Source: Triglochin maritima (taxonomy: Eukaryota > Streptophyta > Magnoliopsida > Alismatales > Juncaginaceae). From it: a DNA stretch of 64,000 nt. The notes below the pieces were generated by a model that was not told the origin of the DNA, searched no databases, and was given only the letters and a program-made list of their open reading frames with translations. The stretch lies in the NCBI GenBank assembly GCA_963682175.1, contig OY821786.1, forward strand, positions 27,240,501 to 27,304,500. Direction: 5' to 3'. Positions 1-64,000 of the stretch are shown here, one piece after another. Both the position numbers and the translations under genes were made by a program. Positions within the stretch are counted from its first letter, which is position 1; every line of letters begins with the position of its first letter.

Positions 1-27
1 AGGAGTTTGATATGAACTCAATAGTTA

Positions 28-1586
28 TGCACGATTGTGTATGCTTGGATTTTCTAATCACTTTTAAACTAATTCCCTACTTGCTTAATTAATCAAAGAT
101 GCAACAGAAATTAAAACAAATAAGCAAGTAAAGACAAGAAATTATGCAAACCACAAAGGAAGACTCAGGGATTTTTATAGAGGTTCGGCCACCCGCCTAC
201 GTCCTCTCTTGCAAGCTCCGCTCGACACTTTGAGCTCCGCTCATGTCTTCACTATCCGATCCTCGTTCCAGGCCGGGAGACAACGTCTTTACAAGTCTTC
301 AAACTCGCGAACAACCCTCGCCGAGTTTGGCTTCTTCTCTCACAATCCGAGAGGATCACTTCGGGCTCTCACCAAAGTCTATACTCTTCTTGTCTTGGGC
401 TTTCACCAAGACCCTTGCTACTTGACAGACAAGTGGAGTGGAACAACACTCTCTAGCTTGAGCACACTTTGAGTAGGATTTGGCTATGATCAAAGGTGTG
501 GAAATTTAAGGCTTAGAGTGTGTGATTTGGAGCTTTTGGGATTGGAAGACTCCTCTCTAATGTATGGAACAATTGTGTGTGTGAGAGTTGCCTAAACAAA
601 GTGTTCAATCCTCTATTTATTAGCTCCTAAGGTGTTATAGCCGTTGGGGATAATTGTGGTAAGTGGTTGTGTAAGAAACACAAAACACTGAACTGCAACA
701 CACATTTCAGGACAAATTTGGTCGACCGAATCGGGCATACCGGTTGTCGGTCAAATCTGGCTATAACTTAAGTTAACTTAAGTGAACGGTCGACTAAATT
801 AGGGATCGGTCGACCTTTCTAGGGGTTTTGGTCTGGTAAAAGATGGATCGGTCAAACTAAGCGAATGGTCGGTTCGACCAGAAATTTCCAGGCACTTCTG
901 GGTTCAATGAGAAAAAGAGTTTCGGTTGACCGAGCTCTAGGAGACGTTCGACCGAAAACTTCCAGAGTGGTCAGGGTGACAAAGTTTGTTTGATCGGTCG
1001 ACCGCTAGGTAAATATCGGTCGACCAAAAGTCTGGTAAATTTAAGGTTTTGGGAAATCCGATCGTTGAGGAAAATGACAAATCTAATGGTCAAGTGACAC
1101 GTGTAGACGGTCGAACGAAATGGTTCAAACGGTCGATCGGTTCAACACTTAGGCTAACAGTATTAACAGACCCAATCGGTCGAATGAAGAACTCGTTCCG
1201 GTCGACTGATTTGGTACTGGCAGGACAAGTTTGGTTTAAGTATTTTTCGGTCATAGTTTGGGTGATCTATTGATGTCCAAATGTTGTGAAACTTTGGGTG
1301 TGACTTCTCTAAGAAACCTAGTGTGTGTTTGATTAATTATTTACTCTTGTATGCTCAAGTACACAAAGTTACTAAGACTCAAAAGAAATACAAAATACAT
1401 GTCTTCAAAATGAGCTTGATTACATGTCTTGACTTGAATCCTTTCTTCATTGGGTCTCGATCACCTGTAGAAGTTAGCACAATACAATATATATGCTATG
1501 CATAGTGTGTGCTATTCCACATTGATTATAATTAAGATTAGGTTGATTAAATCATCAAAAAATAGATTAAGGCCAAAAAACCAAGA
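28..1586 (-). repeat. 3' LTR of Sirevirus-type Ty1-copia element C1
   Basis: Read on the minus strand this matches the plus-strand LTR at 36558-38079: the same order of a TATA-like segment (here degraded, near 612-622), a tRNA-Met-type PBS neighbourhood in the partner LTR, and many GGTCGACCG-like palindromes between about 720 and 1240. The right edge (TCTTGG on the minus strand) follows a purine-rich block next to TGATGACAACC, the usual Sirevirus arrangement. The other LTR of C1 is the fragment beginning at 13496. Both edges come from comparison with the other copies. No clean target duplication is visible because the partner LTR is truncated. Confidence 0.75.
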
Positions 1587-1870
1587 ATCTCTTCCTTTTT
1601 TATGATGACAACCTATATCTTAATACTTGAAATTTCTAAATGTAAAATATGCAAATAAATGCTCCCCCTATGGATGTGCATAGTTTTTGTTCAATTTGTA
1701 CTCAAATTTCAAGTTACCCCTGATAATCTCTCCCCTTTGACATCTATCAAAAAACAAGATTTATCATGAAATTTTATTCTCTCCCAAAAATCTTGTAATG
1801 AAGTTGATCCCCTTAAATTTTGCACTTCATTACCCTATGTATATGATATTCAATAAGTTCCCATATTCAA
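1587..1870 (-). other. 3' untranslated end of C1 with purine tracts
   Basis: No gene. The reverse complement aligns by eye with 35160-35350 plus 36498-36557 of element C2, including purine blocks such as AAAGGGGAGAG and ATAGGGGGAGC just before the LTR. Multiple purine tracts before the 3' LTR are a known Sirevirus trait. The block stops abruptly near 1870, where it meets gag sequence of element B, so the middle of C1 and the 3' end of B have been deleted. Confidence 0.65.
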
Positions 1871-2611
1871 TAAGGAATTCAAGTTGGACTTCAATTGAGT
1901 GGTTTTCATGAACGTTTGGAGGGTTTGTTTTAAGGAATCAAGTTTAGGGTCAACAGTGAGGTTGATGTTAGAATTTGGGAAATTTTGGGGTTGGATATTG
2001 ATGGGCTGAGAATGAGGTCAATGATTTGGAGTAGGGTGTTGATAGAATTCTGGGTATTCGGGAGGAGAATACTGGGGTGAAAATGATGTATAAGAATCTG
2101 AATAAGAATTGTCTCGCTACGAATTCATCCCTCTCGGGTTGTACGCGGATGCGTAATGGTCATATTGAGCATTTTGGGAAAAGGTGTGCTCATACTTAGG
2201 CTCTGGGGGAACATAAGGACATTCCCCGATAACATGATCACTCAACCCACACCAGACGTACGGTACGGCTACTAGAGCCACCGGTGCACTCATGTCGTCT
2301 ACCGCACGCATGAATGAGGCCAAAGTTTCTTGCAATGTCTCAGTTTGATGACCAACATATGATCCGATGTAACTAGATGGGGGTCTAGCAGTCGGTGTCT
2401 CTCTCATATTACCCCAATATGAAGAATGCTCAGTCACACAATTAAGATTGTCCCAACCATACGAGGTGTTTGTCTGAGGCACCCCAGGATGCATGGGTCC
2501 GGAGTACCAGGGAGAATTGTCCTGGTCCCAACAATGATATGGATGGTCGCCCATGTAACCATCCATCACAACAACAAAAAAAACTCTCGAGTCGACCACT
2601 CGCACCACCAC
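1871..2611 (-). pseudogene. Decayed gag of Athila-like element B
   Basis: Minus-strand translation gives a degenerate zinc-knuckle region (WCGLSDHVIGECPYV) followed by YASAYNPRGMN, matching the CGLSGHDDLEC and SYNPGWRN stretch of element E. A second frame downstream gives DPKLDSLKQTLQTFMK, which resembles the gag tail of F (EQTLDTFMQS). The gag core between the N-terminus and the knuckle is missing and at least one frameshift is present, so it is not functional. Its leader lies at 2612-3189 and continues at 10429-10915 beyond the inserted element A. Protease and the 3' LTR of B are absent. Confidence 0.7.
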
Positions 2612-3189
2612 GAGGCCAAACTCGCAAAAAGTGCTCGACTCGACCCTAAAACGCTAACAGAGAGTGTAAAGGGGAGGAGACTAGAACGTAGAAGAATGTG
2701 AGAAGAAGATGACTCAGAGGAGAAGGGAAGAATCCCTAGAAACTAGCATGGGTAGTGGGAGAGGTTAGAAGCCTAATCTAGCAAGCACGACTCAAACAAT
2801 GTAAGGCAATGGGTCCTTAGGCTAGACGACGCCTAACTTCGAGGTCACTAGTCTCGATACGCCCCACCTCCCTACAACGAAGACCACAATACCCAACAAG
2901 TGATACCAGATCCTGAGATCCAGTACCTCCTACTATCAACAAGGTAGGCAACACCGATCAGGCCATGACGGTCTCAACTAGATCACTCTCCTAGTGCGTC
3001 CAAAATCCTTTGGGCCAATGTCTACTTGCTTTTAGAATTAAGGCTTTCTTAAGTGTGATTTTTGGGGCCAAGGAAAGGGTGATGAAATCCCCCATTTATC
3101 TTTTATGGGACAACCCCTCCTTAGTAGCGTTTTGATCTTAAATCTAGAAATCAACACTCCAATCAAACGCTCAACTCACTCTTGTCCCG
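2612..3189 (-). other. Leader of element B, gag-proximal half
   Basis: No gene. The minus strand matches the leader of element E at about 20110-20700, including the block AGATAAAT-GGGGGATTTCATCACCC, the 'gacattggcccaaagg' segment and the CCTCATC/CTGAGTC stretch before gag. Element A interrupts it at the ATGCA target site; the PBS-proximal half resumes at 10429. Confidence 0.75.
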
Positions 3190-3194
3190 ATGCA

Positions 3195-4326
3195 TGATAG
3201 GAATTTTATTTATACCGCAAGTGCACGGCGTCAATGAAGACGTGGCAAGTACGGGTCGAACACAAGGAGGGAGAGATTTCGTTGTTAGTGTTATTTCGAT
3301 TGTGGGAAAGAAAGGAGAGAAGAATTAATTTGGGTTTTTGGGGTTTTTGATTTAATTATCTAAAGCAAGAAACAAGAACAATTAAAGCTAAAAACAAGAA
3401 TAAAGATGGAGAATTCCGTCGGGTGGAGGTCTAGACTTAGGTTTAGATTGGAGAATGGAGAAACTTGAAATAAATCATGTTAGTTATGAAGCATTACAAG
3501 ATAAATGATTTAACATAAACTCAAGTAATCAAAATATACTAATCACGAACTTAAAACAATAACATGCATTCATCTTCTCTACCCCTAATTCCATCACCTC
3601 CACCCTTTGGAAAGAGTTAGAAACTCATGGAGGGAGGAAGAAGAAGGGATCCTAGAGACATTAAGAAAAGAAAATTAAAACAAAACAAAATAAAACAGAA
3701 TTTTATTACTAATGATCCAAGACCAAAGGTTCAAAGATGTGTTACATTCGTCCTACAGGGCTATTTATAGCCGATACAGGGGATACCAATACATAAAAGG
3801 ATAGTACACGCGTCGACCCGACACTGGACGAAAATTGGGCACACAGATCACCTCTGGTGCGGCGAAATCGCCGCACAATGCATGGGAGGTGCGGCTAATT
3901 CGCCGCCCAGGTTGGTGGGATCGGGTCCGGATTTCTGCGGTGCGTTTATGGCATGATTTGTTTCCATTCTTTTGAACTCCGGATTAATTCCTTCCATTGT
4001 TGGAGATTTATATTTGATTTTTCTTTTGACTTTCTCCACACAATAACTTGGTCCTTTTATTTTGCAATTAAGTCCTTGACCTTTTTGTAATTAGCTCCTT
4101 GAATGCTTTTATGCTTGGATGCATTTCTATTTGAAACCCGATAAACTTGAACTCGGTCTTTATGATAGAAATGAATCTTTTGCACGCGTTTATGCTCGGA
4201 ATGTGGGTAATTTGCATCCAGGTCCCTGTATTCTGTAAATACGACTAAACACATACCTTAGTAGCATTTATTGATATAAAAGTAATCTAAATGAAAGACA
4301 TATGATGCAATGTATGCAATGCATCA
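3195..4326 (-). repeat. 3' LTR of element A
   Basis: Nearly identical to 9293-10423. On the sense strand it begins TGATGCATTGCATAC and ends CTATCA. It contains a TATA box (CTATAAATAG, complement of 3761-3770), a palindrome pair at 3857-3906, and spaced GGACC/GGACTT-type repeats around 4050-4120. The purine tract lies at 4327-4341. Confidence 0.93.
3857..3906 (-). promoter_or_regulatory. Palindrome pair in the U3 of A (32-bp spacing)
   Basis: First site GTGCGGCGAAATCGCCGCAC (9-base arms, centre 3866.5). The second has GCGGC and GCCGC arms (centre 3898.5). Centre distance is 32 bp. The same pair is at 9955-10004 in the 5' LTR, and a related pair with the same 32-bp spacing is in the leader at 9084-9133. 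It lies upstream of the TATA box in the sense direction. Function unknown; the constant spacing of about three helical turns suggests a DNA-binding site. Confidence 0.7.
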
Positions 4327-5450
4327 AATACCCCCACACCTAGATTTTGCTAGTCCCTAGCAAAGCAGAATATAAGAAAATGAAAGCAGGGAAATCCTAA
4401 CTCACTTTCGTAGGAATCACGGTTGCACTTAGCATGTGCAACAAGCCTTTAAACCTCCAGGTTGCCTTAGAGGACGAGTTTTGTCTCGTGAGGGTTTTCA
4501 GTTGACACACCCACAAAGTCTTAATTCAACATTCCATTAATAGCTCTTAATATTTCTGCCTTAACCTTATACATCTCACTTAAAGTTCTTGCATGCTCAT
4601 TATACAGTTCTAACTTATAAAAAGTTTGACTTGGTCTTTATTCCTCCAACATTCACACCACTAACCCCTCTACACATGTTATCACATAAATTATTTTGCA
4701 CGCCTCCTCTGGTGGTGAAGTATCATTTGGATCAACCATGGCATGGATCATTCCTTTAGCTTTGGGCCTTGAGTATCTTAAAGTATTTATTTATTTTTAT
4801 CCTTTTTCCGTGATTCAACACATTTGCTTTTCTTTTTGACACTTATACCCTTTTTGCATTCGTGTAGCGAGTTTGGTCGATAATCCCGAGCTGGCAGACT
4901 CAAGTTACCGGGTTTCAAGATACCCCTACGGACCAGTGACTCGAAGGCTTGGGCTTTTGTAATCATTTTGCAAAATGTGTTTTCCTCACTTTATTTTTAT
5001 TTTATTTTACTTTTATTTTCCTCAAGGCTTAATTGCTATTAGAAGTCCACACTTCCCGGTATATTTTCCTCAACCTCTGCTTTTTATCAACCACTTCAAA
5101 GATTTGATTCATCCAATTTAAGTGCATACATGTCTTACAAGGGTCATGGGTTATTTCTTTGGAACTTAGATTTATGTCATAATTTCTACAAGCAGAACTA
5201 TACAATACGGAACAAAAACTTAATGCAATTTGTACACGGGTTTTGGCAGTTCAATCTTAAGCTATGTCATAGAATATTGAATTTTTTTTTTAAACATAAA
5301 GCAGAACAGAAAATCAAATAGATAGATATGTACATATATAAACCCCCCTCCACACCTAAATCATGCATTGTCCTCAATGTATGCACAGATACAATAAATG
5401 CACTTATTACCTGCGTCGGCTTGCGGTAGAGGGGTTGAGTTTGCTCAAAG
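4327..5450 (-). other. 3' non-coding region of element A
   Basis: No credible ORF. In sense order it follows the protease stop and includes the segment 'gaggacaatgcatgatttaggtgtgg' (also seen in E near 24070), a T-rich stretch, the conserved three-hairpin block and the purine tract AGGTGTGGGGGTATT next to the LTR. The same order occurs in E, H and I, so this is a conserved non-coding module, not random spacer. No trace of RT or integrase was seen. Confidence 0.8.
4395..4475 (-). other. Conserved three-hairpin block upstream of the purine tract (A copy)
   Basis: On the sense strand the order is CCTC-TA-AGG-CAA-CCT-G-GAGG, then GTTGCAC-ATGCTAA-GTGCAAC, then TCCTA-N11-TAGGA. The first stem uses different pairs from element E (CCTCCTTG-GCAA-CAAGGAGG) yet still folds, which looks like compensatory change. 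Matching blocks are at 25224-25302, 33254-33342, 50139-50220 and 56461-56545. Confidence 0.65.
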
Positions 5451-6374
5451 TCAACCATAATCAGAACTGGATTGAATGACACCATGTTGGTGCATGTATC
5501 CAGTTGAATTGTTCCCCATGTTGACTTGAGGAAAAGATTCCACTCTTCTCACTTGAATTGGTTCGCTTGTTTGCTCGAGTGATGGTGGTTGGGTAAATGA
5601 ATTACTCCCTTTTTTCTTACTTCCTTTTTGCTTATGTGATGATTTATTTGATTCAGAATTCTGATAAATACGTGCTCTCATCACAACATCACTTGGGTTG
5701 CATATTATTTCTGGCTCATTATCAATGTGGAAGATATTAAATTCTGCTTTTAAGTTCCCGAAAGATAATTGCATGAGCCCATTTCGACAGTTTATTAATG
5801 CTTCCGAAGTGGCTAAAAAGGGTCTTCCTAAAATTACAGGGATTTGTCGATTTGGATTTACAACAGGTTCAGTATCAAGTACGACAAAATCCACTGGATA
5901 AATGAAGTCACCAACCTTAATCAAAACGTCCTCTACTATACCTCTCGGTTTCTTAACAGAACAATCAGCGAATTGGAGGGTTGTCCTAGAGGGTTTCAAC
6001 GGACCAAGGTTGAGTTGCTCGTAGACAGAAAATGGGAGTAAGTTAACGCTTGCACCAAGGTCTAGAAGGGCTTTATTGATAAACGTATCTCCTATTGAAC
6101 ATGAAATTGTGGGACACCCCGGGTCCTTATATTTTATAGGAGATGTGTTGGAAAGAATTGAGCATATGTTTGCAGTTAAGAATGCCTTCTTTGGTACATT
6201 CGTTTTTCTCTTCTTAGTGCACAAATCTTTTAAGAATTTAGCATAAGCAGGTATTTGTTGAATCATGTCTAAGAGTGGAATGTTTACCTTAACTTGCTTA
6301 AATACTTCCAAGATTTTCTCTATTTGTGAACTAGAGTTCTTTTTGAGTCTATTGGGAAATGGGGCTTTAGGCAC
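5451..6374 (-). CDS. Retropepsin-type aspartic protease of element A
   Basis: A 307-codon ORF. Residues 1-60 are the conserved linker ([34 protein letters not shown]). The protease active-site segment ALLDLGASVNLLP is near residue 99, with DLG in place of DTG/DSG as usual in this lineage. The flap/C-terminal motif [19 protein letters not shown] is near 180-200. It would cleave the gag polyprotein inside the particle. A tail of about 80 residues, rich in Lys/Ser/Gln, follows and resembles nothing I know. The first Met lies inside the end of the gag ORF, and the frame is -1 relative to gag with a 55-bp overlap. In E and J gag and protease share one frame, so this is either a small indel or a frameshift signal. 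Confidence 0.85.
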   Translation of the reverse strand: MPKAPFPNRLKKNSSSQIEKILEVFKQVKVNIPLLDMIQQIPAYAKFLKDLCTKKRKTNVPKKAFLTANICSILSNTSPIKYKDPGCPTISCSIGDTFINKALLDLGASVNLLPFSVYEQLNLGPLKPSRTTLQFADCSVKKPRGIVEDVLIKVGDFIYPVDFVVLDTEPVVNPNRQIPVILGRPFLATSEALINCRNGLMQLSFGNLKAEFNIFHIDNEPEIICNPSDVVMRARIYQNSESNKSSHKQKGSKKKGSNSFTQPPSLEQTSEPIQVRRVESFPQVNMGNNSTGYMHQHGVIQSSSDYG

Positions 6375-7960
6375 ATAGACTGCTCAGGTTCAGGTTGAGC
6401 TACAGGTTCAGGTTGGGTAGGTGGATCGGGCTTTTCAATTTGGACGTCGGGTTCAATGGTCAAGTCATATGTGGGTGCTTGATGGCTAGATTGATTAGTC
6501 ATTCTAGGGTTTACCACATTATTGTCAATTTGTCTTCCAGACCGTAATGATACTACCGCATTGATTTGTTGGAACGGTCCTTCCTCATTAACCATTTGAA
6601 CCGGTCTAGGGTTGTTATTTCCTGAAGGTGGTTGATAAGATTGATATTGATTATTATTTCTGGGGTTTACCTCAGGTTGACTTGGAAATTGGCCCTTTTC
6701 TCTTTCACCTATTATTTGTGCTAATTGGCTGACCTGTGTCTCTATCCTTTGGAATGATTGGTTGGTTGTTTGTATAAAAGTTGTCATTAAATTTTCTAAT
6801 TTTGTCAACCTAACCTCATGATTTCCATTATTACCCCCAGATGATGTATTATTTTGGTTATATGGGGTTGGTTGTTGTCTAGGAGGTTGTCCTTGTTGGG
6901 TCCACGAAAAATTGGGATGATTACGCCAACCTGGGTTATAGGTTGATGCGTAAGGATCATTTCTAGAATTGTTAAATGTGGCATTAACATGTTCCAGGTT
7001 CACACAGTCCTCCATTAAATGACCAGTCTGACCACATCTAGAGCAAGGGGTAGGGGATGCTTGTCGTGTTTGGTTTTGCAGTTCTAGACTTTCCATTCTA
7101 CGCATTAGGGTAGCTAGTTTTGCCTCGGCCGCTATGTTGGAGTCTATAGCTAAGACACCTGGTCGGGGTTGACTCGCTATTCTAGATCCAATACTCGGGT
7201 TGATGGGTGTTCTAGCATTGTCCCATTGCATACTATTTTCAGCTAAATCCTCAAGAAAAGTCCAGGCATCATTTTCATTTTTTGACATAAAATTCCCTTG
7301 GCTCACAGATTCTAGCATAACCCTAGATGTGGGTGTCAGTCCCTCATAAATAATTTGGCATAATTGCCACTTCGGAATTCCGTGATGAGGGCATTGTGTC
7401 AAGACACTCTTAAATCTCTCAAGATAGGAATAGAACGGCTCGCTCTCAGACTGAACGAATGCAACAATTTCATTCCTAATCTTCATAGTCTTATGGTTGG
7501 GGAAATATTTTTTTAGGAAAACTTGAACAAATTCGGCCCAACTTCTAATAGATCTTTCGGCTAGACTATATAGCCATTTCTTAGCGTCGTCCTTCAGTGC
7601 TAGAGGCACGAATTTCAGACGCACTGCCTCTTCAGGGATATGCTGGTATTGCATAAGAGAGCAGATTTCTTCAAATTCTCTAAGGAAGAGATATGGGTCT
7701 TCCCTAGAGGTGAACTTAGGCAGCATACTCATGTATTGTGCCTTAAGTTCGAAGTCGCGACCCGGTATGGTGGGCATGACGATGCACGATGGCTGAGCAG
7801 CCATCGTTGGATAGCATCGATCCCTCAGAGTTATAGGTTGTGCAACAGGCGGGTCCACTACGTTCTCACCCATTGGATCTGGGTGAGGTGGTGCAACAGG
7901 TGGATTGGGGTTAAATTCCAGACTGGAATCTAGATGAACTCGTGAGAGTCGATTACTCAA
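6320..7960 (-). CDS. Gag of element A
   Basis: A 546-codon ORF. It has the family signature LRDRCYPTMAAQPSC near residue 45 and a Retrotrans_gag core of about 160 residues (ISLMQYQ-type helix region, [47 protein letters not shown]). One CCHC zinc knuckle CSRCGQTGHLMEDC (C-X2-C-X4-H-X4-C) is near 305, followed by Asn/Gln/Pro-rich sequence, EREKGQFPSQPEVNP and the LRSGRQID motif. Gag forms the virus-like particle and packages the RNA. The Met at 7960 is the first in frame; an internal Met before GENVVDPP aligns with the start in element G, so the true start is uncertain. The ORF is open throughout, fitting the young LTRs. Confidence 0.88.
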   Translation of the reverse strand: MSNRLSRVHLDSSLEFNPNPPVAPPHPDPMGENVVDPPVAQPITLRDRCYPTMAAQPSCIVMPTIPGRDFELKAQYMSMLPKFTSREDPYLFLREFEEICSLMQYQHIPEEAVRLKFVPLALKDDAKKWLYSLAERSIRSWAEFVQVFLKKYFPNHKTMKIRNEIVAFVQSESEPFYSYLERFKSVLTQCPHHGIPKWQLCQIIYEGLTPTSRVMLESVSQGNFMSKNENDAWTFLEDLAENSMQWDNARTPINPSIGSRIASQPRPGVLAIDSNIAAEAKLATLMRRMESLELQNQTRQASPTPCSRCGQTGHLMEDCVNLEHVNATFNNSRNDPYASTYNPGWRNHPNFSWTQQGQPPRQQPTPYNQNNTSSGGNNGNHEVRLTKLENLMTTFIQTTNQSFQRIETQVSQLAQIIGEREKGQFPSQPEVNPRNNNQYQSYQPPSGNNNPRPVQMVNEEGPFQQINAVVSLRSGRQIDNNVVNPRMTNQSSHQAPTYDLTIEPDVQIEKPDPPTQPEPVAQPEPEQSMCLKPHFPIDSKRTLVHK

Positions 7961-9269
7961 GTCCCGAATCCAAATCTGAGTGCACCGGGTTGAATCAATT
8001 TTTTGAATTCAAATTCGAAATTTAAATTCCAAATTTAATTTCAAGAATTAATTACTCTTTTTTCGTTTTTTTTTTTGAATTTTAATTTTTTTTTTAAAAG
8101 AAACAAACAATAGAAAGGGAAGGATGAGAAGTGAAAGAAGACTCAGACGAGAAGGGAAACTTAACTCTAAAGGATAAAAATTAGGGTTGGTCAGAAATTT
8201 CCTGAACAAGCACGGTCAAAACAATCCTAGACCTAGTGTCACTTAGATCTAGACGACTCCTAACTGGTTGAGTCGAATTAGTTTGCTTGATTCACCTCCC
8301 TCACCAATCAAACCAAGTTGGCCAGTTAGTGTATAGCTAGTGGGGGCGCTTCCGACAGAGTCGGTGCCTAATTACACAACCACGTCGCTTGGAAGACTTT
8401 CGTCGACACAAAAACACTTTCTAGACACCAAATTGAATTCAATTAGCTTCAGGTCATAGCAAGTCAAACCAATCTCCTCCTTAATTGAGTCCGAGTCCTT
8501 AGGGGCCAATGTCTAATTGATTTTAAATTTTAGGCTTAGGCGACACTTCAGGATTGTGGTTTGTGGGCTACGGGAGGGTGATGAAATCCCCACCGTATCT
8601 TTTCCTACGGAGTTGCCCTTAAGATAGTTTAACTTAAATCTAGCAAAGATAGTCAAACAATGGTCCTTTTAATGGGGGCAATTGCAAGGTTGTATGCAAC
8701 TAAATTATATGCTCTAATGCAATCGATAAAAACCTCGATACGTACCTTGCCTCCAGCAATCTTCAACAAGTATTAATTTGCAAGAATTTAGCAAGAATAA
8801 TGCAAGCAAAACATTATATGATGCATGCACTAAGGTCTTTCTAATTTTGCCAATTTTAGGTCAGAGTTGAATTATTGCCAATTATGGAATTGTAACCCTA
8901 ACACGTGCAATTCTACGAAAGGAAACTTTTCAACTATTCTGATTTTACGAGAAAGGCAAGAAAAGTTACCTCCGCAATGCTCAGTCGGGTTCGCCACCCG
9001 CTCTCGGAGATTCCAGTAGCTCAATGCGACCACCCAGAGATGCCGACGACGCCCTCAAAATTTGAAGACCGGAAGACCAACCTGTGCGGCGTTTTCGCCG
9101 CAAATGCTTCTTATGGTGCGGCGGATTCGCCGCTCTTAAAGCTCAGAATGCGCTCGTATTTCGCCACGCGCTCTGTTGTCTCCTGAAACACAAATCCAAA
9201 TACTTAGATAGCGCATAAGATAAACAGGAAAAATCGAAAACACAAAAACAACAAAAATCTGCGTCGCTT
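7961..9269 (-). other. Long leader of element A
   Basis: No gene. From the PBS the sense strand holds the palindrome pair (9084-9133), a splice-donor-like GCAAG|GTACG whose intron would start at 8745 (about 525 nt after the PBS), the block GTGGGGATTTCATCACCC (about 8577-8600) and A/T homopolymer runs near 8060-8100 just before gag. The whole order is shared with G and, more distantly, with E, F and J. Confidence 0.75.
9084..9133 (-). promoter_or_regulatory. Palindrome pair in the leader of A (32-bp spacing)
   Basis: TGCGGCG-TTTT-CGCCGCA (centre 9093.5) and GCGGCG-GATT-CGCCGC (centre 9125.5), 32 bp apart. These are the same motif family and spacing as in the LTR of the same element, although LTR and leader are otherwise unrelated. 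Confidence 0.65.
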
Positions 9270-9286
9270 CCCCGGCAACGGCGCCA
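9270..9286 (-). other. tRNA-Asp primer-binding site of element A
   Basis: The complement reads TGGCGCCGTTGCCGGGG, a perfect 17-base match to the complement of the plant tRNA-Asp 3' end (CCCCGGCAACGGCGCCA). It lies six bases inside the 5' LTR, as expected for Athila-type elements. Confidence 0.9.
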
Positions 9287-9292
9287 AAAACT

Positions 9293-10423
9293 TGATGGGA
9301 ATTTTATTTATACCGCAAGTGCACGGCGTCAATGAAGACGTGGCAAGTACGGGTCGAACACAAGGAGGGAGAGATTTCGTTGTTAGTGTTATTTCGATTG
9401 TGGGAAAGAAAGGAGAGAAGAATTAATTTGGGTTTTTGGGGTTTTTGATTTAATTATCTAAAGCAAGAAACAAGAACAATTAAAGCTAAAAACAAGAATA
9501 AAGATGGAGAATTCCGTCGGGTGGAGGTCTAGACTTAGGTTTAGATTGGAGAATGGAGAAACTTGAAATAAATCATGTTAGTTATGAAGCATTACAAGAT
9601 AAATGATTTAACATAAACTCAAGTAATCAAAATATACTAATCACGAACTTAAAACAATAACATGCATTCATCTTCTCTACCCCTAATTCCATCACCTCCA
9701 CCCTTTGGAAAGAGTTAGAAACTCATGGAGGGAGGAAGAAGAAGGGATCCTAGAGACATTAAGAAAAGAAAATTAAAACAAAACAAAATAAAACAGAATT
9801 TTATTACTAATGATCCAAGACCAAAGGTTCAAAGATGTGTTACATTCGTCCTACAGGGCTATTTATAGCCGATACAGGGGATACCAATACATAAAAGGAT
9901 AGTACACGCGTCGACCCGACACTGGACGAAAATTGGGCACACAGATCACCTCTGGTGCGGCGAAATCGCCGCACAATGCATGGGAGGTGCGGCTAATTCG
10001 CCGCCCAGGTTGGTGGGATCGGGTCCGGATTTCTGCGGTGCGTTTATGGCATGATTTGTTTCCATTCTTTAGAACTCCGGATTAATTCCTTCCATTGTTG
10101 GAGATTTATATTTGATTTTTCTTTTGACTTTCTCCACACAATAACTTGGTCCTTTTATTTTGCAATTAAGTCCTTGACCTTTTTGTAATTAGCTCCTTGA
10201 ATGCTTTTAGCTTGGATGCATTTCTATTTGAAACCCGATAAACTTGAACTCGGTCTTTATGATAGAAATGAATCTTTTGCACGCGTTTATGCTCGGAATG
10301 TGGGTAATTTGCATCCAGGTCCCTGTATTCTGTAAATACGACTAAACACATACCTTAGTAGCATTTATTGATATAAAAGTAATCTAAATGAAAGACATAT
10401 GATGCAATGTATGCAATGCATCA
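9293..10423 (-). repeat. 5' LTR of element A
   Basis: Differs from the 3' LTR at a few positions: TGATGGG versus TGATAGG at the inner end, TTTAGAAC versus TTTTGAAC, and a missing T in the ATGCTTTTATGC tract. TATA box complement at 9859-9868, palindrome pair at 9955-10004. Confidence 0.93.
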
Positions 10424-10428
10424 ATGCA

Positions 10429-10915
10429 CCTTACTAACTAATGCATGATCGAAACATGCATGAATGAGAGATTTGGGTGCACGTACCTCATGCCAGCAAT
10501 CAACAACAAAAATGTAAAGCAAAGAAAAGACAAATGCGTGCAAGGTTTACAAATGATGTATGACCTAGATGGCAACAAGTCTAATCTTTTGCTTTGACTT
10601 TTATAGTCCAAGTTGATTAAAGGGGATTGATTTTTAATCTAGGAGCAAACTAAAAGTCACAGCATGCAAGATGGTGCTCCCAGATAACTATAATGTAATA
10701 AGCAACCACCAGAATAAAATTGGGAGAAATTGAAGCTCACCAGACCGCCAATTGGCGGTTTCAGACCGCTGATTGGTGGTCCCTTTTGCGCAATTGTTCC
10801 CCCAGTTTCTCCAGTAGCCGCCCCTTGCTTCTTACAACCCCTGAAACAAACCAAAACTAAAAAGAAAAATTAAAATCACTCGAATCGTCCAAACCAAAGT
10901 CTGGACAGAGCACCT
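10429..10915 (-). other. Leader of element B, PBS-proximal half
   Basis: No gene. On the sense strand it contains ACCGCCAATTGGCGGT-type palindromes at 10744-10759 and 10765-10780 (centres 21 bp apart) and a splice-donor-like TGAG|GTACGT with the intron start at 10486, 430 nt after the PBS. It aligns with E at about 19613-20105. Confidence 0.8.
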
Positions 10916-10932
10916 CCCCGGCAACGACGCCA
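10916..10932 (-). other. tRNA-Asp primer-binding site of element B
   Basis: The complement TGGCGTCGTTGCCGGGG differs from the perfect tRNA-Asp complement at one base. It sits between the leader and the LTR beginning at 10939. Confidence 0.85.
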
Positions 10933-10938
10933 AAAACT

Positions 10939-12488
10939 TGATTGATACGTTTTAATTAACCGCAAGTGCACGACCGCGTTGAAGCGGTGGCAAATACGGG
11001 TCGATCCACAGGGAGGTGTGTCGACTTTAGTTTGTTCGAAGGCGAGTGGGAAAGAAATGAGAGAAAGGAGTTATGATCTACACTACACTACAATGCGAAA
11101 GGAAATGGAAACTAAGCAATAAAACTAAACCCCAAAGAGGGTAGAGAAAGAATGTGAATACAAATATATGTGTTTGTGTTCAATTATGCTCATCACAACA
11201 TGTAGTGTATGAAAATCATAAAACTAAATCCAACTTTACGTCCACATGAAATAAGATAAGATCATATCATTAAAACATACAAGACAATAATTAGAATGAA
11301 GCTAGATGAACTCAAGTATAAAGACCAAACCCCACTATGCCTCTACATGAAATAAGATTTACCCAATCATTAAAACATACAAGAGATTAATAAAGGTAAG
11401 GGCAACAAGAGCACATACACTACAAGTCATGTTTCCTTCATCAATTCCATCCATATCCTCACCTTATCATTCCCCATAAAATAGGTCTACTAATCTAAGC
11501 ATAAGCTAAGCTTCATTCAAGAGCATTAACATATCAAAGAGAAGAGTGAAATCCCATTAGATGGTTATGGAAATCATATAAGGCTCAAGGGATTAAGATA
11601 AGACACACCTAATACACCACATGATCATATCACATATTTCTCCACCCCCCAAATGGGGATGAAACTACTGACTAATCATTACACTAACTACATCAACAAA
11701 ATGAAACATTGTACTGAAATGAAATTAAACTAAGCAAGCAAGAAATATTAAAGAAGCTAAAAGGAAAGGAAAGTAAAACTAAAGAAACATGCAAGAATTA
11801 AAAGACAAGATTAAAAGAAACTAAGAATAATTATTTTATTAAAATGACTCACATTGAAGGTAGCACTCTTCTACACCTTGAGTTTTGCTTCAAGCTTACT
11901 CCAAGTAGAGAGAATGCCACCAAGCAATGGGTGATTACAAAAAGAGGAGTTCTATTTATAGCCATAGAAAAAGGTAATCCGGGACAATCTCCCGGTATGG
12001 GACTAAACCAATACCAGAAATAGACTAAATACTCACTAATACACGTCCCACATGAATCTTAGCGGATCCGGACCAAAATTGACCACCAATTAGCGGTCTT
12101 GGACCTCCAATTGGCAGTCTACAGTGTTCGGATCTCTCTGGATTTTCTTGTGGGCTTTTCTGGTAGGCTTTGTTTGTCTTTGATGCATCTACTTCGCTTT
12201 TTGGAGCTCCGACTCGAATAGAATTGCCAAAATACTCCCCATGATAGTGTGAAGTATTCTTGTTTGCTCATTGGTCCTTCGATCTTACATTCAGGTCCTT
12301 CGATCTTGCATCTTAGTCCTCGAGTCTCTCAACTCAGTCATTTTCCCTGCTATTAGGTCCATTTATAGTCTCTCCTTCTCAAACCTACTTATTCCTGAAA
12401 ACTAAACATTAAACTCCTTACATGGCATTGTTTGGGTGAAAGATAGTGGATATAAGACACAAAGATATGCATGAAATGATGTCAATCA
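10939..12488 (-). repeat. 5' LTR of element B
   Basis: 1550 bp, TG...CA ends, clearly related to the LTRs of E. On the sense strand it starts TGATTGACATCATTTCATGC and has five GGACC-like sites stepping by 21 bp (complements at 12273, 12294, 12315, 12336, 12356), palindromes at 12082-12097 and 12103-12118 (21 bp apart), and a TATA complement at 11952-11961. It interrupts the gag of C1. A 5-bp duplication (ATATT) cannot be confirmed because the left end of B is deleted. Confidence 0.88.
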
Positions 12489-13443
12489 ATATTGAGTCAT
12501 CCCATGTAGCTTTGTGAGCTTCCTCCTTCCTTTCTCTTCTCTTGCTCTTCTCCTTTTCTCTTCTCCTCTCCCTTCTCTCCTTCTTCTTCTCTCTTTCTCT
12601 TCTCTCATTTCCACTCTCCTCCTTCTCCTTTTCTTTCTCTCTCTTCTCTCTTCTCACTTCTCCTTCCTCTTCTTTCTTCCTTATCCTTTTTGAGGAATTT
12701 GAAGAAATCTTTGGCAAGGACTTCAATGTCCTCATTCTCTACTCCTCTCTTTGGCTCATCGAATTTTGCATGTAATGCCAAGGTGAGTTTGTTCTTAGAG
12801 GCTTCCTTCTCCTTTCGATGGTTGATTTGAAGTTCATAAGCCATGAGATTTCCAATTAACTCCTCCATATTTAGTTGGGAATGTCATGTGCTTCTTCAAT
12901 TGCGACCACCTTATCTTCCCAATCGTTGCTTAGAGACCGGAGGAACTTCCTTTTTATCTCTTCTTCATTATTTTTTCTTCCAAGAACCAAAAGAGAGTTA
13001 GTGATATTGGTGAAGTGAGTGTTCATTTCGCTTATGTTCTCATCGATTTGCATAGAAAAGATTTCATTCTTATGCATAAGGAGACTAATATGAGTTTCTT
13101 TAGTTTTACTATCTCCCTCATGATGCATTTGTAGCCTATGCCAAATTTCATGTGCACTTTCACAACCCCTAATTCTATTATATTCTCCCTCATTAAGGCC
13201 ACAATAAATAATGTTCATGATTGTTGAATTCATTTCAACTTCTTTCATTTTAGCCCTAGACAATGTGGCTAAATCTTCTTCCTTAGGAGGGTGTATAGGG
13301 TTTTAACAAAAATCCAATAATTTAGGTCACTAGAAATTAGGAATATTTTTCATCCTATTCTTCCAATAATCATAATTAGACCTATTAAGTAAAGGGGACC
13401 TAGTTGTGCAAAGACCCTCTACATGATTAGATGTTGAAGTCAT
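12489..13443 (-). pseudogene. Truncated gag of Sirevirus-type copia C1
   Basis: Minus-strand gag beginning near 13443 (MTSTSNHVEGL). It has UBN2-type gag motifs (YWKNRMKN, ESAHEIWHRLQMHHEG, LLMHKNEIFSMQ, NITNSLLVLGRK, RKFLRSLSNDWEDKVVAIEEA), then a very charged Lys/Glu/Arg tract. A stop in the N-terminal part and a frameshift near 12870 break it, and the LTR of B cuts it at 12488. The same gag, also damaged, is in C2 at 33454-34134. The related copy reads on into Asp/Ser/His-rich sequence that is absent here. Confidence 0.8.
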
Positions 13444-13481
13444 GCTAAAAATACGATTAAGTATGCAATTTAGCTCACAAA

Positions 13482-13495
13482 GCTTTGATACCAAA
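13482..13495 (-). other. tRNA-Met-type primer-binding site of C1
   Basis: The complement reads TTTGGTATCAAAGC, close to the usual plant copia PBS TGGTATCAGAGC (initiator tRNA-Met). It directly abuts the LTR fragment starting at 13496. The short gap between PBS and gag is typical of Sireviruses. Confidence 0.7.
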
Positions 13496-13832
13496 TGTAG
13501 GATCATGTATGGTCGGATTTTCTAATCACTTTTAGGGTTAACTAACCTTTACTTTCTCAATCGAAGATGCAGCAAAAATTAAAACAAATAAGCAAGTAAA
13601 GACAAAACATTATGCAAACCACAAAGGAAGACTCGGGGATTTTCACAGAGGTTCGGCCCCCTGCCTACGTCCTCTCTTGTAAGTACTGCTCACGTCTTCA
13701 CTATCTGCTCCCCGTTCTGGGCTGGGAGACAACGCGTTTACAAGTCTTCAAACTTGCGAACAATCCTCGCCAAGTTTGGCTTATTCTCTCACAATCCGAG
13801 AGGATCACTTCGGGCTCTCACGGATATTAAAT
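13496..13832 (-). repeat. Truncated 5' LTR of C1
   Basis: The first part matches 28-360 of the window, including GCAAACCACAAAGGAAGACTC and AATCCGAGAGGATCACTTCG. It ends abruptly at about 13830 where copia D gag begins. The upstream part of this LTR (TATA, palindromes) is missing. Confidence 0.8.
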
Positions 13833-14560
13833 AAGAAGGCAATCGAAAATGAGAAGGAGGTTAAAGCCAAGTGGGAAGACCAAGAGAACCAAGTTCACGA
13901 TCTAATGTTGGCCTCCATTGGTGACTCACTTCAACGAAATACTTGGATTCAAAACCCAAGAAGACCATGGAAGCTTTAGCAAAGATGTTCATTGATAGTT
14001 CTAGAAAAGAGCGCTATAAGACCACCATAGCACTCACAAGGTGCCACATGCCGGAGGGAACGTCGGTATCTATGTATTTTCTCACTATACAAGGATAGCT
14101 TGAGAACTTTTCAAAGCTCTCTTCCCCGATGCCCGATGACATTACGGAAGATTTGATTCTTGGCTCTCTAGCCCCGTCCTACAAGGACTTTGTTATGCAC
14201 TATCATGTGCGTGAAAAAGGGGTGACTCTTGAGGAGCTTCACAACACTCTCAAAATAGATGAAGTTGACATGGGCAAGGGTCGGGACAAGAACGTCCTAG
14301 TCGTCCATGGTGGGAGCAGGAAGATCACCAAAGGTAAAGGCAAAAACAAATTGGCCAAAAAGACGCTAAAGGGAAATGGAGTAGGACGGGCTCATGCGAG
14401 TACCTCCAGGGGGATTTCTTCAAAATCTCTGACTCCTAATATGGAGTGTTACCACTACGGTGGAAAGTGACACGTCCACCCGAATTGCCCCAAGTACAAG
14501 GAAGATCTTGACAACAAGGTAATTGAGCAAAAACACCCCAAAAAGGCTAAAGGTATATTT
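13833..14560 (+). pseudogene. Gag of Ty1-copia element D (decayed)
   Basis: Plus-strand copia gag with frame changes: 'GTSVSMYFLTIQG', then an open stretch from 14129 (MPDDITEDLILGSLAPSYK, VTLEELHNTLKIDE) and a damaged zinc knuckle (CYHYGGK, stop, HVHPNCPKYKED). Its 5' end is lost at the junction with C1. Basic residues (GKGKNKLAKK) precede the knuckle, as in other copia gags. It is followed in order by protease, integrase and RT remains, so it is one decayed element. Confidence 0.8.
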
Positions 14561-15990
14561 GTTATTGAAATAAATTTAGCCACCTCTGTACATGATTGGG
14601 TAATTGATACCGGATCTTGTGCTTACATAATTTCTAATGTGCAACTACTAAATGATAGGAATGAACTTGTGAAGAACAAGATGATTTTGAAGGTCGAAAA
14701 TGGTGCAAGCATTGCTACAATTGCACAAGGTTCCATGGACCTTCAATTATCTTGTGGTTTAAATTTATGTTTAAAGAACGTCTATTATGTGCCTTCGATT
14801 AGCAAGAATATTATTTATGTATATTGTTTGGATATGGATAATTTTAATATAAATATTTCAAACTTTTGTTTGTCCATATCGAAGAATGGAATTTTCTATG
14901 CAAATGCATTGATAAGGAATGATCTTTATTTGCTTGAATTGAATAATAGACAAGTTTTAAACAACAATAACAAAAGACTTAAAATACTCATGTGAATTAT
15001 ATACTCTTGTGGCACTATCGTCTTGGTCACGTAAATAAAAAACACATCAAGAAATTGCAAGAAGCTAACCTTCTTGGTCAACTTGTTTTTAAATCATTGG
15101 ATGCGTCTGAACCTTGCCTAATGGGCAAAATGACCAAGAGGCCTTTCAAGAAGAAAGATCCAAGAGCAAATACTTGCTGGATTTGATACATTCTGATGTA
15201 TGTGGTCCAATGAGTACAAGTGCAAGAGATGGTTTTAGGTGATTCATTACTTTCACAGATGACTATAGTCGTTTTGGCTATATTTATCTAATGGGAAACA
15301 AAAGTGAATTAATTGATAAGTTCAAGGAATTCAAGAATGAAGTAGAGAACCAACTCAACAAGAAAATCAAGTCTCTATGAACCGATCGGGAGGTGAGTAC
15401 TTAAGTACCGAATTTGATTCGTTCCTAAAAGAGTGTGGCATTGTACCACAACTCACTCCTCCCAGTACACCTCAGTGGAATGGGGTATCCAAAAGGAGGA
15501 ATAGGACATTGCTCGACGTGGTTCAGTCAATTATGAGTCAAGCTGAATTGCCGCTTTACTTTTGGAGTTATGCACTAGAAGCTGCGGCTTACACGCTAAA
15601 TATTGTTCAATCCAAATCCGTAGAGAAAACGCCTTATGAGCTATGGAGTGGTAAAACACCTAAGCTCAATTTTTTCAAGACTTGGGGTTGTGAGGCCTAC
15701 GCCAAAAGATTGATGTCGACCAAACTTTAACCAAAAGCGGATAAACACTTCTTTATAGGTTATCCTCGTGAGACAAGAGGATACTACTTTTGGCATAAAA
15801 CTTCCAATCGAGTGATTGTCTAGAGGGATGTTGTGTTCTTATAGAAAGAATTTATTGAAAGAATAAAAAGTAGTGGGAGTAGAATTATGCTTGAGGAAAC
15901 TCAAAATATTCTACAAGATCATGATATGAATGAAAACATTCAAGATCATGAAGGCCCAACCGAGGTTCCTTTGGTTAGTGTGAGCGTGAG
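14561..15990 (+). pseudogene. Protease and integrase of Ty1-copia D (decayed)
   Basis: In order: protease active site WVIDTGSCAYI (near 14597); the GAG-pre-integrase zinc-binding region LWHYRLGHVNKKHIKKL with a later cysteine (CLMGKM); and the integrase core with IHSDVCGPM, FTDDYSRFGYIYL and TDRGGEYLS...PSTPQWNGVSKRRNRT. The catalytic glutamate normally found in NGVSERRNRT is lysine here, so integrase would be dead even without the stops near 14995, 15184, 15378 and 15730. The order protease-integrase-RT shows Ty1-copia, not gypsy. Confidence 0.85.
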
Positions 15991-16119
15991 TGAGAGACCA
16001 TCGTAAGAAATTGTGAGAGAAACTCAGTCATCCCCGCCAAGTGTACGTTCAAGAATCGAACATGAACCAATTCCGTAAGAAATTGTGAAGGAAGTTCAAG
16101 AGGTACACGTAGCACCAAA

Positions 16120-17262
16120 AGAACTTAGAAAGTTAATGAGGGAAAGGTTGAAACCCGATATGTATTTGGGACTTCATGATATCATGGTACTAGATATCAA
16201 TGATCCCTTGACCTTTAAGAAGTAATGGAAAGAGAGGACTCCAAATTATGGTTTAAAGCCATGGAATCCGAAATAGAATCCATGTATGACAATCAAGTGT
16301 GGAACTTGGTTGACATTCCTCAACGAAAGAAAACCATTCAAAATAAATGGGTCTTTAAGAGGAAGATGGACATCGATGGGAACTTGGCAACCTACAAAGC
16401 AAAGCTTGTAGCAAAATGTTTCACTCAAGTTTAAGGAATTGATTATAATGAAACTTTTACGCCGGTTGCCATGTTCAAGTCTATTCGGATTATGCTCGCT
16501 ATTGGCGCATTTCATGATTATGAAATATGGTAAATGAATGTAAAAACAACGTTCCTTAATGAGAACTTGGAGAAGGATGTGTACATGGTATAACCTCAAG
16601 GTTTTGAAGATCCAAAGAATAGCGAGAAAGTATGCAAGCTTCAAAGATCCATTTATGGATTGAAGCAAGTATCAAGGAGTTGGAACAAGCGCTTTCATGA
16701 GGAAGTCAAAAAGATTCACTTCATCCGAAGTAAGGAAGAGCCCTTGTATATACAAGAATTTTAGTGGGAGCCACATAGTATTTTTTATTTTATATGTCGA
16801 TGTCATACTCCTTATGGGAAATCATATACCTTTGCTTGAGCAAACAAGAAGTTCATTGTAATCTACATTTTCAATGAAAGACATGGGTGAGGCTCAATAC
16901 AGCATGGGAATCAAGATATACAGAGATAGATCTTGTAGATTCATTGGCCCAAGTCAACGTACATAGATTGATAAAGTCTTGGAAAGGTTCAACATGAACA
17001 ACTCCAAAAAGGGCAATGTGCCAATGAATATGGGTGTGCAACTCAAGAAGTCTCAAAGTGCTGAAACACGTAAAGACTTGGAGTACATGAAATATATTCC
17101 TTATGCTTCGGCAATATGATCAATCATGTACGCCATGACTTGCACAAGACCAGATGTCTTGTATGCTCTAAGCGTGACAAGTCATCACCAATCCAACGCA
17201 TGTCCCGAACATTGGACTGCGGTCAAGAATATTCTGAGGTACCATAATTGACCAAATATAAG
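16120..17262 (+). pseudogene. Reverse transcriptase and RNase H of Ty1-copia D (decayed)
   Basis: Recognisable copia RT: WFKAMESEIESMYDNQVW, NKWVFKRKMDIDG, YKAKLVAK, GIDYNETFTPVAMF, VCKLQRSIYGLKQ. The catalytic YVDD is YVDV (16793-16804), a lost aspartate. The later motifs KKGNVPMNMGVQL and MYAMTCTRPDVLYAL lead to RNase H, which stops being recognisable near 17262. Many stops and frameshifts are present. The 3' LTR of D is not seen. Confidence 0.85.
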
Positions 17263-17375
17263 TGAATCTGACTTGCACGCTCTCCCTATGGACCAACCCA
17301 CATTTTCCACCGTTGCAACGTGACCGTGCACTTGTGGTGATTTAACTGATTCAGTCAATCGATTAGAACCTGAGG
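17263..17375 (+). repeat. Fragment of an Athila-type LTR end
   Basis: 'CCAACCCACATTTTCCACCG...GTGACCGTGCACTTGTGGT' resembles the last 90 bp of the E, F and J LTRs (TTGCCACCGCTTCAACGCGG...GTGCACTTGCGGTTA). No PBS follows. The remaining bases to 17527 hold nothing I recognise. Confidence 0.5.
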
Positions 17376-17527
17376 AGAGGATTACATCACAGTTGTTGTG
17401 ATCAAACCTCTATAAAAGTCGTCATAGTTGATTTGTGGTTTGCAATTCTTTTACTTAACTTTTGAATTCCACGTTATTAGAGATAATTACATCTTAATCT
17501 ATTCACCCCCCCTAGGTTAGTATTTGA

Positions 17528-18028
17528 TCCTACTTATAGTTGTCATATGATACCACAACATATGTCAACGACAATAGCACTTTTTCCTCCTCTTTGATAT
17601 CTATATCAAGGGTCTATACCTTCATCAATATGTTGTTGAATTCATACAATTGCACGCCAAACATTTCCCTTCCTTAAGTTGGCCCATAAGCCTTTTTCTT
17701 CATAAAATCGATTTTCGGCGTGTTCTCGGACTTACAATGCCTCTCCAATTCTGTCCAAACCTCTTCTGAATATTTTTGTGCCAAGAACCTCCGTAAGCAA
17801 AGCATTTTGTCCGACAAACATAACTTAATCATATTCATCGCTTGTTCTTGCATATGCTCCCATTTCGAATTCAAAAGTCTCTTCTGCATCTTCAACTTCT
17901 TTCTGAGGGCTTTGAACCTCACGAAAAGGTTTGTTACCCTCTCTGGGTACAAAATGAAGTCGTTGTGAGCATTGAAACACTCCATCGAGAAATTTCCAAC
18001 ATTCTCGGAACACAACTTTCCTTCTTAA
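17528..18028 (-). pseudogene. Ty1-copia gag fragment interrupted by element E
   Basis: The minus-strand reading AMNMIKLCLSDKMLCLRR, WTELERHCKSENTPKIDFMKK and, in another frame, LYEFNNILMK resembles copia gag helices ('IRLCLTDEVL', 'LWKKLE', 'FLKKQL', 'LNEFNKII'). It contains stops and frame changes. Element E enters it at CCCAT (18029-18033), and the host sequence resumes at 26933. Confidence 0.6.
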
Positions 18029-18160
18029 CCCATTGATTGACATCATTTCATGCTTATATTTGTACCTTATATCCATTATCTTACACCTAAGCAATGCTAC
18101 GTGACGAGTTTTATGTTTAGTTTTCAGAAATAAAGAGGTTTGAAGAGAAGAGCCATGAAA

Positions 18161-18249
18161 GGACCCAAAAGCAGGAAAAAAGGACCTAATTGTGAGACCT
18201 GGGGACCAAGATGCAAGGGAGAAGGACCTGATCGTAAGACAGAAGGACC
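18161..18249 (+). promoter_or_regulatory. 21-bp periodic GGACC array in the U3 of E
   Basis: GGACC begins at 18161, 18182, 18203, 18224 and 18245, exactly 21 bp apart; the sequence between varies (AAAAGCAGG, TAATTGTGA, AAGATGCAA and so on). The second copy is at 25504-25592. Similar arrays lie in B, F, I and J and, with 21-24-bp steps, in the A-type LTRs. Twenty-one base pairs is two helical turns, suggesting sites on one face of the DNA. The binder is unknown. Confidence 0.7.
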
Positions 18250-18404
18250 TAAGAGCAAAACAGGAAACTCCACACCATTATGAGGAGTATTTTGTCAATT
18301 CGATTCGGGTAGGAGCTCCACTAAACACGTTAGATGCATCCAAGACCAAGAAACACACTAAGGAAAGCCCACCAGAAGATCCAGACAGATCTGAAGTTTA
18401 TAGG

Positions 18405-18440
18405 CCGCCAATTGGCGGTCTGGAACCGCCAATTGGCGGT
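18405..18440 (+). promoter_or_regulatory. Palindrome pair in the U3 of E (21-bp spacing)
   Basis: CCGCCAATTGGCGG (centre 18411.5) and ACCGCCAATTGGCGGT (centre 18432.5), both perfect palindromes, 21 bp apart. Repeated in the 3' LTR at 25748-25783. A related pair with the same spacing is in the leader at 19750-19786. Confidence 0.75.
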
Positions 18441-18518
18441 CTGGTTAAGCCCAAATCAGCCAAGATTCTTCCTGGACTTGTATTATCATGTGTTTAGGCT
18501 ATTTTTGGTATTGGTTTA

Positions 18519-18569
18519 GTCCCACATCGGGGGATTGTCCCGGATTAGCTTTTTCCATGCTTATAAATA
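18519..18569 (+). promoter_or_regulatory. USE-like element plus TATA box, promoter of E
   Basis: GTCCCACATCG (18519-18529) matches the plant snRNA upstream sequence element RTCCCACATCG. TATAAATA (18562-18569) follows after 32 bp. J has the same two motifs with the same gap (57439-57449, 57482), and the I LTR has them on the minus strand with 31 bp between. The spacing resembles the RNA polymerase II type of plant snRNA promoter. Inference only; AGTCCCACATCGG also occurs in other plant repeats. Confidence 0.5.
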
Positions 18570-19595
18570 GAACTCTTCACCTTCCATTGTAATTACCCAT
18601 TGCTTGGTGGCATTCTCTCTACTAAGGAGTGAGCCTTGAAGCAAAAACTCAAGGTGGAGAAGAATGCTACCTTCAATGTGAGTCATTTGTTAATAAAATA
18701 ATTCTTCTAGTTTCTTTTAATCTTGTCTTTTAATTTGTGCATGTTTGTTTAGTCTTTCATTTCCTTTTATGTTTCTTTAATGCTTCTTGCCTTCTTAGTT
18801 AACTTTCATTTCAGTATTATGCTTTCTTTTGCTAATATAGTTAGTGTAATGAGTAGTGAGTAGTTCCATCCCCATTTGGGGGTGGAGAAATATGTGATAT
18901 AATTATGTAGTGTATTAAGTGTGTGTTATTTTTATCCCTTGAGCTTTATATGATTTCCATAACCATCTAATGGGTCTCCACTCTTATCTTTGATATGCTA
19001 ATGCTCTTGAATGAAGCTTAGCTTATGCTTTGATTAGTTGACCTATTTTATGGGGAATGATAAGGTTAGGATATGGATGAAGTTAATATTGGAAACACAA
19101 GTTGTAGTGTATGAGCTCTTGTTGCCTTTACCTTAGCTAATGTCTTGTATGTTTTAATGATGTAGTGAAATCTTAATTCATGTGGAGGCATAGTAGGGTA
19201 TAGTCTTTATACTTGAGTTCATGTAGCTTCATTCCAATTATTGTCTTGTATGTTTTAATGATGTAGTCTTATCTTAATTCATGTAGAGGCAAAGTTGGAT
19301 GTAGTTTTATGATTTCATGCACTACATATTGTGACGAGCTTAATGAACACACACACACTTCTTTATGTTCACATTATTTCTCTACCCCCTTTGGGGTTTA
19401 GTTTTTCTTGCTTCTTTTCCATTTCCATTTGCATCTTAGTGTAGTTTAGTGTAACCAACCTTTCTTCCCTTTCTTTACCTCTCGCCTTCGCACAAACCAA
19501 GTGTCGACACACCTCCCAGTGGACGACCCGTATTTGCCACCGCTTCAACGCGGCCGTGCACTTGCGGTTAAATATAAAACGATCAATCAAGTTTT

Positions 19596-19612
19596 TGGCG
19601 CCGTTGCCGGGG
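19596..19612 (+). other. tRNA-Asp primer-binding site of E
   Basis: TGGCGCCGTTGCCGGGG, a perfect complement of the plant tRNA-Asp 3' end, six bases after the LTR. Confidence 0.92.
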
Positions 19613-20726
19613 AGGTGCTCTGTCCAGACCTTGGTTTGGACGATTCGAGGGGTTTTTAATTTTTTGTTTTCAGTTTTTCTTAGTTTCATGGAACACTTTG
19701 ATCAAGGGGAGGCTACTGGGAAAATCTGAGGACCAGAAGACCAAAAGGGACCGCCAATCAGCGGTTGTAGACCGCCAACTGGCGGCCTGGTGAGGTCATC
19801 TTGCCTTGAAATTTTTTCTGGTTGTTGTTTTCTTCTATTTGGTTATCTGGGAGCTCTATTTTGCATGCTTTGACTTCTGGTTTGCTCCCAGATCATTAAT
19901 AACTCCCCCATTAATCAACTTGGACCATAAAACTCAAAGCAAAAGATTAGACTTCTTGCCATCTAGGTCATGCACCATTGGTAGACCTTGCATGCATTTG
20001 TCTTTTCTTTGCTTTACATTTTGTCGTTGATTGCTGGCGTGAGGTACGTGCACCCACATCCCTCATTCATGCATGCTTCTTTCATGCATTAGTTAGTAAG
20101 GTGCATCAGGACAAGAGTGAGAGAGCGTTGATTGGAGCGATTGATTGCTAGATCTAGGATCAAATCGCTACTAAGGAGGGGCTGTCCCATAAAAGATAAG
20201 GTGGGGGATTTCATCACCCTTTCCTTGGCCCCAAAAACCACTCTTAATAAAGCCTTAACTAAAAGCAAGTAGACATTGGCCCTAAGGAATTCGGACGCAC
20301 TAGGAGAGTAATCTAGTCGAGACCGTCATGACCTGATCGGCGTTGCCTACCTTGTCGATAGTAGGAGGTACTGGATCTCCAGATCTGGTATCACTTGCTG
20401 GGCATTGTGGTCCTCGTTGTAGGGAGGTGAGGCGTGTCGAGGCTAGTGGCCTCGAAGTTAGGCGTCGTCTAGCTTAAAGACCCATTGCCTTACTTTGTTT
20501 GAGCCGTGCTTGCTAGTTAGGCTTCTTCCTGATCCCACTACCCACGCTAGCTCTAGGGATTCTTCTCTCCTCACCTGAGTCATCTCCTCATCTATTCTCT
20601 ACGTTTAGTCTCCTCCTCTAGTACACCTTCTGTTGTGTGTTTGTTAGAGTCGAGTCGAGCATTTTTATGCGAGGTTGGGCTCGTTCTGGTGAAAGCGCTC
20701 GACTCGAGAGAGTGCTTATTTCTGAG
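19613..20726 (+). other. Long leader of element E
   Basis: No gene. It holds the leader palindrome pair (19750-19786), a splice-donor-like TGAG|GTACGT with intron start at 20044 (432 nt after the PBS), the block GATAAGGTGGGGGATTTCATC (about 20195-20215) and a pyrimidine-rich stretch near 20580-20625 with possible acceptors (TTTAG near 20608) before gag. The same order holds in B, F and J. Confidence 0.75.
19750..19786 (+). promoter_or_regulatory. Palindrome pair in the leader of E (21-bp spacing)
   Basis: ACCGCCAATCAGCGGT (centre 19757.5) and ACCGCCAACTGGCGGC (centre 19778.5), 21 bp apart. It is the same motif as in the LTR, though the flanks are unrelated. Confidence 0.7.
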
Positions 20727-23700
20727 ATGGAAGATCTTGGCGATCGACCATCTCCGCCTCGTGCTCCTTTGGAGCAAGAGGCCGAGTCGTCTCGTGGTGG
20801 CGAGGGAGACCGGGTTCCATACATGGACTACCTCGGTCCATTCCCACCACCACGTAGACCTCCTTCTCCTCCTCCTCTGACTCGAGAGGAAGGGAGATTC
20901 GGTCAGGATCGAGTTCTTGGTGCACCACCACCTTTGGCTCGACATGATAGACCGATGACTTTGTGGGAGCGGACCCATCCTGTTCGGGCCGCGCAGCCTT
21001 CTTGCATAGTTGTTCCCCCTGCTCGCGGGAACAACTATGAGCTGAAACCTCAGTATGTGAGCATGCTTCCAACCTTTACTGCCAATAAGGAGGATCCGTA
21101 TATTTTTATACGCGAATTCGAGGAAGTATGCTCCATGTTCAAGCTTCAACAGCTTGACAAGGATTCTATTCGGTTGAGGATGATTTCGTTCGCATTGAAG
21201 GATAATGCGAAGAAATGGATGTATAGCCTCCCGGCGAGCTCGATTCGGTCATGGGATGACTTTGTGACCGTCTTTCTGAAGAGATTTTTCCCTCAAAGGA
21301 AAACTCAACAGATACGGCACCAGATACATCAAATGTATCAGACCGAGACCGAATCGTTTCATGGTTTCTTTGAGAGGTTCAAGGACCTTCTCCAGCAGTG
21401 CCCTCATCATGGATTTGAGTTATGGCAGCTGTGCCAAATTGTTTATGAGGGCATCAACTACAACACCCGCACATTGTTGGAGTCGATGTGTCAGGGTGAC
21501 TTCCAAATGAAACCCATCGAGGAGGCATGGGATACTTTTGAATCCATGGCTGAACGTACCTTCGAGTGGGATACCATGAGAGAGCCACCAGCCGCCAGGT
21601 CTTCTGGTCGAGCTGGATCTTATCAAGTTGACTCATCGATCGCGTCTGAAGCGAAAATGGCTGCTCTCATGCGTAGGATAGAGAGTTTGGAGATGGACCG
21701 AGCTCCTGTAGCTCAGGTCGCTACTCCCGGGTGTACTAGGTGTGGACTGTCGGGACATGATGACTTGGAGTGCGCTTACTCTCCAAGGGATACTGAGCAT
21801 GCAAATGCGATGTATCAACAAAGGCCCCGAAACGACCCGTACAGTCATTCCTATAACCCGGGATGGCGTAACCATCCTAACTTCTCTTGGGGGTCTAGTG
21901 GAGGCCACGGTCAGAGCTCGCACGCTCAACCTCAACCTCCACCTTATCAACCTCCACGCCCATCGGCGACCTACCAACCCCCACATCAAAGGTCGCAGCA
22001 CCAAAATTACCAACATGCTCATGCCTCATCGTCGGGTTATTCCAACCAGACTCCACCACCCCAGCGGGTTGACTCTAAGGACCCTTCTTGTGATCCGACC
22101 TTTCAAGCGTTGCAAAGTACAGTCAAGGCTTTGGAAATGCAGGTTAGCCAGTTGGCTCATCAACTCCATGAACGCGAGAAAGGTCAGTTCCCGAGTCAAC
22201 CTGAGGTGAATCCTCGGGGTACCCATTCTCAAGGAAGGACACCTTTACCTCATGCCACCTCTGAACCGACCCATCATATTAATGTGATTCATACTTTGAG
22301 GTCTGGTAAGGAGGTGGACAACCACATTGGGGTGCCTTCCTTGTCATCACCATCTTTGAGGGAGCCGGATCCTGAGGCTCCCTCCACAAATACTTCCAGG
22401 AAGGAGCCAGATCCTGAGGTTCTTTCTACATTTCCTTCGACAAAGGGGCCGAACCTTGAGGTCCCCTTGTCTCCTCTTGTGTCGAAGGAACCAGATTCTG
22501 AGGTCCCCACTCATGTTTCTTTGGACCTGAATTCTGGGGTGCCTTCGCATCCTTATGCCCCAAAGGCGCCATTCCCTGAGCGCCTTAAAAAGAAAACCTC
22601 TGATCAGCATGACAAGATGCTTGAGATGTTTCGGCAGGTTAAGGTGAATATCCCTCTTCTGGAGGTGATTCAGCAAATGCCACCTTATGCCAAGGTTCTC
22701 AAGGACTTATGCACCAAGAAGAGAAAAACTCATGTTCCCAAGAAAGCTTTTCTTGCGGCTAACGTGAGTTCCTTGTTGGCACAACCCATGCAAGTCAAGT
22801 ACAAGGACCCTGGCTGTCCTACTATCTCTTGTGTGATTGGTGATGTGTCCATACATCGGGCCTTGCTGGACCTTGGTGCATCTGTTAATCTTCTGCCATA
22901 TTCTGTCTACGTCCACCTCGGTCTTGGAGACCTCAAACAAACAAAGACCACTCTTCAATTGGCTGATAGGTCTATGAAGAAACCGAGGGGTGTGGTAGAA
23001 GATGTGCTGATCAAAGTGGGAGAGTTCATTTATCCAGTCGACTTCTTTGTCTTGGATACTGAACCTGTGCCAAACCCACTTGGACAAATTCCTGTCATTC
23101 TGGGGCGACCATTTCTTGCGACTTCCAATGCCTTGATCAATTGTCGCAATGGTCTGATGCGCTTGACTTATGGTAGTCAATGCGCTGATTTCAACATCTT
23201 CACCATTGGCAAGAAGCCAGATGCCTTCAATGACCCTGTTGGGGTTAACCTTATCCAGGGCATGGATGAGAGTGAAGTTGAGGGCACCTTCAAGTACTTC
23301 AGAGAATTGTTCGATGAAGATCCTGAAGGTGGTGAAGATGTTTCACCTGGGCTGGCACAAGAAGGTGCCTTATGTTCTGATCATGTGGCCTCAGAGCCAC
23401 ATCCTTGTGATCTTGTGGCCCTTGAGCCACATTCTTTTGATCTTGTGGCCCTTGAGCCACATTCTTTTGATCACGTGGCCCTTGAGCCACAACCTTTCGA
23501 TCACGTGGCTTTTGAGCCACCAGATACCCTTTTTATGGCCTCTGGGCCACATGATCTTCATTCTATATCTGCTGAGGACCCCATGTGGGTTAAGAATCAA
23601 CCACCTGATACCCTTCAACCTGGTAGAGGTTTACCTCTCATTCATGCCTCCTCTTTTGTTAACTCTCAAGAGGCATCGAACGACCACAATGCGAATAAGG

Positions 23701-23798
23701 GTGTCAGGTGGTCAAGCAATTCTGTTTTGTATGTTGCGAGCCCATACAGGTGCATTTCTGGCTCGAGAGATGGCGGGTTCCCATTTGATGTCCCTTGA
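20637..23798 (+). CDS. Gag-protease polyprotein of element E
   Basis: 1053 codons from the first Met; the Met at 20727 (MEDLGDRPSPPRAP) has a counterpart in F (MDGLGERPSPPRTP) and is a likelier start. Pro-rich N-terminus; Retrotrans_gag core at about residues 130-295 (DNAKKWMYSLPASSIRSW, FLKRFFPQRKT, FFERFKDLLQQCPHHGF, LCQIVYEG); CCHC knuckle CTRCGLSGHDDLEC near 366-379; REKGQFPSQPEVNP; LRSGKEVDN near 553; acidic KEPDPEVP-type repeats at about 576-640; protease with ALLDLGASVNLLPYSVY near 745 and [19 protein letters not shown] near 820. The C-terminal tail carries five 10-residue DxVALEPHSF repeats. Assembles particles and processes gag; polymerase must come from elsewhere. Confidence 0.9.
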   Translation: MFVRVESSIFMRGWARSGESARLERVLISEMEDLGDRPSPPRAPLEQEAESSRGGEGDRVPYMDYLGPFPPPRRPPSPPPLTREEGRFGQDRVLGAPPPLARHDRPMTLWERTHPVRAAQPSCIVVPPARGNNYELKPQYVSMLPTFTANKEDPYIFIREFEEVCSMFKLQQLDKDSIRLRMISFALKDNAKKWMYSLPASSIRSWDDFVTVFLKRFFPQRKTQQIRHQIHQMYQTETESFHGFFERFKDLLQQCPHHGFELWQLCQIVYEGINYNTRTLLESMCQGDFQMKPIEEAWDTFESMAERTFEWDTMREPPAARSSGRAGSYQVDSSIASEAKMAALMRRIESLEMDRAPVAQVATPGCTRCGLSGHDDLECAYSPRDTEHANAMYQQRPRNDPYSHSYNPGWRNHPNFSWGSSGGHGQSSHAQPQPPPYQPPRPSATYQPPHQRSQHQNYQHAHASSSGYSNQTPPPQRVDSKDPSCDPTFQALQSTVKALEMQVSQLAHQLHEREKGQFPSQPEVNPRGTHSQGRTPLPHATSEPTHHINVIHTLRSGKEVDNHIGVPSLSSPSLREPDPEAPSTNTSRKEPDPEVLSTFPSTKGPNLEVPLSPLVSKEPDSEVPTHVSLDLNSGVPSHPYAPKAPFPERLKKKTSDQHDKMLEMFRQVKVNIPLLEVIQQMPPYAKVLKDLCTKKRKTHVPKKAFLAANVSSLLAQPMQVKYKDPGCPTISCVIGDVSIHRALLDLGASVNLLPYSVYVHLGLGDLKQTKTTLQLADRSMKKPRGVVEDVLIKVGEFIYPVDFFVLDTEPVPNPLGQIPVILGRPFLATSNALINCRNGLMRLTYGSQCADFNIFTIGKKPDAFNDPVGVNLIQGMDESEVEGTFKYFRELFDEDPEGGEDVSPGLAQEGALCSDHVASEPHPCDLVALEPHSFDLVALEPHSFDHVALEPQPFDHVAFEPPDTLFMASGPHDLHSISAEDPMWVKNQPPDTLQPGRGLPLIHASSFVNSQEASNDHNANKGVRWSSNSVLYVASPYRCISGSRDGGFPFDVP
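23379..23528 (+). repeat. 30-bp tandem repeat inside the E ORF
   Basis: Five units of 30 bp starting at 23379, 23409, 23439, 23469 and 23499, each encoding D(H/L)VA(L/S/F)EP plus three residues. Every unit contains GTGGC-N6-GCCAC, an inverted repeat with 5-base arms, so the array encodes both a peptide repeat and a run of potential hairpins. No such array is in the J, A or H tails. Confidence 0.8.
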
Positions 23799-25376
23799 TA
23801 TATGAAGATGGGAGCCCATTGTTGTACATAGTTTGTAAAAAAAAAAAAAAAAAAAACTCCTTCAGTGAGCATCGATTGTTGTGGGCCCCAACCCTTGAGT
23901 ATTTGGGCCCCATTTCTTTCACGTATTTGTATCCCTTCTTTAGCATCTCACAGGTTTTGAGGGAAGTTGGGTTGTGTCCATCAACATAGCCATGAACTTC
24001 CTTGTGTACTTCACGTTGGTGAGATCTCTTCTGTTTCATGCATGCATCCATGTAGTATCTTGCTTGCATTCATTGAGGACAATGCATGAAGTAGGTGTGG
24101 GGGGGGGGGGTGTTTTACGTGTGTACATAGTTGAGTCTTTTTCCTTTGATTTTGTTTTCTTTTGTTTGCATTGTTAGGGTCATGATAGTGTGCTGCATTT
24201 AATATCGATATATCTGCTTGCCATGATCCTTGGGTGACTTGTCTTCTTTTGCTTGCCTAGTGCTTCAAAATTTTCACATTTCTTTCAAAATCTTCGTGTG
24301 TTTTCGAAAGAAAATGTTTTGTGGGTTTTGCGTGTGTTTAGCATGTGCAAAACCGTTGAGAGGCAAAGTAAAAAGAAAGCTCCCAAAATTGTCTTGAACT
24401 TGATGCATTAGGATATCTAGTACGTGGCTTTAGGATTTATCGAGTCGTTAGGATGCACCCCGGTTTTCCCTCGGGAGGCGTGTAATCCTAGGGTTTCAGT
24501 ACTCAAACATTTAAAGAAGTCCACCCTGAACCTAGTGAGTCAAATAATTCGTGTCTGTTAGTATAAGGAAGTTTGTCGTAGTCAAGGACCCTTAATATCT
24601 TTTTGTGAAATTTAAGTGTAGGGGTTTTGGTTCCCATGTAGATAAATAAATAAGTGGTGTTCTCTCTTCTCGCACGGCTCCTATCACTCGGGAAAGTAGG
24701 TCTGAGGGGACTTTGTGCCTGGTACTTTCGAGTCATCTGACTTGGGATGCACCGACCGAACTCCCGTTACACGGGTGGTAGGGATCGCCCTATGTGGAGA
24801 TTTGGGGGAAGGTGTACGTGATAGTGTAAGTCCTCATAGGCAATGATGCACGAAACCTGACCCTGGGAGAATCAAACACCAACCAATAAATGCTCCAAAG
24901 AAAATGAAAAAAAAGGAAAGAAAAGAAAAAGAAAAAAAAAGAAAAGAAGAGTCAAATAAGAACCAAAATGGACTTTACACTTTGTTTCACATTCAGAAGT
25001 TAAGGTTGCCCATGTCTTTCACTTAATTCCTTAGTTAACTCTCACGAATAACTCATTAGGCTAGGTGTGTGGACTGATTACATATATAGAGTCGACCCGT
25101 AGTATTACCGCATTCCATGATCGACAAAATAAGTCCAACAAGTCGTGTAGCTAGATTGATTAATGCATCTTGTTCGGATTTTGTGGGTATATCCGCTGAA
25201 AACCCTCAGGAGACACCACTCCTCCTCCTTGGCAACAAGGAGGTTTAACGGCTTGTTGCACATGCTAAGTGCAACCGTGATTCCTACGAAAGTGAGTTAG
25301 GATTTCTTGTTTTTCGTATGCTTTTTCCTTTCTTTGTTTTGCTCGAGACTAGCAAAAACTTAGGTGTGGGGGTATT
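23799..25376 (+). other. 3' non-coding region of element E
   Basis: No gene. It contains a 21-base A run (23836-23856), the GAGGACAATGCATGAAGT segment and a G run near 24100, A/G-rich sequence at 24895-24950, the three-hairpin block (25224-25302) and the purine tract GGTGTGGGGGTAT ending at 25376. H and I share this order, so the region is a conserved module of the family. Confidence 0.8.
25224..25302 (+). other. Conserved three-hairpin block upstream of the purine tract (E copy)
   Basis: CCTCCTTG-GCAA-CAAGGAGG (8-bp stem, GNRA-type loop), then GTTGCAC-ATGCTAA-GTGCAAC (7-bp stem), then TCCTA-N11-TAGGA (5-bp stem), ending about 75 nt before the LTR. Conserved in five copies from at least two divergent families. 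Confidence 0.7.
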
Positions 25377-26932
25377 TGATTGACATCATTTCATGCTTAT
25401 ATTTGTACCTTATATCCATTATCTTACACCTAAGCAATGCTACGTGACGAGTTTTATGTTTAGTTTTCAGAAATAAAGAGGTTTGAAGAGAAGAGCCATG
25501 AAAGGACCCAAAAGCAGGAAAAAAGGACCTAATTGTGAGACCTGGGGACCAAGATGCAAGGGAGAAGGACCTGATCGTAAGACAGAAGGACCTAAGAGCA
25601 AAACAGGAAACTCCACACCATTATGAGGAGTATTTTGTCAATTCGATTCGGGTCGGAGCTCCACTAAACACGTTAGATGCATCCAAGACCAAGAAACACA
25701 CTAAGGAAAGCCCACCAGAAGATCCAGACAGATCTGAAGTTTATAGGCCGCCAATTGGCGGTCTGGAACCGCCAATTGGCGGTCTGGTTAAGCCCAAATC
25801 AGCCAAGATTCTTCCTGGACTTGTATTATCATGTGTTTAGGATATTTTTGGTATTGGTTTAGTCCCACATCGGGGGATTGTCCCGGATTAGCTTTTTCCA
25901 TGCTTATAAATAGAACTCTTCACCTTCCATTGTAATTACCCATTGCTTGGTGGCATTCTCTCTACTAAGGAGTGAGCCTTGAAGCAAAAACTCAAGGTGG
26001 AGAAGAATGCTACCTTCAATGTGAGTCATTTGTTAATAAAATAATTCTTCTAGTTTCTTTTAATCTTGTCTTTTAATTTGTGCATGTTTGTTTAGTCTTT
26101 CATTTCCTTTTATGTTTCTTTAATGCTTCTTGCCTTCTTAGTTAACTTTCATTTCAGTATTATGCTTTCTTTTGCTAATATAGTTAGTGTAATGAGTAGT
26201 GAGTAGTTCCATCCCCATTTGGGGGTGGAGAAATATGTGATATAATTATATAGTGTATTAAGTGTGTGTTATTTTTATCCCTTGAGCTTTATATGATTTC
26301 CATAACCATCTAATGGGTCTCCACTCTTATCTTTGATATGCTAATGCTCTTGAATGAAGCTTAGCTTATGCTTTGATTAGTTGACCTATTTTATGGGGAA
26401 TGATAAGGTTAGGATATGGATGAAGTTAATATTGGAAACACAAGTTGTAGTGTATGAGCTCTTGTTGCCTTTACCTTAGCTAATGTCTTGTATGTTTTAA
26501 TGATGTAGTGAAATCTTAATTCATGTGGAGGCATAGTAGGGTATAGTCTTTATACTTGAGTTCATGTAGCTTCATTCCAATTATTGTCTTGTATGTTTTA
26601 ATGATGTAGTCTTATCTTAATTCATGTAGAGGCAAAGTTGGATGTAGTTTTATGATTTCATGCACTACATATTGTGACGAGCTTAATGAACACACACACA
26701 CTTCTTTATGTTCACATTATTTCTCTACCCCCTTTGGGGTTTAGTTTTTCTTGCTTCTTTTCCATTTCCATTTGCATCTTAGTGTAGTTTAGTGTAACCA
26801 ACCTTTCTTCCCTTTCTTTACCTCTCGCCTTCGCACAAACCAAGTGTCGACACACCTCCCAGTGGACGACCCGTATTTGCCACCGCTTCAACGCGGTCGT
26901 GCACTTGCGGTTAAATATAAAACGATCAATCA
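25377..26932 (+). repeat. 3' LTR of element E
   Basis: 1556 bp, about 99.7% identical by eye to the 5' LTR. The repeat array is at 25504-25592, palindromes at 25748-25783, TATA near 25905. It is followed by the CCCAT duplication. Confidence 0.95.
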
Positions 26933-26937
26933 CCCAT

Positions 26938-27096
26938 CATCACCACTAGACGTCCTTTGACAATCTTGACACCTCAAAATCATCTTTAATACCACGTGTT
27001 TGGATTCGATTGACTCCTTGGATTAAACCCACCCAAGATCAATGTCTCCCTCCACTAGAGATTCAAAAAATGAAATACACCAAACAATTAAAGAAC
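26938..27096. other. Host sequence resuming after E
   Basis: This should be the continuation of the copia gag neighbourhood split by E. I see no ORF or motif in it. Confidence 0.4.
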
Positions 27097-27312
27097 TGTT
27101 GTGAAATATTATAGATGCTTCACCTTCTCCTCCCATAACTCCATCAACCGCTCACCTTCTCATTTGTAACTCTTGTAACATACACCATTTCATTTGCTTC
27201 CTTTAGCCTATAAATAGGAGACTATTGTAATACTTTGGTGATGATGAAATACAACAATTATTCTCCTCTAAAGTTTCATCTCCTTTGCTTCATGTCTATT
27301 TATTGTATAACA
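27097..27312 (+). repeat. Short LTR of an Ale-type Ty1-copia
   Basis: 216 bp from TGTTGTGAAATATTATAG to ATTGTATAACA. It contains CCTATAAATAGGAG near 27209 and is followed at once by CGTTATCAGCACGA, a segment found after short LTRs of Ale/Retrofit-type elements. No second LTR was found. The following 27313-27676 has no ORF and looks like leader. Confidence 0.6.
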
Positions 27313-27676
27313 CGTTATCAGCACGATCAGGCATCTAGCTTAGCTAATTGAGGGATAATGATTGTGGGCAAAATTTCTCGACTTGGTGGAGCGGTCGATT
27401 TGCTGATCAACTTGGTGGAGCACGAAACTGAGGTATGCAATTCAATATGATGTATGTATCATGCATCCTTCAAACCATTATTGTTGATTTGAAAAAGAAG
27501 AAGAAAACAAACAAAAATCCTCAGTACAAGCATTTGTCGTTTTGGTATGAAAAAACCTATATATATTAATTGCATTCCTGTACGAAGAACTATGTTTGGT
27601 TTGCTATAAGTCGGTTCATGGGCATTCAACTTGTTTTAGAGGCCAACCACATAATTGATTAATATCATTTTAATAT

Positions 27677-29472
27677 TGTTAAGACCTAATCCTTGTTTAG
27701 GAAAAAGCCACGAAATTAGGGTTGTGCATGGGGTTTTGGTGTGCCTTGCATGGGAAGTTGAAGAGAGATGATGGGTTTAGGGTGATAGGTTGAGGCCGGG
27801 TACTGTAGCAACGTTTAGGTTTTGCCTATAAAACCAAAAACTCACTCTTTTGTTTTGTTTGCTGCCCATTCGCGATTTCCACCCAAACCTCACCCTTCCC
27901 TTGCTTCCGGCGGACTAGGAGGAGAGCTGGAGCACCGGCGACGCGGAGAAGAGACGTCGTAGGAGGGAGCTCGAGAAGAAGAAGCTAGAAGCGACGCCGG
28001 AGGAGGAGGAGCTCGCCGCACACGTCTTCTTCACGGTGAAAGGTATGCCAAGTCTTCATATTAACTCCCCAAGAGGTGTGGGAGTGTAGGGGGCGGCGTT
28101 GGTGTCGTTTCCCCGGCGAACCCAACTGGACAGAGGTTGAAGACGCTCTGTTCGGTCGACCGGTAGTGTGGTTCGGTCGACCGAATGAGGTCTGTATGAT
28201 GCCTGTCCAGGAGGGAAAATGCATGTTCGGTCGACCGGTGGTTGGGTCGGTCGACCGAGTTTTAATGAATATTAAGTTGCTGCCCGAAAACGGTCGAACG
28301 ACGTCTGTGTGACGGTCGACCGTTTATGCCAAATTTTAGCGGGAATATTTATAAGGGTTATATTAGCCGGTCGACCGGTGTTGTTTCGGTCGACCGAATC
28401 CCAGTAGATAGGTTAGACAGACCTTCGGCCGACCGAGTGTGTGTCTCGGTCGACCGAACTGCGCAAAGTCGGTCAAGAGAGTTTACCATCTAAACGGTCG
28501 ACCGCTCTGGATCCGGTCGACCGACCGCGTGCAGTTTTCCTGTAGTGAAGTGTCTGCTGATCCGGTCAACCGAAAGAGTTTTGGTCGACCGAATACAGGG
28601 GGCAGGATTCATGCAGTTTTCCTTATCGGTCGAACGGACCCTGGTTCGACCGACAGGATATATATGTATATAAAATGTATAGCGTAGACCTTCCAAACGG
28701 TCGACCGCTAGATTTGACTTTGTTCGACTGGTGGGTCGAATTATATTCTTTGGTGGATGTATCCACACGCGAGACGTCGAGCATAGGCGACTACCGGCTG
28801 CCGAGCCCATGGTCGATCACCGGACCTCGGAGCTAAGGATTTCACCTACGACGAGAGCGTATTTCTGTTGGACCCCTTGAGCCTGTGCGGCAGAGGGATG
28901 CCTTCCATGCCTGTGTGGGTGGTAGATGCCTTCTTCCTTGTGTAGGGGGGGTTGCACTTTCTGTGTGTCGGAGAGCGAGGTCACTTGTGCCTGTGCGGCC
29001 GAGAGACGCCTTCTTCCTTGTGTAAGGAGGGGATGCACTTTCCTTGTGTTGGAGAGCGGAGGCAGTCAGTGGGCCCGAGGCGGATTTGCATTGCATGCGC
29101 ATTCATGGCTTTTTGTATTTGTTTCTATTTATGATAGGAGATGTTGGCATACGGGGTTCCTTGCGGGAACTCAGGCAGATTTTATGTTTCATTTTCATGG
29201 AGCAGGCAGTCGTAGGTTGGTGGTGACCGAGGGGAGTACCTCCGGGATCGGGTCCTGTCTTCGTATCTTTTTTGTAGAGGTAGTGATTACAGTAGTTATG
29301 TAGTAGACGTGTAATCACTCTTTTGACACTCTGTATTATGACTTCCACGTGGAGATATTTTATATATATGTATTCAGTTGACTTTCCAGTAACCTGCCAT
29401 TGTTGACCGTTGACGGTCGTATGTTGTATGTTTTATTTTGAAAATTTTCTTCCGCTGTTTCGGGACGTTACA
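27677..29472 (+). mobile_element. Solo LTR, chromovirus-like (Tekay/Del-like ends)
   Basis: 1796 bp starting TGTTAAGACCTAATCC and ending CGGGACGTTACA, flanked by perfect AATAT duplications (27672-27676 and 29473-29477) with no internal region: a solo LTR left by LTR-LTR recombination. TATA-like CCTATAAAACC near 27825. Its centre holds a striking array of paired palindromes. The family is inferred from the terminal sequences only. Short ORFs inside it show no recognisable protein. Confidence 0.82.
28153..28735 (+). repeat. Array of nine paired CGGTCGACCG palindromes
   Basis: Pairs begin at 28153/28174, 28228/28248, 28291/28313, 28368/28387, 28426/28447, 28495/28514, 28563/28582, 28627/28642 and 28698/28722. 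Within a pair the sites are mostly 19-22 bp apart; pairs recur every 50-75 bp. Most sites are perfect 10-bp palindromes, others have one or two changes. Spacers are not conserved, so this is not a simple minisatellite. Confidence 0.85.
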
Positions 29473-29477
29473 AATAT

Positions 29478-31438
29478 ACTATCTAATATGCAATTTGTTT
29501 TCGTTGCACCAATTTGAATTTATTTTTGAGATTGCAAGATTCAACATTACAAAAAAATAAAATTTATCTCATTTGTTTCTAAGTCCAAGTATTACTTCAT
29601 TATATGATTTGATCCATAGCTTTTGTTCATGTGATTGTGACATGAGTTGATTTCTTTCATGTTCATAGAAATTTGTCCCTATTTATATACACACACATAC
29701 CCTGATACACACACATATATATGTGTAGATGTTATGGTGATTGTCTACTATGTAGACGTACATTATCATTGGACCTTGGTATCTCACGATGTAGGAAATT
29801 ATTATAACTTACTTGCCTTGATCTTACATTTTTACTTTATACGCAAGGTAAAACCAAATATGTAAAATAGATTCTCATGTCGTGCCATGAAAGAGTCGTT
29901 TATTTTCCTTGCGGATCTTTGTTTCCTCGGTTCTTACTAACCCTATATATTATTCATAAATTCTATAGATTACGGTGTTAATGATGGAATTTACGTTGAC
30001 AATGTTTTCTAGTGTTCAATCTATTATGTGTAACTGATCTTACGATTCACAATAACTACCTTTTTACATTATATATTAGCTTGCCATAAGTACATATGAT
30101 GAAGAATTTGGTAAGACTAACTTTCCATGAAGGAATCATAATGATTTATGGGTTTAAATATTTATTTGCCATCAACTGATTGTAATTAGTTGTCATTAAA
30201 TTAATTTAATAGGAAAATTTATCCAAGTATTGTAAGAGTCGTGCAAATAAATAAATAAATGTTTACTTATGAATGATGGTATTTTTCAAATCATGAAGAT
30301 GAACATGAGAGAAAGTTAGAATTTGGAAATTAGTAATGGCTGAAATTTTTGCTAATAAGATTTTGGAAATTGTCAAAAGGTACGTGGGAGTTAATTTCCC
30401 CACATTTGGTAGTCATGTTTCAATTGTTATTAATAGACATGGAAACATTTTTTTCTTCCTTTTAGCTTTAACTCTATAACAGAGAAAGTTATAGGATTTA
30501 TGGACGGTTGGAAACCAAACAATTACAGATTTATTATGCTTTATTTTTTACTCTTTCTGTAATGGTAATAGATTTAACCTTGTTGTGGATAATACTTTCA
30601 TAACTCATAAGGGTTTTTTTCTTGTCATGATATAAGTATTCTTCGCAAATTGTGTTTCATGTGTTTGGTTTGATCTTTGTTAATTTCAACCTCATGATTA
30701 TCTATTCTGGTTGAATGATAGTTATCTCGTTAGTTATGATTCGCTAGTATATATGTCGTCAAATTAAGCATGTTGTATTTCTTTCAGGATAACTAATTAA
30801 TGTATCAATAAAATGTGATTTATTAAGATGAAAAATATGTAAATACTAGCTTAATTCCATCATGAGCATATAATAAGTGAAGCTCTCTTGATATATGTAA
30901 TGCATGGTCATGATTATGATTATTTTTTGTTTGAAATTTGCACAATTTATTCTCAACATTCATATATGATTGAGTATATTCACGTTTTCTTTTGTGTGTG
31001 TTGCCTTGCATGCATAGATGTGGCACAAATGCATGCTCTTCTATACCTTTTGATAAGAAGACATTACCAATTTGATTTCATCACCCACTTAATGCATATA
31101 AATTATTAACATAATGGACTTTCAATGTCCGTTGTTTCTATTATGCATACTTTTAAATGCAAATTCATGCCAATTGATCTTAATTTATTACGATAATTAA
31201 GAATCAAATGAGTCACACGTATAAGTTATATGAATTCTTAGTATCATTTTGATTAAAAGAGTATTTGTAAAGTGGTTTAAGCATGTGATTATTAGTTGTT
31301 AATTTTGATGCATCACATGCTCATTCACAACTATTGCAAGCATTCATCTTGTGAGTACATAATATTTATTTTGATAGATGTATATATATATAATAATATG
31401 TGCTACATTATAGCGGAATTAAAATTACCATGTTACAA
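29478..31438. other. AT-rich stretch without recognisable genes
   Basis: Long AT-rich DNA with short ATAT and ACAC tracts (near 29690-29720). No ORF with a known motif. By position it could be leader or intron-like sequence of the Ale-type element begun at 27097. I see nothing else to support. Confidence 0.4.
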
Positions 31439-31594
31439 GTGATCATTGTTATTGAAAATGATATGCATTGGCCCAGAATGCGAATATCTTGTGATCATTG
31501 TTATTGAAAATGATATGCATTGGCCCAGAAGGCGAATATCTTGTGATCATTGTTATTGAAAATTATATGCATTGGCCCAGAAGACGAATATCTT
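31439..31594 (+). repeat. 52-bp tandem repeat, three copies
   Basis: Units start at 31439, 31491 and 31543, each containing GTGATCATTGTTATTGAAAA and ATGCATTGGCCCAGAA and differing at a few bases. It lies just upstream of Ale-type gag remains. Confidence 0.85.
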
Positions 31595-33160
31595 AATATT
31601 CATGAAATGCTACCACAAAGATTTAGAGATTATTCATTTAAAGAAGGTTATGAAATTTTATCATTAATCCCTGAAGGATTCGTATGACCGTCAAAACGAT
31701 GTGCAAATAACTAATTTAGTAAAAATGCACGTCAATCTCTAAATCAAACCCTATGGTCAGAAGACAATAGATATATGGTTTAGTAGTAAAGAAAAATATT
31801 TTATTGATCACTTTACGAATTAATGACCCAATACTCCAGTAGTAGTATGGAATCAAAAACCCAAAAGTTTTGGGTTATGCAATACTGATGATTGAAGGTC
31901 ATGAGAGTTCTTGGAAAATCACGATACCTTTTTTTATCTTTTTTTGTGTGCCAAAAGCACTCACTACAAAGTATCGTGAAAACAAGAGCATAAGCAGTGG
32001 ACTAAAAATTATACAAATAACAAGTATGAAATAAAGATGACTTCAATGAGACGAAACATGCCTAGAAGCGCCTAAATAAATCATCTCTCATCCAATATGT
32101 TCAAAAATCCAGTATAGTGTCTGATATAATTTAGACACGGTTTATTATCATGCATATCTCTGCCAATATTGTTTATACCAATATCATATTATAAATATTT
32201 ACTTACTTTACTTGTACAATAATGAATAGATTGTTTCCCTCCTGCGATTTAAAGCTCCTGAAGGGCTAAGTTTTATTGTCCAATCCAATAATCATATATA
32301 TAATGTACATTTACTGGCATTAGGGGGAGAAACTAGAAGCTTAAAGAATGTCCAGAAAATGTACTATATTGAACCTGAAGTTCATAAGAGAATATACGTA
32401 CAAGTATGATTGAACCTGAAGTTCATAAAATCATTATCTTGAAATATCTAGCAAGTAATTGTCATACGTATTTATTGATCACAAATGAGTGATTAAGTCT
32501 TGTATTACTTGAAATAATACACATAACATAAAGTGGAGATCTCCAGATGATAAAATATATTTGAGCTCAACCAACGCCAGAGCGTGGACTAGAAAATATA
32601 TTATTTGTGGAAATAAAAAAATAAAAGTTAGTTACTCATTACACCTCCTGAAGAGGTTATTCATGAAGAATATATAAACCTGGTAAAATAAATGCACCCG
32701 CTAAACAAAAGAAATTCCGGGGATACAGAACGGTCAAATCCTAAAATTTTAGGAAACGACGGGGATTTGATTATTTTGACATAAAACTTTTAATCAACTA
32801 TATATGTTGATACAAGTGATATTAAATAAATATTAAAATTATTGTCGACAATTCATTCGCCTTCTTAATAGCATATTATCTCAAGAGAAAAATTGGATGC
32901 AAAAGCTATGATATTATAAGAATGCCAGAAGCATTGGTATTTGATATAAATAAAAGAAGGCGAACAATGTAGAATAAACTCGCTGAATAAATATATTATT
33001 TGGACCTGTAGTCCTGATTTCTGAAACTATATCCTTGAAGGATACAAATAGCAATCACAATAACAATGTGATACATTATAAAGCGAGAAGTATTATAAGG
33101 GTATTCGCAGGACCCAACATCCATCGTGATGTTACTCTTTCTCTCGTAATATTGATAATA
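31595..33160 (+). pseudogene. Ale-type Ty1-copia gag/pol remains
   Basis: Short in-frame stretches resemble Ale-type proteins: LPQRFRDYSFKEGYEILSL (gag helix 'QQYRERGFTKYSELIS') near 31605-31670; the gag basic tail near 31915; and, near 32315-32720, KECPENVLY, IEPEVHKIIILKYLA and KINAPAKQKK, like the integrase C-terminal region 'KECQEINW...EVQKIIHLQ...NAPAR'. Stops are frequent and no ORF survives. The assignment rests on motif order, not on long similarity. Confidence 0.5.
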
Positions 33161-33164
33161 CGTT

Positions 33165-33453
33165 CGGATTTTGTGCATTGAGTCGTGTGCTAGGTTAAAT
33201 AATGCATCTATGTTCGGATTTTGTGGGTGTATCCCTCAGGACACAACACTCCTCCTCCTTGGCGACAAGGAGGTTTAACGACTTGTTGCACATGCTAAGT
33301 GCAACTATGATTCCTACGAAAGTGAGTTAGGATTTTCGTGTTTTACGTATGCTTTTTCCTTTCTTTCATTTTTCCCTTTCTTTGTTTTGCTCGGGACTAG
33401 TAAAAGTCAGGTGTGGGGTTATTTGATTGACATCATATCATGCATATATTTGC
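33165..33453 (+). repeat. 3' end fragment of an E-like element
   Basis: It matches the last 230 bp of E's internal region, including the three hairpins (33254-33342; first loop GCGA), a damaged purine tract (GGTGTGGGGTTATT) and the first 27 bp of an LTR (TGATTGACATCATATCATGC). It then switches within a few bases to Sirevirus gag: a chimeric junction, not a target-site insertion. Confidence 0.75.
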
Positions 33454-34690
33454 AAATCGGTGAGAACATAAGAGAAATGAACACTCGCTTCACTGATATC
33501 ACTAACTCTCTATGTGTTCTTGGAAGAAAACTCAAGGAAGGGGAGATGACAAGGAAGTTTCATTGGTCGCTAAGCAATGATTGGGAAGACAATGTGGTTG
33601 CAATTGAAGAAGCACATGACCTATCCCAACTAAAGATGGAGGAATTAATTGGAAATCTCATGACTTATGAACTCCAATTGAGTCATTGAAAGGAGAAGGA
33701 AGCGTCCAAGAATCCAACCTTGGCATTACATGCAAAATCCAACAAACCAAGGAGAAGAGAATGAGGACATTGAGGTCCTTGCACAAGACTTCTTCAAATT
33801 CCTCAAGAAAGATAAGGGAGAAATGAGAGAAAGAAGAGGAAGAAGAAGTGAGAAGAGAGAAAAAGAAAAGGAGAAGGAGGAGAGTGAAAATGAGAGAAGA
33901 GAAAGGGAGAAGAAAATTGAGAGAAGAAGAGAAAAGGAGAAGAGCAAGAGAAGAGAAAGGAAGGAGGAAGCTCACAAAGCCACTTGGGATGACTCTTCAT
34001 CACCATCATCATCATCATCCTCCTTGCAAAGTAGAAGAGAAGTTGCTCACTCATGCTTCATGGCTATTGATGATGAACAAAGTGAGGTAGACTCCAACTC
34101 TTGCTCTACTAGGTCAATTTCATGCTCAAACTAAATCATATTCTAGTGATAGCTCATGTTCTAAACAAGAATTGTATACACATGATGAGCTTGAAAATGC
34201 ATTTCATGGTTTAGTTAAACAATATGAGATCATTTGTGAAAAGAACAAAAATGCTAGAAAGTTGATAAATGATCTCCAAAGCCAAATTGAAATGATCATG
34301 AATGAGAAAATGAGGTGATTGCTAAACATGAAAAACAAGCATTAAAAATTAGTAGTCTAAATACAACACCCATTGATGATGAACAACTAGATCTTAAGGC
34401 ATCAAATGCTCAACTTAGAAAAGATCTAGAAAAGTTCACAAAAGGAACAAAAAACTTGACGTGCTTTTAGGTAGTCAAGACATTCTTAGATAAACATGGT
34501 TTAGGATACAATGCTTCATATGTTAAAAACCATGTAGTTCATACTATTTTGAATGGAAAGTATTTAATTGCAAAGCGTAGTTCTTCAAGTGTGTGGGCTC
34601 CTAAAACAAAAATGGTTTGGATCCCAAAAGCTAATGTTCAAGGACCCAAAGTTGTTTGGGTATCTAAATCTACACTTGTAGGTACTTAGA
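33454..34690 (+). pseudogene. Gag of Sirevirus-type copia C2 (internally deleted element)
   Basis: Plus-strand copy of the C1 gag without its N-terminus: QIGENIREMNTRFTDITNSL, MTRKFHWSLSNDWEDNVVAI, MEELIGNLMTYELQ, then a stop/frameshift near 33690 into NEDIEVLAQDFFKFLKKDK and a long Glu/Arg/Lys tract, KATWDDSSSPSSSSSS, and a damaged tail with HDELENAFHGLVKQYEI and VWAPKTKMVWIPKAN. No protease, integrase or RT follows; purine tracts and the 3' LTR come directly. The element is deleted for pol. Confidence 0.75.
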
Positions 34691-35353
34691 GATGGGAGAT
34701 CGGTAGTGACCGACCAAGCATGAAGAGTCAAATTCAAAGGCGGTTGCACTATCGAATGGAGGATGGAACCAACCTTGAGGAATGACGATTGGTAAAAAAA
34801 TATCCTCTTAAGCTTAATGAATTGGTTCCAATATGCAATTTTGTATGCTAAATTGTCATATCTTTTATCACATTCATTGATCAATTAGGATGAGCTCAAA
34901 TGTAATTCATTAAGGGGAAGAAAAAGGAAAATATTGCCTATTTGATATCATTCATTGTATATCTTATAAATTTGGGAGAAAAACACATCCCTTGCTTAAA
35001 TTGTCAAATATTCAAATGGATGTCAAAAGGGGATAAAACATCACATGCTTACATGTTAATATTAATTTGATGTTTAAAAGGGAGAATAAAATTGAACTTA
35101 ATTGTCATATCCTATGCATATTGATAGGGGGAGCTTAATAAAAATATTTATCTTGAAAGAGTAATGAAGTGCAAAATTAAGAGGGAGAAACTTCATTACA
35201 AGAACTTTGGGGAAGAAAATAAATTCAATGAAAATCTTATTTTTGATGGATGTCAAAGGGGGAGAGAATATTAGGGGTAACTTGAAATTTGCTTAAAAAT
35301 TGAACAAAAACTAGGCACATCCATAGGGGGAGCATTATATATGCATAGTATAC
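34691..35353 (+). other. Multiple purine tracts of C2
   Basis: No gene. At least seven purine-rich blocks, for example AAGGGGAAG, AAAAGGGGATAA, AAAGGGAGAATAA, ATAGGGGGAGC, AGAGGGAGAAAC, AAAGGGGGAGAGAA and ATAGGGGGAGC. The last block (AAAAAGGAGGGGAC) lies beyond the inserted solo LTR at 36544-36557, directly before the C2 LTR. Repeated purine tracts here are a Sirevirus hallmark. Confidence 0.7.
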
Positions 35354-36497
35354 TGATGAGAATTTTATTTATACCGCAAGTGCACGGCGTCAATGAAAAC
35401 GTGGCAAGTATGGGTCGAACACAAGGAGGGAGAGATATTGTTATTTTTGTGATTTTTTCGATTAAGGAAAGAAAGAAAGAAAGAGAAATAAGGTTGGTTT
35501 GAGATTTTTGGATTTTTAATTTCCAAAGCAAGAACAACAAGAAACAAATTAAGAATAAAGCAAATATGGATGAGAGTCCAGCGGGTGGAGGTTTAGATAT
35601 CGGGTTTTGATTAGAGAATTCTGAAACTTATAATAAATCACATTAGTTATAAAGCATTACATGATAAATGACTCAACATAAACTCAAGTAATCAAAATAT
35701 ACTAACACGAAATTAAAATAATATCGTAATTCTTCTTCTCATCACCCTAAATCCGTCACCCCCACCCTTTGGAGAGAGTTAGAAACTCATGGATGGAGGG
35801 AAGGAGAAGGGGTCCTAGAGAAACTACAAAAGAAAACTAAAAATACAAAATAAAAGAACAGAATTTTATTGCTAAAAAGGAGAGGAGCCCCTTTCAATAC
35901 ATGATTCGGCCTTATTTATAGCCTCAACCGGGGATCCTAATACAGCATTTGTAAAAATTTGCGCGCACGGATCAACTTTTGTGCGGCGGAATCTCCACAT
36001 TTTGTACTTGAGGTGCGGCTGAATCGCCACCTTTTTTGCTTGGAATCGATCCGGATTTTTCCTGTGTTTATGGTATGTTTTAGCTGTCCTTTGCGCGTCC
36101 GAATTAATTATTGCATATATTTGGAGATCCGAGTTAATTTCTTCATACATTTGGAGATCCAAATTGATTTTTCTTTAGAACTTCTCCAAAATAATCTTTT
36201 GGTACTCGTAATTTGCAGTCGGGTCCCCGGCTTTTGCAATTAAGTCCCTGACCTTTTTGTAATTAGGTCTTTGAATGCTTTTATGCTTGGATGGACTTCA
36301 ATTTGAATCCCGATAATCTTGAACTTGGTCTTTATGATAGAAATGAGTCTCTTGCACGCGTTTATGCTTGGGATATGGGTAATTTGCATTCAGGTCCCTG
36401 TATTCTGTAAATAAGACTAAACACATACCTTAGTAGCATTTATTGATATAAAGTTAATCTAAATGAACGACATATGATGCAATGTATGAATGCATCA
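35354..36497 (-). mobile_element. Solo LTR of the A family inside C2
   Basis: 1144 bp, TGATGAGAATTTT...GAATGCATCA, matching the A LTRs. Flanked by TATAC (35349-35353) and TGTAC (36498-36502), a 5-bp duplication with one change. Palindrome pair at 35981-36030, centres 32 bp apart. GGTCC-type sites at 36202, 36223, 36244 and 36267. Confidence 0.85.
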
Positions 36498-36557
36498 TGT
36501 ACACATAGAAATTTCAAGTATTAATATATAAGTTGTCATCATCAAAAAGGAGGGGAC

Positions 36558-38079
36558 TGCTGGCTTTTTTACCTCAATCCATGTTTTGATGATTTCCCCA
36601 ACCTAATCTTAATAACAATTCAAAGTAGAGTAGCATACATTATGCATAACATATATATAGCCTTGTGCTAACTTCTACAGGTGATCAAGACTCGAGGAAG
36701 AAAGGAATTCAAGTCGAGACATGTAATCAAGCTTTTGAAGACATGTAATTTTACTTTCAATTGAGTCTTAGGAACTTTGTGTACTTGAGCATACAAGAGT
36801 TAAAAACTACTCACACACACACTAGGTTCCTTATAGAAGTCACACACAAAATCTCAGATCATTCGGACTTCAATAGGTCACCCAAACATAGACCGGAAAA
36901 CACTTAAAACCAAACCTGAACTGCCTATGCAAATTTTGTCGACCGAACCACCATTTGACTGAATGATCATTTAACCAATAGTATTTTAAACAGCCCAACC
37001 GGTCAACCATGACCATTTCGATCGACCATCTACACGTGTCTTTTGACCGTTAGACTTGTCGTATTATACCAACAGTCGTATTCAAATTATTATCCCTACC
37101 CCAAGAATACAAGTAAGCACTGGTCGACCGTGGACCTAATTTCGGTCGACTGACCTTAAACGTTTTGACAAACCCAGTGCTCCTGTTATTTTTGGTCGAC
37201 CAACCCAACCATTTTGATCGACTGAACCTAAACATTTTTGACAACCCCATAGAGCATGTTAGTTTTTTCGGTCGACCGAACCAACCATTTAGTTTGACCG
37301 TTAACTTAAGAGAACTTAAGTTATAGCCTGTTTTCGTTTGACCGTTCCCTGCTCGGTCGACCATTGAATTTATGGACTTTCCTGGACTTCATTCCGGACG
37401 ACCTCTGGTCGACCGTTAAACCCTTTTCGGTCGACCGAATTTACCCAAAACTGTAACCTGCACTTTTCTATTTTTGTGTATCTTACACAAACAACTTCTA
37501 ATTATATGACAACGGCTATACCTCTCTTAGAGCTTATAAATAGATGTTAACAAGACACAATTTGATAGGTCTTCCACTCCAAATTGGCATACACATCTAA
37601 GAGAAACTCCCAAGCTTTCAATTCCCCAATCCTACTCTCCAAGCCAAACGTTCAACACTTTAGATCAATTCCCAATCATACTCTAAGTGTGCTCATGTTA
37701 GAGAGTGATTGTTCAACTCAATACTTGTTTGTCAACAAGCAAGGACTTCGGTGAAAGCCCGAAGTGTTCCCTCTCAGATTGTGAGAGGAAGGAATCAAGC
37801 TAGCGAGGATTGTTCACGGAGCTTGCTGTGTAAAGGCTTAATCTCGGCCCGAACGAGATTGATAGTGAAGACATAGGCAGAGCTCGCAGAGTCGAGTGGA
37901 GCTTGCAAGAGAGGAAGTAGGCGGGATGCCGAACCTCTATAAAAATCCCTGGGTCACTTTGTGTGGTTTGTGTTTCTCTACTTGTTTGTTTTTATTATTT
38001 TCGCTGCATCTTTGATTGTTTAAGCAAGTAGAGATTAACTTAAAAAGTGATTAGAATTAGGGTCATACACGATCCTACA
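36558..38079 (+). repeat. 3' LTR of Sirevirus-type C2
   Basis: 1522 bp from TGCTGGCTTTTTTACC to CACGATCCTACA, following the purine tract and TTGTCATCATCAAAAAGG, as expected for Sireviruses. TATA box CTTATAAATAG near 37543. Between about 36935 and 37440 it carries five to seven pairs of GGTCGACC-like palindromes 19-22 bp apart (for example centres 37125.5/37147.5, 37197.5/37219.5, 37410.5/37432.5). Confidence 0.82.
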
Positions 38080-38777
38080 TATTTCTCTAATTTGATAATG
38101 AGAAAAGCCAAAATCACTATTGTACATGGTCGTACGAGATTAGTAGAAAGCTCCAAAAGAGTCATATCTTCTGTTACATATGGAATTATCTTGGCTTTAA
38201 ATGATGCATTTTATTTGTTAGGTCTCAAAAACTTATTGAGTTTCAAAGCACCAGAATGGCTTCTATTGAGACTACAATTGAAGTAAAGAAGAATTTTTTT
38301 ATAATTACTACAATTATGTCAAGTAGGAAAAATGCTCTTGAGAAAATTACTTGACTTTTGAACGATGTGTCGTGGCACACATAGTGACTTGGTCAAAAGA
38401 CTTGCACTGGTGAATCAAATGAATATTGATTCTAATAGTATGATTGATTGGGTCAATGATGATTAAATATGATGACAAATGTTGTTGAAATTTCATATGA
38501 CCAAGAATTAGAAGATTTGTCAACTAAGTGAGTATCCATGAGCTCTATCTTACGTGGGATGTGATATCCTTTGTTATGCATTGCTTGTGATTAAAATTCA
38601 TAAGCATAAGTTATTGAAAAATTACAATATATATCCTTGTATTTTGGATCATGTGCCCAAGCACACGTTACAAAGCATCGTGAAAGAAAAGAGCCTACAA
38701 AATGGAAATAAATTGTGCAATTACGAAGTAATATGAGATTTGAATAACTCTCAAATGAGTTAACTTGCGATACCAGC
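38080..38777 (+). pseudogene. Ale-type copia protease/gag remains
   Basis: An open stretch beginning near 38090 reads KAKITIVHGRTRLVESSKRV, then SSVTYGIILALNDAF and NLLSFK, like the protease region of Ale-type elements ('INDALFSS...RNLLSFKDI'). Near 38640-38735 HVPKHTLQSIVKEKSLQN resembles the gag tail after the zinc knuckle ('TPKHLVDLYQASLKEKG'). That order does not fit one intact element, so at least two fragments are joined. Confidence 0.5.
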
Positions 38778-39892
38778 TGATTAGTAGCATATCATGTATC
38801 ATATTCATGCTATATATCCTTAATTTTAGTACAATATTGTGCTACTCGAGTGTTTGTTGTTATATTTCAGGTATTAGGTAATAAAGAAGAGAAGGGAAGA
38901 TAAAAGGACTGAAACATAAGAAGGAATGACTTAAATGAAGCCAAATGGACCTCTCTGTCATGCACAAGGACCCATATGCAAGAGCGATGGACCTAGACAT
39001 AAGCCCAGAGGGACCAAATAGCAAACTAAGAAACTCCACACCATCATGACGAGTATTTTGGCAATTAGACTCAAGCGCAGACTCAAATGGCTGACCAAGG
39101 CACACCCCACGTGCATAATTGAAGAGATTAAGTAGAGGAACGAAAATGAGTCGCATCTGACCAACTTGGATCAAATGTCTTTTTTCCTTAATACAATTGT
39201 TAGCCTAATAAGTAGAGAGTAGATCCACCCCATTTGGGGTGGAGGTGATGTAGATTATGTGATAATGATGTGTTCTTTTATTTGTGTCATTTCATGTGCT
39301 TAATGTAGATCTATACTTGTAGCATGCTTAAACTTGTATTAGATGGGTTAATGTCGACACTAGGTATTTATCTCATGCTAGCTTTAGAGTTTATCTTGTT
39401 GCTTGTGATTGTTTGACGGAGATTGCTTGTTATGTAGGGATCCATGTTTGGTGCACATTCACATGAATGATTTAGGTTGTATATAGGATGGATTGATGCT
39501 CTAATGGTCACACTAGGTACTTATTGCATGTTTGACAATCTGAAATCAACCTCAACTTTATGTGAGATATGCACGTTCATGGTTTGCCATGTAGTTTTGT
39601 GTATCCTACACCTAGATTCTACACTAGCTTCTACTTGTATGCCACACAATCTACACTTGTGCCTAATTGAAATGAAGACCCATACACACACATACCTACA
39701 CACCTCCACTCCATGGGGGTTTAGTTTATTTGTTAATTCATTCATAGTTAATGTAATCAAACTTATTCTCTCCTTATTTTTCACTTTAATTCTGAAGAAC
39801 CAGAGTTGACACACCTCCCTATGGACTCGACCCATACTTGCCACATCTTCACCGACGTCATGCACTTGCGGTTATTATAACTGAATCAATCA
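38778..39892 (+). repeat. 5' LTR of Athila-like element F
   Basis: 1115 bp, TGATTAGTAGCATATC...CTGAATCAATCA, related to the solo LTR at 41106-42673. U3 has six GGACC/GGACT/TGACT units starting at 38906, 38927, 38947, 38968, 38989 and 39011, that is 20-22-bp steps. The E-like palindrome pair is not clear here. Confidence 0.8.
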
Positions 39893-39898
39893 AGTTTT

Positions 39899-39915
39899 TG
39901 ACGTCGTTGCAGGGG
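39899..39915 (+). other. Degenerate tRNA-Asp primer-binding site of F
   Basis: TGACGTCGTTGCAGGGG, three differences from the tRNA-Asp complement, at the expected six-base distance from the LTR. This fits an old copy. Confidence 0.75.
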
Positions 39916-41039
39916 AGGTGCTCTATCCAGACTCTGGTTTGGACGATTCGAGTGGATTTGATATTTTGTTTTAGTTGTGGTTTATTTCATGACGTTTGAA
40001 GTGCATTAGGGAAGACGCAGTACAAAGTTTGGATCATTTGAAGCTACCAAGACTGTTAGGTAGCTGTTTGAGACCGTTGGTTGGCGGCCTAGTGAGCTCC
40101 TTTGTCCTCAAATTTTCTTTTGGTTGTTGGTAATGATACAGTAGCTGTCTGGGAGCTCAATTTGTCATGTCTGGACCTGTAGATTGCTCCCAGGTCAAAC
40201 AATAAATCAACCAATCCCCTTTTAATCAACTTGGACCTTAAAGCTCAAAGCAAAAGATTAGACTGATTGTCATCTGGGTCATACATCATTTGTAGACATT
40301 GCACGCACGCGTCTTTTCTTTTCTTTACATTCTTGTTGTCGATTGTGGCGTGAGGTACGCGCACCCATTCTATCATTCATGAATGGTTAAAGCATGCATG
40401 AGTTAGTAAGGTGCATCGGTACAAGTTTGAGGTGAGCATTTGGTTGGAGAGTTGATTGCTAGATTAAGACTCAAAATGCTACTAAAGAGGGGTTGTCCCA
40501 TACAAGATAAGGTGGGAATTTCATTACCCATCCCTTAGCCCCACAAACCACACTCAACTAAAGGCTTAATCTAAAATCAGGTCGACATTAGCCACTAGGA
40601 CTCGGGTGCATTAGGAGAGTATCCGATCACGATCGTCATAATCTGATCGGCGTCGCCCACTATATCGATAGTAGGAGAGACGAGATCTCGAGATTTTGGC
40701 TCACTTGCTGGCTCTGTGGTCTTTGTCGTAGGGAGGTGAGACATGTTGAGGCCATGTGACCTCACAGTTAGTCGTCGTCTAGTTGTAAGGACCTATAGTG
40801 ACCTTAAGCTGCTTGAGCCGTGTTTGCTAGATTAGGCTTCTACCCTTGCCCACTATCCACGCTAGTTCTAGGGATTCTTCCATTCTCATCTGAGTCTTCT
40901 CCTCCTCTATATTCTACAAGTAGTCTCCTCCTCTGATTACACCTTCTGTGTGTGGTTTTAGAGTCGAGTTGAGCGTTTTATGCGAGGTTGGGCTAGTTCT
41001 GGTGAGAGCGCTCGACTTGAGAGAGTGCATTTTTCTGAG
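39916..41039 (+). other. Leader of element F
   Basis: No gene. Same layout as the E leader: a decayed palindrome region near 40046-40090 (ACCGTTGGTTGGCGGC), a donor-like TGAG|GTACGC with intron start at 40355 (440 nt after the PBS), and GATAAGGTGGGAATTTCATTACC near 40510. Confidence 0.7.
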
Positions 41040-41105
41040 ATGGATGGGCTAGGTGAACGCCCATCTCCGCCTCGTACTCCTTTGGAGAATGAGGCCGAGT
41101 CATCT
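41040..41105 (+). pseudogene. Gag N-terminus of F, cut by a solo LTR
   Basis: MDGLGERPSPPRTPLENEAE matches the E gag N-terminus (MEDLGDRPSPPRAPLEQEAE). The solo LTR splits the reading frame after this point; gag resumes at 42679. Confidence 0.75.
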
Positions 41106-42673
41106 TGAAGTAAATCAGTTAAAATAACCGCAAGTGCACGACTGCATTGAAGCGGTGGCAAGTATGGGTCGTACCACAGGGAGCGCATGTGAGTCGGATT
41201 GACGATACTCGAGTGGGGGAGAAGAAAAGAGAGATGTGATCGAAACTACACTACAATGCAAAAGAAATCGGAAAATACGCAATAAAACTAAACCCCTCGA
41301 GGGGGTTGAGAAAGAATGTGAATACGAAAATGTGTGTTGTGTGTGTATTCAAATGTGCTCACCAAAACATGTCATACATGAAATCCATAAAACTCAATTT
41401 CAACTTTGCCTCCACATGAAATAAGATAAAACCTTATCATTAAAACATACAAGACAATAATTGAAATGAAGCTAATATGTTCACATGCAAAATGACTCAA
41501 ATCCAACTATGTCTCCACATAGAATAAGATTTATCACAATCATTAAAACATACAAGACATTAATTTAGATAAACCAACATGAGCACATGCATGCACATCT
41601 CTTGTTCCCTTCTTCCACTTCATCATTATCCTAACCTCATCATTTTCCATAAAATAGGCTTACTAATCTAAGTATGTGCTAAGCTTCATTCAAGAGCATT
41701 AGCACATCAAAGATAATAGTAAAATCTCATTAGATGGTTATGGAAATCATGTAAGGCTCGGAGAATTAAGATTAAAACACACACTAATCCATCACATGAT
41801 CAAATCCCCTCTTCTCCACCCCCCCCCCCCCCCCCCATGGGGATGGACTATTCTCTACTAATCTTTACACTAAAGAAAGCATAAAAATAACATGAACCCA
41901 TAAGGGAAAAGGAAGAAGACTACAAACATCAAACACAAAGGAAATTGCATAAAATGGAAAACATGAACATAAAGAACAAGAACTAAAGTAGATTAAGAAA
42001 TAAAAATACAAGGTTTTCTCCTCTCCAACCCTCTTATTATACTACTAAAATAGGAAACTCAAACCTACTCTAATGGGGAAAGGAGGAAGAAGAGGTGGAG
42101 ATGAGGGATTACAATGGTATATATAGACTAATACATGGTTAGGATTAATCTGGGAATAATTAGACGGCTCTAAATCACATCTGATAGTCCAAGAATTCTC
42201 TGACCCGACAACCCAAACTGCAACCAAAATTGGAGACCATTTGGACCATCGTGATCCTCCAGTGGCGGATCAAATGCATCCGATCGTGCTGAAATTTTGT
42301 ATCCTACTTTATGGCTTTGTATGGCACATGGGGTGAAGTCCTAGTCTGCAGGCTCGAATCACTTTAAGTTTAATTGGCAAAATACTGATCTGATTCAAGT
42401 CATGTGTCACCATATTTTGCACTTCACAATCAGGTCCCTCCGGGTGTTTCACTTGGGTCCTTCCTGATTTGCGATGCAGTCATTGTGCATTACAAATAGG
42501 TCCAGAACCTTCCAAATCAGTTCATACTTGTTACATTTAGGTCATTTTTGCTCCATTCCTCTTCTTTATTACCTAATTCCTGAAATACTACCAACAACAA
42601 CTCGAGTAGCACAATATTGGGGTAAAATAAAGGATATATAGCATGAATATGACACATGATATGCTACTAATCA
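41106..42673 (-). mobile_element. Solo LTR of the F family inside F gag
   Basis: 1568 bp with TG...CA ends and the same sense start (TGATTAGTAGCATATCATG) as the F LTR. Flanks CATCT (41101-41105) and CGCCT (42674-42678) would be a duplication with two transitions. It contains a 19-base C run near 41818. GGTCC-like sites at 42433, 42456, 42479 and 42499 echo the 21-23-bp array; there is one weak palindrome near 42250. Confidence 0.75.
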
Positions 42674-42678
42674 CGCCT

Positions 42679-44540
42679 CATGGAAGTGGGGGAGACCATG
42701 TTCCATACATGGATTACCTCGGTCCTCTCCCACCACCACGTAGACCTCCTTCTCCTCCTCCTCCGACTCGGGAGGAAGAGGGATTCGGTCAGGGGCTGGA
42801 GATAAGCGGTCGAATTCTAGGTGCACAACCACCTTTAGCTCGACGGGATAGACCGATGACTCTATAGGAGCGGACCCATCCTGTTCGGGCCACGCAACCT
42901 TCTTGCATAGTTCTCCCGCCTGCTCGTGGGAACAACTATGAATTGAAACTTCAATATGTGAGCATAACTTCACTACTAATAAGGAGGATCCGTATATCTT
43001 TATACGTGAAATCGAGGAGGTATGCTCCATGTTCAAGCTTCAATAGCTTGACAAGGATTCAGTCCAGTTGAGGATGATATCTTTCGCGTTGAAGGATAAC
43101 GTGGAGATATGGATGTACAACCTCCCGACGAGCTCTATTCGGTCCTGGGATGAATTTGTGACCGTCTTTCTGAAGAGATTCTTCCCCAAAGGAAAACTCA
43201 ACAGATACGGCACCAGATACATCAAATGTATCAGACTGATACCGATCATTTCATGCTTTCTTCGAGATGTTCAAAGACCTTCTCCAGCAGTGCCCTCATC
43301 ATGGACTTGAGTTATGGAAGTTGTGCCAGATTGTTTATGAGGGCCTCAACTACAACACTCGTACATTGTTAGAGTCAATATGTCAGGGTGATTTCCAAAT
43401 GAAACCCATCAATGAAGGGTAGGACACTTTTGAATTAATGGCTAAACGTACCATTGAGTGGGACACCATGAGAAAGCCACAACCTACCAGGTCTTCTGGT
43501 CGAGTTGGATCATACCAAGTTGAGTCAATTATCGCGTTCGAGGCGAAAATGGTTGCTCTCATATGTAGGATTGAGAGTTTAGAGTTGGAGTGAGCTCCTG
43601 TAGCTCAGGTCGCTACTCCTGCTTGTAGTAGGTGTGGACTTGCGGGACATAGTGACTTGAAGTGTGCTTACGCTCCAAGTGATACTGAACATGCAAATGT
43701 GATGTATCAACAGTGGCCCCGTAACGACCCGTATAGTCACTCCTACAACCCGAGATGGCGAAACCTCCCTAACTTCTCGTGGGGCCTAGTGGGGGCAACG
43801 GTCCGAGCTCGCACGCTCAACCTCAACCTCCACCTTATCACCCTCCATGCTCATCGTTGACCTCCCAACCCCCTCATCAAAGGTCTCAGCCCCATACTCA
43901 CCAACCTACTCAGGCCTCACCATCGGGTTATTCTAGTCAGACTACCTCACGGGTTGACCCAAGGGACTCCACTCTTGAACAAACCCTTGACACGTTCATG
44001 CAGAGCACGTAATCCACGCTTGCGGACAATAACTCCACGGTTAAAGCATTGGAAGTGCAAGTTAGCCAGTTGGCCCATCAGCTCCATGAACGCGAGAAAT
44101 GGTCAATTCCCAAGTCAACCCGAGGTGAATCCTCAAGATACCCAATCTCAAGGAAGGCCACTAGTACCTCAAGCTACCTCTAAACCAACCAATCATGTTA
44201 ATGTGATTCATACTTTGAGGCCCGGTATGGAGGTGGACAACCAAATTGAGTTGCCTTCCTTGGAATCACCATCTCTTGGTGTCCCCAGACCTGCGGTGAT
44301 ATACATCTATAAGGGAGCCGAATCTTGAGGTTCCCTCAACAAATACTTCCAGGAATGAGCTTGATCCTAAGGTTCCTTCGACGTTTATGTCGACAATGGG
44401 GCCGAACCCTAAGGTCCCCTTGTCTCATCATGTGTAGAAGGAATCAAATTCTGAGGTCCCCACTCATGTTTCAATGGAATAGAATGTTGAGTTTCCTTCG
44501 AAAGACCTTTATGCCCTGAAGGTGTCATTCCCTGAGCGCG
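42679..44540 (+). pseudogene. Decayed gag of element F
   Basis: Follows the E gag in order: YMDYLGPLPPPRRPPSPPPP, RDRPMTL, QPSCIV, WMYNLPTSSIRSWDEF, FLKRFFPK, LCQIVYEGLNYNTRTLLES, a knuckle-like CSRCGLAGHSDLKC, SYNPRWRN, FPSQPEVNP, HTLRPGMEVDN. Many stops and frameshifts. It ends at the linker before protease (FPER) where element G begins. No protease or pol is retained. Confidence 0.82.
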
Positions 44541-45738
44541 TGATGCATTGCATACATTGCATCATATGTCTTTTATTTAGATTAATTTTATATCAATAAA
44601 TGATACTAAGGTATGTGTTTAGTCTTATTTACAGAATACAGGGACCTAAATGCAAATTACCCATATCCCGAGCATAAACGCGTGCAATAGACTCATTTCT
44701 GACATGAAGACCAAATCAAGATTATCGGAGTTCAAATTGAAGTTCATCCAAGCATAAAAGCATTCAAAGACCTAATTACAAAAAGGCCAAGGACCTAAGA
44801 ACAAAAGTAGCCAGTGACTTAATTGCAAAAAGCCGAGGACCCGACTGCAAATTACAAGTACCAAAATATTATTTTGGAGAAGTTCTAAAGAAAAATCAAT
44901 TTGGATCTCCAAATTTATGAAGAATTAATTTGAAGCTCAAAAGAAAGGAAAGAAATCAATCCGGACGCGCAAAGGACAACTAAATCATACCATAAACACA
45001 TAGGAAAAATCCGGATCCAATCAAAGCTAAAATTGCGGCGATTCCGCCGCACATCACATACAACTTGCGGCGACAACGCCACACCCCTTTCGATCCGTGC
45101 CCCCTGATTTTGTCCAGTCGTGTCATGACGCGTGTACTTTCCTATTTCATACTTGGGTCCCTTGTATCGACTATAAATAGCCCCGAAACGATGTTGTAGA
45201 GGAGAATCTTGTTTCTTCATTCTTTAGCAATAAAATTATGTTGGTTTATTTCGTGTTTTTCGTTTTCTTTCGTAGTTTCTCTAGGACCCCTTCTCCTTCC
45301 CTCCATCCATGAGTTTTTAACTCTCTCCAAAGGGTGGGGGTGACGGATTTAGGGTGACGAGAAGAAGAATGATGTTATTATTTTAATTTCGTGTTAGTAT
45401 ATTTTGATTACTTGAGTTTATGTTGAGTCATTTATCATGTAATGCTTTATAACTAATGTGATTTATTATAAGTTTCAGATTTCTCTAAACAAAACCCGAT
45501 ATCTAAACCCCCACCCGCTGGACTCTCATCCATATTTGCTTTATTCTTAATTTGTTTTTGTTGTTCTTGCTTTAGAAATTAAAAATCCAAAAATCTCAAA
45601 CCAACATTATTTCTCTCTCTTTCTTTCCTTAATCGAAAATCACAAAAATAACAATATCTCTCCCTCCTTGTGTTCGACCCGTACTTGCCACGTCTTCATT
45701 GACGTCGTGCACTTGCGGTATAAATAAAATTCTCATCA
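44541..45738 (+). repeat. 5' LTR of A-family element G
   Basis: 1198 bp, TGATGCATTGCATAC...ATTCTCATCA. GGACC-like sites at 44768, 44791, 44815 and 44837 (22-24-bp steps), palindromes at 45034-45083, TATA box CTATAAATAG at 45171-45180. The right half of G is missing, so no duplication can be read. Confidence 0.88.
45034..45083 (+). promoter_or_regulatory. Palindrome pair in the U3 of G (32-bp spacing)
   Basis: TGCGGCG-ATTC-CGCCGCA (centre 45042.5) and TGCGGCG-ACAA-CGCC (centre 45074.5), 32 bp apart. The partner pair in the leader is at 45901-45948, also 32 bp apart. Confidence 0.65.
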
Positions 45739-45744
45739 AGTTTT

Positions 45745-45761
45745 TGGCGCCGTTGCCGGGG
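45745..45761 (+). other. tRNA-Asp primer-binding site of G
   Basis: TGGCGCCGTTGCCGGGG, perfect, six bases after the LTR. Confidence 0.9.
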
Positions 45762-47186
45762 AGGCGACGAAGATTTTGTTTATTTTTGGTGATTTCGATT
45801 CTATTATGTTTATCGTGTGCGCGATCTAACTATTTGGGTTTGCGTTTCAGGAGACAACGGAGTGCGCGGTGAAATCCGGGCACAGTCGGAGCAAGAAGGG
45901 CGGCGAAATCGCCGCACCTAAAGAACAATTTGCGGTGGATCCGCCGCACGTCTGAAGCATCTGGGCTTCAGTTTTTTCTGGGGACGTCTCCATCTCTGGG
46001 TGGACACGTAGAGAAACTGGAAATTTTCGAGAGCGGGCGGCGAACCCGACTGAGCGTGCGTAGGTAACCTTTGTTGCCTTTTTCCTCGTAATTTCTATTT
46101 TCGGGAAATTTCCTTTTTGTAGAACTGCACGTGTTAAGCTCAAATTCCATAATTGGCAATAATTCAACTCTGACCTCAAAATTGGCAAAAAAATTAGAAG
46201 GACTTAGTGCATGCATCATATAGTGTTTTGTTTGCATTATTCTTGCTAAATTCTTGCAAATTATTTTTTGTTGAAGAGTGTTGGAGGAAAGGTACGTGCG
46301 CGGTTTTTATCGATTGCATTTAAGCATATATCTTAGTTTGCATACAACCTTGCTATTGTCCCCCACTAAAGACCAATGTTTGACTATCTTTGCTAGATTT
46401 AAGTTAAAGTTTGCATACAACATTGCTATTGTCCCCCACTAAAGACCAATGTTTGACTATCTTTGCTAGATTTAAGTTAAACTATCTTAAGGGCAACTCC
46501 GTAGGAAAAGATACAGTGGGGATTTCATCACCCTTCCGTGGCCCACAAATCACAATCCAAAAGTGTCACCCAAGCCTTAAAATTAAAATCAATTAGACAT
46601 TGGCCCCTAAGGACTCGGACTCAATTAAGGAGAAGATTGGTTTGACTTGCTATGACTTGAAGCTGATCGAATGAATTTGGTGTCTAGAAAGTGTTTTTGT
46701 GTTGACGTAAGTCTTCCAAGCGAAGTGGTTGTCTAATTGGCACCGACTCTGTCGGAAGCGCCACCACTAGCTATACACTGCCTGGCCAATTTGGTTTGAT
46801 TAGTGAGGGAGGTGAATCAAGCAAACCAATTCGACTCAACCAGTTAGGAGTCGTCTAGATTTAAGCTAATTAGGTCTAGGATTGTTTGAACCGTGCTTGT
46901 TTAGGAAACTTCTGACCAACACTCTCATCTATCTTTTAGAGTTAAGTTCCTTTCTCATCTGAGTCTTCTTTCTCTTCTCATCTCAATTCTCTAGATTAGG
47001 ATTCCTTTTCTCATCTCCCCCCCCCTTCTATTGTTTGTTTCCATTTTTGAAAAGAAAAAAAATTATAAAAAAAATTTGATTCAAACTGGTGCACTCAGAT
47101 TTGGGTTCGGGACTTGAGCAATCGACTCTCACGAGTTCATCTAGATTCCAGTCTATCCACCTGTTGCACCACCTCACCCGGATCCA
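45762..47186 (+). other. Leader of element G
   Basis: No gene. Palindromes CGGCGA-AA-TCGCCG (45901-45914) and TGCGGTGGATCCGCCGCA (45931-45948), donor-like GAAAG|GTACGTG with intron start at 46292 (531 nt after the PBS), a 73-bp tandem duplication and GTGGGGATTTCATCACCC near 46517. Confidence 0.75.
46335..46480 (+). repeat. 73-bp tandem duplication in the G leader
   Basis: AGTTTGCATACAACC... to ...TTTAAGTTAA is present twice in tandem, starting at 46335 and 46408, with about one difference. The corresponding part of A (near 8640-8720) has it once. Confidence 0.85.
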
Positions 47187-47828
47187 ATGGGTGAGAATGT
47201 AGTGGACCCGCCTATGACTCTGAGGGATCGGTGCTACCCAACGATGGTTGCTCAGCCATCGTGCATCGTTATGCCCATCATACCGGGTCGCGACTTCGAA
47301 CTGAAGGCACAATACATGAGTATGTTGCCCAAGTGCACCTCTAAGGAAGACTCATATCTCTTCCTTAGAGAATTTGAGGAAATCTGCTCCCTTATGCAAT
47401 ACCAGCATATCTCTGAGGAGGCAGTGCGTCTTAAATTCGTGCCTCTAGCACTGAAGGACGACGCTAAGAAATGGCTATATAGTCAACTCGAAAGATCTAT
47501 TAGGAGTTGGGCCGAGTTTGTTCAAGTGTTCTTAAAGAAATATTTCCCCAACCATAAGACTATTAGGATTAGGAATGAAATTGTTGCATTCGTTCAATCT
47601 GAGAGCGAGCCGTTCTATTCCTATTTAGAAAGATTTAAAAGTTTGTTGACCCAATGCCCTCATCATGGAATTCCAAGATGGCAATTGTGCCAAATTATTT
47701 ATGAGAGATTGACACCTACATCTAGGGTTATGGTAGAATCCGTAAGCCAAGGAAACTTTATGTCCAAAAATGAGAATGATGCTTGGATATTGAGAATGAT
47801 GCTTGGAAATGTCCAAAAACATTTCTGA
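47187..47828 (+). pseudogene. Truncated gag of element G
   Basis: Open for 213 codons and close to A gag: [83 protein letters not shown]. Similarity stops near 47790, followed by a short duplicated GAATGATGCTTGG and then an LTR. The zinc knuckle and everything downstream are lost. Confidence 0.82.
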
Positions 47829-49108
47829 TGCAAAAATCCCTCCTTCTCATGATATTGAGAAGTATTTGGGGAATTAAGACCAAACATGCTTGAACCAGCG
47901 GACTTGGAGTGCACCCCACGTGTGAAAAGACTAACTTAAGTTGATGACGAAAATTAGGGCAGATGAGAGACAAACAATCCGCCAGTGGCGTATCAATTTG
48001 CTCCAAATGTCCCACCAATTTCTACCGTGACTTGATCTTGGTTATTTGGCTGCACCAGACTAGAGAGAATGTGATTACAGTCGTCAGATTACTTCCAGAT
48101 TCATCTACACACCCTTTATTTTATAAACAGCAATATTTATCCTACCTCTCCACCTCCACCATTTGAATAGCTTAGGTTTAACCCATTTGGGTTGCAAGAA
48201 TAAGAAGGTGGTTGGAGCTTGTAAACTAGTGATTTCTTTAATCTAATGGTAGAAATGTTTCCCTCTTGTCTCTAGCTTTCTTCCTATCTATAGAGTTTTG
48301 TGTTTTATTGGTTGGTTTGGTAGTTAGTGATTCTTGCCATGACGAGGCCTGCCGCCGAAGAATGAGCTATGGTGACGGTTAGTGTAGTCTTGATTTCTTG
48401 CTTTCCATGCTTGTAGTGATGAGTAGAGAGTAGATCCACCCTATTTGGGGTGGAGGCAATGTAGTTGATGGTGAAGTGTATGATGGGGTCCTAAGTTTGT
48501 GTCATTTCCATGTGCTTAATGTTAGATCTAAAACTTGTAGCATGTTAATCTTGTTCTAGATGAGATAATAGCCACACTAGGTACTTGTTTTATGCTAGAT
48601 TTATTTTTTACATGTTGTTTGTGATGGGTTCTATTTGATGATGGAATTAACTTGAAATGAATAGTTGCTTGATTTGGTTTATGTTGCTTTGATGAACTAT
48701 GGTTATGCTTAGAATTGATTGATGCTTTAATGAGCACACTCGGTGCTTATTGCATATTTGACAATCCATAAAATTGGTCTTAACTTCATGTTAACATATC
48801 CTAGTTTTGTATACCATGTAAATGTATGTGTTTCATACATAGACTCCACACTTGCACATATGCTTAATAGTTGGACATCCTCATGCACACATACCTCTCT
48901 ATTACACCTCCACTCCAAGGGATTTAGTTAGATTGTTTTCTTCTATCTTAGTTTAGTTTAGTTAGCCTAGCCTAAATCGCTCCATCTGTTTCTCTTCCCA
49001 CTCGAGTATGGTGATAACAACAACGCGCACAACTCCTTGTGGTACGATCAGTACTTGTCGCGTCTTCACCGACGTCATGCCCTTGCGGTAAATTAAAACA
49101 ATCAATCA
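47826..49108 (+). repeat. F-related LTR truncating element G
   Basis: The right end (TTGCGGTAAATTAAAACAATC, then AATCA) and the block GAGTAGATCCACCC-TATTTGGGGTGGAG match the F-type LTRs. The left end is uncertain (about 47826) and no 5-bp duplication is visible (ATTTC versus TCAAC), and different sequence lies on the right. This looks like a rearranged junction and not a simple solo LTR. One palindrome CGCCAGTGGCG lies near 47981. Confidence 0.65.
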
Positions 49109-50062
49109 TCAACCAACCATTATCTCCCGCAAACGGAAAATTTTCATATGTTACATATGGTTCTAAGAGGACCCACTTAAAATCACGAATGACTAGGTTA
49201 ATGAAATACTTTTTTTAAGTAGTTAATTGCATTAATTAAAGACTCCAGCCGTGTACCACAGCTAAAGCCAAAATTGTGGGTCATAAATCACCCGAGATAG
49301 GGATTACAAGTCTGGACATGTAGGTCTAATAACAGGTTTTCCTTAACGCCGTACAAAATCCATATAATAGTTTCTAACAATGGAACATAAGTATATAATA
49401 TCAACACCAAGTCCAGAGGGTGGTAAGACGTCAAGCTCTAGATCAAGTGTCCGCCCAAGCCCCCAAAACCACCACTTCATTGTCGAAGTTGTCAGCCAAA
49501 GTCCCGACTTTGGTGGTCACTCTTGAATTTGTATTCAGAGTAGTAGAGGGTCTTGCTTGAGCGTCCCACAACATCAGAATAGCCTCATCGGTCAAGCTTC
49601 TCGTTGTGATTGTTTTGGCTCGCTTAATCCCCCAATGTTTATTGGACCAAATTCCACTGCCTTTTGAGTGTATCTAACAACAATTCAAGATCAAAACAAC
49701 TATTAAGTAAATAATGAGTAGTCTTTGCCTTTTGTGTAAATATCATGTTATTTCTTTCTTTCCATAAAGTCCAATGGAAAGCATTAATAATTGTGTTTCA
49801 CTCCACCAACCAAAATCAAACGGTTTTGGATCGATTTCCAAAATTCAATGTTGTTTTGGATTCATTTTGGATGGCAACATCATAATCGAGGAATTAGTGT
49901 AGTACAAAAGTCTTTATTTATTCCTAATAAGACCATGCATACGAATTCCCAATTACTTTTTTATTGTCTTTACACATTTTAATCCCTACCATATATTTCT
50001 GATACCGATTGACACGAACTTGACGACATGAGTGTTTGACTAATTGGTTGGTGACTGAAGTG
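49109..50062 (-). pseudogene. Probable LINE (non-LTR) 3' fragment
   Basis: The minus strand around 49735-49789 reads INAFHWTLWKERNNMIF, then TTHYLLNSCFDLELL. The W-x2-W-KERN-x2-IF pattern is typical of the region after the zf-RVT domain in plant L1-type LINEs. There are stops on both sides and no RT core. The rest of the stretch has no ORF and could be LINE 3' UTR. Confidence 0.5.
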
Positions 50063-50638
50063 TAGGGTTGTAAACGGGGTAAACAAACAAAGAGAAAAAT
50101 GAATCAAAAGGAAAAACTTACAAAAAATAGGAAAAATCTAACTCACTTTCGTAGGAATCACGGTTGCACTTAGCACGTGCAACAAGCCGTTAAACCCTCT
50201 TACCGCCAAGGAGGAGGAGTGGTGTCTCCTAAGGGTTTCAATAGATATACCCACAAAATTTGAACATTGATGCATTATTCAACCTAGAAACTCGACTCGT
50301 CGGACCTACTTTTGTCGATCATTGGATACGGTAATCCAACGGGTCGACTCTATATATGTATCAAGTCCACACATCTCGCCTAGGGAACCATTCGGGCAAG
50401 TTAATTAAGGACTTAAGTGAAAGACATGGGCAACCTTAACATCCTCAAGTGATACATCGTGTAAAGTCCATTAAGGTTCTTATTTGTATTCTTTTTTTCT
50501 TTTTGTTCTTTTTCATTTTATTTCATCATTTTTTTACTAGTTGATATTAATTCTCCCAGGATCAAGTTTCATACAACATTGCCTATGAGGACATACACTA
50601 TCACGTAAATCTTCCTCCAAATCTCCACATAGGGCGAT
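50063..50638 (-). other. 3' non-coding end of element H
   Basis: The minus strand matches E at about 24790-25310, including the hairpin block (50139-50220; first stem weakened to CCTCCTTG...TAAGAGGG, second stem GTTGCAC/GTGCAAC intact). The purine tract and 3' LTR are missing: H is truncated at about 50063. Confidence 0.7.
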
Positions 50639-51840
50639 TGATGAGAATTAAATTTATACCGCAAGTGCACGGCGTCAATGAAGACGTGGCAAATACGGGT
50701 CGAACACAAGGAGGGAGAGATCTTGTTATTTGTGTGATTTTCGATTAAGGGAAAGAAGGAGAGAAGAATAAATTTGGTTTTGAGTTTTTTGATTTTAATT
50801 ATCTAAAGCAAGAAACATGAACAAATAAAAATAAAACAAGAACAAAGATGGTGAATTCCGTTGGGTGGAGGTTTAGATATAGGGTTTAGATTAGAGAATT
50901 CAGAAACTTATAATAAATCATATTAGTTATAAAGCATTACATGATAAATGATTTAACATAAACTCAAGTAATCAAAATATACTAACACGAAATTAAAATA
51001 ATAACTTTTATTCTTCTTCTCTTCACCCTAAATCCGTCACCCCCACCTTTTGTAGAGATTTAGAAACTCATGGATTGAAAGGAGGAGAAGGGGTCCTAGA
51101 GAAACTACAAAAGAAACTAAAAACTAGAAATAAAGGACAAAATTTTATTACTAAACTAAAGACTAAAAATAAAAAACAACAACCAAAGACCTCTATAACA
51201 TCGTTCTCGGGGCTATTTATAGTTGCTACAAGGGACCTAAGTATAAAATAAGAAAGTACACGTGTCCAGACACGACTGGACAAAATTTGAGCACACGGAT
51301 AGCAAGGTAGGCGGCGGAATCGCCGCATGGTGTATGTGTTGTGCGGCGGAAACGCCGCACAATTGAGTCGGATTAAATCCGGATTTTGGCTGAATGTTTA
51401 TGGTATGATTTGATCCTCCTTTGCGCGTCTGGATCGATTCTTTCCTTTCTTTTGAGCTCCGGATTTATTCCTTCATATATTTGGAGATCCAAATTGATTT
51501 TTCTTTAAAACTTCTCCAAGATATTTAATTTGCAGTCAGGTCCTCGGCTGTTTGCAATTACGTCCCCGACTACTTTTGTGCTTAAGTCCTTGGCCTTTTT
51601 GTAATTAGGTCCTTGAATGCTTTTATGCTTGGATGAACTTCCATTTGACTCCCGATAATCTTGACTTTTTCTTTATGATAGAAATGAGTCTTTTTGCACG
51701 CGTTTATTCTCGGGATATGGGTAATTTGCATTCAGGTCCCTGTATTCTGTAAATCAGACTAAACACATACCTTAGTAGCATTTATTGATATAAAATTAAT
51801 CTAAATGAAAGACATATGATGCAATGTATGCAATGTATCA
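50639..51840 (-). mobile_element. Solo LTR of the A family inside H
   Basis: 1202 bp, TGATGAGAATTAAA...CAATGTATCA, flanked by perfect GCGAT duplications (50634-50638, 51841-51845). Palindromes GCGGCG-GAAT-CGCCGC (centre 51318.5) and GTGCGGCGGAAACGCCGCAC (centre 51350.5) are 32 bp apart. GGTCC-like sites at 51539, 51561, 51585 and 51608. Confidence 0.92.
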
Positions 51841-51845
51841 GCGAT

Positions 51846-52807
51846 CCCTACCACCCATGTAACGGGAGTTTGGTTAGTGCATCCCAAGTCAGATGACTTG
51901 AAAACACTAAGCACTAAGTCCTCTCGGACCTAATTTCCCGAGTGATAGGAGCCGTACGAGAAGAGAGAACGCCCTACTAAATTATTTCTTATCTACAAAT
52001 GAACCAAAACTCTTACACTTAAGGTTTCACAATAAGAGTTTATGGGTCCCTGACTATGACAAACTTATTTATACTAACAGACACGAATTATTTGACTCAT
52101 TAGGTTCAGGGTGGACTTCTTTATTTATTTGAGTATTGAAACCCTATGATTACTCTCCCCCGAGGGAAAATCGAGGTGCATCCTTACGTTTAGATAAGAC
52201 CTAAAGCCGGTGTACTAGATATTTTAATGCATCAAGTTCAAGTCGATTCTGGGAGCTTCCTTTTTACTTTGTCTGTCAACGGTTTTGCACATGCTAAATA
52301 CACGCAGAATCTACAAAACATTTTTCTTTCGTAAACACATGAAGATTTTGAAAGAAATGGAAAAATTAAAGCACTAGGCAAGCAAAAGAAGACAAGTCAC
52401 CCAAGGATCATGGCATAAAAGAAATATCAATGTAAATTGCAGCACACTATCATGACCCTAACAATGCAAACAAAAGAAAACCAAAGAAAAGGAAAAATAC
52501 TCGCCTATGTACACACGTAAAACACCCCCCCCCCCCACATACTTACTTTATGCATTGTCCTCAATGAATGTGAGTATAATACCACATGGATTTATGCATG
52601 AAAAGGAAAAGATCTCACCAACGTTAAGCGCAAAAGGAAGTTCGTAGTTATGTGAATGTACATAACAAGGGAGACAACCCGAATTCCCAATACCTATGAG
52701 ATGCTTAAGAAGGGAGACAAATACGTGAAACAAATGTGTTCCAAATACACTAGGGTTGGGGCCAACAACAACCAATACTCACTTCTGGTGTCTTTTTATT
52801 TCTTTTT
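51846..52807 (-). other. 3' non-coding region of H, gag-proximal part
   Basis: No gene. The minus strand parallels E from about 23860 to 24780: the CTCACTAGGTT-like and CCTCGGGAG-like segments, the GAGGACAATGCAT segment (near 52550), a G run (complement near 52530) and the GGCCCCAACCC stretch (near 52760). Confidence 0.7.
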
Positions 52808-53525
52808 TTATAAACAAGATATATACATCAACAAAGATATTCTCATAATCATTTGGTCAAGGAACATCGAGTCATGGGGACCAGAGATCTGCCATGATGG
52901 GCCCGCTTCATTGGTACTCTGAGGTATCATGAGGGGTGAAAGGTAAAAACTGAAAGGCTCGAACCCCTCATGATATTGATTGGGTGTAGTCAACATGAAT
53001 GAGTGGAGTTGTGTTACCTCACTAGGGTTTAGTTGCTCGTCCAACAAAAACCTCAAACCAATAGGCAGGTGCATTGGAATGAGTTCCTCGGGCTTATTCG
53101 TGTGATGTGACACACTTGTCACACTAAGTACGAGGCTTCTCCCAAAGTCGTCCAGCAAGGACCACCCAACCTCCTGTATATTATCAATCATAAACTTGGC
53201 CGCAGGTGGGTCATTGTTGGAGTCAAGATGAAGCTCATAAGGCTCAATGGCCACGGAACATGGGGTAAAGACATCTTCAAGTATGGGCATATGATGAGGT
53301 GTATCCCCCCGCACTAACAGTCTCAACTAAATCATCCAACAAACACTCCCTTTGTGTATTCATGTTTGATACCAACTCACTCAGTTGCACTACAAAGATA
53401 GACAATGAGTTTTCACTGGGCACACAAATATTCTCAATGGGTTGCATTGGTGTTGAGAGTGTTTGTTGATTTTGCGGTGCTTTCTCTAATTGGCGGATGA
53501 GGTTGAGATTTAAAGGTTGGTCCAA
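52808..53525 (-). pseudogene. Unknown C-terminal region after the H protease
   Basis: Two overlapping minus-strand frames (53277-53525 and 52808-53326, frameshifted) encode about 240 residues: LNLNLIRQLEKAPQNQQT, QLSELVSNMNTQRECLLDDL, then HMPILEDVFTPCSVAIEPYE, GWSLLDDFGRSLVL, LPIGLRFLLDEQLNPSEV and the end ISGPHDSMFLDQ. I do not recognise a domain and no RT motif is present. The final ISGPHD resembles ISGSRD at the end of the E protein. It directly follows protease and precedes the 3' non-coding module, so H too was of gag-protease type with a family-specific tail. Confidence 0.6.
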
Positions 53526-54240
53526 GGGCTATTGTTGCCTACCAGAGTTGAACACATGAAACTCGACACTCATGTTACAAAATGAGAGCTTCGTGTGACC
53601 ATTTCTACAATTAATTAAGGTGTTCGAGGTTGCCAGAAATGGTCTACCCAATATCAAAGGTATTTGAGAGTGGATGTTCGCAACATGGTTGGTATCGATG
53701 ATGACAAACTCTATTGGAAATATAAAATCTCCAACTTTGATGAGCACATCCTCAATAATCCCCTTTAGGACACTAATAGATCTATCCGCCAGTTAGAGAG
53801 TGATCTTAGTTGGTTTCTATTCTCCCAAGTTCAACTGTTGTTAAACAGAAGATGGGAGGAGGTTGAGTGTTGATCCTAAATCAAGCAATACGTTACTCAT
53901 GCTAGTGTCCTCTATCATAATGAATAGTAGGACACCCGGGGTCCTTGTACTCTGTGTATGTGGGATTGGACAAAAGTGAGCTCACACTCGCAGCTAAGAA
54001 TGCATTCTTAGGAACATTGGCCTTTCTCTTAGTTGTGCAGAGATCTTTTCAACAATTTGGCATATTGAGGCATTTGTTGGATGACATCCAATAAGGAGAT
54101 GTTAACATTCCCTTGTTTGAAAACCTCTAATTTCTTATCCATTGTGTCACTCTGCTTTTTGGTTAACCTACTAGGATAAGGAGCTTTTAGCAGGTAGGTT
54201 TTCTACGATCCATAAGAAGGAGGCGTTAGTGTATTACCCT
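53526..54240 (-). pseudogene. Protease region of element H (decayed)
   Basis: Minus strand: linker sequence like J (APYPSRL-type, KQSD, LLDVIQQMPQYAK), DLGSTLNLLPSSV with stops nearby, [40 protein letters not shown]. Upstream it is cut at 54240 by the LTR of element I. The sequence is closer to J than to E. Confidence 0.8.
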
Positions 54241-55955
54241 TGATTGATCGTTTTATATTAACCGCAAGTGCACGGACGCGTTGAAGCGGTGGCAAATACG
54301 GGTCGTCCACTGGGAGGTGTGTCGACTATTGGTTTGTGCGAAGGCGAGAGGTAAAGAAAGGGAAGAAAGATGTATTACACTACACTGCACTAATCTAAAC
54401 TAGTAAACAAGCAAGCTGAAATGAAATAACTAAACAACTAAGCTAAACAACTAATGAAGAAGATAAAAAGACAGGAATGGAAACCCCTAAGGGGTGGAGT
54501 GTTTATGTGTGTGCGCATGAATTAAGTGTGGTGTCGAATGCATACAATAAACTCAAGTTAGTTAGTGTTTGTTAATGCATAAGAGGTACCTAATGGCATA
54601 ACCTATCATTTACAACACTAAACTAATGTGATTAATATGAGCAATGCAAGGTTGTTATTAAGACACTTAGACAAGCATGGAATGTACCTAAGCTATGGCA
54701 GAAACCATCAAGTAAGGTTCTTAATAATTCAAACAAGCATACTAATATCAACACAAAACATTCATATTAAGCATTCAAACCATCTACATAACATGTACAC
54801 ACATCTACTCCACCCCCAAAGGGGATGGACTACTCACACATATTTAAACTAACTATTAAACACACATCTAACAAAATGAAGCATAATACTGAAATGAAAC
54901 TACACTAATCAAGCAAGAAATATTAAAGAAGCATAAAACAAAACAAGCACCACATTAAAGGAAATTAACTAAGCAAGAATTAACAAGATAATGTTAACAT
55001 CTATTATTAACTCACTCAAATTACAAGCAGCCCTTCCTCCACCAGAGTTTTGCTTCAATGTTTCACTCTTAGTAGGGAAGAAGGCCACGAAAGAGAGAGA
55101 TGGATACAATGGAAGGTGAAGAGTTCTATTTATAAGCATGGAAAAGCTAATCCGGGACAATCCCCCGATGTGGGACTAAACCAATACCAAAATAGCCTAA
55201 ACACACATTAATACAAGTCCAGGAGAAAGCTTAGCGGATCTGGGCTGATCCAGACCGCCAATTGGCGGCCTATACACTTCAGATCCGATTGGTTTTGGTT
55301 GTGGGCTTTGCTTGGAGTGTTTCTTGGTCTTGGATACATCTACTTTGTTTAGTGGAGCTCCGACCCGAATCGAATTGACAAAATACTCCCCATGATGGAG
55401 TGGAGTTTCCTGTTTTGCTCTTAGGTCCTTCTGTCTTACGTTCAGGTTCTTCTCCCTTGCATCTTGGTCCCCAGGTCTCACAATTAAGTAATTTTTCCTG
55501 CTTTTGGGTCCTTTCATGGCTCTTCTCTTCAAACCTCTTTATTTCTGAAATTCAAACATAAAACTCGTCATGTAGCATTGCTTAGGTGTAGGCCTGGCAA
55601 TCGTGTCGGGTCGTGTATTTTCGTGTCGTGTTTTTTTATACGCACTAGACAAATTATCCCAACCCGAACACGACACGGAATGAGTTCGTGTCTAGTTTTT
55701 AAAAACGAATACGACCCGTATAATTCCGTGTACGTTTCGTATACACACGAAAGCACCCTAAATATAACCATAAATGTCTTCATTAAAATATTTTCGGGCA
55801 CCAATATTTTCGTGTCGTGTTCCAAAAAAAAAAGGGACTAGGAAACTTTTAAACAAACGGACAATGTAAACTCTTCCGATGTGGGACTAAATGGTTTCCT
55901 ACGCTCACATATGCCAAGGATAGTTATAGTGTTGTTTCATCTTTATAGGTAAACA

Positions 55956-56022
55956 TGTGACATCGTAGTGGTTAGTCATCCTATTTCCTAAAAACCGGAG
56001 TTCGATTCCCCTCTCTGACATC
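55956..56022 (+). other. tRNA-like segment 1 inside the hAT element
   Basis: It has an A-box-like GTAGTGGTTAGTCATCC and a B-box GAGTTCGATTCCC about 30 bp apart, as in tRNA genes or tRNA-derived SINE heads. I cannot fold a full cloverleaf with confidence. Probably a SINE or tRNA-pseudogene remnant. Confidence 0.4.
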
Positions 56023-56062
56023 TTGATTTATTATTTTTTGATCAAAAAATATATAACCAAAG

Positions 56063-56125
56063 GTGTTGCTGCCGTTCGAACATGGGTCTTGAGAGGACAA
56101 TAGGCAATGGTTTACCACTCCAATA
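56063..56125 (-). other. tRNA-like segment 2 inside the hAT element
   Basis: The minus strand reads GGAGTGGTAAACCATTGCC, then CCCATGTTCGAACGGCAG: A-box-like and B-box-like motifs at tRNA spacing, opposite in direction to segment 1 and about 40 bp away. Confidence 0.35.
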
Positions 56126-56386
56126 ACAGGGTTTATTGTATATATTGGGTTTACTAAATATATAATAATAACGTGGGTGTACTTTCAGGTACACAACAAG
56201 TGAGACACGAAAACGACACGAAATTGATTCCGTGTACCACCCACACGACACGAAACACGAAATCAGTAAACCCAAACACGGAATTTTCGTGTCGTGTTTT
56301 CGTGTTCCGTGTCAAATTGTCAGGCCTACTTAGGTGTAAGATAATGGATATAAGGTACAAATACAAGCATGAAATGATATCAATCA

Positions 56387-57093
56387 AATACCCCCACACC
56401 TAAGTTTTTGCTAGTCCCGAGCAAAACAAAGAATGAGAAAAGCAAACGAAATACAAGAAATCCTAACTCACTTTCGTAGGAATCACGGTTTCACTTAGCA
56501 CGTGCAACAAGCCGTTAAACCTTCTTGTTGCCAAGGAGGAGGAGTGTTGTCTCCTGAGAGTTTTCAACTGATATACCCACAAAATCCGAACAAGATGCAT
56601 TATTCAATTTAGACACTCGACTCGTTGGACAAATTTTGTCGATCAATGGACGCGGTAATCCTACGGGCCGACTCTATATAGGTAATCAGTCCACACCTAG
56701 CCTAATAAACCATTCGTGCAAGTTAAATAAGGAATTAAGTGAAAGACATGGACAACCTCAACATCCTCAAGTGATACAAAGTGTAAGGTCCATTAAGGTT
56801 CTTATTTGCATTACCATTTTTTTCTTTTTTTTTCTTTTCACATTTTTTCTTCTTTTTCTTTTTATTAGTTGGAGCTTCATTCTCCCAGGGTTAGGTTTCG
56901 TGCATTATTGCCCATGAGGACTTACACTATCACGTACACCTTTCCTCAAATCTCCACATAGGGCAATCCCTACCACCCGTGTAACGGGAGTTCGGTCGAC
57001 GCATCCCAAGTCAGATGACTCAAAAGCACCAGGCACAAAGTCCCCTCAAACCTACTTTCCCGAGTGATAGGAGCCGTGCGAGAAGAGAGAACA
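56387..57093 (-). other. 3' non-coding region of element I
   Basis: Minus-strand match to E from about 24660 to 25376: purine tract, hairpin block (56461-56545; first stem CCTCCTTG-GCAA-CAAGAAGG, second stem with one mismatch), then the TCACTCGGG/GAGAAGAGAGAAC segment, where J is inserted. The remainder of I should lie beyond J, outside the window. Confidence 0.75.
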
Positions 57094-58352
57094 TGATTGA
57101 CATCATTTCATGCTTATATTTGTATCTTATATCCATTATCTTTCACCTAAACAATGCTATGTCACGAGTTTTATGTTTAGTTTTCAGGAATAAATAGGTT
57201 TGAAGAGATGAAGCATAAAAGGACCCAAAAGCTGTGAAAAATGACTGAATTGTGAGATCTGGGGACCAAGAACACCAACCAGGAAAGCCTCCAAGAAAGC
57301 CCAGACGAATCCGGACCCTGTAGACCACCAATTGGCGGTCTGGAACCGCTAATTGGCGGTCCAGGTGGATCCGAATCCGTTTAGCTTTTTCTGGTGTGTG
57401 TATTAGAGCGTTCTTATTCTATTTATGGTATTTGTTTAGTCCCACATCGGGGGATTGTCCCGGTTTAGCCTTTTCCATGGCTATAAATAGAACTCTTCAC
57501 CTTCCATTGTAATCACTCCATGCTTGTGGCCATTCTCCCTAATTGAAGTGGAAGCCTTGAAGCAAGAAACTCAATAGGGAGATGCTACTGGTCTTGTGAG
57601 TCTTCAATTAATAAAATTTTCTTTGTTTTGTGCTTCTTTTATTGTTGATGCATGTTTTAGTTTAATTGTCTTTTATTAAATCTAGCTTAGTTAATATGCC
57701 TTCTTATTTTAGTGTAATAGTTAGGGTAATGTGTAGTGAGTAAAACCACTCCCCTTTTGGGGGGTGGAGATGATTATCATATATGCAATTAAGGAAGGAA
57801 GGATGTTTATGTTGAAATGTGTTGATTAATATGAATGCATACTTGCTTGTTAGAATAGAACACTTCACTAGATGGGTTTTGCCATGATAAGTAGACACCT
57901 CCCATACTTGCTTAGTTTCTTAAATAACCAGCTTGTGTTTATGAATGTTAATCAAAATAGGTTAGTGATTTAATTGATAGGTTTTGCCATGATAAGTAGA
58001 CACCTCCCATACATGCAAACACTACCTACACTTGTGCCTATAGGAAGATATTTTTGCCTCCTTATTGTGTATGTGTAGTCACTCCACCCCCTAAGGGGTC
58101 TCTCTCTCTTACTGATTTCTCCATAGTGTCAAGTTTCTCTAGCTTAGTTGAAGTATTCGTTTATTTTGTTTCCTTCGCATTTGCTTCTTCGTGTTAGCAT
58201 AGTTTAGGTTAGCATAAACAACTTTCTTCCATCTTTCTTTGCCACTTGATTTCTGATAAGCAAGAGCAAGCTCACCTCCCTGAGGATGACCCGTACTTGC
58301 CACCGCTTCATCGCGGCCGTGCACTTGTGGTAGAAATATAAAACGTTCAACA
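57094..58352 (+). repeat. 5' LTR of autonomous element J
   Basis: 1259 bp, TGATTGACATCATTTCATGC...ACGTTCAACA. GGACC/TGACT sites at 57221, 57242 and 57263 (21-bp steps, two units fewer than E), palindromes ACCACCAATTGGCGGT and ACCGCTAATTGGCGGT (57324-57360, 21 bp apart), USE-like GTCCCACATCG (57439-57449), TATA at 57482. The right copy and the duplication are outside the window; the left flank is GAACA. Confidence 0.9.
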
Positions 58353-58358
58353 AGTTTT

Positions 58359-58375
58359 TGGCGCCGTTGCCGGGG
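58359..58375 (+). other. tRNA-Asp primer-binding site of J
   Basis: TGGCGCCGTTGCCGGGG, perfect, six bases after the LTR. Confidence 0.92.
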
Positions 58376-59406
58376 AGGTGCCAGTCCAGACTCTTGTTTG
58401 GACGATTCGAGTGGATTTAATTTTTGTCTTGTAGTTTTCTTTGTTTCAGGAGACTCACATTGAAAAGGGGAAGCATCTGGTGAAGTTTGGAGGCGGTTTG
58501 AGAGAAGACAACCGCCAATCAGCGGTCTACAACCGCCAACTGGCGGTCTGGTTGTTTCATTTCACCTCGAAATTTCTTTGGAGTATTTCGTTATATGATA
58601 TAGTGGTCTGGGACGTAATTTGGCATGTTTTGACTTATAGTTTGTTCCCAGATCAATAATCAAACTTCCCTTAAGCAACTTGGACCCTAAAACTCAAAGC
58701 AAAAGATTAGGCATTCTTTTTGTTTAGGCCATGCATCATGTATGTGACTTTGGCACTTAGATTGTCTTTTATCTTAGCTTTATTTTCTGTTGCTGAGAGC
58801 TGGCGTGAGGTACTCACCTTCTACTCTCATTCATGCATTTCGTATGAACATGCATTAGTTAGTAGGAAGTGCATTGCAACAAGTGTGAGTTGAGCGTTGT
58901 TTGGAATGTTGATTGCTAGATTTAGGACTCCAAAACGCTACTAAGGAGGGGTTGTCCCGTAAAAGATAAGGTGGGGGATTTCATCACTCTTTCCTTCGCC
59001 CCAAAAACCACACTAATCAAGAGCCTAATTTTAAAATCAAGTAGACATTGGCCCTAAGGATCTTGGACGCATTAGGAGAGTGATCTGGTCCCGACCGTCA
59101 TGACCTGATCGGCGTTGCCCACTTTGTCGATAGTAGGAGAGACGAGATCCCCGGATCTTGGCTCACTTGCTTGGCTTTGTGGTCCTCGTTGTAGGGAGGT
59201 GAGGCGTGTTGAGGCCGTGTGACCTCGCAGTTAGGTGTCGTCTAGCTGTAAGGACCTATAGCGACCTTAGGATTGTTTGAGCCTTGTTTGCTTGTGTGCT
59301 TCTACCTGTACCCATCCGCCGTAGCTTAAGGACTTCTTCCCTTCTCTCCTGAGTCATTCTTTCTCTCCTGTGTTCCCTCGTCTTCTCTTCTACGTACATT
59401 CTTCAT
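58376..59406 (+). other. Leader of element J
   Basis: No gene. Palindromes ACCGCCAATCAGCGGT and ACCGCCAACTGGCGGT (58511-58547, 21 bp apart), donor-like TGAG|GTACTC with intron start at 58810 (435 nt after the PBS), GATAAGGTGGGGGATTTCATC near 58965, then pyrimidine-rich sequence before gag. Confidence 0.78.
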
Positions 59407-62400
59407 TTGAAAAAAAAAAAAGAGTTGTGGTTTGTGTGTGCACCTTTGTGCATGCTTTCGTGGACACGAGACGAGAGTGGTCGTTTGACGAGGAGCGTTG
59501 TCAATCCGGCTTCGGTCATCGATTTCTCGACACCTTCCTCCTCTCGTGTCGCACGTAGTTCGGGTCCAATGGCTGCTAATTTCCGTGAGGAGGAGCAGTT
59601 GCTGGACCCACCTGTTCCACCTGTGCTTCCAGTTGTCGTTCCCAAACCTCTTCGTGATCGATGCTACCCGAGCCGTACAACTCTGCCCTCATGCATCGTA
59701 TTGCTAGAGGCAAATGGGAACCATTTTGAGGTCAAGCCTCAGTTTATTTCCATGCTCCCTCATTTCACTGGGAAAGGTGACCCCTATATCTTTCTCAGGG
59801 AATTTGAGGAGGTTTGTGCTATGTTCAAACTGCAACAACTTAGCACAGACTCCATTCATCTTAGGCTTGTCCCCTTTGCGCTTAAGGATGACGCCAAGAA
59901 GTGGTTGTACAGCAACCAGGCGAATGCCTTCAGGACTTGGGATGAGTTTCAGTATGCATTCCTCAAAAAGTATTTTCCAAATCATCGGACTCAAAAATTG
60001 AGGAACGAAATCAATTCGTTCTATCAACATGAGACCGAATCATTTCATGCATACTTAGAGAGGTTCAAGGAGCTACTATCCTCATGCCCTCACCATGACA
60101 TTGAGTTGTGGCGTCTGTGTCAGATTATCTACGAGGGTCTTCACATTCCATCTAGAACGCTCCTTGAGTCCATGTGTCAAGGAGAGTTCTTGGGAAAGGA
60201 TGAAAGGGAGGCATGGACTTTCCTAGAAGACCTCGCCGAGAAAACAATGCAATGGGAGAGTGTGAGGGAACCACCTGCATCATCTAGTATAGGAGCAAGG
60301 ATCGCGAATGCAAACTCGACTAGATCGGGTTCCGCATTTGCTGTCGATTCCACTACGGCCACCGAGGCGCGCATGGCGGCCTTAATGCGCCGTATGGATT
60401 CGATTGAGCTCCAAAACCAGCACGATGTATCTCATGTGTCTGCATCTGGTTCAGTTCCATGTCATTTATGTGGTAGGATATGTCATATAGGGGGTGAGTG
60501 TGCATCCATTCCTCCTGAGATGGAACATGTAAATGCCATCTATGATAGATCCAGGAATGACCCATATTCATCATCATATAACCCTGGATGGAGGAACCAC
60601 CCTAATTTTTCATGGAACCATAACAATGCCCCAGGTGGTCCTTCAAACTTTTCTCGACCACCTAACCGACCACACTACCCTCCCATGCATTCACAGTCTC
60701 ATCAGCCACCCCAAAGTCAGAATACCAACCAACCAGGTTTCCCAAATTCTAACAACTTGGAAACCCGGTTTAATTCGTTTGAGAACTTAACTCGTGGACT
60801 TGAGAACTCTGTAAAAAACTTTATGTCATCCACGAGTCAAGTTCTCACTTCGAATCAGCAGACCATCAAATCTCTCGAGCTTCAGATGGGTCAGTTGGCT
60901 CAGTCTGTACATGAGAGAGAGAGAAGGAGCCTGCCTAGCCAACCTGTGGCTAACCCCCATGCTCAACAACACTCGAACATGCAAAATGCAAGTTCAAGAC
61001 CACAGGGGGGGCAAGTGAACTACGTGGAAGAACCTGTGGACCATGTTAATGCCATTGTGACCCTGAGAAATGGGAAGCAGGTCAACAACCACGTATCATT
61101 GCCAGAAAATCCATCTGTGCCACCCCTTTGTGGGAATGATGGTGAGGAAGAGGCCGAGGGTGAGAGTAATACACCAAAGCCTCCTTCTCCGGCTCCACCC
61201 AAGACATACCTACCAAGAGCTCCTTATCCTAGTAGGTTGTCTAAGAAACAGAGTGACAGTGTGGATAAGATGATGGAGATATTTAAGAAAGTGAATGTCA
61301 ACATTCCTTTGTTAGACATGATTCAACAAATACCTCCATATGCAAAATTCCTGAAGGATCTCTGTACAACTAAGAGGAAAACCAATGTCCCTAGCAAAGC
61401 CTTTTTGGCGGCTAATGTGAGTTCGATCATCTCGAACCCAACATACATAAAATTGAAGGACCCGGGCAGTCCAACAATTTCATGTATAATTGGGGACTCT
61501 CGCATTAACAATGTTTTACTAGATCTAGGGTCGGCGGTTAACCTCTTACCTGCTTCTGTGTATCAACGATTAAGCCTAGGCACTCTCAAGCCTACGAAAA
61601 CAACTTTGCAGTTGGCTGATCGTTCGATCAAAGTCCCGTTGGGGGTCATTGAAGATGTCCTAATCAAGGTCGGTGATTTCATATTTCCTGTTGATTTCGT
61701 CGTCCTTGAGACCGAACCAATTAAGACTACCCACTCTCAGATTCCATTGATTTTGGGTAGACCTTTTTTGGCGACGTCAAATGCCTTGATCAATTGTCGT
61801 ACTGGACTCAAGAAATTGTCGTTCGGGAACTTGACCGCGACATTCCATGTGTTCAATATGGCTAGGCAGCCGGCATCTTCCGAGGTCCCCATGGAAGTCA
61901 ATCTTATCCGGGACTTGGAAGAAGAATTGGAAGAAGAGTACCCCCTGATTCATGAGAATTTAAATGATTACTTCATGGATGAGTCTGATCATGAAGAGGA
62001 CGGGGGTGAGTTGAGCAATGATGTGCATGTTGTTCAGTACATGCGAGCTCCTCCTATCTTACATCTCGAGCTAGATATCACGCCTCACCTGGAGGAGCCA
62101 CCCACACCTGAGCTCAAAGAACTCCCCAAGGAATTGAAACACGTTTTTCTTGGTCCCGATAGGTCATTTCCGGTGATTATTTCATCGACGTTGACTGGTG
62201 ATCAGGAAGAACGGTTGATTCAAGTCCTAAAGGAGCACAAATCAGCCATTGGGTGGTCCTTGAGGGACATTAAAGGGATAAGTCCCGACGTCGTGCAGCA
62301 CCACATCTTTATGGAGGATGAGGCACGATCACGTCGCGACCCACAGAGGCGTTTAAATCCAGCCATGACAGAAGTAGTTAAGAAAGAGATCATCAAGTGT

Positions 62401-62445
62401 TTAGATCATGGCATCATTTTCCCCATTCGGACAGTACTTGGGTAA
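59407..62445 (+). CDS. Gag-protease (and start of RT) of element J
   Basis: A 1012-codon ORF; the Met before AANFREEEQ (near 59569) may be the real start, as the preceding residues are low-complexity. [15 protein letters not shown] near residue 80; Retrotrans_gag core at about 110-275 ([49 protein letters not shown]); CCHC knuckle [14 protein letters not shown] near 351; [17 protein letters not shown]; protease [17 protein letters not shown] near 700 and [20 protein letters not shown] near 783; acidic segment; then the conserved lead-in to RT ([38 protein letters not shown]). The ORF leaves the RT frame near 62436 through what looks like a 1-bp loss. Confidence 0.9.
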
Positions 62446-63599
62446 GTCTTGTCCAGGTTGTGCCCAAGAAGTCGGGTATCACTGTTGTCCAGAATGACAA
62501 CAATGAGCTTGTACCCACACGACTTAAAACTGGGTGGCGAGTTTGTATTGACTATAAGAAGTTGAACGCGGTCACGCGTAAGGACCACTTCCCTCTACCT
62601 TTCATCGACCAAATGTTGGAGAGACTCGCCGAGCACGCCTATTACTGTTTCCTTGATGGTTATTCGGGGTACAATCAAATCCCAGTCGCCCCCGAAGACC
62701 AGGAGAAAACCACGTTCACTTGTCCTTTTGGGACGTTTGCCTATAGACGGATGTCTTTTGGGCTATGCAATGCACCTGCAACATTCCAACGTTGCATGTT
62801 AAGTATCTTTTCCGATATGGTCGAGAACTTCCTTGAGATCTTCATGGATGATTTCTCGGTTCATGGCACCTCCTTTGATGAGTGCTTGCACCACTTGAGC
62901 CTTGTTCTCAAAAGGTGTTCGGAAACGAACTTAGCCCTTAATTGGGAAAAGTGTCATTTCATGGTCACAAAAGGCATCGTGTTGGGTCACGTGGTATCTT
63001 GTGATGGTATCGAGGTGGATAGGGCAAAGATTGAGCTTATTTCTAAGCTTCCGCCACCCACCTCGGTAAAAGAAATCCGTTCATTCCTTGGACACGCCGG
63101 TTTTTACCGGCGATTCATTAAGGATTTCAGCAAGATAGCTCGTCCTTTGACGAGCTTGCTTGCTAAAGGAACCTCCTTTGAGTTCACACCCGAGTGCCTG
63201 ACTGCTTTTGAGTTTCTGAAGCGTGAGTTGACCTCCGCTCCTATTATTAAGGTACCGGTGTGGACTCTACCGTTCGAGCTGATGTGTGATGCTTCTGATT
63301 ACGCGATAGGAGCGGTTTTGGGTCAGAAAGTCGACAAATTGTCTCATGTGATCTATTATGCAAGTCGTACTCTCAATGACGCCCAACTCAACTACTCCGT
63401 TACTGAGAAAGAGTTCCTCGCGATCATATTTGCGTTGGAAAATTTTCGTCAGTACCTCATAGGGTCGCATGTCATCATCTACACTGATCACTCAGCTCTT
63501 CGCTACCTTTTGTCTAAAAAGGATGCGAAACCCCGTCTCATGCGTTGGATCTTGTTGTTACAAGAATTCGACCTTGAAATACGGGACAAGAAGGGATGA
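62397..63599 (+). CDS. Reverse transcriptase-RNase H of element J
   Basis: A 400-codon continuation of pol in another frame (the Met is incidental). [74 protein letters not shown], catalytic FMDD (62842-62853), LGHVVS. RNase [47 protein letters not shown]. It reverse-transcribes the element RNA. The frame closes at a TGA (63597-63599) inside the conserved KKG-ENVVADHLSR segment, so this is a single nonsense change, not the natural end. All catalytic residues I can check are present. Confidence 0.9.
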
Positions 63600-64000
63600 G
63601 AGAATGTCGTGGCTGATCACCTATCTCGCATCCCCATTGATCTTTCACCGGATCCACCGGTGAACGAGTTTTTTCCTGATGAGAACCTTATGGCAATAGC
63701 CTCACCTCCCTGGTTCGCTGACATTGTGAACTATCTAGCAACCGGGGAGGTGCCGGCTCATTGGAGACACAGTGAGACAGCGAAGTTCAAGTCGTTAGTC
63801 AAGCACTTCTATTGGGATGATCGATACTTATTTAAGTATTGTGCTGATCAAATCATAAGGAGGTGCATTCCTGACGACGAGATTCAGAGTGTCTTGTCCT
63901 TTTGCCATAAGGAGGCATGTGGTGGGCACTTCGGTGCCAAGAAAACCGCTGCCAAAGTACTCCAATGCGGTTTTTACTGGCCCACATTGTTCCAAGACGC
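63600..64000 (+). CDS. End of RNase H and start of integrase of J (partial, runs off the window)
   Basis: The same frame continues after the TGA: ENVVADHLSRI (RNase H end), WFADIVNYLATGEVPAHW, FYWDDRYLFKYCADQIIRRC, then the N-terminal zinc-binding part of integrase (SFCHKEACGGHFGAKKTAAK, FYWPTLFQD). The HHCC cysteines and the DDE core should lie beyond the edge. No further stop is seen to the end of the window. Confidence 0.85.

What the first reader, a model, noticed from the sequence alone, without database searches (positions are those of the whole stretch)
3857..58547. Family-specific palindromes in phased pairs, duplicated between LTR and leader
Several Athila-type elements carry two palindromes at a fixed distance in U3 and a second such pair in the leader about 140-200 nt after the PBS. 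In E, J and B the motif is ACCGCCAATTGGCGGT-like and centre spacing is 21 bp in all six pairs (18405/18425, 19750/19771, 57324/57345, 58511/58532, 12082/12103, 10744/10765). In A, G and two solo LTRs the motif is GTGCGGCGA-TCGCCGCAC-like and spacing is 32 bp in every pair (3857/3891, 9085/9118, 45034/45066, 45901/45931, 51311/51341, 35981/36013). Spacing stays at two or three helical turns while spacers and flanks differ, and LTR and leader motifs change together between families. Inference: a dimeric DNA-binding factor recognising family-specific sites. Alternative: 5' leader and 3' U3 RNA palindromes pair (dimerisation, circularisation).
Basis: partly seen in the sequence, partly recalled or inferred. 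Interest (0 to 1): 0.9.

Follow-up and report, generated by a model that had tools for sequence, protein, structure and literature searches.

The report
Helically phased palindrome pairs in Athila retrotransposons
Two families of a plant jumping gene carry pairs of short mirror-symmetric DNA sites, nearly always two or three turns of the double helix apart, in their switch region, their leader and, in one family, before a late gene; they look like docking sites for paired DNA-binding proteins.

Summary
Every site is a 6+4+6 palindrome: GCGGCG-N4-CGCCGC spaced 32 bp (F1) or ACCGCC-N4-GGCGGT spaced 21 bp (F2). In 50 Athila-type 5' ends, 89 of 100 U3 or leader slots hold two sites; 88 have the family spacing, one is 31. 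Genome-wide, F1 pairs with gaps of 2-32 number 6379; all 50 listed have gap 16. Arms are more conserved than spacers and near flanks.

New here: F2 copies that keep the region after integrase have a third pair there, also 21 bp (J and 12 of 12 fetched). Copia-type palindromes in this genome (CGGTCGACCG, identical to a published Vitis Sirevirus box) are spaced 18-25 bp in 94 of 100 listed pairs, 31-33 in 5, 40 in 1.

RNA pairing finds little support: no overall wobble bias, no leader-U3 covariation. Best reading: paired sites for dimeric DNA-binding proteins, a Ty3/gypsy variant of the Sirevirus repeated-motif boxes. The factor is unknown; LBD/AS2 is a lead for F1.

The parts
3859..3906 (-). 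F1 pair, U3 of the 3' LTR of element A (3859-3874, 3891-3906; spacing 32)
9086..9133 (-). F1 pair in the leader of element A (9086-9101, 9118-9133; spacing 32)
9957..10004 (-). F1 pair, U3 of the 5' LTR of element A (spacing 32)
35983..36030 (-). F1 pair, both sites degraded, in solo LTR S35 (spacing 32)
   Evidence: read off; below the threshold
45035..45082 (+). F1 pair, U3 of element G (spacing 32)
45900..45947 (+). F1 pair, leader of element G (spacing 32)
51311..51358 (-). F1 pair in solo LTR S50 (spacing 32)
10744..10780 (-). F2 pair, leader of element B (spacing 21)
12082..12118 (-). F2 pair, U3 of element B (spacing 21)
18404..18440 (+). F2 pair, U3 of the 5' LTR of element E (spacing 21)
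19750..19786 (+). F2 pair, leader of element E (spacing 21)
25747..25783 (+). F2 pair, U3 of the 3' LTR of element E (spacing 21)
55254..55269 (-). Single F2 palindrome in LTR H (one 21-bp unit missing): exception to pairing
57324..57360 (+). F2 pair, U3 of element J (spacing 21)
58511..58547 (+). F2 pair, leader of element J (spacing 21). J also has a third pair outside the window, at L075 1334/1355 (window-equivalent 65234/65255), after the integrase frame
19592..19613 (+). Primer-binding site of E, landmark for leader distances; others at 45741+, 58355+, 10915-, 9269- and a degenerate one at 39895+
719..1210 (.). Array of CGGTCGACCG-like palindromes (Sirevirus-type box), several in pairs 20-22 bp apart
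28153..28708 (+). Second array of CGGTCGACCG-like palindromes, not alignable with the others, pairs 16-22 bp apart
36936..37438 (-). Third array of CGGTCGACCG-like palindromes (in a copy related to the region around 719-1210)

Best explanation
Each 16-bp palindrome is a site for a protein dimer, one subunit per arm. Two such sites lie on the same face of the helix (two turns in F2, three in F1), so that two dimers can touch and bind cooperatively. The double site is placed where transcription is controlled: about 90-120 bp upstream of the TATA box in U3, about 157 nt after the start of the primer-binding site in the leader, and, in F2 copies that keep that region, between integrase and the coding frames that follow it. 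It acts as an enhancer or upstream control box, and probably as an internal one for those frames. F1 and F2 use different factors, or different members of one factor family, so motif and spacing differ together at both places. Shown: sites, positions, spacing, conservation, little support for RNA pairing. Inferred: a protein binds, it is dimeric and host-encoded, binding is cooperative, and it drives transcription. For F1 the half-site GCGGCG equals the published consensus of the LBD/AS2 dimeric factors, a lead only; F2 has no named candidate.
For: Pairwise identity (arms / spacer / flanking 80 columns): F2 leader .85/.46/.60-.64, F1 leader .94/.60/.75-.84; F1 U3 .90/.56/.68-.73, F2 U3 .90/.585/.67-.72. 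Spacing: 36 of 36 F1 leader pairs, 36 of 37 F1 U3 pairs, 8 of 8 F2 leader and 8 of 8 F2 U3 pairs exact (39 F1 and 11 F2 elements examined). All 50 listed of 6379 genome-wide F1 pairs have gap 16 with 2-32 allowed, reversed control 0. Of four distinct indel events inside the leader pair, two remove exactly one unit, 32 or 21 columns. CGGTCGACCG pairs, whose spacers vary in length, fall at 18-25 (94 of 100 listed), 31-33 (5) and 40 (1), none at 10-17, 26-30 or 34-39; 89 of 100 lie within 2 bp of a whole number of turns, a band that covers 13 of the 31 allowed spacings. CpGs in F1 leader arms are intact in 94%, other leader CpGs in 85%. The third F2 pair is at 21 bp in 12 of 12 fetched copies, arms .975 against .85-.87 in the flanks and .925 over the whole piece. 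LBD: dimer, GCGGCG, palindrome recognition (PMC10118128, passages).
Against: No binding, expression or footprint data exist here. Common descent explains part of the constancy inside one family. Some copies have one site only (H; U3 and leader of L042, the same element as in L015), so a pair is not always kept. Other parts of the F1 LTR are as conserved as the arms: 124 of 241 same-shape windows of U3 in four window LTRs. The 100 listed CGGTCGACCG pairs come from the first megabase of one contig, include near-copies, and only 6 lie outside the two-turn class; their commonest spacing, 22 (48 of 100), is a little over two turns, and a period of 11.0 fits as well as 10.5 (R .695 and .681).
Confidence: 0.64

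Rival explanations
1. RNA model: the palindromes act in the genomic RNA as stem-loops for dimerisation or packaging, or pair between the 5' leader and the 3' U3 to close the RNA into a circle.
For: Single strands fold well: 11 of 12 pair regions have z below -2.6. In F2 the odd base of leader site 1 (AGCGGT) matches the odd base of U3 site 2 (ACCGCT) in an antiparallel duplex; intermolecular pairs 93.6% against 85.6% inside the leader and 95.0% inside U3. In 4 of 18 F2 leader pairs (one of them degraded) site 1 has T opposite that A, which restores the pair, as it would restore DNA symmetry. In F2 U3 site 2 wobble cells exceed A-C cells, 14 to 2. The leader position fits retroviral dimerisation signals (recalled).
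Against: No overall wobble bias: G-U against A-C cells 11 to 12 in F1 and 21 to 39 in F2, counted in sequences, not events. Leader site 1 of F2 has C opposite A in 14 of 18 leader pairs. No within-element covariation of centres between leader and U3 in F1 (permutation P 0.76) and none of arms in F2 (P 0.18). It does not predict spacings of 21, 32, 18-25 and 31-33 or the same kind of box in copia-type LTRs.
Confidence: 0.12
2. Host-silencing model: the palindromes persist as a by-product of tandem slippage and are mainly hotspots for small RNAs and methylation, as described for maize Sirevirus palindromes; conservation reflects recent amplification.
For: Units are lost in exact 21- or 32-bp steps in some copies. 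Other papers report small-RNA excess on Sirevirus palindromes (PMC10760457, PMC5311732, passages).
Against: Recent amplification alone should not give conserved arms beside diverged spacers and flanks, nor preferred spacings with variable spacers. CpGs in F1 leader arms decay less than CpGs nearby. It may still be true as a consequence.
Confidence: 0.1
3. Element-encoded factor: the autonomous elements encode their own DNA-binding protein that recognises the family's sites (for anti-silencing or promoter control), as VANC proteins do for VANDAL elements (recalled).
For: Sites are family-specific, and one pair lies upstream of coding frames of unknown function after integrase.
Against: Neither frame scanned there (115 and 246 aa) has a Pfam match, so no DNA-binding domain is seen. 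Nine of the ten long F2 stretches show no match to this region (matches start at L075 2488-2493) and yet carry the sites. CGGTCGACCG is shared with the published Vitis Sirevirus consensus, which favours a host factor for that motif.
Confidence: 0.1

Closest known systems
Sirevirus repeated-motif (RM) boxes (Bousios et al. 2010, PMC2829016; abstract, outline, passages, sections 9 and 19 read)
   Same: Family-specific CpG-rich palindromes with dyad symmetry, in the LTR a short distance upstream of the TATA box, with further copies upstream of the envelope-type gene; the window's third motif CGGTCGACCG equals the Vitis consensus in its Table 3
   Different: Those are Ty1/copia elements with at least 8 boxes each, and the boxes were called absent from classic copia elements. 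The Athila-type version is Ty3/gypsy, has two boxes per place at one fixed spacing, has a set in the gag leader, and helical phasing is not reported in the parts read
LBD/AS2 (LOB-domain) binding sites (PMC10118128, PMC7178066, passages; the structure paper is not held)
   Same: Half-site GCGGCG; protein dimerises; dimer said to discriminate palindromic DNA by a calipers mechanism
   Different: Match is for F1 only and is a consensus match, not binding; F2 half-site ACCGCC does not match
Retroviral/Ty dimerisation or circularisation signals (recalled)
   Same: Palindromes between primer-binding site and gag, partner palindromes in 3' U3
   Different: Little sign of a pairing constraint; spacing follows helical turns

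Membership tests
Sirevirus RM boxes | Palindrome with dyad symmetry, CpG-rich, family-specific | tested here: met
Sirevirus RM boxes | Core CGG-CCG in that order | tested here: inconclusive
   F1 arms contain CGG...CCG; F2 has CCG...CGG, the reverse order
Sirevirus RM boxes | Cluster in the upper LTR upstream of a TATA box | tested here: met
   88 bp from the F1 pair of element A to CTATAAATAG; about 120 bp in F2 element E (read off the alignment)
Sirevirus RM boxes | Extra copies upstream of the envelope-type gene | tested here: inconclusive
   F2: a pair lies between integrase and the next coding frames in J and in 12 of 12 fetched copies; whether those frames are an envelope-type gene is not shown (no Pfam match). 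F1 not seen
Sirevirus RM boxes | At least eight copies per element | tested here: not met
   Athila-type elements have mostly 2 per U3, 2 per leader and (F2) 2 after integrase
Sirevirus RM boxes | Host element is a Ty1/copia Sirevirus | tested here: not met
   In J, RT-RNase H is followed by integrase, i.e. Ty3/gypsy order. For the CGGTCGACCG elements the lineage was not tested
Athila lineage of Ty3/gypsy | Retrotransposon gag, RT-RH then INT, extra coding frames between INT and 3' LTR | tested here: met
   gag on E, RT-RH and INT on J; E and J gag align
Athila lineage of Ty3/gypsy | RT phylogeny within Athila | not tested
LBD/AS2 target sites | Half-site GCGGCG | tested here: met
   F1 only; consensus from PMC10118128
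LBD/AS2 target sites | Bound by an LBD dimer | not testable with these tools
   needs DAP-seq or gel shift
RNA dimerisation / circularisation signal | Base pairing kept by wobble or compensatory change | tested here: not met
   exceptions told under the RNA rival

The most novel reading that the evidence does not exclude
Plant LTR retrotransposons of both superfamilies share one cis-regulatory grammar: two dimer-binding palindromes a whole number of helical turns apart, set as interchangeable cassettes at U3, leader and late-gene control points. Families swap the whole cassette, motif and spacing together, between factors. Athila-type F1 and F2 are one such swap at a matching leader position (first site 156-160 nt from the start of the primer-binding site in 46 of the 48 sampled elements that have one, both families).
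Probability: 0.3. Interest if true: 0.8.

Novelty: new variant of a known kind. Interest (0 to 1): 0.63.

Why it matters
LTR control regions of plant retrotransposons are usually described as arrays of motifs without a rule for spacing (recalled). A helical-phase rule, shared by an Athila-type and a copia-type element in one genome, makes the binding factor findable: it predicts dimers that bind cooperatively at two or three turns and gives ready probes. The sites are very numerous (75,197 F2-like palindromes within 2 mismatches; 100,280 CGGTCGACCG pairs; 6379 F1 pairs), so, if a host factor binds them, a large share of its genomic sites would lie in retrotransposons (inference).

Tried and rejected
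RNA kissing loops: set aside as the main reading after the covariation and wobble tests. NF-Y (CCAAT), E2F and GCC-box readings of F2 were considered from memory; no motif library was available, so none is claimed. Viral and bacterial-genome collections: gag alignment, a 35-base pattern and the primer-binding site gave no plant relatives in viral contigs. The primer-binding-site pattern gave 10 hits in genome contigs, of which L003 and L008 look like plant contamination. In these two a scan for perfect 6-bp GC-rich arms found none in L003 and four in L008, two of them the same CTCTCC-ACTT-GGAGAG 232 bp apart upstream of the primer-binding site; no close pair. The plasmid collection had no match. 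Rfam (gathering threshold) and tRNA scans: nothing. Guessing the late-gene position in other elements missed it. A helper list scored one false U3 pair (L015) and one degraded leader pair (window 39893); both are in the pair-type cell counts of that call, and neither had both pairs, so neither entered. The F2 genome-wide spacing pattern did not complete, so the F2 spacing rests on fetched loci: 37 of 38 distinct neighbouring pairs at 21 and one at 47; F1 69 of 70 at 32 and one at 34, a weak extra site.
Full report
CHECK. The window (C18:27240501-27304500 of a 1.06-Gb genome in 167 contigs, unnamed) is a nest of Ty3/gypsy elements. Self-comparison and LTR ends give family F1 (LTR TGATGCAT...ATCA; A 9293-10424 and 3195-4326, G 44541-45738, solo 35354-36497 and 50639-51840) and family F2 (LTR TGATTGACATC...; E 18033-19589 and 25376-26932, B 10939-12490, J 57094-58354, H 54239-55590). 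Each is 6+4+6, GCGGCG-N4-CGCCGC in F1 and ACCGCC-N4-GGCGGT in F2. In the window 65 GC-rich palindromes of this shape exist against 19.4 in shuffles (maximum 31), and pairs at 20-22 or 30-34 bp average 0.02 in shuffles. The spacing is exactly 32 in F1 and 21 in F2. H has one palindrome, lacking exactly one 21-bp unit.

WIDER SAMPLE. The exact primer-binding site occurs 4474+4510 times in the genome. By LTR end 39 are F1 and 11 F2; no element has F1 palindromes in one place and F2 in the other. With a loose rule (at least 8 of 12 arm bases), both leader sites are seen in 36 of 39 F1 and 8 of 11 F2, and both U3 sites in 37 of 39 and 8 of 11. Spacing is 32 or 21 in all of these except one F1 U3 at 31 whose second site is degraded. 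Where a leader site exists (48 of 50), the first starts 156-160 nt after the start of the primer-binding-site pattern in 46, both families; the outliers are 166 and 187. Over all window and G000 DNA held, distinct neighbouring sites with at least 10 of 12 arm bases are 32 apart in 69 of 70 F1 cases and 21 apart in 37 of 38 F2 cases. A genome-wide search for two perfect F1 palindromes with any gap of 2-32 gives 6379 places; the 50 listed all have gap 16, with many different spacers; the reversed control gives 0.

CONSERVATION. Fifty sampled elements plus 18 from long stretches and the window make 68; 14 near-duplicates were dropped, leaving 32 F1 and 22 F2. Leader pairwise identity: F1 arms .944, centres .732, spacer .597, flanks .842 and .747; F2 arms .851, centres .829, spacer .463, flanks .601 and .636. 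U3: F1 arms .896, centres .519, spacer .559, flanks .728 and .677; F2 arms .899, centres 1.0, spacer .585, flanks .670 and .722. Inside the leader pair four distinct indel events are seen: a deletion of exactly 32 columns and one large deletion in F1, a deletion of exactly 21 columns and a 2-column insertion in F2. CpGs in the F1 arms are intact in 94.3% against 84.8% for other leader CpGs (8 and 19 columns; F2 4 and 3 columns.900 and .830). The first comparison on four window LTRs was weaker: 124 of 241 same-shape gap-free windows of U3 were as conserved as the F1 arms, since other parts of the LTR are conserved too. The claim is therefore an island within a variable stretch, not the most conserved part of the LTR.

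RNA OR DNA. Folded alone, the pair regions are stable (11 of 12 with z below -2.6), as palindromes would be. If pairing in RNA were kept, G-U should exceed A-C. Counts are 11 and 12 cells in F1 and 21 and 39 in F2; these count sequences, not events, and one F2 site, the second of U3, goes the other way (14 to 2). The first F2 leader site has C opposite A in 14 of 18 leader pairs; in the other 4 (one of them degraded) a T restores the pair, which either pairing or DNA symmetry could explain. In F1 the variable centres of leader and U3 do not match within elements better than after shuffling elements (permutation P 0.76 antiparallel, 0.85 direct; 27 elements), and F2 arms do not either (P 0.18; 15 elements). 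One further point favours RNA: in F2 the odd base of leader site 1 matches the odd base of U3 site 2 in an antiparallel duplex. Spacers of leader and U3 resemble each other beyond letter-shuffled controls, in F1 more in direct orientation (.47 against .29; reverse .36 against .25) and in F2 in both (.39 against .29.41 against .22), so the two places may share an origin by copying. On checking this report the leader mismatch count was corrected from 16 to 14 of 18; the RNA rival was raised from 0.10 to 0.12 and the best reading lowered from 0.66 to 0.64 for that reason.

HELICAL PHASE IN A THIRD MOTIF. Three arrays in the window (719-1210, 28153-28708, 36936-37438) hold CGGTCGACCG-like palindromes; the second shares no alignable sequence with the others beyond the motif. 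Of 35 successive distances, 14 are 19-22 bp; random placement gives 3.4 on average and at most 11 in 5000 trials, and when any 4-bp bin is allowed at most 12. Genome-wide, two perfect motifs with gap 0-30 give 100,280 places. The 100 listed have spacings 18-25 (94; 22 alone 48), 31-33 (5) and 40 (1), none at 10-17, 26-30 or 34-39, although spacers differ in length and sequence. This is the strongest evidence that what is measured is position on the helix. Limits: the listed places are the first on one contig, include near-copies, only 6 lie outside the two-turn class, and a period of 11.0 fits as well as 10.5.

THIRD PLACE IN F2. Element J runs past the window. Beyond it (L075) come integrase (PF00665), then a pair ACCGCTAATTAGCGGT-TTGGA-ACCGCCGTTCAGCGGT at 21 bp. 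An ATG lies 188 nt further on (L075 1558), in an open frame of 115 aa (1429-1773) that overlaps a 246-aa frame in another phase (1710-2447); neither has a Pfam match. The same region has 849 candidate places in the genome, of which 40 were scored and matched, J among them. Twelve were fetched, 10 of them from the more diverged group (91-92%); all 12 keep both sites at 21 bp, with arm identity .975 against .85-.87 in the flanks and .925 over the whole piece. Nine of the ten long F2 stretches show no match to this part.

MECHANISM. Best reading: paired dimer sites for DNA-binding proteins at these control points. Distance to TATA is 88 bp in F1 element A and about 120 bp in F2 element E (read off). 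F1 arms equal the LBD/AS2 consensus GCGGCG, and LBD dimers are said to discriminate palindromic DNA (PMC10118128, passages; PMC7178066, passages). The primary structure paper is not held. Steps shown and inferred are separated in the best explanation.

KNOWN OR NEW. Sirevirus RM boxes (PMC2829016) are the same kind: family-specific palindromes, upstream of TATA and of the envelope gene, one of them (Vitis) identical to the window's third motif. Its authors could not name one factor (section 19). Small-RNA excess on Sirevirus palindromes is reported in later papers (passages; the 2016 primary paper is not held). A search for Athila with palindromic gave 17 papers, 15 listed; two of them were opened and neither describes these pairs in the parts read. 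A second search gave 6 papers, none opened. So: not found in print by these searches; a wider claim is not made.

Noticed in passing
L075:1334-1370 (window-equivalent 65234-65270): Third F2 pair between integrase and the following coding frames, the place where Sireviruses carry extra boxes before the envelope gene; present in 12 of 12 other copies fetched.
   Followed up: yes
window 719-1210, 28153-28708, 36936-37438: Arrays of CGGTCGACCG palindromes, many in pairs 19-22 bp apart, in two unalignable contexts; motif equals the Vitis Sirevirus box.
   Followed up: yes
window 18868, 26211, 39226, 57749 and 19383, 26726, 58085: Other GC hairpins in F2-type LTRs downstream of the TATA box (CCCC-3 to 5 nt-GGGG), whose loop length varies between copies, unlike the fixed 4-nt centre of the paired palindromes.
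   Followed up: no
leaders in the window, e.g. 8950-9200 (A) and 58350-58870 (J): Leaders of A, G, B and J have TTTCAGG after a T-rich stretch before the pair (E has TTTCATGG), and A, G, B, E, J have AGGTA after it, like a 3' and a 5' splice site; the pair may lie on an exon.
   Followed up: no
window 3195-10424 and 18033-26932: Elements A and E have a gag-containing ORF but little room for pol; F2 copies share one match start (about L075 2488), so an internally deleted form has been amplified.
   Followed up: partly
window 23354-23550: 30-bp repeat in the gag-containing ORF of E, encoding a repeated LEPHSFDHVA-like peptide.
   Followed up: no
L003 and L008: Contigs of a Streptomyces and a Blastococcus assembly carry plant-like LTR retrotransposon sequence at 37% GC, probably contamination.
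   Followed up: partly
F1 leaders, about 34 bp upstream of the first site: A weak extra match to the F1 motif (8-10 of 12) in many F1 leaders, possibly a decayed third site.
   Followed up: no
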